Positions 1 through 64,000 of a DNA stretch of 64,000 bases are shown in pieces. This DNA is from Scenedesmus sp. ARA3. Its lineage: Eukaryota; Chlorophyta; Chlorophyceae; Sphaeropleales; Scenedesmaceae. The stretch is taken from assembly GCA_004335835.1 (NCBI GenBank), contig RWJK01000132.1, positions 1 through 64,000 on the forward strand, given 5' to 3'. Numbering within the stretch: position 1 is the first letter of the stretch; every line of letters starts with the position of its first letter. A program made the position numbers and the translations under genes. A model generated the notes under the pieces. The model worked only from the letters and a program-made list of their open reading frames with translations. It was not told the DNA's origin and did not search any database.

Positions 1-376
1 AGACATGTAAGGATCCTACAACACCTGCCAAATGTGATAAGTATAGGAGGAGATAGAGCATGTGTAGACATGCATATGCACAGGTCTCATCTGCGGATCA
101 CACGTAAGCCATTGCCACGTAACACAGTGTGCCAAGGAATAAACGGCTGTCGTGTGAGCAGGTGGTTTTTGTAACGACTAGGTACCCTAGCTGTAGCAGC
201 AAAATCAGCAAGTACATCCCAAAAACTGCCAACTGCCGCTCGTACTGCTACTTGCTCCACAAGCACAGGCACGTTGAGTCTGTGGGACACTGCCCATGCC
301 ACCCGGCGACCATGCTCAAATGCATGTATAGCTGCTATACAGACCATGTCCCATATCAGTCGGTGTACATCATGGT

Positions 377-380
377 NNNN
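377..380. other. Assembly gap (4 N)
   Basis: Four consecutive N bases are visible. Any reading frame crossing this point is unreliable. Confidence 0.99.
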
Positions 381-637
381 GGTACATGCCAACCACAGTG
401 CTCTACATGGCAGACTTTCACCTGCTGCCAACATATGGCAAGCCCTAAGTTGACTTGTCTGTGATGGTGTGCCTTGTGTGGAAGGCATTTGGACTATGTT
501 TATATACAGTACTCGTATCAAGTGTGCATCCAAGCGCTTGAAGGGCACACTCGGTAAGAGTTCTGTATGTCAACAAAGTGTAAACCACCTGAGGTCAGGG
601 GCTCAAACCCAGGATGGCACTCTTACGGTCCGCCAGT

Positions 638-905
638 GTGTGGGTCCTGTAATGGAAGGTGCGTTGCCTCGCTCACAGGTCCACTGGCCTGAGGCAGCGC
701 ACCAGGTTGTGTTGTGGTGTGTAGTCTTGTGTGGGTCCTTTACTAGAAGGTGAGTTGCCTCGCTCACAGGTCCACTTGGCCTGAGGCAGCGCACCATGTT
801 TTGTGGTGTTGGGTTGCCTTTGTGTGGATCCTTCACTAAAAGGTGCGTTGCCTCGTACACCGGTCCATCACCTGAGGCAGCGCACCACGTTTTGTTGTGT
901 GTTGT
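638..905. repeat. Three tandem ~92-bp units, each with a 13-bp hairpin
   Basis: Units start near 638, 729 and 822. Each begins GTGTGG(G/A)TCC and contains an inverted repeat: GGTGCGTTGCCTC at 658-670 pairs with GAGGCAGCGCACC at 691-703 with one mismatch, which would be G-U in RNA. The same arms recur at 749-761/783-795 (two mismatches) and 842-854/873-885. The loops are about 18-21 bases. The stem is conserved while the flanks and loop differ, so the hairpin may be what is maintained. It could also be a remnant of a small mobile element or a folded UTR. I see no coding sequence. Confidence 0.8.
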
Positions 906-2333
906 TCCTCACAGCACCCGACTCATCGCAGTCAGCGCAGCCAGGCATCAACCAGATAGTGCCGGCAGCTGACGCAAGCTGCGCCCTCAGGCAGGTGAGC
1001 TGTGCGCTGGGTGGGGTTGGCAGTGAGACTGCCCACACTGTTGTGCAGTGCGTGGCGCCCCGCGGGCCATGCACAGGATGCTGACGCTACGCAGGGCCTG
1101 ACCGCGGCACACAGCGCCTGCCGCAACGCGTGTACAGCCGCTATCCGCGGTGATGGCGGAGACAAGCGGCCAAAGGTGCTGCAGGTGGGGTGCAGGCCCG
1201 TTGCAGCAGCTCGACTCGCAGGACTGCACGCGTGGTATATCAACAGCAGCATCACTGCATGTGCTTGCTGCAGCTAGCTGCCGGCCATGACAGGTGGGTG
1301 CCTCTGTTATCCACGCAAGCTGCAGCCTGGACAGCAGCTGGATGATGTACACCATCACATGTGCTTTTCACACCCTGCTTAACAGCCCATCTATGCAGCA
1401 GCTGCCAGCGGTAGCAGTTGGTACTGTTAGAGGTACCACCTCAGGCTGTAGCCAGGTTGGGAACTGGCTGTACAAGCACATGGGTGCACTATCAGGCCTG
1501 GTTGCTGGTCCTGTTGGGGAGCAGTAAGCGGGTTTGAAAAGAATCTAAACGTGTTGTTGCAACTGCATTGCATGCCCCTCCTGCGCATGCGGCAGTTGTG
1601 TGCACTGACGAAGCCCCTGCAGTGTACTCCTGTGACAGTCCTATCTTGCCAGAACCCTTGTAACCGTCGTGTAAGGCAGCATGCTCACCACTGGGTGTGA
1701 CAAACACCCACATGTGTTCAAGACCTCAGTGACTATCAAGACGTCTGCAGCCGGGAGTCTTCCGCAAATGACCTTGGTCTGACCCACTGCCCAAGTGTAC
1801 TGGGTCCAATGCCGACATGCGAGACACTCAACAGCCACCGCAGCTAGAGATTCATCGCGACAGCTGGAAAAGCTGATCATGCAGCATTCTGATATTGCGT
1901 ATCTTCACGAGATGCAGTGATGGGTACTTCTCTTCTCATTCGGGTGGGCTCCTGCATGCATTCGTATGCATGCCATGCAAAGCCCTCATTGAAATGCTTC
2001 AGCAACGATCACAAATAACGATTACGGCCCTGCCACGGTGTTTGCGCTATCGGTGCCAGAGAGCAGCAGGGCAAGCAGCAGCAAGTGCAGTTCACAGCAG
2101 AAGCCATACTGACAAGATGCAGAACTGCTGCTTCATGCTATGAATGTTGCGCTCAGAACCTAATTGCACATGTTGCGTATCCCTGAGCATCCCTGGCTGC
2201 CGTTGAGTGCATGCTGCTCTCACATTGAGCTTCTTCCATCCCTCTCTCACGCAGCAGCGTCAATATGCGTGGCTTGCCCAGCTGACATCTTGTGTGAACC
2301 GGCTGTATTTCTCCTTGTTTGACTTGCTGCAAG

Positions 2334-4259
2334 GTGCTGCACGTGTCCGGCATCTGCACCACAGATGCTGATGCCGGCGACGTGTACTGCGTGCTATCCA
2401 CTGGCGCCTGCCGCTTCACCACACGCAACCTGTGTGGCAAGCGCACCAGCTCCAGTACTGGCGCAACCAGCACTGCCAGCACTACCAGCGGCAGCAGCAG
2501 CACAAGCAGCAGCCAGGAGGCATTCCTGCTAAGTCCCAGGGACCTCAAGGTCGCCTCAACACGTGTCCTGCAAGCAGCTGCAGGCAGTACAACCGCACCT
2601 GCCACCCCCACAGCAGCACACACAGACAGCAGCGCCAGCCACAGCAGCCCTGTGCTGTCGGTTGAGATCTACGCCAGCAAGCGCTGGGGCTCAGATGCTG
2701 TCACTGCCTCTGGAGAGCTGCTGCTGGGCCCTCTCCTGCAGCAGTTGCAGCCAGATGGAGCTCCTCAGCAAGCAAAAGTCATGCTGCACAAGCCAAACGC
2801 CAAGACAGCAGCAGCAGCTAAAGCAGCAAGGTCAGCTAGCACTGCATCAGCTGCAGCAGGCGCAGCAGCAGCAGCAGCAGCGGTGGTTAGCACCAGCCCT
2901 GGCATTGAGTCTGGCTGGGTGCTGGGTGTGGAAAGTCAGGTGATGGTGCTGGAGCTGGCAGCAGTGTCGCTGCCGCAAGTGCCGATGCACCTGCTTGGTG
3001 AGTTTGAGAGTGCTTGGTGGTTGATTGTGTGCTGCCACTGGTGCCACGACATGGCTGCAGGCTGCAGCGCTACCGCATGCTGCTGCTGTTGCCTGAAGTA
3101 CAGCTGGATAGGCGCATTATGCTTATATGCTGTCTTTTGGTAAGTTACTGCACAACAGACATGTGCATGCCGTGCTCTGCGTCAGATATTTTTCACTTTG
3201 CTTGTGCGCATCTCAGAGCAACTCAGCTGCACGGTCACTGCCTTGCTGCAGGTCCTGTTGGCAGTGGGCGGTCAGAGGTGCCGCCCGTGCACAGCTGCAA
3301 CGTAGCCTGGCTCAATCGCTGCCCTGTGCTGCACACAACTGGCGGCCACCTGTACCAGACACCCTCAGTGCAGCTGGTCAAAGTAACATTACATCGAGCA
3401 CAGGGCCTGCAGAACTTGCATGTTGACCCAGTGGCTGCAGCTGCAGCAGCAGCGGCAATCAACCGCTTGGCGGCAACTGGTGACAGCCCGATTCGCTCCA
3501 GGGCAGCGGAGCGGGCGCGGCAAGCTGCTACTGCAGCAACATCACTGCTGGGTGGGACATGCGGAAGCACCTTGTGTGGTAGTGTTTGCAGCAGTATGAC
3601 CTGGCTTGCTGTCATGTGTTCTTGAAACAAGTGAAGCTTGATTGCCGTTGATATCTGTTCCAAACAAGGAACGGCAGCAGTGTACTGTGTTAAAGCAGTT
3701 TGAGCATGTTGCATGTGGTTGTTGCTTTGCTGTTCCCGCCCTGAACACTCCGCCTTGACATACAACTGCGTGGCTTGACTAAGCTTTGCTGTGTATGTTT
3801 GTGGCGCTGCTGCAGAGAGCAGCAAGGTGGGCAAGAGCCTGCTGAACAAGACTGGCTCATGGTTCGGCCGCAGCAAGCAGCCTGCCGTAGCATCGCTGGC
3901 GTCTGTCACAGCAGCAGCAGCCGGCAGCGCCCAGGCGAGCGGCTCTGTCGCTCCTGCAGGACAGCAGGCAGCAGCTGCTGATGAGAGCAAAGCAGCTGGC
4001 AGCACGCAGCAGCAGAGCCGACTGGCAAATGCCAGTGTAGCAGCAGGCAGCTCATCGGGTGCGTCGCTATTGAGAGCTGCCTCACCAGCCGCAGGGGCAC
4101 CTGCTGCTGCAGGGTCTGCTGCAGCATCACCCATTGCAGCAGCAGGCGGCCGCAGCAGCCCACTGCCATGCCCAGGCAGCCTTGCAGGACAAGCAGTAGC
4201 AGTAGCAGCAGATGAGGATGGGGTGCTGCTGGACTCACCACGCAGCACAGCAGCAGCCG

Positions 4260-4291
<32 letters not shown>

Positions 4292-7200
4292 GTTGCGGCC
4301 AGCGCAGCAGAGGACGAGTTTGATGACGATGAGATGGATGATGCGAGCTTGTTCAGCAGCAGCGTGGCTGCGACAGGGCCTGGCGGTGACAGCAGCAGCT
4401 GCGAAGACCCAGTGAGCCGGCTGAAGCAGGCGCTGCAGCACACGCGTACTGATAGCGTGGATGCGGAGGCTGTCATGGCGGCATTGGAGGAGAACGGCTT
4501 CCATGCAACTGACGCGCCAGGTGGGCCCCGTCACATGTAACAGTAATGCCTGATTCTTGCACCTTGATGGTGCCTGTGTCGCCGTAAGCAGCAGCAGCAG
4601 CAAGGGGACTGGGTGGGCCCTTGCAGGCAAGAGCGACGGCAGCAGCTTCTGTGATGCCTGGCACCCTCATCTGCTTGCCTGTTATGCACGAATAAGACGT
4701 CGTTTGCCGAAAAGTTGTCGAACTGCACTCTTTGCACACGCTTGCACCTGACCGTACATCCTGCAGCTTTTTTGTTTTGACGATTTTGCCCCTGCAGGCG
4801 GCGCATCTGTGTATGCCAAGCTGACGCTGGATGGCGACAGCCACACCAGTTGCATGGTGTACTGAAGTGCCCTGTCTGGCCCATCACCCTACACCGGCAA
4901 ACATGCATTGCTGCTTGCAGCGCGTTTGTGTACGCCAAGCTGACCCTGGATGGTGATGCCTTGTGGTGTGCTGTTTGTCCCCTGTGCACTCATTCACCCT
5001 GCACCCGCATAAATGACCCTGCAGGCGGCGCGTCTGTGTATGCTAAGCTGACCCTGGATGGCGACAGCCACACTAGCCGGGTAGTATACTGAACAACCCT
5101 ATCTGCCCCCACCTTACACCCCCATCCATGCCTGTGTCCTTGCAGGCGGCGCGTTTGTGTACGCCAAGCTGACGCTGGGTGGCGACAGCCACACCAGCCG
5201 CGTGGTGTGCTGAATAACCCTTTCTGCCCCCATCACTTCACACGCCCTTCCATGCATGTGTCCTTGCAGGCGGCGCGTTTGTGTATGCCAAGCTGACCCT
5301 TGATGGAGACAGCAACACCAGCTGGGTAGTATACTGAAACCCTGTCTGCCCCCATAACTTTACACCCTCGTCCATGCCTGTGTCCCTGCAGGTGGCGCGT
5401 TTGTGTACGCCAAGCTGACGCTGGATGGCGACAGCCACACCAGCCGCGTGGTGGAGCTGGGCCAGGCAGGGGAGGCCGTGTGGGAGCAGAGCTTCTGGCT
5501 GGCTGCTGCAAGGCCTGCAGCGCCAGGCACCACACTGGAGGTGGAGCTGCTGGCCAGCAAGGATGACAAGTGAGGCCATCTTTGCGGTTCTTTTGTATTT
5601 TACAAAAAGCCGCATGCAGCAGGACTCCAGTCAAGTAGTCCCCAAAGGCTTGATAGATGTGGCAGCTTCTGGTGCTTTTATGCAGTGGGACTCTGGGCTT
5701 GTGGCAAGCTGCAACGCTGCAAGCGCCTTGCAGTTTACTGCTGTTGGCGCTGCAACTCACAGCAGGTCACATGAGGAGCAACACGCACATCTGCAGTCGT
5801 GCATTTGATGTTGAGCAAGGCAGCTGGGTTTGCACCCACTGACTCTACCAGCAACGCATCATGACTTCAACACGCATTGTGCTTGTTGTTCTGCTACCCT
5901 GCAGGACACGCGGCAAGCCAGTCGCACACGTCAAAGCATCCCTGCACCAGCTGCTGCAGCAAGCACATCACGCCGACAGCAGCAGCAGCAGCAGCAGCGT
6001 GCCTTGGTTCAAAGCCAGGCACGTGATGCAGGCGCGCTTCTCAGACCACTTGCATGGTAAGCACCGCCCTGGGTGCCGCGCCTGATCATGTGCATGACAA
6101 GAATGTAAAAATGGGCAGAGTAGAATTTGCCAGAGCAAGCTAGTGCTGCTGGTAAGTAAGTAATCAAATTCGAGGCTCCTTGATTGATTGGTGGCCCAGC
6201 AGCTGACTGATCTATGTGCCTGCTGCTGCTGCTGCCGCCGCTTGCAGGTACGCTGTCGTTCACTGTGGAGGCAGCAGACTGGGACAGCCGCGCTGCGCTT
6301 GCAGGGCTGTCGCGCACTCTGCCGGAGCCCGAGCCAGCGTACAGCAGCAGCCAGTCTGGTGCTGCAGGCAGCCGCAGCCCTCAGAAGCAGCGCTCAAGCC
6401 TGCAGCTGAGCAGGACAGCAGCAGAGGCGGCAGCTGCAAGTGGAAGCGCACCAGGCTCACCCACTGCACAGCAGCAGCAGCAGGTGCAGCAGCAGCAGGA
6501 AGGTGCTGCGAAGGCGGCGGCGTTGAACAGATCAGATAGCTCTGTGTCCAATAAGAGCGAAGGCGCTAAGAGCACAGCAACTGGTGCTGGTGGTGCTACT
6601 GTCACCAGCGGCAGCAGCAGCAGTGGCAGTGGTGGCGTCGCCAAGGGTGCTGCGGCTGCTGATGTGTCTGCAGCAGTGCAGGGTGCTGCTGCTGCTGCTG
6701 AGCAGCGCGCACCTGCTGGAATGCTGGATCTTGCTGTGAAGGCGTTTGACACGCGAAAGTGAGCAGCAGCAGACTCGCACAGCTTGCCAGACTGATCATC
6801 TGCTTCTGACAGCAGTCACATGCATGCATGACGTTCAGACTGCAAGCCAATTGTCTGTGCTGATGAGAAGACACAAACAAAAACGCATAAAGTGGAAAGC
6901 CAGCTGATCTTCAATCAACTCAAAAGTCATATTGCCTCCATGTTTGCAGGCCGCTGGATGTGTTCTTTGTGCTGCTGCTGGGCCCCTACTGCCTCGTGAG
7001 CAGCACCAGCCACTCCACGCACCACCACAGCTGGGGCTGGCACCTGCAGCTGCCTCTGGGGGACCCCTCAGACATGCTGACGCTGGTGAGCAGCTTGCAC
7101 AGATGCCTGCATCTCCCCCACATGCACCTGCACAGGCACCTGCACAGGCACAGGTGCCTCTTGCAGCACACGCATGGCACCTGCACAGGCACCTGCAACT

Positions 7201-10172
7201 GCCTGGTTCCTGAAGCTGGCTCTCTGCTGGCTCTCTGCTGGACTCCCACTCAGTTACATGCACGCTGATATGTGCGGCAGAGCTGCCTCAGCACATGCTG
7301 TTGTTCTGCCTGATCGCCAACGGCCTGGGCCAAACGTGCCAACCGTTCTGCTGAATATGTTCTGTGGCTGCTCGTGTTGTTCTGGCAGGCACTGTTTGCG
7401 CGCGAGGACCAGGCGGGCGGCAAGCGCAAGGTTGGCGCCAGCATGCTGACCAACCTGTTCAGCAGCAGCATCCGGCTGGTGGGCAAGCTGCGGGTGCGGC
7501 TGAGCACGATCACGCCCAACGCGCCGCTCAACATCACGCTGCCGCTGCAAGGTGCGCGGACTGGGGATGCCTATGGCGTGATGCATGCAAGAAGAAAGTG
7601 TGTTTGTTGCGTCTGGAGAACTTACACAAGTCGGGTGCATGTGCAGCAATGTGTCAGGATACATGCGGTTTGGCTTCTCCTGCACTGCTTGCAGCTGGCT
7701 CGCGTTGCATAGATGCTGCTTCCTGATGTTCGTGCCTTCCCTACCTATATCTTGCCTGCAGGCGAGCGCACTAACCTGCGTGCTGGCCACAGCTCAGCGG
7801 CCGTGGCGCACCTGTAATTCCACCTGCTTGCAGCTGGCTGGCGTTGCATTGATGTTGCCTGATGTTCGTGCCTTCCCTACCTGTATATCTTCTCTGCAGG
7901 CGAGCGCACCAACCTGCGCGCTGGCCACAGCTCAGCTGCCGTGGCGCACCTGTACTTCCACCTGCTTGCACCTTGCTGGCGTTGCATTGATGTTGCCTGA
8001 TGTTCGTGCTGTCCCTACCTACATTTCCTCTGCAGGTGAGCGCACCAACCTGCGCGCCGGCCACAGCTCAGCTGCCGTGGCGCACCTGTACTTCCACCTG
8101 CGTGTGCCGCACCTGCTGCGCTACTTGGGCTGCTACTTCCGCTTTGCTGCCTGCACGCCCGAGCTGTACCTGCTGGCCAGCAGCAGCAGCGGCTGGGCCG
8201 GGCCTGGCGGCGGCAGCCAGGATTGTAGGCTGGAGGCGCTGGCTGCGGAGGTGCAGGAGACGGCTGCACGGTGCGTAGTGCGCTTGATGCAGTGGGTTGC
8301 TGCTGTACTGTGTCGTCCCGCTGCTGCCGCCAGCCAAGACAGGCTGGCGGCGCGGTGCGCGGCGTATGATTGCTGCAGTGGTTTGCTGTTGGTGCTGCCA
8401 GTGATGGCGGCGCCGTGCACACACAGCATCTGCCATGTGGAAAAACACCATCAGCGATCAGACACACCTCTGTCAACTTGTTGTGAATGCATGGATGGCG
8501 CAAACTGGCACACAGTCTGCCTATGTTTGTGCACTGTCTCCGCGTTCTCCCGCAGGTGGATGGAGCAGCAGCAGCCGTGCCTGCCAGCCAAGATCTTCCG
8601 CAAGGTGCAGGATGACGGCAGGGCGGAGTTCACACTCAGCAGGACACGCGCCAACTGGCGGCGGCTGATCCTGTTGAGAGAGGCGGCTGCGCCAGCATGG
8701 GCAGCCTTCCAGCACCTCTGCAGCTGGGAGAGCACGCTGCACAGTGTGGCCTGCTACTGCGTGATCCTGCTGCTGGGGGTGTATCCGTCCAAGGTGGGCG
8801 GCAAGGGAGGTGGAAGGTGCATCAGCAGTGCTGTTAACATGGAGTTTGCTGTGACGTGCGGGTGGATGGTGTGCCGTGTTACAGTGTTTTGGTGCACGAG
8901 GTGCTGCATTGCGTGAGGGGTGTGAGCAGCATTACCATGCGGCGTGCCCTTCGCAGCATTGACAAGGAACCAGGGGCAGGATACAGTTGATCACTGACAG
9001 ACTGAGGCTGTGTGGGCAGCAACTTGTTGCATGCGTTTAATGTTGCTGGGCTGACTCCTCCTGCGCTTCGTGCACTTGCTGCAGGTGCTGTCTGTGCTGC
9101 TGCTGCTCTGCTGCATCGCGCTGGCGCGCTCAGCCTTCTCACGGCCCGGCAAGCCCACAGCAGCCATGGTGTCGCTAGCAGCAGCTGCTGCATCCACATC
9201 TGGCTCTAGCAGCACAGCTCGCAGCAGCTCCAGCACTCCCAACCCAGCAGCAACAGCAGCAGTAGCAGCAGCTGGCAGCAGCAGCAGCAGTGGCCAGATG
9301 GAGGCTGGCTGGCAGCTGCTTGAGGCGCGGCCGCCGCCTGTGATGTGTGACGTGGCGCTTGCTAGTCCCGATGACGCGCTGCCTGGCACTGCCGTGCCCA
9401 CAGACCCCTACACCAGCCTGAAGCAGAACTATGATGGGCTGGTGCAGTTCCTGACGCTGGTGAGCGGCTGCTGGTGGAAAGTGCGAGCTGTGCTGTGTGG
9501 CCCTGCCACTTCATTTGGTGCTGCAGCGTGAAATAAGGCAGATGGTGCTCACTTGCAGGACTGTTGTGCACATCAGCTACGTACAATATGCCTTTGCACT
9601 GCTGCCTGCTGTGCCGCATGTGCCTGCAGGTGCAGAATGTGCTGGACCACTGGGCCGCAGCTGGTGAGCGGCTGCAGCTGATGTTCAGCTGGTCTGACCA
9701 GCTGGCCACTGGCGTGGTGCTGCTGGTGCTGCTGCTGCTGGCTGCTGGGCTGTGGCTGCTGGGCCTGCGGGTGCTGGTCACTGCAGGCCTCCTGTGGGTG
9801 TTCAGGTGAGAAAGGAGGGCAGCTGACAGGTGGTTTGATAGGACTTGTGGGTTTTGAGCATGGTTGATGCTGGTCAGGTGATGCTGGACTGCTGCTGCTT
9901 GTCACAGCTAGCGAGCCTGTTCCTATCGCTGCTGCCTGCAAGTCAGCTGTAATGCTGAGAGCGAGCTTGCTGCAGCAGCTCCAGTAGCAGGTGCAGCAAG
10001 TACTTCCTGCACGGTCAATCAGCTAGGCGTGGCCAGCAAGCGCTCTGACTGTGTCGCATGCCGTGCTGTGTGTGTGCTGCGCTGCAGGCACCCCATCCTG
10101 CGTGACCCGCTGCCGCCGCCTCCAGCCAACTTTGTGGCACGCATGCCCACGCAGTCTGATGTGATGCTGTGA
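2334..10172 (+). CDS. Multiple C2 domain and transmembrane region protein (MCTP family), 5' partial
   Basis: Plant MCTPs sit at ER-plasma membrane contacts and plasmodesmata, bind lipids through C2 domains and anchor by a C-terminal membrane hairpin. Exons with consistent phases: 2334-2997, 3252-3551, 3816-4520, 5392-5569, 5905-6056, 6248-6758, 6950-7085, 7389-7551, 8036-8270, 8556-8793, 9085-9459, 9630-9805, 10088-10172. Exon 1 has a C2-like start (KVLHVSGI, then DVYCVLSTG). A second C2 runs from VQLVKVTLHRAQGL to LSFTVEAADWD and is split by long Ala/Ser-rich inserts. A third has LVGKLRVRLSTITP. The C-terminal MCTP signature is clear: SRTRANWRRLILL, a hydrophobic segment, AGERLQLMFSWSDQLAT, another hydrophobic stretch, and the ending NFVARMPTQSDVML. 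The start codon is not found. Two exon starts carry decoy duplications (4798-5456 and 7687-8100). Confidence 0.85.
4798..5456 (+). repeat. Six-copy duplication of a 3' splice site plus exon start (MCTP exon 4)
   Basis: Copies begin after AG at 4798, 4921, 5025, 5146, 5270 and 5392, with spacings of 123, 104, 121, 124 and 122 bases. Each holds about 60 bases of intron tail ending in GCAG and about 60 bases encoding GG-A-(S/F)-VYAKLTLDGD. Only the copy at 5392 reads on into the C2 domain. Copies 1, 3, 4 and 5 end VVY or VVC and then TGA in the phase set by the preceding exon. Copy 2 is the most diverged. All keep AG at the expected border. Confidence 0.9.
7687..8100 (+). repeat. Three-copy duplication of a 3' splice site plus exon start (MCTP exon 9)
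   Basis: Exon-like starts follow AG at 7762, 7900 and 8036, about 137 bases apart. Each encodes GERTNLRAGHSSAAVAHL. Copy 1 has TAA where the real exon has TAC. Copy 2 continues for a few codons into duplicated intron and stops. The copy at 8036 is the functional exon. The intron tail (a GTTGCAT...GATGTTCGTGC block) is also repeated three times. Confidence 0.9.
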
Positions 10173-11073
10173 AGCAATGCTGCAGCTGCAGCTGCTGGCA
10201 CTTGTATCGCGCTTGCCAGGACACGCTGCAGCAGTGTCACCAGCAGTGTGGAAGGACGTTGATTGCTGGGCCTAACACAAGCTTTGCATACCGCCTGGCC
10301 GGCATCATAGTGAGCAGGCCCTGCTTGATTTGTTGTTGGTGTTGTGCACTTTGGTTGCTCATTGGTCTTACATCAGAAGTTGCCTGCGTCATGTGGTGGA
10401 GGGCAGATCATCATGTGCTAGAACTCCATTGGATCTGGTTGTCTGCAGCATGTAGCCTCCTTTGTTTTTGGTACTGGTGGCTTGGCAGGTAGCACTGGCA
10501 CAGCGTGTGTGACGAGCAAGGCACACATGTAGGAGGGGAGTGCAATCTGTAGCACTGTTGTGTCCACACACAGTGCGAGGGATCACCTGCGTTTAGTCAC
10601 TGCTGCGCCCTGTTACCTTGCAAAGCGCCCTCAGAGCAATGTCTTCCAGCACCCTCAGGAGACTGGAGCAGAGCAGTGGATGGTGTGTCGCTTGCTATGC
10701 GATACTGGTCACTTGAAACGCTGCTGCTGCGCGGTTCACCATGGTTAAACGAGTTGAAATGTTGAGTTTCAGCGGGCTTGTTGCGCTTAGATTCTGGCGG
10801 TTGAGGTGAACTGAGCAGGTGGCCCCCGTGCTATCACGTGACAGGCGAAGAGCTTCTCAGTGGAGTGCACGCTCGCCCCCTTCATCACGAGCTTAAGCAA
10901 CGTAGTGTTTGTTGCGTCAACTTCCTTACCACACTAGGGCTGTGGTCATAACGTAACTTGGCCGAAGGGTTCCCGACAGACTGGCACACAGCAAGATATA
11001 GGCCAGCTCCACATTGTTTGCTGCAAACAGCCCTCTGTTACTCGCCGCTACTTTGATAGGTCGACTAGGAACA
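10173..11073 (+). other. MCTP to DUR3 intergenic region
   Basis: This probably holds the 3' UTR of the MCTP gene and the promoter of DUR3. I see no TGTAA on the plus strand here, so the MCTP 3' end is unclear. No coding sequence or RNA gene is recognised. Confidence 0.5.
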
Positions 11074-14000
11074 ATGGTGGCCTCACCTGCCTGCTTTGAC
11101 TGGCAGCCCTACTCCTTTGGCTTGGGCACCGAGCACTTCACGCCCGGTCAATGTTCTTTCTTTGGATCCAGTGAGTTGAAAGCAGCGGCGGATCAACACT
11201 GTGATCACTGGCATGTCAAGGAGCCCAAGTGTCCCAAGTGTTGAGTACTTGGTTGCAGCACGCCTGACCCGCTTTTGCCCTTGATCTACAGGTCATGCAA
11301 TCTCTGAGGCCGTCGGATGGGTGCGCTGCTTTGCTGACGGAGATAGGACGCAACTGTAGTTCATCCAGCCGATCGCAGTGCTACATTGCAGCAGCAACCT
11401 GCTCACAGTTTGCAACATGTTTCTAGAAACTACAATAGCGGTTGAGCAGTGTACTCCTGCAGCCACAGCGATCGCGGCCCGGCAACCCTAGTTCAAGTCT
11501 TGAAGGGCGGCGCTTCCTGCAGCGAGGGACTACACTACTTCTAGTGCTGCAGCCGTTGCTTTTATGGCAGTGCTTGAGGTACCATCAGCCGGGTCATATG
11601 GAGCACGTGGGTACTGCAGTCAGCCGCTGCGCCCTCGCAGGCTTGCATGCCCAGCTTGGTACCCAATTCATTTGGTATACATTGACTAAAACGATGCTTT
11701 CTGGCATTGTTTGGGTGTCTCCTGCTGCAGGTGATTGTGGTGGCCTTTGGTGCCCTGTTCACCCTGCTTACCAGCGTGCTGGTGTTCCTGGACTACAGAT
11801 TTGGAGGAGCCAGCCACACCAGCGAGCAGTTCTCTACTGCTGGTAAGTACTGCATACATTGGCCAGCATGTGGCACGACCCTTAAGCTATCAAACTGCTC
11901 AGGGGCCACATGCGCCCAGCGTGCATCACACCATACGCGTGTGCATCCATCCATAGGTCCGGCCTATCTGTGACAGACGATCCTTCGGACAATGCGCAGC
12001 CGTTGACCAAGACAGCATTACTCCCTGCAGCATGCACAATGCCAGAACAGAATAGCCTGTGATGCTGCCAGTTCCTCCTCTGCTGCTGTCTTCCCACGAT
12101 TCATGCTATACGCGTGCTGTGCCCGACATCAAGCGCTGCTGTGTCTGCTGCTGCTTGCTTCCTGTGCAGGCCGCAGCATCAAGGCGGGCCTCACGGCATG
12201 CGACATTGTCTCCAAATGGACCTGGGCTGCCACTCTGCTGCAGTCATCTAATGTGAGTCAATTGCATCCACTGCATCACACCAGTTTGCACTTTTGGTTC
12301 GATCCATAGGCCTGCTGTCATCTGTTGTTGGCATCACACATGTGCGGCCAAGCGTCGAGGGTTGAGGCACCTACAACCGCACATCCTCTGCCATAGATGG
12401 CTGCAGGCTGCCTGATACTGAGTCATCATGCACAAATCATGCATGCCATGCAACCATGCGGCACGTGCGCAGATAAATTGCTGATGTTACGCTGGTTGCA
12501 ATGTATGTGCAGGTGGCCTACAAGTTTGGCGTCTCTGGCCCGTTCTGGTATGCTTCAGGTAAGCCTACAGCTGCTCCCCCGCCACCATGCATGCAAGCAT
12601 GTGGTTGTTATCAGCACACCTGTGTTTCTGGTGTGGGTGCTCTTCCAATTGCGTAACCTTTGCCATGCTCTGCGCGCATCACGGCTGCGCGGTCGCTGCT
12701 CTGCTGTAGCATGCTGCTGTACTCGCTGCCTTGACCCACAGTCAGCGCTCCTTCAACACTGTTGCAGACATTGTGAGCACACTGCTGACCTGCTGCTACT
12801 GGTGCTGCTGCTGCAGGCGCCACCATCCAGGTGCTGCTCTTTGCTGTGCTTGCTGTTGAGATCAAGCGCAAGGCGCCCACCACGCACACCTGCCTGGAGA
12901 TCATCAAGGTCCGCTGGGGCACAGCAGCCCACCTGACCTTCCTGGTGTTCTGCCTGCTCACCAACATCATCGTCACATCCATGCTCATCCTCGGTGAGTG
13001 CAATAGCATGCAGTGCCGCGAAAATATGCTGCACAATGTTGCACAGTCGCACACGTGTGTGATATCGCGTCACTTCCCTGCTCATCCTGGGTGTGTGTGC
13101 AATACTGCGGCACACAGTGCAGCGTTGCATGCTTGTAAAGCGCCACAACTTCCCAAAGGCTTGGCGCAAACTCTATAACCTGTGTCGAGCATCCAGTTCT
13201 GCAGCAAGCTGCAGTGCAGCCCTGCCGGCCTGCACATGGCTTGTGTCGCTCTCTGCGCACGCACACATCTGCTGATGTATATGCACCATCTGCAATGTGT
13301 GAAATGCATGCAGGTGGCGCCAGTGTGGTGACTGCTCTGACTGGTGTGAACATCTATGCGGGAGCCTTCCTCATCCCTGTTGGGGTCATGCTGTACACCG
13401 CTCACGGCGGCCTGAAGGCAACATTCATCGCTGCATGGGGTGAGACTGCGGCCCACAATCTGGTGCCTTGACAAACAGAACAATCGCTCACGCTGGCAGT
13501 GCCGCTGCTGCAGCGGCTGGCCATAGCATGTTGCTTGATGTCATGGGTGGCGCTGCAGTCTCTGGGTGTTGTGCAGCCATGCTGCTCGCAAACAGGAGGC
13601 ACGCCACGCAGAGCAATGGAACTACAGGTTCCGCTTGCTTGCTGCAGTTTTGGCAGCACCACTTGCACTCCACTCTCCCGCCCACCCCCTCTAACGCAAT
13701 CATGTCGCCACCCATCTGCTGCTCTCTCCCACCTTCTCTCCCGCTGTGTTCAACTGTACACAACCCAACCCCAGGCCACGTGGCGGTCATCTACATCGCG
13801 CTGTGCACCTTTGCCTTTTTGATCTATGCCTCCCCAAACAGCAAGGTGGGCCTGGGCTCCATCAGCCAGGTCTACGACAATCTTGCGGCCATGAGCATTA
13901 TGCGCCCAGTGCAGCACAACAAGGAGGGCAGCCTGCTGACGATGTGGTCCATGGAGGGGCTGGTGTTTGGCATCATCAACGTTATTGGCAACTTTGGCAC

Positions 14001-14214
14001 CGTGTTCGTGGACCAGGCCTACTGGTGAGTGTTGGTTGGGGGCAAGTTAGATGTGCTGCGGCAGTGTCACAGTGCAGCATCGACAATGCAAAGCATTTAG
14101 CTGTCTGGTGGGCGCGCGAGTGAACACATGGTTTCATTGTGCCCACTTAACAATGACCTTCCCATGGCCAGGTGCTCCATGCACAGAGAGTCAGAGAGTC
14201 CCTGGGCACCACCT

Positions 14215-14249
<35 letters not shown>

Positions 14250-16476
14250 ATCAATCACAGGCAGGGCGCCATCGCTGCCAAGCCCTCCGCCACCTACCGC
14301 GGCTACCTGCTAGGAGGCCTCTGCTGGTTTGCTGTGCCCTTCACCATGGCCACATCCATGGGCCTCGGAGCCCGTGCAATGAACCTGCCAATCAGCATTG
14401 AGGAGTCAAACGCAGGCCTCGTCCCTCCTGCTGTAGCCACAATGCTGCTAGGCCCCGGCGGAGGCTTCCTGCTCGTCTTCCAGCTTTGGATGGCGGTGAC
14501 TGCTTCTGGATCGGCAGAGCAGATCGCTGTTTCCAGCCTGATTGCGTATGACGTGTACCGCAGCTACATCAACAAGAAGGCGTCCGGCAAGCAGATCATC
14601 TTTGTGTCGCGCTGCATCGTGCTGGTGTACGGCGTGCTGTCCGGCGTGCTGGCCATCGTGCTGCTGTGAGTACCCTGTCAGTGTACTGGCTGTGTATGTA
14701 CAAATCAATCTGCAGCTGTGCGCGCCGTCCCACATCACTCAATTCAAACGTCCTGGTCTATGCTGAGCCGCAACGAGTACCGTCCAGCTGCCTGTTTCGG
14801 CCGTTGCTGCTGGTCCTGCTGCCTTGTGTCAATGATTGTATCTTCCTGCTCGTAGTAATAGCCCACAGCAAGATCTGGCTGTCCCTTCGCATGTGCGCAC
14901 CTGTCCACCGCAGAGGGAGATTCTTGACCCTGACTGACTCAATTTTCTGCTGGTGCGTGTCCCTCCCTTCAAACTCACCAATCTACCAACCAACTGCAGC
15001 AAGATCGGGCTGTCCCTGGGCTGGGTGTACCTGTTCATGGGCATCGTGGTGGGCTCAGCAGTGCCCCCTATTGCCTTCTCCATCACCTGGTCAAAGATCA
15101 GCGCTGCAGGAGCCATCTCAGGTGCTATCTCAGGCCTCGTGGGAGCAGTCATTACCTGGTGTGCTACTGCCAAGGGCCTGACAGGCGCTGTTACAATCGA
15201 CACCCTGGGCGGGGACTTCCCAATGCTTGCCGGCAACGTGGTGGCGATTGGCCTGTCTGCAATTGTGTGCATCGTGGTGTCGTTCATCAAGCCACAGGAC
15301 TATGACTGGTGAGCGGCTGGCTGGCGGTTGCAGGGCAATTGCGCAACCCTTGTTCAACTCTTGCTATTTGACCATTGAAGGTGGTGCTTGTTGGCGTGAA
15401 AGGGATGCATCTGTCTGATCAGGTCATGTGTCTGCCTGGTATCAATGGCTGCACATCAGTTGTGCACATGTAGAAAATATTCTCCCCTGTCACCCCAATG
15501 CGCTTGCTCCTCACACTTCCGACATTGCTCTGCCGCTGCTGCTGCTGGTGCTTCTGCTGCTTCTGCTGCTGCTGCTGCTGCACCCCAGGGCTCTGATGAA
15601 GGAGATCCCCATGGTGGAGGACGACCCCAACGCCTTCTCAGCAGACGGCGAGGTGAGCAGCAGCAGCAGCAGCAGCAGGTGCAGCAGTGCCTCAGCAACC
15701 AAGCCGCCACATGCGGCTGCGCTTGAGAGCAGCGGCACTGTTCTTTTTCTACGATTGTTGCTTCAGCTGCGTGGTGTGCCATGGCTGTGTGGCGCGCTTG
15801 CATTGCCTGCTGCATGTCCTTGGTCGCATAGCATAAGTTGGTAAGCTCCCAACAACAGCAAGCTGAAGTGCTGCATGCACATTTCTTGCTGCTGCTGCTG
15901 CTGCTGCTGCAGGACTCCCCCGCCAGCCTGACCAGGGCGCTGCGCTGGACCTACATCACGGGCGGCACGCTCACCCTGGTGCTGGTCATTGCGTGGCCGC
16001 TGCTGGCACTGCCTGCCGGCGTTTTCAGCAAGAGCTACTTCACTATGTGGATCATCATTGCCATCATCTGGGGCTTGCTGGCATCCGGTGAGCAGGATGA
16101 GCAGGAGCAACAACTCGCGCGACACCAAGATAACATGATGGATATGCTTCTTGTGTACTCTGCATCCAGAAGGATACAGCAGCCAGCGGGTTGTCATCTC
16201 TGCTGCATCTCATGTGCTTGTGCACATCTATCCATTCACCATGTTTGTTCTCTGTGCTCACCATGCTGCTGCTGCTGCTCTGCATGTTTGTTATCTCCCC
16301 CTGCAGCCTGCTGCATCCTGTACCCTATCATCGAGGCCGGCCCGCACATCCTGAACATCCTGAGCCACCTGGTGCGCTGCCAGACTGCAGAGTCCCGCGA
16401 TGAGGCAGTGCTGGACACAGTCAAGGCAGTGATGCCGCCCGAAGACATGGTGGGCGCGCACCCAGTCAGGGCTTGA
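11074..16476 (+). CDS. Urea-proton symporter DUR3 (sodium:solute symporter family)
   Basis: Imports urea by proton symport at the plasma membrane, with multiple membrane segments. Thirteen exons splice in phase to 680 aa, close to the plant DUR3 length of about 690: 11074-11170, 11292-11320, 11731-11842, 12170-12252, 12513-12558, 12817-12993, 13314-13439, 13775-14024, 14261-14665, 15000-15308, 15589-15652, 15913-16087, 16307-16476. Diagnostic stretches match plant DUR3: [89 protein letters not shown], and KPQDYDW near the end of the core. The ATG at 11074 gives [10 protein letters not shown], which matches the short N-terminus of plant DUR3. A further in-frame ATG at 11014 would add 20 residues. 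Exon 2 is only 29 bases. Duplicated junction fragments lie at 13068-13105 and 14862-14890. Confidence 0.94.
12971..13105 (+). repeat. Duplicated exon end plus 5' splice site (DUR3 exon 6)
   Basis: The exon end and donor at 12971-13006 (CGTCACATCC through GGTGAGTGCAATA) recur about 97 bases downstream at 13068-13105, where the donor has become GGTGTGTGTGC. The reading frame stays open between the two, so use of the second donor would insert about 33 residues without an immediate stop. Confidence 0.7.
14862..15023 (+). repeat. Short duplicate of an acceptor plus exon start (DUR3 exon 10)
   Basis: CAGCAAGATC followed by TGGCTGTCCCT at about 14866-14887 matches the true exon-10 start at 14997-15018 with one mismatch in 21 bases. 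The upstream copy keeps the AG and the same phase, and encodes KIWLSL against KIGLSLGW in the true exon. The similarity is short, so chance is not fully excluded. Confidence 0.55.
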
Positions 16477-18999
16477 TCGATGAGTGTTTGAATATTTCTC
16501 AAAATTTTGGGCGCAAGGATGAGGCCATCCGGGTTGGGGTGTGCATGGACAAATGCTGGATGCCAGTCGCAGCTTTGTTGGGATGCGGCTAGCAGTATAC
16601 TGCAGCAGCCTGCTGCTGCAACCTGAGTAAGTGAAAACTGGTGGCCAGTTTTATGCTGCCACGCATGGTGTGTCTGACGTAGCTGTATGCAGCAGAAAGC
16701 ATGCATGCGCCTGGTGCTGTGGTTACCACAAATGCCGCCAGCAGCGCGGTGCTGGGTGCTGTTGCATACCATGCTTGAAAGTGCACAGAAGGATGGTGCC
16801 GAAGCAGGTGGCAGTGAGCACTCTGCGGCCGCTGCACTTCTGGTGCAGCTGTCTAAATTTCCATGATGCTTTTTGCACTGAACAATAGCCGCAACTTTGC
16901 ATTGCGTGCCTCTAATCTCAGGTGATTTCATTGGAAGAGCTGCGCTTTTGAAGGAGCCTTGTCTGCAAGCATGCTACAGCAGGGAAGTGCTGGGCAGGCT
17001 GAGGCGTGTGGATGTGTGTGTTTATGTATGTATGTGTGTGTTGTTGGGAGCTGTACAACAAAGAATGGCTCAGCAGTTGCTAATCCCCTGCGCTGCAGGA
17101 CTGCAGACACCAGCTGTGTGCAGTGGTGTGCTGAGTTTGTGGGCTAGCAGTGCCGCTGCACATCATGCATTGCGTCCCCTGACAATGCTGTGCTTCGGCT
17201 GCTCTGGTTGGTTTGTCTGGTGTGCATTTCCTTCATTTGATTGTGGTTTTCTCTGCAACGAGTGGAAACTGCATCCACTCGCTGGCACCTGCTCTTTACT
17301 TTGGTTGTCTAATGTCAAGCTCTGCGCTTGTCTCTGTCTTGGGCTAATGCCATGCACTGAAGTGCATGCAGGCTCGGTGTATGACATGTCGAATGCTTGT
17401 GTCCAAGATTGGGTCCTTGCTCAGGTCACACTTTGATGTGCTGTTCTAACATCTTCTGATATGACAAAGGCAGGCTTTGATGGAGTTGCCTGTTCCTGCT
17501 GCAGCCGATTCTAATTGTGTGCTGGATGAAGTGCCAGATGATATGCTGCTTTGGTCTTCCCTTGATGGTTTTGGGAATCTGGGAGCTGGGCGGTTTTGGA
17601 TGGTCCATTCCACCCGGCTTCGTGGTGGCTGTTATAACGTCACATATGTTTTAGTTATTGGAGATCTGAATCAGCTGCCAGTTGATGCCGCTCTCTGCTC
17701 TTTTCAGATGGCTGATTTATGCATATTGTCTTGCATTGTGGCCAGGACATGTTGAAGCTGTTGAAGTGCTGCTGTCCGCACGTGTGTATGCGATCTTTTA
17801 CAGCTTCTACTTGCTTATGACTGTGCTGCTCTGGCTTTGCGTGTGATGCTACTCTTTTGTGTGCGCTGACCTGTGTGCTGGAAGCCGCCATGCAACCCAG
17901 GTGTTTGTGTTTGGAGCCCTTGCACTCTGTGTATGTATGTTTCACAGTGACTGAAATGCCGTTGTGCACACCTGCATGTGCCTGGCCTGTCCTTGTTGAG
18001 TGCGCAGTATGGAAGCACCAGAGCACAGTTGTTATACCATGATGATGTGATGTCTCAGCAGGCGCAGTGTGTGAAGGAGCCATTGCGTGTGGGTTTTGCT
18101 GCGTGCATTAGGGTTGGCGCAAGGGTGTGCAATGGCAGCAGAGTTGGCAGGGCGCAGCAGCTGCAATGTCGGCTGTTTATTGCTGTTTCAGTATGCATTG
18201 TAACAGGACAGTGGAGCACCATGACCTGGCGATGTGTGATTCTCATCGAGCCAGAACAGTGCTGAGATGGGGGTGTCTGAGTGCACAACAACACGTGTGT
18301 GCTTGTGGGGTTGCTTCAATCATATCATGGACCATTCACGTCCACAGATGATGCTTGCTGCAGCTGCTCTGCGCATGGTGCAGCCAGCGTGTGCTGCATG
18401 ATGCGGTCAATTGCGCGCTACATTGCATACGTCTGCTGCGGCAAGCGTGTGTCTCTGTGCAGTTTGGCTGCATACCCCTGGCTGTACTGCTTTGGGAGCG
18501 CCAGCCTGTGTACAGACCTGTACGCCTAGGCATTGTACGTAAACAAAATGGTGGCTGGCGGTTGGTGAATTCAGTTCCGGCAGAGCCGTGGCCCGGGGTT
18601 CAGCTTGGGAGCGCTTGCTCCTGGCCATGCATGGGGTGAGAGCACGTACAATGCCATGACAGACAAGCTTTTGGCTGTCCCCGAGAGGCGTGTGCAAACA
18701 TGTGTGTAAAAAACCTGCTGAGCATGCTTTGGGTGCTGAGTCAGCGCCGGTCTGGCAATCCTGCCTGGCAAGACACTCCCTGCTGCACAGCAGCGATGTG
18801 CCATGTGAGGAATGTGTGCGTGGGTTTGCTGCTAAGTGTACTGCTTCGTAGTCAATTGCCTTGCGCTACCGCCCCATAGGCGCTCATGCACGCTTGTACA
18901 CGCTGGCGTCGTTGATGGGCTTGGTGGTGGTATGATGACGAGATACACAGAGGGCACCGTTATGCATGATATTGTAAACCGCTCTTGTGCCGTGCTGCA
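16477..18999 (+). other. GT-rich tail downstream of DUR3, no gene
   Basis: No coding exon is recognised. The plus strand is rich in G and T with many TGTG runs up to about 18960, then turns A/C-rich. TGTAA first occurs at 18199, then at 18705 and 18973. I interpret this as a long 3' UTR of DUR3 or transcribed downstream DNA. Confidence 0.5.
18973..18977 (+). terminator. Candidate poly(A) signal TGTAA (DUR3)
   Basis: TGTAA is the known chlorophyte polyadenylation motif. This copy sits at the point where the base skew switches. Earlier copies at 18199 and 18705 are alternatives. Confidence 0.3.
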
Positions 19000-19241
19000 T
19001 TTTTACCAACCCACACGGCACCACAAAGACATCACTGGCTTGGTTTGGCAAGCCGTGCTTGCATACAGCCAAAACATACAGCAGAGCTCTGCGCTGCTTG
19101 CGTCGCAGCTGCGGGCTGCAGCTAGTCGCCATGTACTGCAGCAAAGGGCAAGCGGCTCAGAGCTCACCACAGACCTACAGTGCTCTATGTGGCCTTCAGG
19201 TCTCTTTCAATTTCATCAGTCACGCCTGCAAAAAGTCGCCA

Positions 19242-19246
19242 TTACA
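19242..19246 (-). terminator. Candidate poly(A) signal TGTAA (metal ATPase)
   Basis: TTACA on the plus strand reads TGTAA on the minus strand, about 1.36 kb past the ATPase stop and close to the convergent skew switch. The copy at 19868-19872 is an alternative. Confidence 0.3.
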
Positions 19247-20350
19247 GTATGGCCATCACCTGCGCAGCAACATTGCTGCAGCCACGTCTGCTCAGCCTGA
19301 TCAGGCACCCACAGTCATTCACAGTTCATCCCACCACCTGCTGTCAACTCCAGCACCAGCCGTATATGGCTGTTACGTAACAGCACCCAAATGCAGCCAG
19401 CTGCCAGCGTCTCAGCAACTAGCCGCAACCAACAGCACGACAAAGCAAGGAACCCTCAGGCACAACAGCAGGCCGGCCCAAATCATGATAAGCCTGAGGC
19501 CCACGATCTACAGCCCCTCAGACAACTGACAAGCTCTGCAGCAACACCCAGAAGGTGATCAAATCACCGTGTCACTCTGCAGTGTGATCGCTCTCCATAC
19601 ACAGCACATGACAATGCAAAGCAGGCCTGCAATGCGTCAGTGACTGATGCAGCAGCAGCTTGATCACACTGTGTGCACAGCCACGATCCGCATGGCGTGC
19701 ACTTTACCGTCTCAACTTGCATTATGTAAGGTTGGGTTCTGCTCACAAGCTGCTGTACACAAGTGGCAAGAGAGCGACAGCAAGCCACCAACACAGCTCC
19801 TACAACTCTGCATCCCTACAGAGCTGCTCCAATTATACGTCCAAAGTCACAAAAGACAGACAGCCTGTTACACTGCCATTGCAAGCACACTCAGTGTGCG
19901 TGCTGTTGCAGCTTGCACAACTCAGACGGCTACACACGAGTACCAACACCATGAAGTACGGCACAGTACAAAGGGTGTCGTGACAAGCAACAGTACATTC
20001 ACAGGCCCCACGCCTCTACATTATTCAAAAGCATAACATTGCACTGCTATGCGCGTCCAGCTGCTACGTGCAACGTGGTACGACGCCAAGCATGCTTGCA
20101 ACGTGCTGCAAACAGTCATCAAGGCTGAGAAGAGACACACTTTCAGCAAGCGCAACCTCCTCAGAATACTACAACATTTGCTGAGCTATGCACAACTCAG
20201 GATGAACACAACTAATACAGAGCTGTCAACAGCTTCCCCAGCATCAGCACCCAGTAGCAGCGAACTACTGCCATGCATTGCCACTGTCACCGTGCACAGA
20301 CCAGCAAACAAAGCTAGCTGGTAAACCATTCTTTTGAATCAGCACAAGCA

Positions 20351-20550
20351 ACACACAGAGCTGTATGGCTTGCAGGACAGCAGCCACACAGGCACAGAGC
20401 CGGCCCTGCCCTAGAGAGAGGCTTGCCATAGCCTGACTTGGGGAGCACCAGGCCACTCAGTTTCTCAACACACAGAGCTGTGCGGTTTGCAGGCCAGCAG
20501 CCACACAGGCACAGGGCTGCCCCTGCCCTAGCCTGGCTTGCAGAGCACCA
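20351..20550. repeat. Two-copy direct repeat with a 117-bp period
   Basis: The block starting ACACACAGAGCTGT and containing CAGCAGCCACACAGGCACAG occurs at about 20351 and again at 20468, ending near GAGCACCAGG(C/T)CACTC. It directly abuts the 22-bp repeat at 20544. Confidence 0.8.
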
Positions 20551-20615
20551 GGTCACTCATCTTCCAGCACCAGGTCACTCATCTTCCAGCACCAGGTCAC
20601 TCATCTTCCAGCACA
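20544..20615. repeat. 22-bp unit in three tandem copies, overlapping the ATPase stop codon
   Basis: AGCACCAGGTCACTCATCTT plus CC is repeated exactly at 20544, 20566 and 20588, followed by a partial AGCAC. The minus-strand stop codon of the metal ATPase (20601-20603) lies inside the third copy, so the repeat supplies the end of the protein. Confidence 0.9.
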
Positions 20616-23600
20616 AAGTGTGAGAGGCACGCTGGTAGGAAGCTTCACAGCATTGCCTGCACCCGCTGCTGCTGCAGCAGCAGCTTTGCCGGCTGCCGCA
20701 GCCCTGCTAGGACTCCTGCTGCTGCCGTTGCTGTGGCACAGCCCATCCTCCATGTCTGCAGCGCTAGCAGGTGACAGCCTGGCACCCTGCTTCACCGCAT
20801 GCGCGCAGAAGCCGCTGCTAGGCCCATGGGCTTCCCCGCAATGCGTGTGGTGGTGGTGCTCATGCTGCTGCTTGCGTTGCGGCATGTGCGGCAGCTGCAC
20901 ATCAGACTGCCGCCGGCTGACTTGCTGTTGGCCTGCTGCTGCTGCTGCTGCTGCAGAGCTGCCGCCTAGCAGTGGCGCTGCCCCACCTCCGCTGAAGCTC
21001 TCGCGGCGAGATACTGCTGCAGATGCTGCTGCTGACGCTGCAGCTGAGGCACCCGCTGAGCGACTGTCCAGCCGTTCATAGGCACCACCCAGCCAGCTGC
21101 CACCCGGAAGCTGCAGCAGCAGCTGCTGCCACCAGCTGCTGTGGCCGCCACTGCTGCTGCTGCCGCGAACACCGCTGCCGCCAGCACCCAGCTGCTGCTG
21201 CTGCTGCTGCTTTGGTGCGTGTGTGCCGAACTCGGGCCAGTGCTTGGTGATGCTGCTGGTCCTGCGGACCAGGCTGCTGCCCTCGCTGCTGGCTGCATCA
21301 TGCGCAGCCTCAAAGCGCAGCAGCGTCAGCGCATGCAACGTCACCAGCAGCGACGAGCCCACATCAGCCATCAGAGACAGCCACAGGCTTGCAGCGCCGC
21401 ATGCAGCCGCCACAAGCACCGCGACCTTCATGCTGCATGCAAATGCAGTGTTGAAGGCCACAATCCAAGCCGCGCGCCGCCCCAGCCGCACCGCAAACGG
21501 CAGGCTGGTGAGGTTGTTTGAGAACAGCGCCACATCAGCTGCATCCACTGCAAGCGCAGCACCCGCCACGCCCATGGCAATGCCCACATCAGCAGCAGCC
21601 AGCGCCGGGGCGTCGTTGATGCCATCGCCAACATGCGCAATGCACACGCCTTTGCTGCTGCTGCTGCTGGAAGGTGCAGCAGCACCGTTTGCTGTGCCAC
21701 GCCGGCCGCCGCTGCTGCTGCTGCTGAGGCCCATGCCGTTAATGGTGACCCTACAATCGCACTCCTGCAGCCCACAGCTCGAGCAGCAGCTCGGCTGCAG
21801 CCCGTCCCCACACGCTGCGGCCCACAACCGTCCCAAGATGCTGTACTGCCAGCCGCCAGGCTGCTGCTGCTGCTGCTGCCAGGGCAGGCAGCGCTGCTGC
21901 ATGCGCTGCTTGTGCCGCTCTGCTGCCAGCCGCCGCCGGATCACTGCCAGCATCCCGAGCTTATCCTGCGGCAGCAGCTGCGCGCACACGTCCCCGATAT
22001 CCATGCCCAGCTGACTTGCGATGTGTGCAGCTGCGCCCATGTTATCGCCTGTCATCATGACACAGCGCACACCGAGGTCCTGCAGCTCCTGCAATGCCTG
22101 CATGGCATCCCGCCGCGGCTTATCGCTCAGCAGCAGCACTGCCACAACTTGGCCGTCCACTACCACACACACTGCGGTAGCGCCCTGGCCATCTGCTGCC
22201 GTCATCAGCTGCCGCACAACTGCCATGCCTTCCGGGTGCTGCAGGCTAGCGCTGTCATCACCTGCTGCCGCTGCTGGTGCTGGTGCAGCCGTCTCAAATG
22301 ATAGCCGGCCCAGGTGCTCATCGCTGCTGCTGCTGTTGCTGGCGCGGTGCGCTGTTGCTGCTGCCGCTGCCAGCTCCTGAGCAAATCCCCAGCTGCCGAC
22401 AGCTACTGTCTGACCCCCTAGCTGCCCCAACAACCCCTTCCCAGCCACCTCCACCACTCCAGTCGGCACTGCCGCAGCAGCACCACCCGTTGATGCAATG
22501 CAGCCTCGCGCGGCAGCAGCACCTACCACAGCATGTGCGATCGGGTGGTTGGAGTGCTGCTCCAGCGCTGCCGCGAGCTGCAGCGCCTGCTGCTGCGTGG
22601 TGCTGCCAAAGGTGTGTAGCTGAGTGAGCTGGAAGTGGCCTTCCGTGAGGGTGCCGCTCTTGTCAAAGCTGGCTGCAGTGAGGTTCCCTAGCATCTCGAG
22701 GTACCTGCCGCCCTTGATCAGCACACCCTGCACAAACAGCGCGTTATGACGCGTTTTATGTACAGCGCGCAGGAGCAGCGTCAGTGACAGCGGGAGTGTG
22801 TGATGCAGGTTGCGGCTGGATTATTGCGCGCCCAGCTGCAGCTGCGGCAGCGAGATGCTCAGCAGGCTCAACACACAGTGTGCTGCAGGCTGCTGGCCAG
22901 CTGCTGCAGTGGCGCAGGAAGGCACTCGCCAGCTAGCATGATCATCACAGGCAGCAGTCAAACACGTGCTCAACTCAGCTGCACCAAGCAGTCATTCACT
23001 CCTGCACTCCATATGCACACTGCGCTTGCGCCTCACAAGCATTCAAAACCTATATCTAACAATCTAAAATCAAATCATACATAGCCAAGCCACTCACCCT
23101 GCGTGCTGCACGTGTGAGCCCAGCCACACTAGCCACAGGCGTGCTTATGACCAGCGCACAGGGGCACCCTGTCACCAGCACCACCAGCGACAGGTACGCC
23201 CAGTGACGCCACGCCGCAGGCTGCAGTGCCGCACCCAAGCCCACTGTCAGCAGCGCCACAAGCACCACCAGCGGAGTGTAGTACTTTGCAAAGGCCTCAA
23301 CCGCCATGTCGTGGCGAGATTTGGATGCAGCAGCAGCCTCCATGAGGGACGCCAGCCGCGCGACGGTGCTGTCGCCTGCTGCTGCTGTCGCGCGCACTTT
23401 GAGGGCGGTTGACCCGCTGTTGACCGTTCCTGCAAGCACTGCTTGACCGATCGACTTTGTAACAGGCTTTGACTCCCCGGTGACCATTGACTCGTCCAGG
23501 ACGCTTGTGCCAGATTCAACAGTGCCGTCAACAGGCACTTTGTCGCCTGGCCGCACCAGCACCAGAACACCCGCCTGCAGCTGCGCAACTGGCATTGGAA

Positions 23601-23632
23601 GCAGGTCTGGGCTGGGACTGCTGCTCACCCTG

Positions 23633-23675
<43 letters not shown>

Positions 23676-25849
23676 GTCCATGGCTGTGGTTGTGCGCATG
23701 CGCATGACTGCTGCTGTGGGTTGAGCAGCAGCCTGGTGCACAGCTGCCAGCTGCAGGCTTTGCAGCCGGCCCGTTGCAGCAGCCGCTGCCAGCACAGGCA
23801 TGTTTGGGGCTGCAGGCAGCCTCATGCCCCTGCTGCTGCTGCTGCTGCTGCTGTGCGTGGCTGCTGGGGCAGCAGCTGCTGCTACAGGTGCTGGCACATG
23901 CTTTGTCAGCCGCACAGCAGCTGTCGTGCTCATGCTGGTGGTGGTGAACATGCTTGTGTCCACCCTCCTCCTGCTGCTGCTGCTGCTGCTGCTTTGCAGT
24001 GTCACAGCAGCTCTGCTGCTTGCTGCAGCAGCCGCTGTCGGCGCAGCACCCTTCCTTCCCAGCTGCATGCTGCTGCTTGACCAGCACCGTCGCATGCTGT
24101 TCCACAATCACCAGAGCTGTCTCTGGCTGCAGCCTCAAAATATCTTCAAGAGCGCCAGCTGCCCTGCTGACGCAGCGCTCCTCAAGCCACTCTGCCAGTG
24201 TGAACAGGAACACCAGCGCACCCGCCTCAAACCATTCGCCCAAGCCCACAGAGCCCGCCAGAGCAACCACGACTGAACGTAGCAACAGATCGCAGCGGCA
24301 GCAGGCAGGAAGGCGCAGTGTCAGGGAGTCGGTGCGCAAGGGAGTATGCTTGCAGCAGCTGCAACTGCAGCGTCAGCTGCAGACATTGTGCTACCTTGCG
24401 GATCATGTATTCAGGACACGCAATATATCACCCGACTGTCACAGCGACGACATGTTCACACAAAACTAGCAGAACGCACAAGTAGCCTGCTTGCATGCAA
24501 CTGCTTGCAGCTGCTCTGTCAACAACAGGCCGCGCAGGTGTGCAGCTGCTGCAAGCTATGCTGCGAGCACCACCACTCCTGCCTGCTGCACATCCTGTGA
24601 GCCGCTTACCAAGGCAGTTCATGTCCAGGTTGCGGTTCTTCAGCCCTGCCCAAGCTTTGCGCAGCACAGGCGGCACGCCAACAGCAGCCGCCACCAGCGC
24701 AAACAGGCCCTGCTGCAGCAGCACCGGCGCCCCTGGCAGCAGCAGCAGTAGCAAGCTCAGCAGCAGCAGGCCGCCAGAGCTCAGCACACTCAGCGGCGGC
24801 ACTGCAGGGTGCTGCTGCAGCTGCGCAATGCAGCGAAACAGCCCCGGCTGGCTGGCTTGCGTGCTGCTGCTGCTGCTGCTGCTGCCTGGCCCCTGGCCGC
24901 CAGTGCTGCGGGTGGTGAGGCTGGCTTGCAGCCCTGCGCTGTTGAGCGCTGCTACAATGGCTGCTGGGCTGATGACAAGCGGCTCGTGGTGCACTGTCAC
25001 TAACTTTGTTACAACGCCCACATCCACTGTCAGCACGCCTGGCACGCTGTCGAGTATGCTATGGATGAGGCGGGACTCCATGGGGCAGCAGATGCCGGCA
25101 GCATGGATGCGCGTGGTGACGGGGCCTGTGCTGCTGCTGCGCATCAGCAGGGAAGACAGGCCGCCAGCTGCACTGTGGAACGGCGTTTGCTGCTGCTGCT
25201 GCCGCTGCTGCGTGTAGTGCTGCAGCTGCTCGTAATGTTTCTCGCAGCCACAGCCACTGCTGCACGCGTCTGCATCAACGCTGCTGCTGTGTACATGCTG
25301 CTCCTCCTCCTGCTGCTGCTGCTGCCCTGGTTCTGCAGCAGCGCTGTGCGCGTGTTTGCTGCCCTCGTCGTGACAGCAGCCGCCGTTCTCGTGGTGGGCG
25401 TGGCTGCCGTTGAGATGTGCATGCTGCTTACTAGTCTCGTGCTTATGGTCGTGCCCGCAGCAGCCGCTGGCTCCAGCTGCATTTTTGTGGCTGCTGCCGT
25501 AACCGCCGCCGCTGCAGCTACTGCCGCTGTTGCTGCAGGGGTCACTGTCATGGCTGCGGCTGCGGCGGTGGCTGCAGCTGGTGGTGTGCTTGCTCACGCA
25601 ACTGCTGATGCCTGTTGCCTCAGCAGTGCAGACGCCATCGCTGCTGCTGCAGCTGGAGCCAGCATGATCGCAGTGGGCCTCTGACGCCTTCACTGCAGCA
25701 CAACCCTGCACCGAGGTATGCTTGCGCTGCTGATTTGACCCAGGGCTGGCCTTATGCTCTTGCTGGTGCTGGTGCTGCTGTTGCTGGTGCTGGTGCTGAT
25801 GCCCTTCAGCACAGCCATGATGGGCACAGCAGCGCTCATCGGAACCCAT
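20601..25849 (-). CDS. Heavy-metal-transporting P1B-ATPase (Zn/Cd HMA type) with Cys/His-rich insertions
   Basis: Exports divalent metals, probably Zn or Cd, across a membrane using ATP. Exons on the minus strand: 25849-24610, 24272-23098, 22727-20601, giving 1513 aa in consistent phase. The start is the first ATG of the open frame (25849). Residues 1-240 are a Cys/His/Gln-rich tail. Residues 246-312 form an HMA-like domain with GICCPMES (252-259), which resembles the GICC motif of plant Zn ATPases. Membrane segments follow, then the A domain (TGES near 678), the channel motif CPC (783-785), the phosphorylation motif DKSGTLT at 827, HP at about 866, TGDN at 1031 and GDGINDAP near 1172. Unusual features are about 165 residues of Cys/His/Gln inserted into the A domain (about 475-640) and about 90 residues with a Cys cluster between TGDN and GDGIND. 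The tail is rich in Ala, Gln and His. The 'Ser' in DKSGT is also atypical. Confidence 0.93.
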
Positions 25850-26882
25850 CACAGCTGAAATTGAAGTCCTGCGCAGCAACACGATGGATAATGCAGACTA
25901 CCATCGTCAGGGCAGCGTTGCAGCTAGCAGAGGCCAAGGATGAACACATTGGGCAACTGGCGCCTGTCTAGCCAATCCTTGGCCAATCAGGCGACACAAA
26001 CCTTTGCCATCGACAAACACATATCCATCGACAGTAGTATGTAGGCTGCTGCGCTGTAGGAAGGGTCCCACACACACCTTTGCCTAATCCAGCCGGGATG
26101 GGCTGCAGCCAACCCCGGCGCCACCGGCTCTAAGGATCATCACGCAACAATCACGCTGCTGCTATCTAGAACACCAACAACTGGTACCAAGGGACTCCTC
26201 CGACAGCAGTCTGCAGCGCGAAATCTGCACTGCCACGAAAAGGCGATCGAGAGAACTCAAGGTCAAACTGCAAGACGATGTGCAGCAATGAAGCATTCAA
26301 TTGGCAGGGAACGACGGGTACTTGTTGTCCACTACGGTGATTGTAGACATTCTTCTTCAGTACCTGTCCTGCTGAAACTGCGGCGTAAAGAACATGAGCT
26401 CGATTGAATGTAGTTAAACCAATCATACCGAGGCTTGTATCGCGTGACGCAGTGCTGTTTGTGTGCAGTCATGAGTCACTAGGAATTGACCACCACCTGT
26501 TGACTATGGTGTCCCATGGCTGCTTGCACCAGCAGGCCTTGAACCACCTGCAGGCATCAAGGTGACGGTGATTCTGCTTTCTGATCACGTTCAAGCTGTT
26601 GGGAAGGCTGTGGCACCAAGTGCTGTAGCAGCAGGATGCGGCTCAAGGTGCGCTGTGGCCACGCCCTATAAACAGTCTAGCACATATGCCAGTGTATTGA
26701 TTCAAGGAAAAATAAAAGTGCTAAGTGCTTTCTAACATTTTGAACCCAAGCCTGCAAGCAGATGAGCTGCTGTCCAACCATCATGCAGGTGCTGATGGCA
26801 CCGTTAGGTGCTGGCCAGACTGAGCAAGTAGCACTGGACATTTTCTGTGGCCAAGGCCAGCAAATTCTGCGCTGGCTGGCAT
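25850..26882. other. Divergent intergenic region between the metal ATPase and the EF-hand-like gene
   Basis: About 1 kb with no ORF of protein character. It should contain the promoters of both divergently transcribed genes. I saw no convincing metal-response or TATA element. An A-rich patch lies at about 26700-26740. Confidence 0.5.
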
Positions 26883-29800
26883 ATGCAGCCTGCGCGCAGT
26901 TGGCTTACAAACGAAGTGGGTAGTGCAGGAAATAGGCCTGATCATACGTCAACAGCAACAACGGCAACACGTGTACCTATGCACCTCTTGTTGCTGCTGA
27001 GCTGCAGTCGTCGTGTATACAGCAGCAGGAACAGACTAGCCAAACCATATACACTGCTCACAGATAACAGCATGCCTGCAGGTGAGGCCCTGGGCAGGTA
27101 TGTACCACAGACAGTGCTCAGCAAGGACGGCAATGTGCTGGATGTTGACCTGGTGCTCAGCGAGGCTGTGTCAGACCAAGATGAAGTGCTGGTAGAGTAC
27201 TCAGATGGTCCCACAGCATTCAGGACAAGGTAAGCCAGGCGGCGGCTCAGCTCATGCAGGCAGGCAACTGTCCACTGATGCAGCAGCAGCCCCAAAGAGA
27301 AGCTACAAGCCACTGCTGTAGAGGCAGGTGGCCAAACATGCAGTGGCCATTTCCTGCAAGCAACGTCATCGCTGATTCGCCACCATGTTGACCGCAAACA
27401 ACTGAACTAGCACATGAATGGGTTGCACGTAGTTCATTCATACGATTGCATGCTACAGGCAAGACTGAGCAGCTGGTCCCCACACAAAGACATGCGTGCA
27501 TATCAAGAGCCTCGTTGCTGCTGTTGCTGCATGTGCAGGTGGGAGGGCAGACCAACGAGCCCCCCGCTGAGCTGGAATGATGCTGGCAGTGAGGCTGAGC
27601 CCTCACCAGCAGCATGGCTGGAAGAACTTGACCTAGTAGCAGAGGGCTTAGCAGCACTGCAGGAGCCTTCAGAGCAGCAGGATGCAGCAGCAGCAGAGTC
27701 CAGCCTCAGCAGAGTGAGGGAGGTGCTGCTGCAGCATGCAGGTGAGCCATGCCTGCTACCATAGGGTGCTGTGCATGTTGCCAGATGGCATGTGTGCACA
27801 ACAGCATCAGCACACCAGGCGTGACCGTTGTGCAGCATGTCAGGCATGTGTGTATGTGGTGCCGTTTGATGTTGCAGCACCTCTGCATGGTTGGCCCTTG
27901 TGGCCGCTAGGGGCCGTCCTTGTGAGAGCAGCACGTCTGACACAGCAGCTTGGCAGAACACCCCATTCTGTAAAAAGCCAACTAGAACCGCAAGGGCTGC
28001 AAATCTGCCCCAGCTGGCCCCACTAGTTGCAGGAACTTCAGGAACCACATCTCTTGCTGCTGCCGCGCAGGTGCCCTGCAGATGCTGTTCCTACTGTACA
28101 CCTGTGAGGCGTCAACGCCTATAGATGCCATCCACAGGATGACCTTGCCGCAGTTCAAGGCCATGCTGCATGCAGCCAAGGTGACCAGCAGCAGCTTGCC
28201 ACCGGAGAAGCTTGACGAGCTGTTCACAGCTGTGCAAGCATCCAAGGGAGCAGTCAGCCGGTGAGCGCAGCAGCATGCACACGGCAGCAGCCTTGTTGTG
28301 GATGAAATGTTGATGTGACGCGGCTGTTGCGCAGGCTTGCAGTCGGCTGTCATGGTGCTCACTCGCCAGGCATGCAAATGAACAGCACCCAGCAGCAATG
28401 TTGCAGCAAAAACCACAGTTGCACAGCACACATGCAGGGCTGTGCAACAGGCTGCTCTGGAGGTGGCAGTGATACAGAAACCAGCAACTGCCTCTGCACA
28501 CAGCAGTGCCTGCATGCACTGCATTATAATCATGATGGCAAGATGATGCAATGTCAATGCATGTGCGTTTTGCAGGAAGGGCCAGACACCAAGCAACACA
28601 GCTGGGTTCGATCTAGCAGACTTCATGGTGGCTCTGGTGCATGTGGCGTATGTCAGGTGCGCGGCTCTCTGGCTTGGATTGACACTCCTGCAAGGGGCAT
28701 AACCTGAAGTGACAGGCCACTGTGATGTGGCAGGTTGACAGGTTTTCTGACTGCCACACGAGCAGATAACCTACCGTGTGTTGTCTGGCGGCCAAGCGCA
28801 TGCAGTTGTAGCTCAAGACTCATCCATGATGCTGGTTGCCGCTCTCGCCTCTCTGCTGTGCAGGTTCTCTGCAGAGTCGTTCACTACTGGGCCCAGCAAC
28901 ACACCGCTGTCTACCAAGCTGCTGTCCATGCTGCAGGACTGCATTTTTGCACACCTGTTCCCAGAGCTGCAGCGCAGAGTTGAGAAGCTGAGCAGCGCTG
29001 TGACACCACCAGCACAGGCGCTGCTGAGGAAGGGCCGCAGGTGGGCCTAAATAGGCACAGTCTTGCCGTGGCAGCGGGGGGAGCAGCAGCAGCTCTTGTG
29101 CACTAGCAAGTCCACTTGCGCATGACTGCGGGTGCAGCTGTCAACAGACACACGCTACAAAACGCAACTGCTGCATGCCCGACTACCAGTGCTCATACAT
29201 GCTCACTTCTCATCACCCAGCACCCACTTTGACATTGACAACGGTGCAACTGCTTTGCTTGTTCGTTGGTCCTGATGCATGATGCGCCAGTTGCAATCAG
29301 CACCAAGTTCCCTCCTCATTTGCACCAACCCAGAAACTCAAGCAGCCTGTGCCGCTGATCTGCATACGCCCGCTGCTGCTGCCCAGGTTGACTGAGCAGG
29401 TGCTGGAGCGCTGCCAGATCAGGCGCGTGCGCTCGCGCGTGCTGCGTGTTGACGTGCGCTACGTGGCCAAGCACCTGCAGCGCTGGGGCCTGCTGGGCAA
29501 GGAGTTCACCCTGCCTGAGCTGGCGCCCGTCATCATCTTTGCAAAGCAGGCATCCACAGACCCGTACAAGTGAGCACGTGCGCTGCACTGCTTATTATAG
29601 GTGACGCATTGCTGACACCGCCATCAGTACTATGAGGTGGGCCAGCAGCTGAAACAATGCTGCAGCACCTATCGGGCATCCTGAACGGTATGTTGGGCTA
29701 AGCAGCTTGTTGCTCGAATGCCACCTGGCTGATCACGTCATGCCAGCTCCGAGAGTGACTATACGGCATGCGCTGGTTCCACCATTGCAATGCACAGCTT

Positions 29801-30287
29801 GTATGGCGCACAGATGCAGCATTGTATGTGATTGGCGGCCTACACACACCACTCCCACGTGGACATCCTCAGCAAATAGACTTATTTGCAGCTGTTCATG
29901 TCAAAAGTGCCGGTGTCCCTCAAATACCCACATTTGTTGTCAACATGCACGCTCACTATGTCTTATGCTTCTTGCTGCATGAGAGCGCACTCAACAAACA
30001 TGCTTCCAGCAGACCCACTCTTGCTGCCCGGCCCACGGCATGCATGCCCTGCCTGCCCAACTCTGCACCTGCGCACGGTGTCCTGCAGGTTTGAGCAGCA
30101 TGCGCAGCCGCTGGCGCTGGACTATGACGAGTTCGAGCGGCTGCTGCTGGGGCTGGCGCTGCTGCAGGCGCGCGTGCGCAAGCGCGTGGACGCCTTTGAT
30201 GAGGTGCTGGGGGAGCTGCTGGACAGCGTGTACAACAAGGCAGGCGTGCTGCTGGGGCTGGACCAACAGCAGCAGCAGGCGCTGTAG
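26883..30287 (+). CDS. Unrecognised helical protein with EF-hand-like modules
   Basis: Exons in phase: 26883 (or 26979 or 27072)-27229, 27539-27741, 28071-28260, 28576-28656, 28864-29040, 29387-29569, 30089-30287. This gives 396 aa from the ATG at 27072, or 427 and 459 from the earlier in-frame ATGs. The start at 26979 would give a short hydrophobic N-terminus (MHLLLLLSC). Two similar modules are visible. One has LFLLYT, MTLPQFKAMLHAAKV and LDELFTAVQA, then FDLADFMVALVHVAYVRF. The other has LRVDVRYVAKHLQRWGL, EFTLPELAPVIIF and LDYDEFERLLLGLALL. This spacing of an F-x-x-F/L helix with D/E loops resembles degenerate EF-hand or flagella-associated proteins, but no canonical calcium loop is evident. 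The gene model is well supported by phase. The function is not. Confidence 0.6.
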
Positions 30288-30522
30288 CAGATGCTGCCGT
30301 GTATGGCGTAGCACGTTTGCGTTGGGTGCTTCAAGCTGAACAAACGTCAGCAATGTTCTTGAAGCTGCGCAGGGTCAGCGCCTTTTATGAGCGTCTACGC
30401 TGCCCAGTGGGCAATCTGCTGATGTGTTGGCAGAGTCTGTTTGTGCGGCGCAGCAGGACTCTCTTTCACGTGCGGTTAAGCTTTGAAGCCAGATTATGGC
30501 CTTGAACTTGAGATGATGTGAG

Positions 30523-30527
30523 TGTAA
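30523..30527 (+). terminator. Candidate poly(A) signal TGTAA
   Basis: TGTAA lies 236 bases past the stop of the EF-hand-like gene and before the next start codon, where a 3' end is required. Confidence 0.45.
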
Positions 30528-30654
30528 AAAGAGCAGTTATCTCAGTGGAGCTGTTGTCCAAGGATGTCCAAGATGCCAACTCGAACGTGACAGCGGCAGT
30601 TGTGAATGAAGGGTGCTGGCCGCGCTGCAGGCTCTGCGATATGGTGCATCTATA

Positions 30655-32038
30655 ATGCTGCCCCAGACCCTGACTTCAGCAGGCCGAGAGCGTCTTGCGG
30701 CCAGGCTGGCTGAATGCTGGCAACAGCCTGAGATTGAGACCCACCCAGGTACTTTTAAATGCTGCTTATGTGGGGCGGATCCCGATGCACTGATTGGTAA
30801 CGCTAATGCAGCTCACATTATCACTTCTGCGGTGTTTGTGGCTGCAATGTTGACGAGCTGGTGGGCTTGAGCACGGTTGGGGACCTGTGCTGTGCAACAG
30901 CACCTGTCAGGTCCAGTGGCGTCAAACAGTTGCTGCTCACCCACCTGCCTTAAAAAGCATAACACCAATAGACATGCCATTTTGTGACGTGAAAGTGAAC
31001 AACCGGGCGTCGCTGAGCTCTGCTCGGCAGGTAAAACCTCCAACATGTTGTGCCTTGTTGTGCCTGCAAGAGTCCAGGATTTGCGCCCAGCCCCACGTGA
31101 TTCTGCACTGTTCTGACTTGTTCCGCGTGGACGATTAAGCACGCTGCGGCCTTTGTGGACCAAACAAGGCTGGTCCAACCCCAGGGATGCTATCGACACA
31201 GCCACGTGATCTATGCCAGTTAGTGATTAGGGATCAGTTCTAAGGCATCCCTGTGGCCGCTGCTGCTGGCAGGTGTGAGATTTTGTTTGGATCCTGGCAG
31301 GGGCCAGTCAATAGGGGAGGCGCTGGGTGTGCAGCATATTGAAAACATTTCCGCGATCTTGCTCCTGCAGGACCAGCGCCAGGCAGCGGCAGGCGTTTGA
31401 GCAGCTGCAGGCCAACAGCGTGGCCTGGCCATAACGCCAGCCTGATGCACGCAACCGCCGTAGCAGCATCCCTTCGTGGCGGTTTGGAGGCCGCAGAATG
31501 TTCAGTTGACGCTGTTATCAAGGGGCAGCACGCGGCTGTGCAGCAGCCGCTTGGGGCGTACTTGCCAACAGCTGGGGACTGCTGTGACAGCTACTTCGCT
31601 GACCAGCCCTGGGAGGATGTTTGTTTCGTGCCTGTGGGATGCACTGCTATGATGGACCAGCTGCTAGATCAGCTGCGGCCTGGAAGCACCTGCAGCAGCA
31701 GCCAGTCGCTGTCACGAGCAGCAGGAGTTAACAGCGATGGCAGCAAGAGCAGCAACAGCAGCCAGAGCAGCTGCCAGGCACAAGCAGCAGCGTCGATGCC
31801 TGTGCCGCGGTCGCCAGCAGCTTTGAGCTCTGCTGAAGTGCACACTAGTGCTTGCACGAGTCTGCTGGCCAGTTACAGTGCAGCTCCAGGCAGAACCTGG
31901 TGTGTGATGGAGCTGCCTCATGATTGCATTGTCAGCTTTGAAAGCGATGCAGGCGAGGCAGCACAGCAGCACACAGCACAGCAGTCGCAGTGCGCTGTGC
32001 ATGGCAGCAACAGCGGCGAAAACAGCAGCAAAATACAG

Positions 32039-32074
<36 letters not shown>

Positions 32075-32476
32075 AAGCCGCTGTTGTCTGCTGCTTGCGC
32101 GTCGCAGTACTTCAGTGCAGCAGCAGCCATGACAGCAGCGTTGCCAGCATCACCTAGTGCCGCTGCTGCTGCTGCTGCAGCGGGGACCAGCAACCAATTT
32201 CTGTCTGCAGCATATCACACTCTGCCAGCATGCAGTGACTGTTGCGAAGCCTGGCCAGACTACAGCGCAGCAGCGGCAGCGGCAGCAGCACCGCCGCTGC
32301 AGGGCGAGCGTGAGGTGCACATACATCTGCTGCAGCTGCTACTGCAGCAGAAGCTGGGTATTGGGGACTCGTTTGACTCCCTGGCTGAGCTGCCGCTGCA
32401 CAACCCCTACGAACATGGAGCCGGGGCGCGCTGCAGCTGGGCAGCCGGCGCAGAGTGTTTTGTGGGCGAGTTTTAG
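30655..32476 (+). CDS. Unknown low-complexity protein (Gln/Ala/Ser-rich), gene model tentative
   Basis: Two exons join in phase: 30655-30748 and 31371-32476, giving 399 aa. The first exon ends CCAG/GTACTT and the second follows CTCCTGCAG. Exon 1 encodes LTSAGRERLAARLAECW. Exon 2 has ordered-looking patches (WEDVCFVPVG, TWCVMELPHDCIVSF and, near the C-terminus, EVHIHLLQLLLQQKLG and LAELPLHNPYEHG) separated by poly-Ser, poly-Gln (32037-32073) and poly-Ala. I recognise no family. Alternatively the second part is a single-exon gene starting at the ATG 31445 (343 aa). Another frame of the same exon reads RQRQAFEQLQANSVAWP and then stop, which could be the true end of a different upstream gene. The intron 30749-31370 contains Cys-x2-Cys motifs in open frames. 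Confidence 0.42.
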
Positions 32477-35400
32477 GGCTAGCGCGTGTAGCGACAATGG
32501 CTTGTTCTGTTCGACTCGTGTAGTGGGGCGTGCAGTGCATTGTGCTATCCTGTTCTTTTGAGTCTCGTGTGGCGTGCAACAAGCCACCAGCTGTGTGGCT
32601 GCTTGCACATACTTGGCACAGCTGGGGCGTACAAGGTTGCTGCGGCTGTGCTCTTGCGGATGCATTCTTTACGAGTGCACTGACATCACATACCGTGTCA
32701 GGTGGCAGCACACATTTGAGTGCTGCTGAGCTTGCCTTGAAATGCTCAGCATTGCAGGTGTACAACACAGGAGGCATGGCCGCAACAAAGGTCTGCCTGG
32801 TATGGCACTGAACGTACTGGTGACTGCTGCTGCTTCCAAGCTTGATTGGCTATCTTATGTACGTTGGCTCACTGCATCCCTCGTGTGTGCGCGTGGGAGG
32901 TTTGCTGGTGGTGGCGATGATGGTGTACGCTGCACATATAATCGTCTGCTGACATACGCACTGTTGAACCTTGTCAGCGTGCCGCACGTGGCACAACCTG
33001 CTGTACTGGTCAATTGCAATGGGTAGCTTTGCATTGGGGGTTGGATGTCTGTGCCTGCTTTTAGGCGAACTTGAAGGCAGGGGATGGACAGTTGACGAAC
33101 GCAGCACACAGCAGAAAGTACTAGGTGCCTGGGGCATGTCAGGCGCTGGTGCTGTTTGAAAGCTTGTTGTATGACTCAGCATCGACTGGCCTTGGCTGCA
33201 GCGCGGCTGAAGCTAACGCCCTGCTGCATGACAATGGCCCTGCCGTGCACATCAGCACCGGTGATTCACCCGTGTTGATACTGCCTTGATTTTGCGCTGC
33301 CGCAGTATATGGCTTGCTGTGCAAAAAGTTGTTCAGTGCAGATGCAGCTGCTAGTTTGTTGTGGCAGCGATAGCCTGCGCTGTCTGTCTCGCGCGCGACT
33401 AATGTTTTTGAATGCGCGGCGTTTGATGCCCTGTCACACTCTGCTGCAGCATGTGCGCGGCCGGCTGATGTGGCATGTGGAGTGAAAGTGCTGAGCGCAT
33501 GCCATCTGCACACTCGTGAATCATGCATAGCGCTTGTGGCTGGTCGGCGCTCGGCAGCGGTACTGGTGTCAGCAGGCTTCAAAGCACGTTGCATGCTGCG
33601 AAACGACGAAGGGAGCTTAGCTCCGTCACAGGCTTGTCTTTGGTGTGTGTGGCTCGTGCAGGGTGTGCGTTTGATGCATTGCTGCCTTGGGTTGGTGAGC
33701 AGTGCATGACGTGTGTGCTGCAGGCTGTTTTGCGGATGCTTGCGCGTGTTTTGCCTGCGTGTACGCAGGTGGAGATGCGCTGCAGGAAGTAACAGCGTGT
33801 TCATCTTTGTGTGGTTGTGTTGCTGTGCACAGTGCAGGCGTGCTTGTTTCATGTGCGGCAGCCGTGCTTGAGGGATGCTCAAATGGATGGGGTTGGGGCA
33901 GCCAGCGGAGCGGAGTTAGCGCTGAGTTGCATGGTTTAGTCGTGCATGTGGCTCTGTTGTGGGAGCGCAACAACTCTATCTGTGTTGCCATTACACCCTG
34001 CACTTGGATGGGCTGCTTGCGCTGTGACCTGCTTGCACGGCACAGCACGGGCCTCAAACATGGCGAGCAAAACCTCGCAGAGACTACAGCGGGGTGTCTG
34101 GCCCACAATATGCAGCTGTACTTCTGTGCATGGGGTTGCACGCTTTGTTTGCTGGGAAGCGGCCAGGCGCTTTGCCGGGCAGGGTTTGTGCGGCAGGTGC
34201 TGAGTAACGTAGGGCGTGGGAGGTAGGCTGGGGTGTATTGCGCTCCTGTGTAGTGTGGAGCATTGCTGCAGGGGGCACTGTGTGTATGTGCGTGTCAAAC
34301 CCTGACGGCACATTAGCAGCTGCAGCTGGCAGCATGCTTTGATCGGTTTCTGGGATGATGTAGTGCAACGGCAAATATGCATCCGCTGCGCTTGTGGAGC
34401 TGTGGCTGTTTGCGTCACTAGGGCCGTCATCGTGCTTGTGATGTCTCCCCTGACCTACTTATGCACGCCTCCAAAAGCATTTGAATGAACTCAACATGGG
34501 TTGCGCCGCGTGGCTATGCGCTGGCTTTTGCACCAGCAGCAGCGCCGGCAGATCCATATCATACATCACACCTGCGCAGTCGTTGCGTGGGCGGCGGCGC
34601 ATGTTTAGCACTTGGAGGAGTGGCCACTTGTGCATGCATCATCAGCAGCCGAGTTCAATGTGTTCACATGGCAGTCGCGGTATACTATTTATGTTGTATG
34701 CTTCACGATCATCACTGCTGTGTCCGGCCAATGGAGGATCAGTGGCAGTGGGTGGAGCAGCAGCAGTTCTTTGCTTTGTGCAGTGTATCATGTCCGATTT
34801 GTGGGTTGAAGCAGCGTCCTCGCCTGACGGTAGGACACACTGCTTTGGGCAAGCAGCTTGCTACTAATGAACGCTAACCTTGTGTTATGACGTGGGCAGA
34901 AGGTGGTTTGGCTACTGGCTTGAAAGATTGAACTAGTGCTTTTTCTCCAGGCGAAATGGTTGCAGCTGGGAAGGCAGCAGTCGGGCAGATCACACAACCC
35001 GCGGACGTGCTTGCTGAACGTGTTGTGTCTGCTGTAGCTGTCTGCCTGTTTGTGTGTGTCATTGGGGGAAGTACTGCGGGCGTGGTGTGAATCACTCATT
35101 GTATCTGAGTCGTGTGCGGCACGCCAAAGGGTTCTGTTGTGCGGCAACCCCACATCACCCTGTATTGTTGCTTGTTCAACTTGGTTGAGGTGTTCTGTAT
35201 GTAGGCGTGCGGTGCTCTTGCATCAGGCAATGATTCTGTTGCTGAATGTATTTGTGGCTGTGGGCTGGCAGCAAGCAGCAGAACCATGGTCAGGCCTTGT
35301 TTTCATCATGCTGTGGCGCTGTTGTTGCGTGTGCCATGCACACCTGCAGAGGCTCCTTCATGTGCTTGCACTGCTGTTGCTGTGCGTGCACACTTCTGAT

Positions 35401-36083
35401 TGCCTTGCATCTCTCAAAATGTGACTGGCCACTTAAGATGCTGCGTTGGCGCAGCCAGCATTGCTTCTGAGTGCGAGGGCATGGCTCGGCAGCCTGACAG
35501 TTCTTTGTGCAGGCCTTGTGCAGGTCCAAAGGGCAGGCAGAAACCCTGTGAGGCAGCCTGTGCGCCACTTACACTGGCAGCTGCTGGGATCTTGTGATGC
35601 ATAGTGCTGCAGCTCTCTATCGTGTGACTTTGCAACACAGGGAATCTGTTGTTGTGGCTGGCATGCTTTCAGTGTGGGCAGCCCCAGCCATAAGACGCGG
35701 TTCTGTTAGCCCACACACACTCGATACACCCACACATCGGTCCATGTGTGCATACTATCACTGGCAGATGGTGTCGTGCTTTGTGCACTTTACTTATGTC
35801 TGGTATTCACCCTCAGGGCGCTGAGTCAGCACCATAGGTTCGTCCACATGAGTTCAGCTAGCATGCTGCAAGGGTGTATTGCGCCGGGAATGCCCTTTTT
35901 GTGTTTCATGCACCGTGCTTGCAGGCAGTTGATAAACGTGCAGCCTGACGCTTCCTTGATGCGTCAGCATGCACTGCTGCTGTGTGCCGTGCAGTTGTTC
36001 TCTTGTGTTGACAGGCTGGTGGTTGGGGCCATATATGTGGGATCTTGGCAGCTGTCGTCTGCAAGTCAGCTCGACGTTTTGTC
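32477..36083 (+). other. 3.6-kb GT-rich tail, no gene
   Basis: No coding exon is recognised in any frame. The plus strand is persistently G/T-rich. I found no TGTAA on the plus strand between the stop at 32476 and 36083, although about three would be expected by chance. The first lies at 36084, where the skew ends. I read this as a possible very long 3' UTR. Confidence 0.5.
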
Positions 36084-36088
36084 TGTAA
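36084..36088 (+). terminator. Candidate poly(A) signal TGTAA at the convergent boundary
   Basis: First plus-strand TGTAA after 3.6 kb, at the change from GT-rich to AC-rich sequence. The opposing minus-strand motif is at 36221-36225. Confidence 0.4.
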
Positions 36089-36220
36089 CCTGTGATCCCT
36101 GACGCCCTGTATGTTCACAGCTGTTGAGAACAGCGAGTTGCCGACTGCTGCAGTTAGAGCATCAACAGCTACATATCTATAAAGAAGCAAAGTTGCCGGT
36201 TGCATTTGTAACAGCAATCA

Positions 36221-36225
36221 TTACA
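36221..36225 (-). terminator. Candidate distal poly(A) signal TGTAA for the subtilisin gene
   Basis: TTACA on the plus strand lies about 2.0 kb past the protease stop, at the skew boundary. A proximal copy is at 38028-38032. Confidence 0.3.
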
Positions 36226-36302
36226 AGCACAATGCAACATCATGCATACTCACATAGCTAGACGGCTCCCCAGGCCATCATGGCTGCTGCAACTAGCCAC
36301 AT

Positions 36303-36390
36303 CCCACACTGCCAAGGAGGTGACCTGCCGCAGTTGGCAACTACCTACACCCCACACTGCCAAGGAGGTGACCTGCCGCAGTTGGCAACT
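36303..36390. repeat. Exact 40-bp direct repeat, 48-bp spacing
   Basis: The 40 bases starting CCCACACTGCCAAGG and ending GTTGGCAACT occur at 36303-36342 and 36351-36390 without mismatch. Within each unit TGCCAA and TTGGCA are complementary and could form a small hairpin. Confidence 0.9.
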
Positions 36391-38027
36391 CTCTGTACAT
36401 GAAGTTGGAGCTGCAGCAGCCGTATGTACACGTACGCGTCATTCTTTGCCCGCGCCGCCTATATTCCAGGAGTATGGGGTCAATGCTATCTCTAGTAGGG
36501 ATGTTTTGTGAGCCTATAGGAAATTACCCTGGCGGCAGCTGCCATGGAATGCCAACCAAAGCTGCTGCACCACGTGCATGCACTGCATGATAAACATGCA
36601 GTCTAGAACAAGCCTGCGCATGCCTCTATAGGCATGCACGTAGAATACATGGTGGTCCAGCAGTGCAGTGAAGGTTGCAACTTGCATAAGCTAGCCAAGC
36701 GCTTGGTGCCAAGAATCCTTCTCAACTTGCTGCCTCTCACAGCAACCTGCGTGCCTAACACTACTAGGGTGTGTGTAATAGTACTACATCTAGACAACAC
36801 TATACATAGCAGCTACCTAGCCGGACCATAATATCTGTGCACTCACGCTCATGCAAACCGCTGTTGCGGGAGACTACTGCAAAATGTCAAGACATACCTG
36901 CTCCGTGCGCGGCCAACATGCTGTCTGAACAGCCATCTATCACTCTACACGACAGCAGTCTTTGTTTGAACCGGTTGTGTGGTGCCACAATGGCACAATG
37001 ACCGTACGGCGCAGCATGCTGTGCGTTGCAAGCTGCAAGCTGTCTCGCGACCAAATGCGACTGCAGCAACATTGGGCCTTGCAGGATGCCACAACAATGA
37101 ATAGCCCATAATCACCGGATGGTGCAATTGTTCCTCACCACACTGCTGTTGGTGGTACTACCACAGCAATGCAAGCCCACATGTGTTGACATGTGTCGGT
37201 CGGCTTGCATGCAAACCAAAAATTCACATGCTGCCAGGTCATCACCACCCCGGCCCTTGCCCTTGCAAGCCCAGTTGAGTCTGCACGCAATGGTGCATGT
37301 CCTTGCTGCAAAGCCAGGTCTGTTCTTGTTCATAGTGTGGCCTGGTTTGTTGGCCAATCACGCGCACCCGAACATGCGAGTCAAGTTTGCAGTTGCAGCT
37401 TTGTGTGTGCCGGCTGCCATCGGCAAGTAAATACACACACGCCAGCACAGGGACAAGCACATCTGCACAATGGCCCAACAGTAGCAACACCGTGAAGTGC
37501 GCAAACTACTGGAATGCAAGCTCTGCATTGCATGCCAGCACCCAGGCATGAGTGCAAGGTAAGAGCAACAGTTGGCCCTGTTCTGTACAGACGGGCAGCA
37601 ACAAGTAAGACCAATATATCATGCAAGTGATGGAGGCTTCGAGCGGAGACTGCTGTACAAACCAGCGACACATCCATAACGACAAAAAACATGCGTGTGC
37701 ATTCAGTGTGCACCAGCCACACGCAGCTGTGTCCAACGATGCGAGCAAGCAAAAGAACACAGAAGGAATGGCAATGACGTCGATAGTTCAGAACGCACAA
37801 GGCGGCGCCGATGCACGGTAGCGCGCCGCGCCTGGTGATGCGGCAAACCACATCTTTGGGCCGTTGAGGTGGCCTCTGTGATGTGATGCAAGCAATGTTG
37901 CAGGACACTGCAACAAATGAAAGGCATGCTCAGACGGAGCATGAAAATGCAGGTGGCGTGAGGATGAGTCATGTGCGCCCTCTGTGCAGCAGCAACCAAG
38001 GTTGTTTCTCTTGCATCCGCTGCCTGC

Positions 38028-38032
38028 TTACA
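38028..38032 (-). terminator. Candidate proximal poly(A) signal TGTAA for the subtilisin gene
   Basis: TTACA on the plus strand lies about 227 bases past the minus-strand stop at 38259, a spacing like that of the EF-hand-like gene. Confidence 0.4.
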
Positions 38033-38258
38033 CCTTGGATGCGCAAAACCACACAACCCTGCTGATAGAGTGCATGTGATGATGACTCATGCAATGACGG
38101 ATGCCTCTGCCGGCCGTGTCGGAGCAGAGCAGCATATGCGAGCATTTGTTCAAGGCTGCCGGCATGCCGTTGCTGCAGAGGAAAGACTTGCACACAACTT
38201 GAAACAGTGGTGTGCAGTCACATCTCGCAGCACACAGCAGCATGGCAACACAGCCTGC

Positions 38259-40998
38259 TCAGAACTTGGCCCACAGTAAGCTACCATAGTACTTGCCATT
38301 GGCGGTGCTGCTGGCATCCCCAGCAAACCCATAGTCGGCCGACTGCGCCAGCCGCTCGTCAGCAGCAGCCTGCAGCGTGGTGAGCTGGTCAATCCCAGCA
38401 ACGCCGCTTGTTGGGCACGCACCAGACAGAAAGCAAGTTGCAGCAACACCAGCCACATGTGGGCTTGCCATACTGGTACCAGAAAGCTCCCTGTACCCTG
38501 AAGCCTCCCGAGCATATGAGATAGTGCTCAGGATACCATTGCCGGGTGCAGCAATCACGCGGTTCTTGTCGGCGGCCGCAGCATCTGCCGGCATGAAGTT
38601 GGAGAAGCTCGAGGGCGTGTTGCTGGCTGGATCCATGGAGGTGACAGCAATAACATTAGGGCAGGAAGCTGGCAGGTAGCCGCGGGTGTCACTTGCATAG
38701 TTTCCGGCGGCGGCAATGACCACAATGCCTGCGTCGCTAGCTGCCTTGAAGGATGCACAGACCAGGTCCATTGTCGCCTGGTAATCGGGGTCTGTTGGCG
38801 CGATGTATGCAGCCAGCGAGAGGTTGATAACCCTGATGTTGGCCTTTGCTTTGCCCTCAGCGCTTGCAGCCCATTCAACAGCAGCCATGGCGTCTGACAG
38901 CGCACCAACGCCCTGCGCATCCAGCACCTTGAGGGAGTACAGGGGCAGGCCTGGGGCAATGCCCACAACGCCAGCTCCTGCAGATGGAAAGCGGAGAAAG
39001 GACACGTGGTAGGCAGGCGGCAGCAGCAGCAGCAGCAGGGCGTTCGAGGGGGCAGCTATGCCACAAAGCGCCCAGATGTGCCGGCAGATAGCAGAACCAA
39101 AGGCACAGAGCTCTGCAGATGATGCTGAGCAGCTGGATGTAGCAGCAAGTGCCAACACGGCATGTACGACACTACGGCAGTTCAGGGCAGCAGCTACTGC
39201 TTGCCACAACCATGCACGGCGGCTGCTGCACACTGCAGCTGCCTTCCACTGCTGCTGCTGCTGCTGCTGCTCACCGTTGTTCTTTGCTGCCACAATGCCA
39301 GCCACATGTGTGCCGTGGCCATACTTATCCACATCAGCATCCGCAACATCACCAGCCACCTTGGCTGATGGGATGACCCACGAGCTGCCTCCGATCACAT
39401 TCAGGTCCGGGTGTGTGCCGTCAATGCCGCTGTCAACCACGCCAACCACCACCTGCCTGTCTGCAGGCACGCCGGCAATGCTGAAGACAGCTGCTGCAGA
39501 GCCAGCTTCGATGCGGCCCACACCAGAGGGTATCTGGTCGCCGCTTGTTAAGGGCACCCTGGCTTGGGTGAAGCCGGAAGGCCCACCACCACCCATGGTG
39601 GTGGTGGGCGGTGTGCCGGGGTTGCCAGTGGTGGCTCCGGTGCCGCCGGCGCCGCCAGAATTGGGGTTGGTTGTGTCAGAGCTGCCGCCTGCGCCTGGGT
39701 TGCCGCCTGTTGCTGAGCAGATGCGGGTGGGGAGTGTGCGCGCCAGTGATGGGGCTTGGCCGCTGCAAGCAAGCAGATGGCGCAGGGGAAGCAGGAGATG
39801 AAGCCAAGGGTAAGAGCAGCAGGGGGAGATGCGATGCTGCTGCTGGTGACAGGTGTAGCAAGCAGCCACATGAGCTTTGAACAGCCAGATGAGCTTTGAC
39901 AGACAGCGAGTTAGCACAGCACGAACAGGGCAGTAGTGCTGCACAATACACAGCAAACACACGTGCACTTTGCAGCGCAGCAGGTAATACACGGCATGCA
40001 GAGCAGGGGCGCAGCTGCAGCAACTCACCAGGCTCCAAACCGCTGCCGAACAAAGGTGGCGCCAAGGCTGGCGGACCCAGACAGAGACAGCACGCAGGGG
40101 GCCCTGTTGTTCATGATCGGCGCATTTGTCACTCTGTCGACGGATCTGATCTCAATGTATGAGATCTTGCCGCCGCTGCAGGCGCTGGCACGCCAGATGA
40201 GCTTGGAGCGAGGCGTCATGCAGCCGGCCCATTTGAAGCTAGGGAGAGGCGTTGCTGTGATGCCTTTCTGCAAATACGAGCGCTCCACGCAAGCCGTCTG
40301 CTGTGAGGCAACCACGCGGTCCTTGACGACTGCCTTGACCACGCTCGAGGCCTTCATGAACTCGATAGCAGAGTCTGGCGCGCTGACAAGCAGAGACCTG
40401 GGGCGAGGGGCAGCTGCCGCGCCGGCTGCAGCAGGGCCTGCTGCTGCTGCTGCTGCAACGCCAGCGGCTGGCTCAGCAGCATCAGCGCTGCCCAGGGTGC
40501 GCAGCACCTTGAAGGCGCTGGCTTGGTGTGCTGCTGCTGTCACCACGCCATTGCTGACAGACGGCGCTGCTGCTTCCATGGCTGCCTGCACTTCGCTGAC
40601 CAGCACCTCGCCTGCAGCTGCTGCATCCACAACATCATCTGCAAGATGCAGGAGAAACTGGCCTGATATTATGTGGTCCAGGTCTGCAGCAGGTGACAGA
40701 GCAGGGGCAGCACACGGCGACGTCAGGTATGATGTATGAGCGTTATAGTTTGCTGACTTAATAACATGAGCGTTATCATTTGCTGACTGCCACATGTTTA
40801 TGCTACAGGAATTGCTTACGAAGGCCTCCGAGCACGTCCGGATCCGGTGTGGCTCGCGGGAACCGGCTACACCAAGAAACTCAGCCAACGCACGATGTAA
40901 ACCCAACGCATTTGCTTCAACGTACCTGGAGTCGACGCAACACCGCTGTCTTCTTGAATGGACTGTTGCTGAGACCCTGCACCCGGCCCCGAACACAT
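38259..40998 (-). CDS. Subtilisin-like serine protease (peptidase family S8)
   Basis: Cleaves peptide bonds with an Asp-His-Ser triad. Exons on the minus strand: 40998-40926, 40879-40820, 40638-40029, 39762-39275, 38977-38259, all in phase, giving 649 aa. The catalytic residues are visible: Asp358 in VVDSGIDGTHPD, His397 in GHGTHVAGIVAA, oxyanion Asn503 in AAAGNYA, and Ser579 in GTSMASPHVAG. Residues of about 175-205 (LLVSAPDSAIEFMKAS, then VKAVVKDRV) may be an I9-like propeptide. A Gly/Thr/Pro/Ser-rich linker precedes the catalytic domain (about 265-310). The arrangement resembles proteinase-K-like S8A enzymes. The ATG at 40998 gives no clear signal peptide, and the first two small exons are the least certain part, so the true start may lie upstream. 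Intron 4 begins with a CAG tract and, if retained, reads as poly-Gln between His397 and the rest. Confidence 0.88.
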
Positions 40999-42654
40999 GT
41001 TAGCCTGCCAAGCCTTTGAAACTGGGCTGTATGACTGTTTAGGCAGCGTTTAAAGATGACATGAAGTAGATCGCCGTGATGCACGCCAGGTTGCCGCACC
41101 TGAGGTTGGCCCTAACCTGCATGCAGCATGCTGTGCTAATAGTAATAACGTGACGACAAAGGTGAAAGAAACCATCCTTTAGGTTTTTTTGAAGGTCAGA
41201 CTACAAAGACTGGTTGGAGTAGCTTGGAGACGTATGTGTTTGCTTTTTGGTGCAGTCAATCAGGTTTCTATAAGTCTCAGTTGTAGCATCGCATTCATGA
41301 AAATTTCAAAGTGTAGATAGCCAGGCCTGCGAGCCTATATGCAAAGCAATAAGGACTTGCAAGTGAACCGGCACGGTCATCAATATGACATGGACTGCAA
41401 TGCCCACCGAATCCAGCTAAAAACAATGATCGGGCTTAAAGAAAACACTTCATGCGAAGACACACGCCTGGCAACCAAGTGTTACTTTTGGACTGGACTG
41501 GACTTCACCCTTCATACTGATCTTCGTAGAGCAGCCGACCACTCTCAAAGCAAACTTGATAAACGACACCTCAATAAAATTCATACAAAAGCTTCAAATA
41601 TATGTTCTTTTATAGCAATGCACGAAAGCACTCAATAGGCACAGCAGAAGGTGCACGTGCTCAGGTTCGCCGTTCTGTACACGGACTTTGCTCACGTGCG
41701 GCACTATGCCGTATTCATACTGCGTCAACAGTGTGTCGGTGCGTTGTTCATGCCACAAGCAGCATCGCGGCGTTGCAGCCGTGCAGCATGGAGGTGGGCA
41801 GGTCAGGTCATCCTAGGTGCACCATGATCAACAGCCCCATGGCCATGCCCCATGCGGCAAGTCAGGTAGCCTGCCAGGCCAAGTGTTCACCACTGTTGGC
41901 GGCACCTAGCAGCTGGAGCCGGCTGAACGCAGGCGTAGCCGGTCACTCGCCTTTCTGTACTCAGCACAAGGAGTCCTTGCAGCCGAGAGTAAACGTGTGA
42001 ATATCAGGGCAACAGCGCTGTTTTCCGCCGCCTCTCACTGTGGCAGATGCCATGAAAGGCGGCGTGAGCTGACGTTGACGAGCCTCTTCCAGCTGGGATT
42101 AGGGATCCCACCCCTCCACCCTTTCCTCCAAACCCCATAGAGACGCACCGACAGAATCCGATGTGCCAGGCTTGCAATAGCAGCTCATCCTGCCGCAGGA
42201 TGATCATGCTGATAAGTACTAGTCTTGTGAAGCGTTTTTACACTCGACGATAAATATTAGAGTAGGTGCATGGTTACGCACCTCCAGTAGATGCTGTACC
42301 CGCATGACGTGTTGCAGCAGATGCGCACTGTACTGCTGTCATTGCTTACTACGGTGTGGACATGCCACGTGCAGTGCTCGCGCACTTGCGGCTGCTCCTG
42401 CTTGTACGTAAATCCCGGTCCAACCGCCCGTGGCTGGGCTAAAAAAGCAACTGGAACGGCCGGATTTGTGCGGGTAATATCGATTGCCCAAGTAATGAAG
42501 GAGGAACTGGGTACCTTTCCAACCCTCATGAGCGGTACATCGGGGCGCGGTTGCCGATGCCGATGACAAGGTATGGCTTACAAGAAGACTATTATTATTA
42601 TGAGCGGTAGATCGGCTCGCTGGGCTTGTGCCTGAGGTGGGTTCAGTCCCATAC

Positions 42655-42678
42655 TTTGGTATTGGTATTGGTATTGGT
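42655..42678. repeat. Hexanucleotide microsatellite (ATTGGT)
   Basis: TTTGGT followed by three exact ATTGGT units. It is not in a coding region. Confidence 0.9.
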
Positions 42679-43904
42679 AAAGCAACGGCCAGCAACCGCA
42701 CTGCCAGTGGCACAGCGAAAGCTGGCATGCTACGTAGCATGTATACATGCATGCAGAGTGCCACTGGCTATCACAATTAAAAATGAAGAGAAAAATTCGA
42801 ACAGGCCCCAGCCTGCAAGTTCCTGCCTGCGCGCCGGTTGTGAGGCAGCGGGTTGCAGCGTGGGGTTGTTGCATGCACCGCAGGATGAGCATACCAGAGC
42901 CTTGTGAAGAATGTCAAGGCCCCAGTGAAACAAGCGCTGCACTGATGCTGGAAGCATGGTACGCTGTCAGATTGATGAATGGCCCTTGGTCAAATGATGC
43001 AGGTCCTGTGACAGCCGGGCACCAGGTCAAAGCAAGCTGTGTTATTGCAATGCGCTACTGATCAAGAGCACCTGTGCCCCCAGGCCTCCTGGCAATCCAC
43101 GCGTGCTGCACTCAACATCGCTGCCAGGCGTGCAAAATGGTCAGCAGGTTCTTGCCTGAACACTGGCATTGGCAACAGCAGCTGCAGAAACAGCGCTGCA
43201 ACCCAGCAAGAGGAAAAGCATGCTAACTTTGCCATGTGCTGGTTGGCAAGCGTGGCTGTATTGTACGCATCTGTACGCATCTGTATCGTTGCTGTTGCAT
43301 GCGTGCTTGCCCTGCTTAAATGACTGTCAGCAGCTGCAGCAGTGCCACTTGTAGGAAACCAGCACAGAAACAGGCATAACAACAGAGTAGGCCCTGGTCT
43401 GCATACAGTCAAAAAACGATCTTAAACAGGAAATGCACATGCACGTAGATGTGCATCCTATCACACATAAAGCAGCGTGGATGAGAGCCGACATGATGTC
43501 TTGAAGGTTTGAGCAGTGGCATTGATGTCACCATGGTGGTGTCTGGCCACAGCACTCTGTTGCTGCTGAATCCATATTCCTGACTGCTCCAAGCGCAGAG
43601 TCCGCACACCACATTCCGAACAGTCCGCTCACAGCAACCCTGCTACCAAGATGAACGTCCTTATCCATTGCCGCTCAGCCTTGTACAGCCTGTGCCCACA
43701 CCACACACCGCTTGTGCCTGGTGCCTAGGGTCATCCTTTTGCCTGTCATACGACAAAACGGGTCAAAAAGTGTCTTAAGGCTGATCCAAACCCTTGCGGT
43801 GTCATTGATTTCAAAATCATCAGCAAGATATAAACTGAAGTGTGAGGGTTACCAGTGTCACGCCTGTGATGAAGGCACCAGCCGAGCAGTACTGACATTG
43901 CTGT

Positions 43905-44050
43905 GATCAACACGGTGCGCAACGTTCCGTCAAAGCATGCTGCATGCAGGGATGTAATGCCATCCTTGACTGTTATGCCATTCTTGACAATCAATGTGTC
44001 TGTACAGACACTGTGATTGCTGCGATCAACACGGTGCGCAACGTTGCGTC
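43905..44050. repeat. Direct repeat of about 26 bases, 119 bases apart
   Basis: GATCAACACGGTGCGCAACG followed by TT(C/G)CGTC occurs at about 43905 and 44024. The copies differ by one base in the core. Confidence 0.85.
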
Positions 44051-45159
44051 TGTACACATGTGTAAGGGCGACGATGTGCATGCAGCTGCACGGCAATGTA
44101 AGAAAAGGAAGCCGAAGCATGCTTATTTTGCTGCGGGAGCAAGCAAGCTGCAGCAATGTCCCTGGTGTCAGTCCCCTGCTTGAGGATGGCTGCATTACAC
44201 ACCCAGCCGGACCGAACTAGACAGGCAGCATACCCCTGCTATGACCGGAGTTTACAGTTGCGTTGCCAACGATGTATGTCATTCTATAGGATACGGCTTC
44301 AACAAACTTCCCGCTACCCAAACGCACGCACCTGCTCATAGCCTGGGCAAGTGCTCCCACTATCTTGGAAACGTACCCCTGTCATACAGCAGGCAAAGCA
44401 CCAGCAGTGCCTATCTTCCTCTGCAACTGTGCACCTGCTCGCCATTGGTTGTAATATAACCAAAACGGTTTTCATACACCGCAACAGCTCGTGGGCCATG
44501 CGACGTAGAGTGGCAATGCTCAGCAACATATGTTGTACTGTAAGAATACAAGTGCTCCGATTTAGATTGAAGCGGTGCTGGGCAGTGCACGTCTCCGATC
44601 ATGGTTTTTAAGCACGTAGATTAGCTTTGAATGCTGTATGGCAGCTGGGTCGCACAGCAGACCAGCTGCAGGTCGCAGCTCCCGAAGGGCGGGAGGCGAC
44701 TGTCAAGCACGGACTGAATAGTAAAGCTGAAAACCACTATCCCGGCAACGTGTTTTGAGTTATATTGCCCTGCTGTAATTCCTGCTTGCCACTGAGTCAG
44801 CGGTTTTGACAGGACCTGGCACACCACGCGACGTTCCGAGGGACTGTTTGGGGCCATTACCAACTACGCTGGCCCAATGTGATCAGTTTCCTGTTGAGCG
44901 GCCGTTGTCTCGCACGTGTCTAGTGTCTCAGGTAATGCAGTTCCCGTGTCTGTGGGTGCCTCACGCATAGTGTGACGCGCATCCAGGCCGTCTCTGCAGT
45001 GTTTGGCTGCTGTTTACCAAACTTCAATCAGTAGGCGTCTTTCTGGGCCCTCGTTTGAGCAGTGGTCGAAGGCAGACACCAAACCAACCTGAGGAGTTCT
45101 TGCAGCTTCGTGAGCTGGCGAACAGTCTGAACAAGTAGAACAACGTCATCACGGATTGG

Positions 45160-48100
45160 ATGTTGGCCATTCTGCAGCCATTCGACTGTGATCAGGCGGA
45201 CAGCGAGCAGGGGCAGTTTCCCGCCCTCGACGAACTGCTGGGCAGCATGCAGAGACCGGTGAGCAGGCGTCAGGGTGCAGTCATGGGTGCGGACAAGCAG
45301 TGTGCTCCTAGGTTTTCAACTGTGCGGTTTGGGCGGGCCTGCATGGTGCCTGGTGTCTCCCCATAGTGTGACTGGGTCGTGCAGGCCACGCATCTGGCTG
45401 TAGCGGCAGCGAAATGCTATAATACAACATTTTCAGTGTCCAGCAAGATTGACAGAGCAGCTTGCACACTGAGCTAGCGTGGGCACGCGCTTCGCAGCAC
45501 CTGCCTCGCCCAGCAATACGCCATGAGTAGGGGCGTGTGCAGGAAGGAATACCGATCTACGTGGGCAATATTTGCAAGCAGGTTGGGGGCGGTGTTGTTC
45601 GCTGGCTTGGGCATTTTTACGAACCCGCCAAATTTGACGTGTGCTGTCTGCTGCTGCTACTGCTGTCTGTCTGTAGTGCATGCAGGCGCCTGGGTGCTTG
45701 CAGCCTGCCGTTGGCTGCTTTGCGCTGGAATTAGAGCAAGACATTGCTGCTCTTGAAGCAGAAGCTACTAGGTGCGTGCAGCTGCACTGGACCCGCACTG
45801 CATGAATGCATTGGCGGGACAGCACAGCTCACAGCTTCCTCCCCCATGCAGGTGTGTGGACACCATGGACTGGGAGGCCCCTGCTGGCGACGACCTGTTT
45901 GGGTCGTGCGCGACAGACATGGGCAAGGCGTTAAGCGTTGACCTGGACAGCTGCGGGCGCGACCAGGCATCTTCAGGTGCGTGGCCACTTCCTCGGACTG
46001 CAGGACTGTACTGCATGCTGGCGCATCTGCCCCTACTAGTAGTACAGCGCGGCCATGCAGCCTTGCTGGCTTTGTTCCTGTTGTCTCACTTGGATGCATT
46101 ATGAGAGCCTGAGGATGCACAATTCTTGTTGCTTGGCTGAATACTATCGTCATGCGTGTGTGCTGCTGCTGCTGCTGCTGTGCAGACGAGGAGAGTGATG
46201 ATGAGGAGTGGGACGCACCTGCAGCTGGCGAGGCGCCCGCCACACTCCCAGCAGCCACACGCGTCGTGCGGCGACGAGGCAAGCCCGTGAAGCACGGCGC
46301 TTGGCAGGGCTGCTGCAAGAGCGCTTGGTAAGTCCTGCGTACTGACAGCGCTGTCTGCGTAGCATGTTGTAGAACACATGCTGCCATGCGGTTGACTCGC
46401 TTGTGTCAGGGCTGCTCGCAGTCCCATGATAGTTGTTGCCATATCTGTTGATGGGGTGATGCTCGCCTGCACTGCTGCAGCGTACAGTGAATTGCCAATT
46501 GTACGCACAGCGCATGACTCCCAGTGCACTGTGCCTGACGCGCTGCTGCTGCTGCTGCTGCACTTTTGTCCTGCAGGTGTGACAGGGAGGACAGGCATAG
46601 GGGCCTGTGCAACCACAAGGCAACAGTGCCCGGACCCACAGCCACCAGCCCACAGTCCGAGGACGCCTGCAGCACAGACAACCAGGACGCAGGTGAGGCA
46701 CTGCTGAAAGCATGGTAACCTTTACGTCAGTGGCTCTTGAAATGCAGCATGCTTGATCCTGCTGGTGTACTGGCGGTCGTCTTCTACCAGCTGGCTTGGC
46801 ATTGCGTTGTGCTTGTCTGCCCTTGAGATGTGCTAAGGTGTGCAGCATTCTGTGCATGAAGCTGCCCCGCTCAAGCACTGCAACTCACTTCGCATGCTCC
46901 TCCTGCCCTGCACTGTGTCTGCTTGTCGCCCCTCCAGAGTGCTGCGCGCACCCAGAGCAGCAGGAGCTGTCGTCAGGCGGGCACAGCCACAACTGCAGCA
47001 AGTCGCAGGAGGCGGATGGCGATGAGCGGGAGGTGGACAGCGCATTCAAGTCAGGTGGGTTGCGCCGGCTGTGCGTGTTGGCAGCACACCTACGTCAGTG
47101 TCCAATGCTGTGCTGTGTATTCATTCGACCTTTGCTGCTGCACTAGTTGTCGTGTAAGCAGTTCCTATGCCGCTTCGCTGTAATTCACTGGCGCTGTGCT
47201 GTGCTTTGTATGCTGTTTGGCTCAGGCGCTGGCATCCAGCAGTCACCCAGCATGCAGGAAGCCAGCATGCCATTCAGCTGCCTGCCGCAGCTGCAGCGGC
47301 AGCCGCAGCAGCAGCTGCCACCAGCGGCACAGCAGCAGCAGCAGGCTGAGGTGCTGTGCAGTGGCAGCCACCTGGCTGTAGCGGAGCAGCAGGAGCAGCA
47401 GCTCTTTGCCATGCCTGCCATGTACCAGCCACGCGTGAAGGACCTAGAGGCAGCAGACATCAGCGGCATGCTGAGCGGCGAGGATGGGCTGTGCGGCCTG
47501 GAGACAGAGGCAACCGCCATTGCAGTGCCTGTCGTGGAGCCTGTGGAGGTGAGAGGAGCTGCTTGCAAACATGGGGGAGGCGTTTGGGATGCACTGCCAG
47601 TATCCTTGCGCCGCAGGCGTGTGCTGCTAGTGCCCTCGTAGTTAGGTGGCAGCAGCAGTCGCAACAACTTGGGACCCTTTCAATGCTTCGCACGCGTTTC
47701 TTGTTCTCCCTGCTTGCGTGCGCTCACCATTGTTGCACCATTGATGTTTTGACTGCAGATGGAGGCGGGCACAGTGGAGGCCAGCTGCCACACCACCCTC
47801 AAGCAGGCCCTTAGCACACCATCCAGCCCCAGCTGTGTGTCGGCAGCAGCGCGCACAGAGTCGGGCGCATTCTCACGGCCCACCATGAACCTGCTGCTGC
47901 CAGCCACGCTGGCGCCAGCAGCAGCAGTGGTGGCTGTGCCGTCTTCCTGCATGCGCGGCATGCTGCCGCTGGAGCAGGTGCACCCTACCATCAGCAACAC
48001 TGCTGCAGCCGCCAAGCGCGCAGCGCCCGCAACCACCACAGCAGCTGGCGCAGGGTCGCCGGCTGATGGGGGCCCAGCACTCAAGCGCGCCAAGTCAGCC

Positions 48101-48801
48101 ACGGCAGAGGCACTGCTGCGCCGCTGCAGCAGCAGCGGCAGCAGTTGCGCCAACGACGCAGCAGCGGCGGCGCTGGCTGCTGCTGCACCCTCGCCTGCGT
48201 CAGTGTGCAAGGCAGCGCTCAGCGCGCACAAGCCTGCAGCTCTCAAGGCAGCCGTGCCACCCAAGGCACCAAAGCCTGCTGCTGCTAGTGCTGCTGCTGC
48301 CGGCGCTGGAGCTGCTGCTACTGCTGCTGTTGATCCCAAGCTACCGCCGCCTATGGCGCGCGCGCAGCGCATCAAGCAGCGCCCGAGGCGGCCCGACGAC
48401 CCGCCCAGGCCCCTGCTGGACCTCAGCAACAGCAGCAGCCTCAGCAAGATCAGCATCTGCAACAAGAAGCGACCTGCTGCGCGCATGGCGCCTGCTCCTA
48501 CCACTGGCCACAGCTGCTCGCAGTGCGGCGCAACGGTGAGCACCTGCAGCCTATCGAGTGTTTGCTGATTAGCAGATCTTGGTTTGCTTTGTCGCTGTGC
48601 AGCTGCTTTCGTCAGCTTTGCAGTATGCAAAGTGCAGCATAATTGTGCATGTTCGAGGGTGTTACGCTGGCAAACATCAGTGCCCGCTGCTGTCCTGTCT
48701 GCTTGCAGTCCACACCTGTGTGGCGTGCTGGCCCAGCCGGGCCCAAGACGCTGTGCAACGCGTGCGGCGTGCGCTACATGAAGACATCCAAGCGGAAGTA
48801 G
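45160..48801 (+). CDS. GATA-type zinc-finger transcription factor
   Basis: Binds GATA motifs in DNA through one C-terminal zinc finger. Nine exons splice in phase to 619 aa: 45160-45258, 45704-45771 (45686 is an in-phase alternative acceptor), 45852-45976, 46186-46327, 46577-46692, 46938-47054, 47226-47548, 47759-48535, 48709-48801. The finger is C583-x2-C586-x18-C605-x2-C608 ([23 protein letters not shown]), followed by a short basic tail [10 protein letters not shown], and is split by the last intron. The 18-residue loop is plant-like. Upstream are an acidic patch ([10 protein letters not shown]), a second Cys/His cluster encoded across exons 4-5 (QGCCKSAW, then RGLCNHK), Gln-rich and Ala-rich segments, and a basic stretch ([10 protein letters not shown]). 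The start at 45160 gives an N-terminus whose phase matches exon 2. No other DNA-binding domain is recognised. Family assignment is firm, target genes unknown. Confidence 0.88.
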
Positions 48802-48924
48802 GCCAGCTGGCAGGCGCAAAACAGACTGCAGCACCTTGTGTGGGCGATGACGGGAAGGTGCACAGGGATGTGCACATGGCAGGGCTAGTGAGGGGCCCTT
48901 TGACGAGCCTGTGTGTGTGGTGCG

Positions 48925-48929
48925 TGTAA
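48925..48929 (+). terminator. Candidate proximal poly(A) signal TGTAA (GATA gene)
   Basis: Lies 124 bases past the stop codon of the GATA gene. Confidence 0.4.
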
Positions 48930-50386
48930 GCTGGCTAGGTTTGGCTGCAGAAGCCAGCGGCTGGTGGGGTAGAACTGAGCACGTTTGTTGCGTGGCAAAC
49001 ACTCTGCAAGCCAGCCCTCAGGACAACGCTGCAGGGTTATGTCGTGGCAGTACTTACACCGAACTGGCGGGGGTGGGGGGTGGGGGCAGCTGGCGGGTAC
49101 CCTTTACCTAAACCGCGTGTAGGGCGCTTTTTCTTATGCACAACAGAGAGTCGCCGTAATAATGTGAGTATGTGCAGTTTGTGTACAGCAGAATCAGTCA
49201 ATACTGCCGGGGAGCTGTGCTGCAGCCTGCTGTGTGCAGGGGCGCTGGCTTGGAGGACGTGTGTGCACGTCATGTGTTGGCTGCACCTTTGACCATCTTG
49301 CACTTGCACGGGCGCTGCAGGGGCTGGCTAAGACCACCCTGCAGCTGCCTGTGGTTGCACGAGTTTGACACCTTTCGCGCAGTCTGCGTGTGGCGACACG
49401 CGTCAGTTTACCTTCCTCTGGTGCACCAGGTGCACTGTAGTACGCACTTGCTGGGGCGCTTGGCAGCTGTGTCTGCAGCTGCAAGCACCTCTCAGCATCT
49501 CCACCTCCTCTGGTTACCTTTCCAGAGGTCGCGCAACCAGCAGAGCTCATGCGTCTGGCTTCTCCTATGGGTTGGCTTGGGCCTGGGCCTTGGGTGTGGT
49601 CCGGGACTGGTTGGCAGCCAGCTGCTATGCGGGTGTCTGGCAATGCATGCATCCTTCGTGCTGTACATGCTGTGGCGGCAGCGGCTGCTTGTGATGCTGG
49701 CTCGTGAGCTGTGAGTAGGCAGCAGGTCGTGATGGGATGGCGACGTGATACCACCGCTGTTGCAGTAGGTGTTCTTTGTAGTGTAGCAGACACTGCCGGA
49801 CAGGGCCATGACATATGCTGTGTGCGCTGAGAAGACGTGCGGTTGCGTGGTGTGCATGTGTGCAGGCGGGGTTGAGTGATGCAGGGTGGGTGCTGTGGCG
49901 CGCTTGGGTGCTGCAGCAACAGCATTTGCTGCATGCCGTGTGTACAGCATAACTGCTGGCAGGCACATCACATTACAATTTGACGCAAAACGTGTGGAGT
50001 AGAATGACATGATACAGCATGTGTATGTTCAATTCTCTTTGTTTCCTTACCTGCGATAAGCGGACGAAGGCTGAAAAGGTGGTGTCAGCCTTCTTGAGTA
50101 CTTTTGATGGTCGCGTTGAATTGCTTTTGGCTGCCATTTATTTGCTTGTTGTCGGGAATGCAGGGACGGAGTTTTCCGTTGATGTACATGTCTGCACATG
50201 CCTGCCTGCACTGCAAGGATCTTCAAAATTGCTGCTTGCATGAGCGGTTTGTATTGCTTCAAGTGGCGCGAGTGATCAAGGGATGCATGCATTGCTTGGT
50301 GTTGTTTGTGTCCGCAAGCAGACTGCCAGCCTCTCCTGCTGTTGCCTCTTTGGAGGTGTCTTCCTACTTTGCTGGACAGCTGGATG

Positions 50387-50391
50387 TGTAA
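50387..50391 (+). terminator. Candidate distal poly(A) signal TGTAA (GATA gene)
   Basis: Lies about 1.6 kb past the GATA stop, where the GT-rich character ends. It would give a long 3' UTR like those proposed for neighbouring genes. Confidence 0.3.
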
Positions 50392-50710
50392 CAGATCACT
50401 TTAAGCATCAGGAACGCGCGCATAAGTCTACGTTAAGTGCTCAAATGATTAAAGTACATGAGGTGTTCAATGCTGTAGGCGCTGCGCCAATTCAAAAGCG
50501 AAGCTCGCCGTGAAAGTCTGTCACTCGTCGTCACGCTGACATAGAACCAGCGCCAACGCCGAAAGCTGTGCTAATGTAGCAGCTGTCGACGTGGATACCC
50601 AGACATTCTATTGCTGGTGCTTTTCAACAATGTCAACATCCCAGCCGCTGCTTCAAGTAACGTGCTTGTGAAAAAGACTTCTAGCCCTAGCTGTCCTCGT
50701 CAGCGCACCT

Positions 50711-53700
50711 ATGGAGACAGCATCCGCCGTGCCACAGGCAGAAGAAGCCAGCACAGTATACGAGGTTGGTGCATGGTAGCAGCAGCTGCTTGAAGGGATG
50801 AAGCTGCTTGCTGCTGAGCAGCGTGCAGTGCTGGTGCTGCATCCATGCATCTTCGGTGTGCACTGTAATATGCCGTGCTGCTGCTGCTGGTGGCAGACAT
50901 TGCCAGATGCATGAAGCGCGATCTAGCCTCTTGCAGGATGAAGCTATTTGAGACTGTTGTTTGCATTGAACAAGATAGACAGAGGAACCTGCTGCTGCTG
51001 CTGCACAGCGGCATACACAGCAATGCAAGCTGCTGCTCTGGCATAGCTGCACTGGGATGCTTGCAGTCTAGCTGCCTGCTCAACTCCTGCCAAGCTTCGA
51101 GCCTCCTGTCTGTGGTGCACGCACACACCACCTATCCTAATAGGGCACTTGATATGACATCCTAGTAGGCGTGCCGCTAGGATGCTTGCATGCATTTGGA
51201 TGCAACAACGATGTCGACACATCGCACACGTGTACATGCAGCGGAGCTTGCACAAGGGCGGGTGGTAGCCTGTGGCAACTCATCTGCATGCATCCGCTGC
51301 TGTTGACTTTTCGCGTAGCTGCACAGCCCTATGTAAAAGGAACGATTTTTAGCTGTATGTGGCCGCAGCACATGCCCATCAACATCCTCCGCTGTGCTGA
51401 TACACGCTTTCCTGCAGACATCCATCGCTGTCGTGGACGAGCCGAAAGGCATGCTGGCGCCTGAAGCAGCAGGCAGCGCTGCTCCACTGGATGCCCACCA
51501 CAAGATGCTGCACGAGGGCTCCATCCTCTCCTCACACTTCAAATCCTACCAGCAAGCCCTCTCAAAGTACACAGCCGCCGCCAGCAGGTTCATGCACGCC
51601 GCAGACGACTTCATAATCAGCGCAGGCCAGCCGGCAAAGTACGAACACAAGCTGACGCCAGAAGGCCAGGCCGCTGCTGCTGCTGCCGCTGCTGCTGCTG
51701 CACCTGCACAAGCCGGCGTAGATGAGACTGCAGGACCTGCTGCACTGGCAGCGCCAAGTGCATTTGCAGCAGATGCAGCACAGCCGTCCACGCTGCCACT
51801 GCAGGGCCCCGTGGCAGGCTACTACATCTGCCCCGGCATGCCTGGAAGCCCTGCGCTGGGTGCTGCTGGGCTGACACACACTGCGCCTGCTGACATCCTG
51901 CTGCCCAGGCAGCATGAGGCGCTGTTCAGGTGGGGCGCAGGGCTACTGCATCGCACACATCGTACGGACGACAGCGCCAATGCAGCGCTTCACCCTTGGG
52001 AAGTTTGTGGTGATTGCAAGCGCGTCACTTACAGCATCGCACACATCGTACGGACGGCAGCGCCAATGCAGCGCTTCACCCTTGGGAAGTTTGTGGTGAT
52101 TGCAAGCGCGTCACTTACAGCATCGCACACATCGTACGGACGGCAGCGCCAATGCAGCGCTTCACCCTTGGGAAGTTTGTGGTGATTGCAAGCGCGTCAC
52201 TTACAGCATCGCACACATCGTACGGACGGCAGCGCCAATGCAGCGCTTCACCTTTGGGAAGTTTGAATCCTACACGTGTCCGTCGTACTTGCTGGCGGCA
52301 CGCTCGCTTCTGCTGCAGGCTTAGCCGAGCCCATCCGTATTTGGTTATCATAACGTTGATGTTTATCTGTGGTGCTTTGCAGGCACGACATGCAGCGCAA
52401 GCTGATCGCAGCCGGCAGTGACGGCCTGACAGCAGCACTGCAGGAGAAGCTGGCGCCTGCCTTCAAGGTGCGGCGGAGCCTCCTCTGCGAGTGCATCATG
52501 CATCAGCGCATTATTTATGCATCATCAATTCACTCACAGTGCATCATCAGTGCATCGTCAGTTGAATTATGGGGCACCCGGCTTAGCCTGTGTGCCAGGA
52601 GCAGGCGCATTTTGGCTGCCAACAGCACACAGCCAATGCTATAACAGGGCTGGTTGTGTTATGTGTGCTAATCCACTGGCTGGCTGACAAAGGCAGACTG
52701 GTATAGTGCAGTCAATCTGCTTTTTGCAGACACCCAGTGGATTAGCTACAAATTGCGGCCAACAAACTGAACAGCACTGCACCTGCCTTCATCGTGTGAC
52801 TACACCACTACACTGCTACATCATGGTAATCCTCATGCTTGCTTGCATGGATGCACTTTGACGCTGCTGCGCCCTTGCATTGCTGCCACCCTGCACTGCT
52901 GTGCTGCTGTTAACATGGAGTTTGCAGAGTTTTCTAGCATGTAAAGCAGCTGCTGTGCTGCTGCTACTGCTGCTGCAACTGCTGCTGCTGCTGCTCCTGC
53001 CAGGTGTGGCTGGGTGTGTATGATGAGTGCAAGGGCCTGCTGCCTGAGGTGGAGCGGCTGAGGAGGGGCGCTGAGGGGGCACTGGCGCGCCTGCAGCATG
53101 CAAAAAAGAAGGCGAGCCCCCCCCCCAATGCATGGTGCTGTATTGAACGTAGAGGCGATGATGGGAATCCAGGCAACAAGGATGATGTTGTGGCAGCATC
53201 GGACATGCCAGGCACTCCTGTGGTGTGCACGTTGACGTGATGTTGCCTAGAAGGAAATGACTCGCTTTTGCATTTGCGCTTCGTGTTTCCTCTCACCACC
53301 AAGTCTGCGCCTTCTTGTCACTGATAGCACTGCCCTTGACACCACAGCCGCCACCAATGCGCCCGCCGCCGCTGCTGCTGCTGCTGCCGCTGCTGCTGCT
53401 GCAGGTGCTAGAGGCCGAGGCCGCCTCCCCGCTGGTGAGTGGGCAGCAGCTGCAGGATGCCGGGCAGCTGCCGCGGGTGCTGGTGCAGGGCACTGCTGGC
53501 GGCTTGGTGGCCACGCCAGCTGGGCCACAGCGCCAGGAGATGTACCGCAAGGAGACCGAGTACACAGGTGTGGTGCGGGGTAATGTTTTGCTTACCTGGT
53601 GCTACCTAGTAGGGCTATGCTGTTGTTCAGCTTGTGGTGACGAGGTGTCTGGCTTCGGGGCTTTGTACTTTCTGCACTAATGTCAGCTTCAAAGAGCTCA

Positions 53701-55453
53701 GCGCCACTGACTGCAGAATTCATCTGCCTTGCAAGGGCGGCGGTGGCACATGCCAGGTTCCATGTGACCAGTTGTTCCTTGAAAACTAACCTTGCACACA
53801 ATGTACACCTGCTGTTGCTGTGTCTCCCTGACACCTTCTGCACGCTTGCTGCTCCATTGCCTGCACACCTGTGCTCCTGCTGCCTCGTTCACCTGCCCAT
53901 CATCCAGATGCGTCTCTTGCATTCAAGCTGGCAGAGAAGGTGCTGCGAGACAAGCTGCTGCTGCAGCTGCAGCTGCTGACCCTGCCGGCATACTGTGCTC
54001 CTGCTGTCTTGTTCACCTGCCGCAGATGCTTCGCTTGCATTTGAGCTCGCAGAGAAGGTGCTGCGAGACAAGCTGGGCTGGCTCATGCAAGCAGGCGCAG
54101 GCCTCAAGGGCACTGCTGCTGCTGCACTGGGCCATGCGCTGCGCGCTGCAGCAGCAGAGGGGCAGCGAGGCCAGGCGCCTGGCGGCACTGCTGCTGCTGC
54201 TGCTGCTGGGGTGGGCCTGAGGGCGCCTGGGGAGGAGCTGCTGGAGCCGTTTCCTGCACATGTGCTGGTGAGAGGGCAAAAAGCGCAGGACACAAGCCTG
54301 CGCTGCTACAACGAAAAGTTGTTAACTTGAGATGGGAGCTGTGGTTGTGCCGTACTAGACTTGCACTTATCTGCCAGCTGTGCAATTATTTTTGGTTGCG
54401 TCGTGAGCATGCTGCTCGTGTGGTACTGTATGTGGTGCTGCCTGCAGGCCCGCCTAGCCGGCCAGCACCTCCCAACCCTGCAGGCAGTGGTGATGGCAGA
54501 TGCCAGCCGGCTGGCAAGGTGGGGCCAGCGCTGCCGCGCAGCCATTGCTACAGCAGCAGGCGCAGCAGCAGCTGCAGCAGGCGCTCAGATGCTGGCAGCA
54601 GCAGCGGCGCCTGCAGGCGCTGCCACTGCACTGCCTGCTGCTGGTGCGGTGGTTCCTGCAGGCCCGGTGCACGGCCTTGTGCGGACAGATGACGATGCAA
54701 CGCAGCAGGCCGGTGCAGCAGGCAGTGCAACAGGGGCAGCAACAACAGCTGGCACCACTGCAGAGGTGCCCATGGGCGGTCCTGCTGCAGTCGGTACAGC
54801 AGCAGCACCAGTAGCTGGCAGCGCGGCGGCATATGCAGCGTCTGATAGCCTTGTTGGCGAGCTGCAGCAGGCGGCAGCAGCGTCAGACGTTCCGCTGGAG
54901 CTGCTTGCGGCAGCAGTGAGTGCAGATGTGCAGGAGCGCGAAGCTGTGGAGGCAGCAGCCAGCAGGGCTGATGCATCGTGGCACCTGCTGCATGATGCCA
55001 GTGTGGTGGCTGCTAAGGAGGAGGCTGTGCTGCTGCCTGCTGTGCTCAAGGTGGGCGTGGTGCAGAGGAGAGTTGTGCCGACATGACAATGTGGCGGCGC
55101 TGTAAGCTGTCCTGCCAGCCGTGGCTACATTGAGCACTTGCAGGACAGCAAGCAGCGAGTGTTTCGGCACCCCTGAACTATGATCATACCACCCCCACCG
55201 TGCACGACTGCCAGGTTTGAAGGACTTCTGTCATTTGGGAATTTGTGCAACGCGCCATTACTGAAGTGCGAGGCAGAGAGGGTGCTTGGTGACATGCCCT
55301 GCATGTGCTGCTGTGTTCACCAGCCATCTGCTGCTGCCGTCCAGCAGCTCCTTTGCTCCAGCAGACCATACCACACAGACGGTGCCTGTGACAGGCACCC
55401 TCAAGGCCATGACCCACCCAATAAAAACTGTGATGATAGTTTGCCCTGCTATT

Positions 55454-55495
<42 letters not shown>

Positions 55496-56369
55496 CTGGC
55501 GGGGCTTCCCGCTCACCCCCTGCTGCTGCAGCACCTGGGTCAGCAGGCAGGGAAGCGGCTGCAGGCGCAGCACCAGGCGCTGGCTGCTGCACTGGCACAC
55601 CTGGGCCAGACGGCCCCTGATGCTGCCGGCTTTGACCTGGCTCTGCTTGAGGTGCTGGAGGCAGTGGATAGCCACGTGCAGGTGAGAGAAGAGAGTGAGG
55701 TGGCGCCCCTGGCAGAGCAGCAGCGCAAGTTGCAGATGGAGTTGTCAAGGACCCCTGCTGTGTGTGAACGCTTCCAGTGCCAGAGAGTGCTATATCAAAG
55801 AAGGGGCGGGTCTGCTGCTGTGCTTGCAAGCAGACGGAGGGTACCCATGCTAGGCAGGCGCTTTGCCTGTTGGGAGCATTCTGTTTTGACAGCATCTGTG
55901 AGCACTGCTGCCGTCACTACTGGTGCACAGCGCTTGTCAAATTGCTGGAGGAGCTGCAAGCAACAGCAGGTGTCGGTCACCACCGTCCGTATCAACTGCT
56001 GCTGTTGCAACCCAAATTCCGGCTACATGGCTGCAGGACCTGGAGACCAGCCTCTTACCGGAGCTGGCCGCTGCGCCCAGCCTGCCGCTGCAAGCCCAGC
56101 AGGACCTGGCCAAGCGCTACCAGCGCGCCGCAGCAGCAGCACCCACGCGGCCGCACGGCTGGTTCCTGGGGGCACCAAGCACCACAGCAGCATCGAAGGA
56201 CGGCGGTGGTGGCTCAGGAGTGAGGGGTGCTGCGTCGGCTGCTGTCGCTGCCACTAAGGAGGCGCTGAGGAAGATGGTTACTGCCCCTGTTAAGGCTGGG
56301 GTGGCTGCTGTTGATGCTGCTGCTGATGTGGCACGATTTGGGCCTGGCAAGGTGCCGGAAAAGCTGTGA
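50711..56369 (+). CDS. Large helical protein, possibly BAR-domain-like
   Basis: Ten exons splice in phase to 775 aa: 50711-50764, 51418-51929, 52207-52284, 52383-52467, 53004-53111, 53405-53567, 54026-54267, 54448-55050, 55532-55681, 56037-56369. The first exon (METASAVPQAEEASTVYE) is tentative; its donor is GAG/GTTGGT. The N-terminal part has helices with heptad-like spacing: LSKYTAAASRFMHAADDF, LTAALQEKLAPAFK, VYDECKGLLPEVERL, then AKKK, and LAFELAEKVLRDKLGWLMQ. The order helix-basic turn-helix is reminiscent of BAR membrane-bending domains, but I see no diagnostic motif. The rest is Ala/Gln-rich with further helices (LGQQAGKRLQAQHQALAAAL, LQAQQDLAKRYQRAA). Intron 53112-53404 has a GC donor. 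Two exon starts carry tandem duplications. At the stop, CTGTGAGT could also act as a donor to 56634, ending the protein in YA instead. Confidence 0.62.
51949..52264 (+). repeat. 86-bp tandem unit (3.7 copies) carrying an acceptor plus exon start
   Basis: Units start at 51949, 52035, 52121 and 52207. Copies 2 and 3 look identical; copies 1 and 4 differ by single bases plus the edges. Each unit runs from CATCGCACACATCGTACGG to GCGTCACTTACAG, so copies 2-4 are each preceded by TTACAG. In the first position the matching bases are CTACTG, with no AG. Only the last copy leaves the repeat (AAGTTTGAATCC) and joins to the next exon in phase. Because 86 is not a multiple of 3, using an earlier AG changes the frame. 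Confidence 0.9.
53112..53404 (+). other. Intron with a GC donor (GC-AG)
   Basis: The exon ends AAGAAG and the next bases are GCGAGC. The downstream acceptor is CTGCTGCAG at 53404. The flanking exons (108 and 163 bases) only keep frame if this GC donor is used, since phase 0 on both sides fits and the preceding codons are AAA-AAG-AAG. Confidence 0.6.
53871..54084 (+). repeat. Duplicated acceptor plus exon start (exon 7 of the BAR-like gene)
   Basis: The block from GTGCTCCTGCTG through AG and the exon start encoding DASLAF(K/E)LAEKVLRDKL occurs at 53871-53958 and again at 53995-54075. Acceptors are at 53907 and 54025. Both exon-like starts have the same phase and nearly the same peptide. The upstream copy runs into CTG-rich sequence and later stops. 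The downstream copy is the functional exon. Confidence 0.88.
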
Positions 56370-58171
56370 GTAAGCAGACAGATTCTTGCTGAATTGAGTT
56401 GAGCCAGGACGCGCAGTGCCACTTTGCGGCATAACCACGAGCAGGAGCACAAATATGTGCTGCAGTTGCAGCACAGCATGTGGTGCTGCCAGGCAGCGGC
56501 CTGGACAGAGGCCCATGCATGTGGCGTTGCTTGAATAATTGTCAAGGCCCCTGGATTGCGGCAAACTTTGCCGTTTGAAACGGGGTGCTAACCGCGGCGG
56601 CTGCCGCAGTTGTTTTGTTTTCAATGCATGCAGGTATGCTTGAAGCATGTTTGCTAGCACTGCAGACCATAGTTGTTATTGATGTTGAGCAGCAGCCAGG
56701 CGGCTGAGTTGCACCTTCGCTGCTGGCCGAGGTTGCTGCAGTGTTAACTGTAGCTGTTGACGTGCACATGCAATACTCTGCAAGCAGTGCGCACAGGGTG
56801 CACGCCGTGGGCCTGAGCTGTACCACCGATGACAGCGACAAACGGCCGGCTGCGCAGGGCGTGTAACACTGAGTCACACGGAAGGTGGGCAGGCACAACA
56901 CTCAACCGCACGCTGCAACTCTGCGCATGGCATGCCATGGCCATTGGGGCCCGTTGACCTCCTGAATACTGTGAGAACAGCAGCGGCCACTCGCCGAAGA
57001 CACAGTTGTTCACAATATGTGTGGGTGTGCAGGCTCCATCACATGAGTCTTGGCTAAAAGTTGTGCCCAAGGCCTCCACCACATCCAGGACTGCACATGT
57101 GCAGTAACGCCCGCCCGGCAAACGTTGTCAGAAAGCAGGCATCCGATCTCCCAAACTCATGCTATACAGACCGTATATTTTCATTGTTGAAGAATATTCG
57201 GTTCTAAACAGGTCAGCAGCCACAGTTGATGTGAAGTGGTTGACAAGAAGTACCACAAAGCGGACGACACAACATGTAGGACCGCAAGTCCTTTAACAGC
57301 CTTACAGAGAAAAAAATAAACACTTCGATAGGCTTCAGTCCACTTGAGCGGCTGAAGTAGGCTGGAAGTTGAACAGACACATTACGGCTTCACTACAAGA
57401 CCATTACTCCGGGAGCCATCTTGTCCCGAATCGGTCCGGAGCGAACCCATCTGGCTCACCCAGGCAATGCAGACCTTTTTTGTTAGCGTTAGTGCTTTGC
57501 CACATCCCTTCCAGAGCGCGCAAACCGGTTTGCCAGCTTGCTTGCCAACTTTCTGGCCGCTTGCTTCAGGTGCAACCACCTCAAGACATTTATGTTGAGA
57601 TTAGACGCTCACTAGGCAAGCACACAGCCACAGGACGCTTCGATCGCGCTGCAACTGGACGCCTTCAACCTGCCTCTCTGTCGTTAAGGCAGTTTCCTGC
57701 GCATAACCCGCGACATATATCAAAGGTGTGCTTAGCATGTGTTTCACAGCATGCTGGTTGGTGTAATGCGCTTGCTGCTCAGTTTCGGCGTCTCGGATAC
57801 GTGTATCTTGGACAGCACTTTGCCAGCTGGCTGGTCGGGGCCAGCGCACTTCTCGGGAATTCCATATCATTGCTATTTATCGGCTAGTAGCTTGCGGCTC
57901 GGTCTACACCTGGTTCACCGGGAAGTGTGTCATCACCAGCCCGTTGCAACTGATGCACTTGCGCACTTATGCACTCCTGCCCCTGCTCATTACAACTCCT
58001 CAAAAGGCAGAGGCTTGAAGCAGAAATTTCTAGGCAGCAACACCTACGTGTGTTGCACCTGGCACTCGCAATCATCAGCATTGTGAAGACGTACGCATCA
58101 CATGATACCCACATGACTCTTTGCCAACCCTACAACCTCCCTGCACTGCCTTCCTTTGCCTCACTTCCACG
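56370..58171. other. Intergenic region between the BAR-like and Gln-rich genes
   Basis: About 1.8 kb with no convincing gene. TGTAA at 56862 may end the upstream gene. An A/T-rich patch at about 57170-57320 may belong to the promoter of the downstream gene. The open frame 57369-57887 starts at TTG and has no protein character. Confidence 0.5.
56862..56866 (+). terminator. Candidate poly(A) signal TGTAA
   Basis: First plus-strand TGTAA after the stop of the BAR-like gene that I noticed, 493 bases downstream. Confidence 0.3.
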
Positions 58172-59428
58172 ATGCAGATGGCAGACATCATCAGCGGAGA
58201 CTTGTTTGAGGGCCTGCTGTTCCCTTCCTTGCATGACCTGAGCGACCCCCAGTGGATGACCCCACCAGGCAGCTGCGCAACCATGGACGCTGCAGCACAC
58301 TGTCCTGCAAGCTCCGCTGCCTCCCCTTGCGACAAGCAGCACCCGCTGCTAAGGCCAGCTGAGAGCGAGGAAACCAGCGAGGATGTGTTTGACTCGCTGG
58401 ATGCTTTCCTGGCTGCTGAGTTCCCTGAGCTTGACAGTGAGTGCATCCCAGCCCTCGCCTCACCCACACACAGCAGCAGCTACGCCACGAGTCCTGCAAG
58501 CAACGCAGCGCCCGCAGCAGCAGCAGTCCCCGCACTCAGCTGCAGCAGCACCGACAGCCACGGCGTGCAGCTGTTTGTCTGCAGCTCCCCCACATCATCA
58601 GGTGCCCCAGGTGTGGCTGAGTCAGCGGCGGCGGCTGCAGCTGCTGCAGCAGCAGCCAAGGCACAGGCGCAAGCATTCGCCTCTCTGACAAACTCCTCTT
58701 TCTCAGACATGGCCGCCAGCAGCCTCGGCCGCATGGGCAGCACTGCCAGCGCCACAACCTGCTCTGGCGCTGCCACAGCAGCAGCAGCAGCAGGCACCAG
58801 CACCGGCTCCATTCCTCGCTGGAAGCTGTACCACATGCAGCAGCGCCAGGAGTTGCTTGCACCCAAGCCTGCTGCGCCAGCCAAGCCACAGCCCAAGCTG
58901 CAGATCATCGCAGGACAGGGCGCACCAGCCGCTGGTGTGGCATGTGTGTCGCCAGTCAGCGTGGCTGTGCCTGCGCAGGTGGTGGGCGCTGAGCAGCTGC
59001 TGCTGCTCAACCTGCACCAGCAGCAGCAGCTGGCACTCCAGCAGCGTCAGCAGCAGCAGCAGTGTGCGGTCATTGTGGGGGCCAAGCGGCAGTGGGCTGA
59101 GCCTGTTGGCACTCCCATTACTGTTCTGCCTTGCAAGGCCAAGCGCTCCCGTGTGACAGCTGCAGGCAACACAGCAGCGCAGCACATGTATGGCCTGGCT
59201 GCAGAGCCCTGCCAGCAGCTGCAGACGCTGCAGGTGCTGCAGCTGCAGCTGCAGCAGCAGATCCAGCATAACTACCAGCAGCAGGCAGAGATCTACCAGC
59301 AGACCCAGCTGCAGGCGCTGCACAACCAGCTGCACATGCGCCTGCAGGTGCAGCAGCACCCGATGGCCTTCCAGGCACCGGTGCAGACTCGGCACAAGCG
59401 CCAGGCTACACGCGCGGTCAAGTGCTGA
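58172..59428 (+). CDS. Gln/Ala-rich protein with acidic N-terminal patches, possible transcriptional regulator
   Basis: Single exon of 418 aa from the ATG at 58172 (58178 is an alternative, giving MADIISGDLFEGLLFP). The N-terminus has acidic-hydrophobic clusters (ISGDLFEGLLFPSLHDLSD and DVFDSLDAFLAAEFPELDSE) of the kind seen in activation domains. Then come Ser/Ala-rich linkers, a patch IPRWKLYHMQQRQELL, a basic patch (CKAKRSRV), Gln-rich helices (LQLQLQQQIQHNYQQQ), and a basic C-terminus (TRHKRQATRAVK). No DNA-binding domain is recognised. A role in transcription is only suggested by composition. It could also be a structural or RNA-associated low-complexity protein. It is the only confident intronless gene in the window. 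Confidence 0.62.
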   Translation: MQMADIISGDLFEGLLFPSLHDLSDPQWMTPPGSCATMDAAAHCPASSAASPCDKQHPLLRPAESEETSEDVFDSLDAFLAAEFPELDSECIPALASPTHSSSYATSPASNAAPAAAAVPALSCSSTDSHGVQLFVCSSPTSSGAPGVAESAAAAAAAAAAAKAQAQAFASLTNSSFSDMAASSLGRMGSTASATTCSGAATAAAAAGTSTGSIPRWKLYHMQQRQELLAPKPAAPAKPQPKLQIIAGQGAPAAGVACVSPVSVAVPAQVVGAEQLLLLNLHQQQQLALQQRQQQQQCAVIVGAKRQWAEPVGTPITVLPCKAKRSRVTAAGNTAAQHMYGLAAEPCQQLQTLQVLQLQLQQQIQHNYQQQAEIYQQTQLQALHNQLHMRLQVQQHPMAFQAPVQTRHKRQATRAVKC

Positions 59429-62400
59429 AGTGCGGCACAGCAGGTGGAGGTACTTACCTTGGTACTTTTGGCGTTGAGTGCTGGGCTTGTTTGCCTGTAC
59501 TATGCTGGTGGCAAGAGCAGTGGTAGGCCGCATGGTGGATGATCACCCGCAAGCTGTGTGCCTCACCAGATTGCGAGTGTGAATGAGCCAACGTGGGATG
59601 ATGATGACGATGATGATGCTGATGCCATGTGTTAGATTGTGCATACATACATCTGTCGGCTGTCCTGGTATGGACAGCAGAGCTTGTCTTTGGGTGGAAT
59701 GGGCGGGCACAGTTTACCTTGCTGGAGCAGTACATCATGTGGGACAGCACATCAGCAGCTTGTTCTTGGGAGCGTTTGGGTTGGGTTGGGTTGTGTCACG
59801 ACTAGGGCTGCGTGCTCCTGTACAAAGTATGGCCTCTGGCAGTTTTGCCGCAGCACGCAGCCCTGTGCCAGCACTGATACGTCTGGCATGCAGTTTTTGC
59901 GTCCGCAGGAGTGATGCAACCGCAGCACGTGGAGAGCTGCTGCTGAATCAGCGCATCACCGCGTGCTGCAGCTAGAGGGGTGGGGTCCTGCAGCAGCATA
60001 GCTGCGGGACGTGGCCTTTGTTGCGAGTGAGCTCTGCTGCTCTACCTCTGCCGCTATGACTGAGCTGGCTTGTATAGCAGGCTGCATGCCTGCTGGGCTT
60101 TTGTGGCAGGGTGCACTTCTGTTCGTGTTTGGGGTGCCGTGGCTGTGTGGGCACCGCATGTGCCACGCCACGGTAAGGAAGTTGCAAGTTGGAGCTACCT
60201 AGTTTTGCTGGCGCCAGCGGTGTTGCGCTGGTGTTAGGATGGCTCCCCGTGTGATGCTTACCTGCTTGGTTTGTTTGATGGTTGCTGCTGAACTGCATGC
60301 ATGCGCACACCTGTTCCCTTTGTAGGTGGTGTTGTTGGGAACGTGTGCATCATCAGGTTGTTGTGGAGGCACATCTTTGCTGTGTGCCCGTCCGTGTATG
60401 CGTTGTATGCAGCCTGCTCACCTTGTGCTGTGCCTGGCTGAGAGCACGCCGCTGCTCTCAGGTATGCTATGCGCAGCATGGCAGCAGGCTGTGTGTTGCT
60501 TCTGAGCACACCTGTTGTGGCTGATGCGCCCATATCTTCCTTTCTTTTCCTGCTGGGGAAAATCGAGATTGTGGGTGCGCGTGCAAGCTGCCCGTCTTTT
60601 TGTTGGCGGGTAGCAGTGGTGCTTTGTCTTGGCGGGTAGCAGTGGTGCATGGCGGGTAGCAGTGGTGCTTTCTCATGCAGCTGCTTTGCTCGATGCAATG
60701 GTACTGTGTGTTTGTGTCTACAGTGCTCTTTTGCGTTGCTTTTTTGTGTGCTGAGGCAGCGGCTGTGAGGCGGGCAGGCACTTCGAGGTGCTTTTCGTCT
60801 CAGAGTTTGTGCTATTGTCAGCACGGCAGCAATGTCTGGCTGTGTACCGCCGCTGGTTACGATGGTCTGTTCCAACCTTTGTTTGTTTGCTCAGCGGCGT
60901 GTGTCTTCTGTCGTCTAGTATGTGGCTTTGTAGGTACGCCAGTATGCGGCCGGTGCGCCTGTGGCCCAGCGCGCAACAGCAAAAATGCAGCTGTGCATGT
61001 ATGTGGTAGGTGTAAGTGCCTGCCACGTGTGCCGCGTGTCTGCAGCTGCTGTACTGCTCATATGTAGTTTACAGCATTGTTTGCCGCGTTTTGTGTTCCA
61101 GGTTTGCCTTTGTACCCGCTCATCTAGCAGTTGTGGTGCACAACTAGTTGTACCATCAGCACGGTGTAGGCTCTGAGGAAAGCAGTAGAAGTTCAGCACT
61201 TGCAGGCGCATGTGGGTGCAGAAACAGTCGGCGGCACCATCACAGTGTAGCATGCTTGCTGTGCACAGGCCTTAAAGGCCTTTGCAAGTTGCACCTTGTC
61301 AGCTTTGCTTTGTTTGGCCGGGGTTTTCAGCTGCTGCAGTAGTTGGTGTGTGTGTTGCTGCAGCTGACGCTTTACTGACTGACGTAGACCAGTAGACCAA
61401 TAACCTAGGTGGTGGTTTAGTGCCGTACTATCAGCAACAGTGTAGGAGACAACTCAACCTGGTTGGCGGCTTGCCTAGCTGCAATGGGAAGCAGCAGGTG
61501 AGGTTTGGCAATCACTGGGCTTTATTTGCGAGTTGAGTTGTCACGGGATATGGCTCGCCATTGCTGTGGCTGTGTGATATTTGCAGGCTTGTGCGTACCC
61601 GTGATGGCCTGCCTCTGATTCCTTCAAACATTAACCGTGTGCATGGTGTGTTGCTGCAAAGGGAAGCAGCAGCACGTCCATGCACAGGAGTCAACGACAC
61701 AAACCGTCTGCAGGATTGGACAGCAGTTTGCATGCATGTTACGAGGCAGTATGCACAACTGGAACCCATTGTGTGCTGTCAATGCCAGTGTGAAGTATGA
61801 AACGCTGGCATGCAAACGACATGCACAACTTGCACATGTTGTTGGTTGACACGTGTTTTCTACTGACTGTTCTGCGCATGGTGTGATGCCTCGTGGCGTT
61901 GTGCACTCAATTTGCATATCACGGTGCTGTCTTGTCCGCTGTAGAGTGGAAACAGCTGGACGCACGTAGACGCACGCAGCACAAGTGCCCATGGCATACA
62001 CATCCAACATCGCCTATGTCTTGGTGACCTGGTTGAAGCATGTAAAGCACCGTTGTTTGATTGTTTTGTTGCCATGGTGGGGCAGCATGAAGTGAAATGC
62101 TGCAGCCACATGTTATTCCACACGGGTGGCCCTTGTTGCCCTGACCTCTCCTTGAATGGTATATGTACATTATACTGTCAACATGTTCTCAGGGCCACCC
62201 TCGGTGCCACAGCCTGTGGGCAATCCAGCAAGGTGCATCCATGCTTCAATGGCGGACCTATTTACGTATCTGTGATACGCGATCTGTGCGGAAATGGCCG
62301 GCCTGAGGACATACACCGCATGCGCACACGGCAGCAGCAGTTTAGCCTCAGCTTGCAGTTTTCATTACTACCGGGCTCGGGTGGTTTGGGGTTTGGAAGA

Positions 62401-64000
62401 GGTATGGCTTGATAGAGCTGTGAAAGCTGTGTGGTATGCAGGACTGCTGGGGATTTGCTGCAGCATGCGGGCTTGCTGGCTTGAGCTTGCAGCCAAGCAC
62501 ACTGGTGTTCGTTGGCATTAGCGCTGGCTGCTTAGCTTGGCAGTGCCAACATGCTGACCATCCACCTGGAGTATGCCATCTGCACTGACGAGTATTGGTG
62601 GCTACTTGCAATGTCTTGCCATTGGGAGCTTAGCCGCAGCCACAGGCGGCAATGCAGCAGTGTTGCCGACGTTGTGGTTGCAATGAAAGTGTAGGAAGCT
62701 TTCAGCTAGCATGGTTTGTCCCACAGTATTATCGCATCCACACATGGTGCTGCTGCGTGTCTGCGCCAGGTGTTGTGTAAGAGGCAGGCATGCAGAAGGT
62801 ATTGGCTTTGTTGCTTGTGCTTGCAATACTAGCACATGCGGCTGCGCCAGTGGCCGATTGCAGTAGGCTGTGCTTTAGTTTGTTTCCCTTGCATGGTGTT
62901 CTACAATGCATTGCCAGACTGCTTGCTTCGTGTTTGTGCTGCATGCCTCTGCCGAGCCTTCTAGCAGGGGCATGCGATTGCAGTTTTGTGCAATGTGTGC
63001 AGTGGTGCTTTGCTGTTGTTAGCTAAGTTGGAGTGCTGGGATTGCGCTTGCAGCCTGTGCGTCTGCAGGTGCTTTTGACGTGCCTGATAGGTAGCAGCTT
63101 AAGGGTTGGTAGGGCTCAGACAGCTTTGTGCACTGCCAATGCTGCTGAGCGCTGCTGTGGCCACATAAAGCTGATGCCTTGAGTTGCTGGCGTGGTGAGG
63201 GAAGCAGCGCATGCACGCGCGCGACTGTCAGACCAGCGCTGCCGACAAAATTTTGTGTACATGTGCGCGCTGGTGACGAGCTTTCAGGCTTTTGAAAGCA
63301 GCCCTTTTGAGTTGATGGAGTGATATATTGTGGTCTCGTATGAGATCTGTGAGCAGACCGCGTGGTTGTGGCAGCGCTTGGCGTCCTTGCATTGTCTACC
63401 AAAATGAAGGGGAGACGGGTGCTTGGCGCATTGGTGTGCATCTACTCTGGCTTGATTGGCTTGCCTTACACTACTTGGCCTGCCAGCTGAATTAGTAGGT
63501 CGTATGCACACTGTTTGTGCGGATCTGCATACGTGTTTGCTGTGTGGCGTCTCCCGGGGCTACTGTGCTACGGTAGGAGCGGCCGGCGGCTGCCGGCGTA
63601 AGAGTGATCAGCATATGGACATTACCATCAGATACTATGCCGATGTGTTAGGCACTGCTTTTGGGGCTGTTTGTTGATATAAATCAACTCAGCAGCGTCC
63701 TTTTTGGCGGCATCAACGGCAGCGTTGCTGATCATACGATTTACATGTTACCAGTTGACTACTTTTGGCGGCAATGCGTATGTCAAGACAGAACCAGCCA
63801 ACAGATTTTGGTTATGGTAGTAGATGTCCAGGTGTTGACACTGCATGCAAGGTGGTGGTTTTGAAAGTTGGCAGCATCTGAATATTGATCCTTTTGTGCA
63901 GCACTGCTGTGCCTGTTGGCACCTGCGGTATATGCTTGCTGATCCGAGGTACAGGCTTGAGTTTGTAACAACATTGAGCTACAGAACGTTGACCCTTTGA
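59429..64000 (+). other. GT-rich downstream region, no gene
   Basis: About 4.6 kb without a convincing exon. The plus strand is GT-rich for most of it, as downstream of other plus-strand genes. TGTAA occurs at 61011, 62041, 62776 and 63964. A three-copy 18-bp repeat lies at 60605-60668. A gene entering from beyond the window edge cannot be excluded. Confidence 0.45.
60605..60668. repeat. 18-bp unit in three near-tandem copies
   Basis: GGCGGGTAGCAGTGGTGC occurs exactly at 60605, 60631 and 60651, with short spacers of 8 and 2 bases. Confidence 0.9.

Follow-up and report, generated by a model that had tools for sequence, protein, structure and literature searches.

Recurrent short direct duplications at predicted exon–intron junctions of a Tetradesmus-like green alga

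Predicted exon–intron junctions in the alga studied here repeatedly carry an extra, same-strand copy of themselves nearby: in 188 kb of the genome we find 17 such junction loci in eight predicted genes, corresponding to about 3.6% of predicted junctions (17 of 474, or about 1 in 28). The best explanation, and in our judgement probably the correct one, is that these are ordinary short direct duplications, which survive at junctions since the extra copy is thrown out by splicing. Directly observed are the duplications themselves, with their orientation, recurrence and sizes, as well as the pattern of substitutions and the copy used by those relatives that are available; the repair mechanism, neutrality and actual splicing in this strain are inferred. 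Several observations count against the explanation, namely that junction loci are in excess where spacing is at least 90 bp, that their spacing has a lower limit, that AG and GT are retained in the extra copies, that changes in one gene, gene 1, are biased towards third codon positions, and that at three loci the farthest copy matches almost no intron.

Sample and methods

The genome comprises 87,267,035 bases in 1567 contigs (87.3 Mb). The window, by which we mean the whole 64,000-nucleotide stretch at positions 1-64000 of contig C74, forms part of a main sample of 188,038 bases (188 kb) from eight contigs, and a further 20 kb (L020 and L021) brings the total to 208 kb. Genes were modelled by a hidden Markov gene finder that reads both strands; after training from seed exons and repeated iteration it returned 45 genes and 258 introns in the 188,038 bases, with a median exon of 134 and a median intron of 226. 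Twenty-one short predicted exons that fell within arrays were treated as extra copies and taken out, leaving 237 introns and 437 usable junctions, of which 436 were scored.

The models were checked against relatives and are supported at the positions of interest. The predicted SMC5 protein, encoded farther along C74, is 95% identical to one Tetradesmus obliquus protein, 87% to another and 76% to a protein of Scenedesmus sp. NREL 46B-D3, and by these predicted-protein identities the strain is a Tetradesmus-like green alga near T. obliquus. SMC5 matches three relatives after removal of several doubtful predicted exon bits: we discarded 91760-91864, 89839-89846, 89507-89509, most of 89911-90112 and extra residues at the start of the 91598-91710 stretch, all of which relatives lack. 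The gene finder thus over-predicts some exons. The predicted DUR3 protein aligns to solved structures without insertion at both of its duplicated junctions, and gene 3 agrees with a T. obliquus protein at both joints concerned. Pfam searches on single exons found a subtilase gene and a hydrolase gene, and found DUR3 only after exons had been joined; an Rfam search returned nothing at gathering thresholds. The subtilase gene lies on the minus strand at window 38259-40148. The hydrolase gene, also on the minus strand (window 20601-25839), has a haloacid-dehalogenase hydrolase domain and many low-complexity runs, and we take it to encode a P-type ATPase.

Duplicates were scanned for as same-strand local pairs with a score of at least 18. 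There are 172 such pairs in 188 kb, versus one in three dinucleotide shuffles, and they group into 52 arrays. Sorting by hand put 17 of them at junctions and 11 in introns only; 7 are confined to exons, and 12 are intergenic or otherwise noncoding, among them #5 and #17, whose neighbouring gene ends are uncertain. The remaining 5 were dropped, #10, #34 and #41 as weak and far apart, #23 for its uncertain gene model and #51 for its mixed exon repeats. For loci #21 and #22 the spacing is given as the unit (107 and 105), with the nearest copies 161 and 111 bp away.

Duplicated junctions in the window

Gene 1, which spans 0.9-10.2 kb of the window and has no Pfam domain in the stretch searched, carries two acceptor-side arrays (Table 1). 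In array A the copied exon starts lie at about 4798, 4921, 5025, 5146 and 5270 and the real junction at 5391; a relative, P0122, presumably from a transcriptome assembly judging by the style of its name, has this exon head once. For array B, where no relative confirms single-copy use, the relative P0121 lacks the first residues, so that the true acceptor is possibly a second AG deeper in the unit. A separate 91-bp unit, present in 2.7 copies at window 656-900, lies in a predicted intron and ends about 15 bp before the predicted acceptor.

Table 1. Duplicated junctions and related features of the window (window positions; gene structures are predicted)
Feature	Positions	Strand	Description
Array A, acceptor-side	4787..5453	+	Unit about 122 bp; acceptor and exon head present in five extra copies upstream of the real one
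Predicted real exon, gene 1	5392..5569	+	From the gene model; array A continues into it with its last copy
Array B, acceptor-side	7685..8104	+	Two extra copies (about 7762 and 7900); unit 138 bp; predicted acceptor 8036
Donor-side duplicate, DUR3-like gene	12971..13124	+	Predicted donor 12994 (junction 12993); GT-bearing copy 99 bp downstream
Acceptor-side duplicate, DUR3-like gene	14866..15037	+	Predicted acceptor 15000 (junction 14999); copy 131 bp upstream, similar in the exon head only
Intron-internal tandem array, gene 3	51944..52265	+	86 bp x 3.7, 98% matches; no junction crossed
Acceptor-side duplicate, gene 3	53869..54080	+	Predicted acceptor 54026 (junction 54025); copy 118 bp upstream

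The next gene, at 10.7-16.5 kb, is a predicted DUR3-type urea-proton symporter (SSF domain in Pfam; best solved relatives DUR3, E 8e-187), whose two duplicates are weak as well as short, scoring 20 and 18 in the scan. In the donor case the first copy is the one joined to the exon body, and the extra copy keeps GT. Gene 3, at 50.7-56.4 kb, matched nothing in Pfam over the stretch searched; among its relatives P0123-P0126, two of which are annotated predictions, P0123, P0124 and P0125 carry the duplicated exon head of 53869-54080 once. Its other array falls within a predicted intron (51930-52382), at 15 bp from the donor, and a T. obliquus protein joins the flanking exons exactly there (...EALFR/HDMQ...). 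This 86-bp array is a possible length-variable marker.

An earlier note on this DNA had described six places where duplicated blocks span a splice site, five on the acceptor side and one on the donor side. Five of the six do so (5391, 8035, 12993, 14999 and 54025), and the sixth, at 51944-52265, is intron-internal; the real count is four acceptor, one donor and one intron-internal. In all four acceptor cases AG is kept in the upstream copies, and it is the last copy that leads on to the exon, as had been described.

Recurrence across the sampled genome

The recurrence beyond the window that the same note had expected is found: 12 of the 17 junction loci in 188 kb lie outside it. The genes concerned are gene 1, DUR3, gene 3, SMC5 and two each on C120 and C50, with no junction loci in three sampled 10-20 kb contigs, C40 (4 kb) or C1000 (10 kb). 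SMC5 (C74 81485-92744; L015 and L016) has five, and two of its exons, 83247-83418 and 86116-86259, have extra copies on both sides. One intron on C50 holds one donor copy and five acceptor copies. Directly after an extra donor copy on this contig (L008, about 567-615) there is a palindromic AT-rich insert, possibly a small mobile-element remnant.

With gene finder and threshold unchanged, the further 20 kb adds three junction loci, each of them in L021; a donor-side case in L020 (3263-3397) is doubtful, lying in repeat-coding sequence, and was left out of the counts. Across all 20 loci, 12 are on the acceptor side versus 8 on the donor side (two-sided P 0.50), and the acceptor bias suggested earlier thus disappears. 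Two of the donor-side copies in L021 (3999-4342 and 4873-5073) have an acceptor-like site in front, giving predicted exons of 81 and 42 nt; both lengths are multiples of three and so readable in frame, and these copies are possible newborn in-frame exons.

The copies are direct and lie at a characteristic distance. Inverted copies accompany 0 of 436 junction windows at a score of at least 20 (0.5% at 18), versus 7.8% (8.7%) for direct copies. In the 188 kb the nearest copies are 99-140 bp from the real site, and 161 bp in one locus, with farther copies at 211-274, 311-367, 459-471 and 592-594 bp; in L021 the distances are 150, 152 and 251 bp. Head-to-tail repetition resembling a minisatellite is seen at 5020-5449, 7685-8101, 51944-52265 and C50 #40, and only partly at two-copy loci.

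Origin of the duplications

We propose that short direct duplications arise by break repair or replication slippage, in a manner that would not be aimed at splice sites. Neighbouring copies are mostly 99-152 bp apart, some fully head-to-tail and some separated by unrelated filler. Within exons, mainly in-frame duplications would survive. Across a junction, survival would require a whole splice site on the copy that is joined to the exon body; the spliceosome would use this copy, the other would leave with the intron, and the duplication would be tolerated because splicing removes it. The discarded copy would then be free to drift, and some loci would amplify into arrays.

Several observations bear on this scheme. 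First of all, spacing is divisible by three in 5 of the 7 exon-only arrays in 188 kb, the exceptions (491 and 536 bp) being weak matches (score 18), and in all 7 of those in the further 20 kb, one of which overlaps a predicted 50-bp intron. Second, the form expected from break repair, a short direct duplicate sometimes with a non-homologous insert, is seen in the orientation of the copies and at 5391, 14999 and C120 10220. At these three loci the exon head of the farthest copy matches well but the intron over only 0-8 bp, which by subtraction leaves about 50-90 bp of unrelated filler between copies; this is unlike a plain tandem duplication and counts against the scheme. Third, in genome searches the array A unit (no second match anywhere), the 86-bp unit of 51944-52265, the intron stretch 14680-14998 (at the sensitivity of the search used) and the C120 10220 insert each match their own place only, so no dispersed family is seen in these four stretches, three of which come from the 17 junction loci.

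Two other sources of the copies were set aside: a second diverged allele or homeologue, the array A unit having matched nothing else in the genome, and an assembly error, most copies differing by 10-25%.

Are junctions enriched?

The earlier note took the duplications to be anchored on junctions, and this finds support in one of two tests, where it depends on the persistence assumed. In the window test, a comparison of the kind that the note had itself named as able to refute it (100-bp windows with a direct copy within 700 bp at a score of at least 20), direct copies accompany 7.8% of junction windows (n=436), 8.0% of intron-interior windows (n=600), which themselves contain extra junction copies, 7.5% of exon-interior windows (n=600) and 1.8% of intergenic windows (n=600), and junctions do not stand out from intron interiors. 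The opportunity test, which counts arrays with spacings of at least 90 bp against possible placements, does give an excess: in 188 kb, junction loci make up 17 of 21 arrays versus 30% expected (P 2e-6), or versus 46% (P 0.001) and 56% (P 0.016) if junction copies are taken to persist twice or three times as long. Compared with introns alone, the figure is 17 of 20 versus 50% expected (P 0.001), with 67% (P 0.06) and 75% (P 0.23) expected under doubled and tripled persistence. In the enlarged sample it becomes 20 of 23, with P values of 0.0002, 0.03 (doubled) and 0.14 (tripled) against the same shares of 50%, 67% and 75%, which were computed for the 188-kb set and reused. Junction duplications may be too common for pure accident.

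Spacing separates the junction loci from the rest. None has a spacing below 97 bp, versus 19 of 23 other noncoding arrays below 90 bp, and the first 17 loci have a mean of 118 (s.d. 13), compared with 20-121 bp for the other noncoding arrays (Mann-Whitney P 1.7e-6). In every one of the 11 acceptor loci, the recognised exon copy ends 42 bp or more before the real AG. Some lower limit is expected on functional grounds: after the duplication there must still be a usable splice site and a stretch of exon long enough for recognition.

The excess at spacings of at least 90 bp and the narrow spacing relative to other noncoding arrays, together with the exons decoyed on both sides (C74 83247-83418 and 86116-86259) and the non-homologous filler, would also follow if the mutational process were itself linked to junctions, in that breaks or stalled replication, for instance where R-loops form during transcription, would time and again copy about 120 bp around the junction, whether or not filler comes between. 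We consider such a process unlikely, since the spacing floor can follow from the need for a workable splice site and a recognisable exon, longer persistence of junction copies accounts for much of the excess, and the window test shows no difference between junctions and intron interiors. The fuller proposal, that junctions in Tetradesmus-like algae are hot spots of a distinct duplication process placing copies about 100-150 bp apart and that the extra sites are retained through a part in splicing, appears to us distinctly doubtful.

State of the extra copies

Among 39 copies with an aligned splice site, 33 show AG or GT. We kept 30 as clear (score at least 23.9, within 650 bp), of which 29 show AG or GT and the thirtieth has a gap in the alignment but AG in the sequence; the 9 weaker or farther rows were dropped as chance, 5 of them being without an intact dinucleotide (GA, A-, CG, CC and TG). 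Over the 17 loci, 0 of 34 splice-dinucleotide sites have changed; the figures are about 10% for first and second exon positions and 25% for intron sites. Depending on the rate and on the omission of loci whose alignment ends at the splice site, P for this retention lies between 0.01 and 0.14. Extra acceptors have a mean score of 5.96 (23 copies) and their real partners 7.51, the 95th percentile of other intronic AGs being 5.53.

When each site is counted once, 67 of the 128 substitutions that separate extra from real copies are at third codon positions, with 19 of 44 in SMC5 and 30 of 60 at loci outside SMC5 and gene 1. Gene 1 excluded, these counts are about as expected for a dead copy beside a living one, for which we estimate 0.44-0.50. 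In gene 1 (arrays A and B together), the count is 18 of 24 and, unlike that of SMC5, exceeds what one-sided constraint gives (P 0.002).

The proteins of relatives, rather than transcripts of this strain, bear on which copy is used. Three relatives' SMC5 proteins, themselves annotated predictions and read by eye, pass straight through all five decoyed junctions, and the duplicated segment is absent from alignable relatives in SMC5, gene 3, DUR3 and array A, the loci for which relatives give this confirmation.

The intact AG or GT of the 30 clear copies, the high scores of the extra acceptors and the third-position bias of gene 1 are what one would see if selection maintained the extra sites to slow or divert splicing, in the role of regulatory decoys or poison exons. 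This we hold to be improbable: the extra copies in SMC5 look neutral, the P value for retention is weak once loci whose alignment ends at the splice site are allowed for, more than half of the dropped weaker rows have no intact dinucleotide, and the proteins of relatives ignore the copies.

A derivation of the arrays from intron gain or from the duplication of whole exons, links drawn in the earlier note, is highly improbable, for although the two L021 donor-side copies with an acceptor-like site (42 and 81 nt) are possibly in frame, the anatomy differs in that the copies are partial exons at one side of an existing intron, their segments are absent from the SMC5 of relatives, and 0 of 52 arrays form the donor-acceptor pair of one intron, a count that old decayed pairs would escape. 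None of the 17 loci holds a whole-exon copy with both splice sites, the two L021 copies being a possible exception to the pattern; at C120 2378, a weak alignment nearly reaches the end of a 62-bp exon, not its donor.

Relation to known systems

The nearest parallel that we found is in human genes, where internal tandem repeats at exon–intron boundaries, 62-126 bp long in the larger intron class, alter gene structure (De Grassi and Ciccarelli 2009, PMC2812944). Both systems have short repeats on exon–intron boundaries. The human repeats are variable and turn an exon into a new intron in recent paralogues, whereas the algal extra copies occupy introns that already exist, in ordinary genes, and the proteins of alignable relatives lack them. 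Intron gain by tandem genomic duplication, in which a duplicated exonic AGGT forms both ends of the new intron (PMC3443670; Drosophila cases in PMC2891723), also involves a small tandem duplication near splice sites. In the alga, on the other hand, a single end of an existing intron is copied. Other work on intron boundaries includes the Rogers model.

In rice, short direct duplications, tandem or partly tandem and with or without filler, come from break repair; they are like the algal ones in form and, in the portion of the source relied on here, are not placed on splice junctions (PMC7407515). By analogy, break repair may be the source of the algal duplications. Vaughn and Bennetzen (2014) reportedly dealt with tandem and partly tandem duplications in rice. 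Introner elements are new intronic sequence carrying splice signals (PMC9860276) and have similar copies at many places in a genome, whereas the four algal stretches searched match only their own place. A literature search, thin on subscription journals, found no description of the pattern in this algal group.

With ordinary duplication and splicing as the preferred reading, there is still room for more than neutral duplication, given the excess at junctions, the narrow spacing and the unbroken dinucleotides; if the junction excess is true genome-wide, splicing or transcription would be tied to local DNA duplication. A recognisable and often strong self-copy at about every twenty-eighth predicted junction amounts to a natural experiment on how the spliceosome chooses its sites, and also on intron growth. 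Annotation errors are to be expected as well, the gene finder having called its 21 short exons inside arrays. SMC5, because its protein is conserved, is a good test gene for decoyed junctions.
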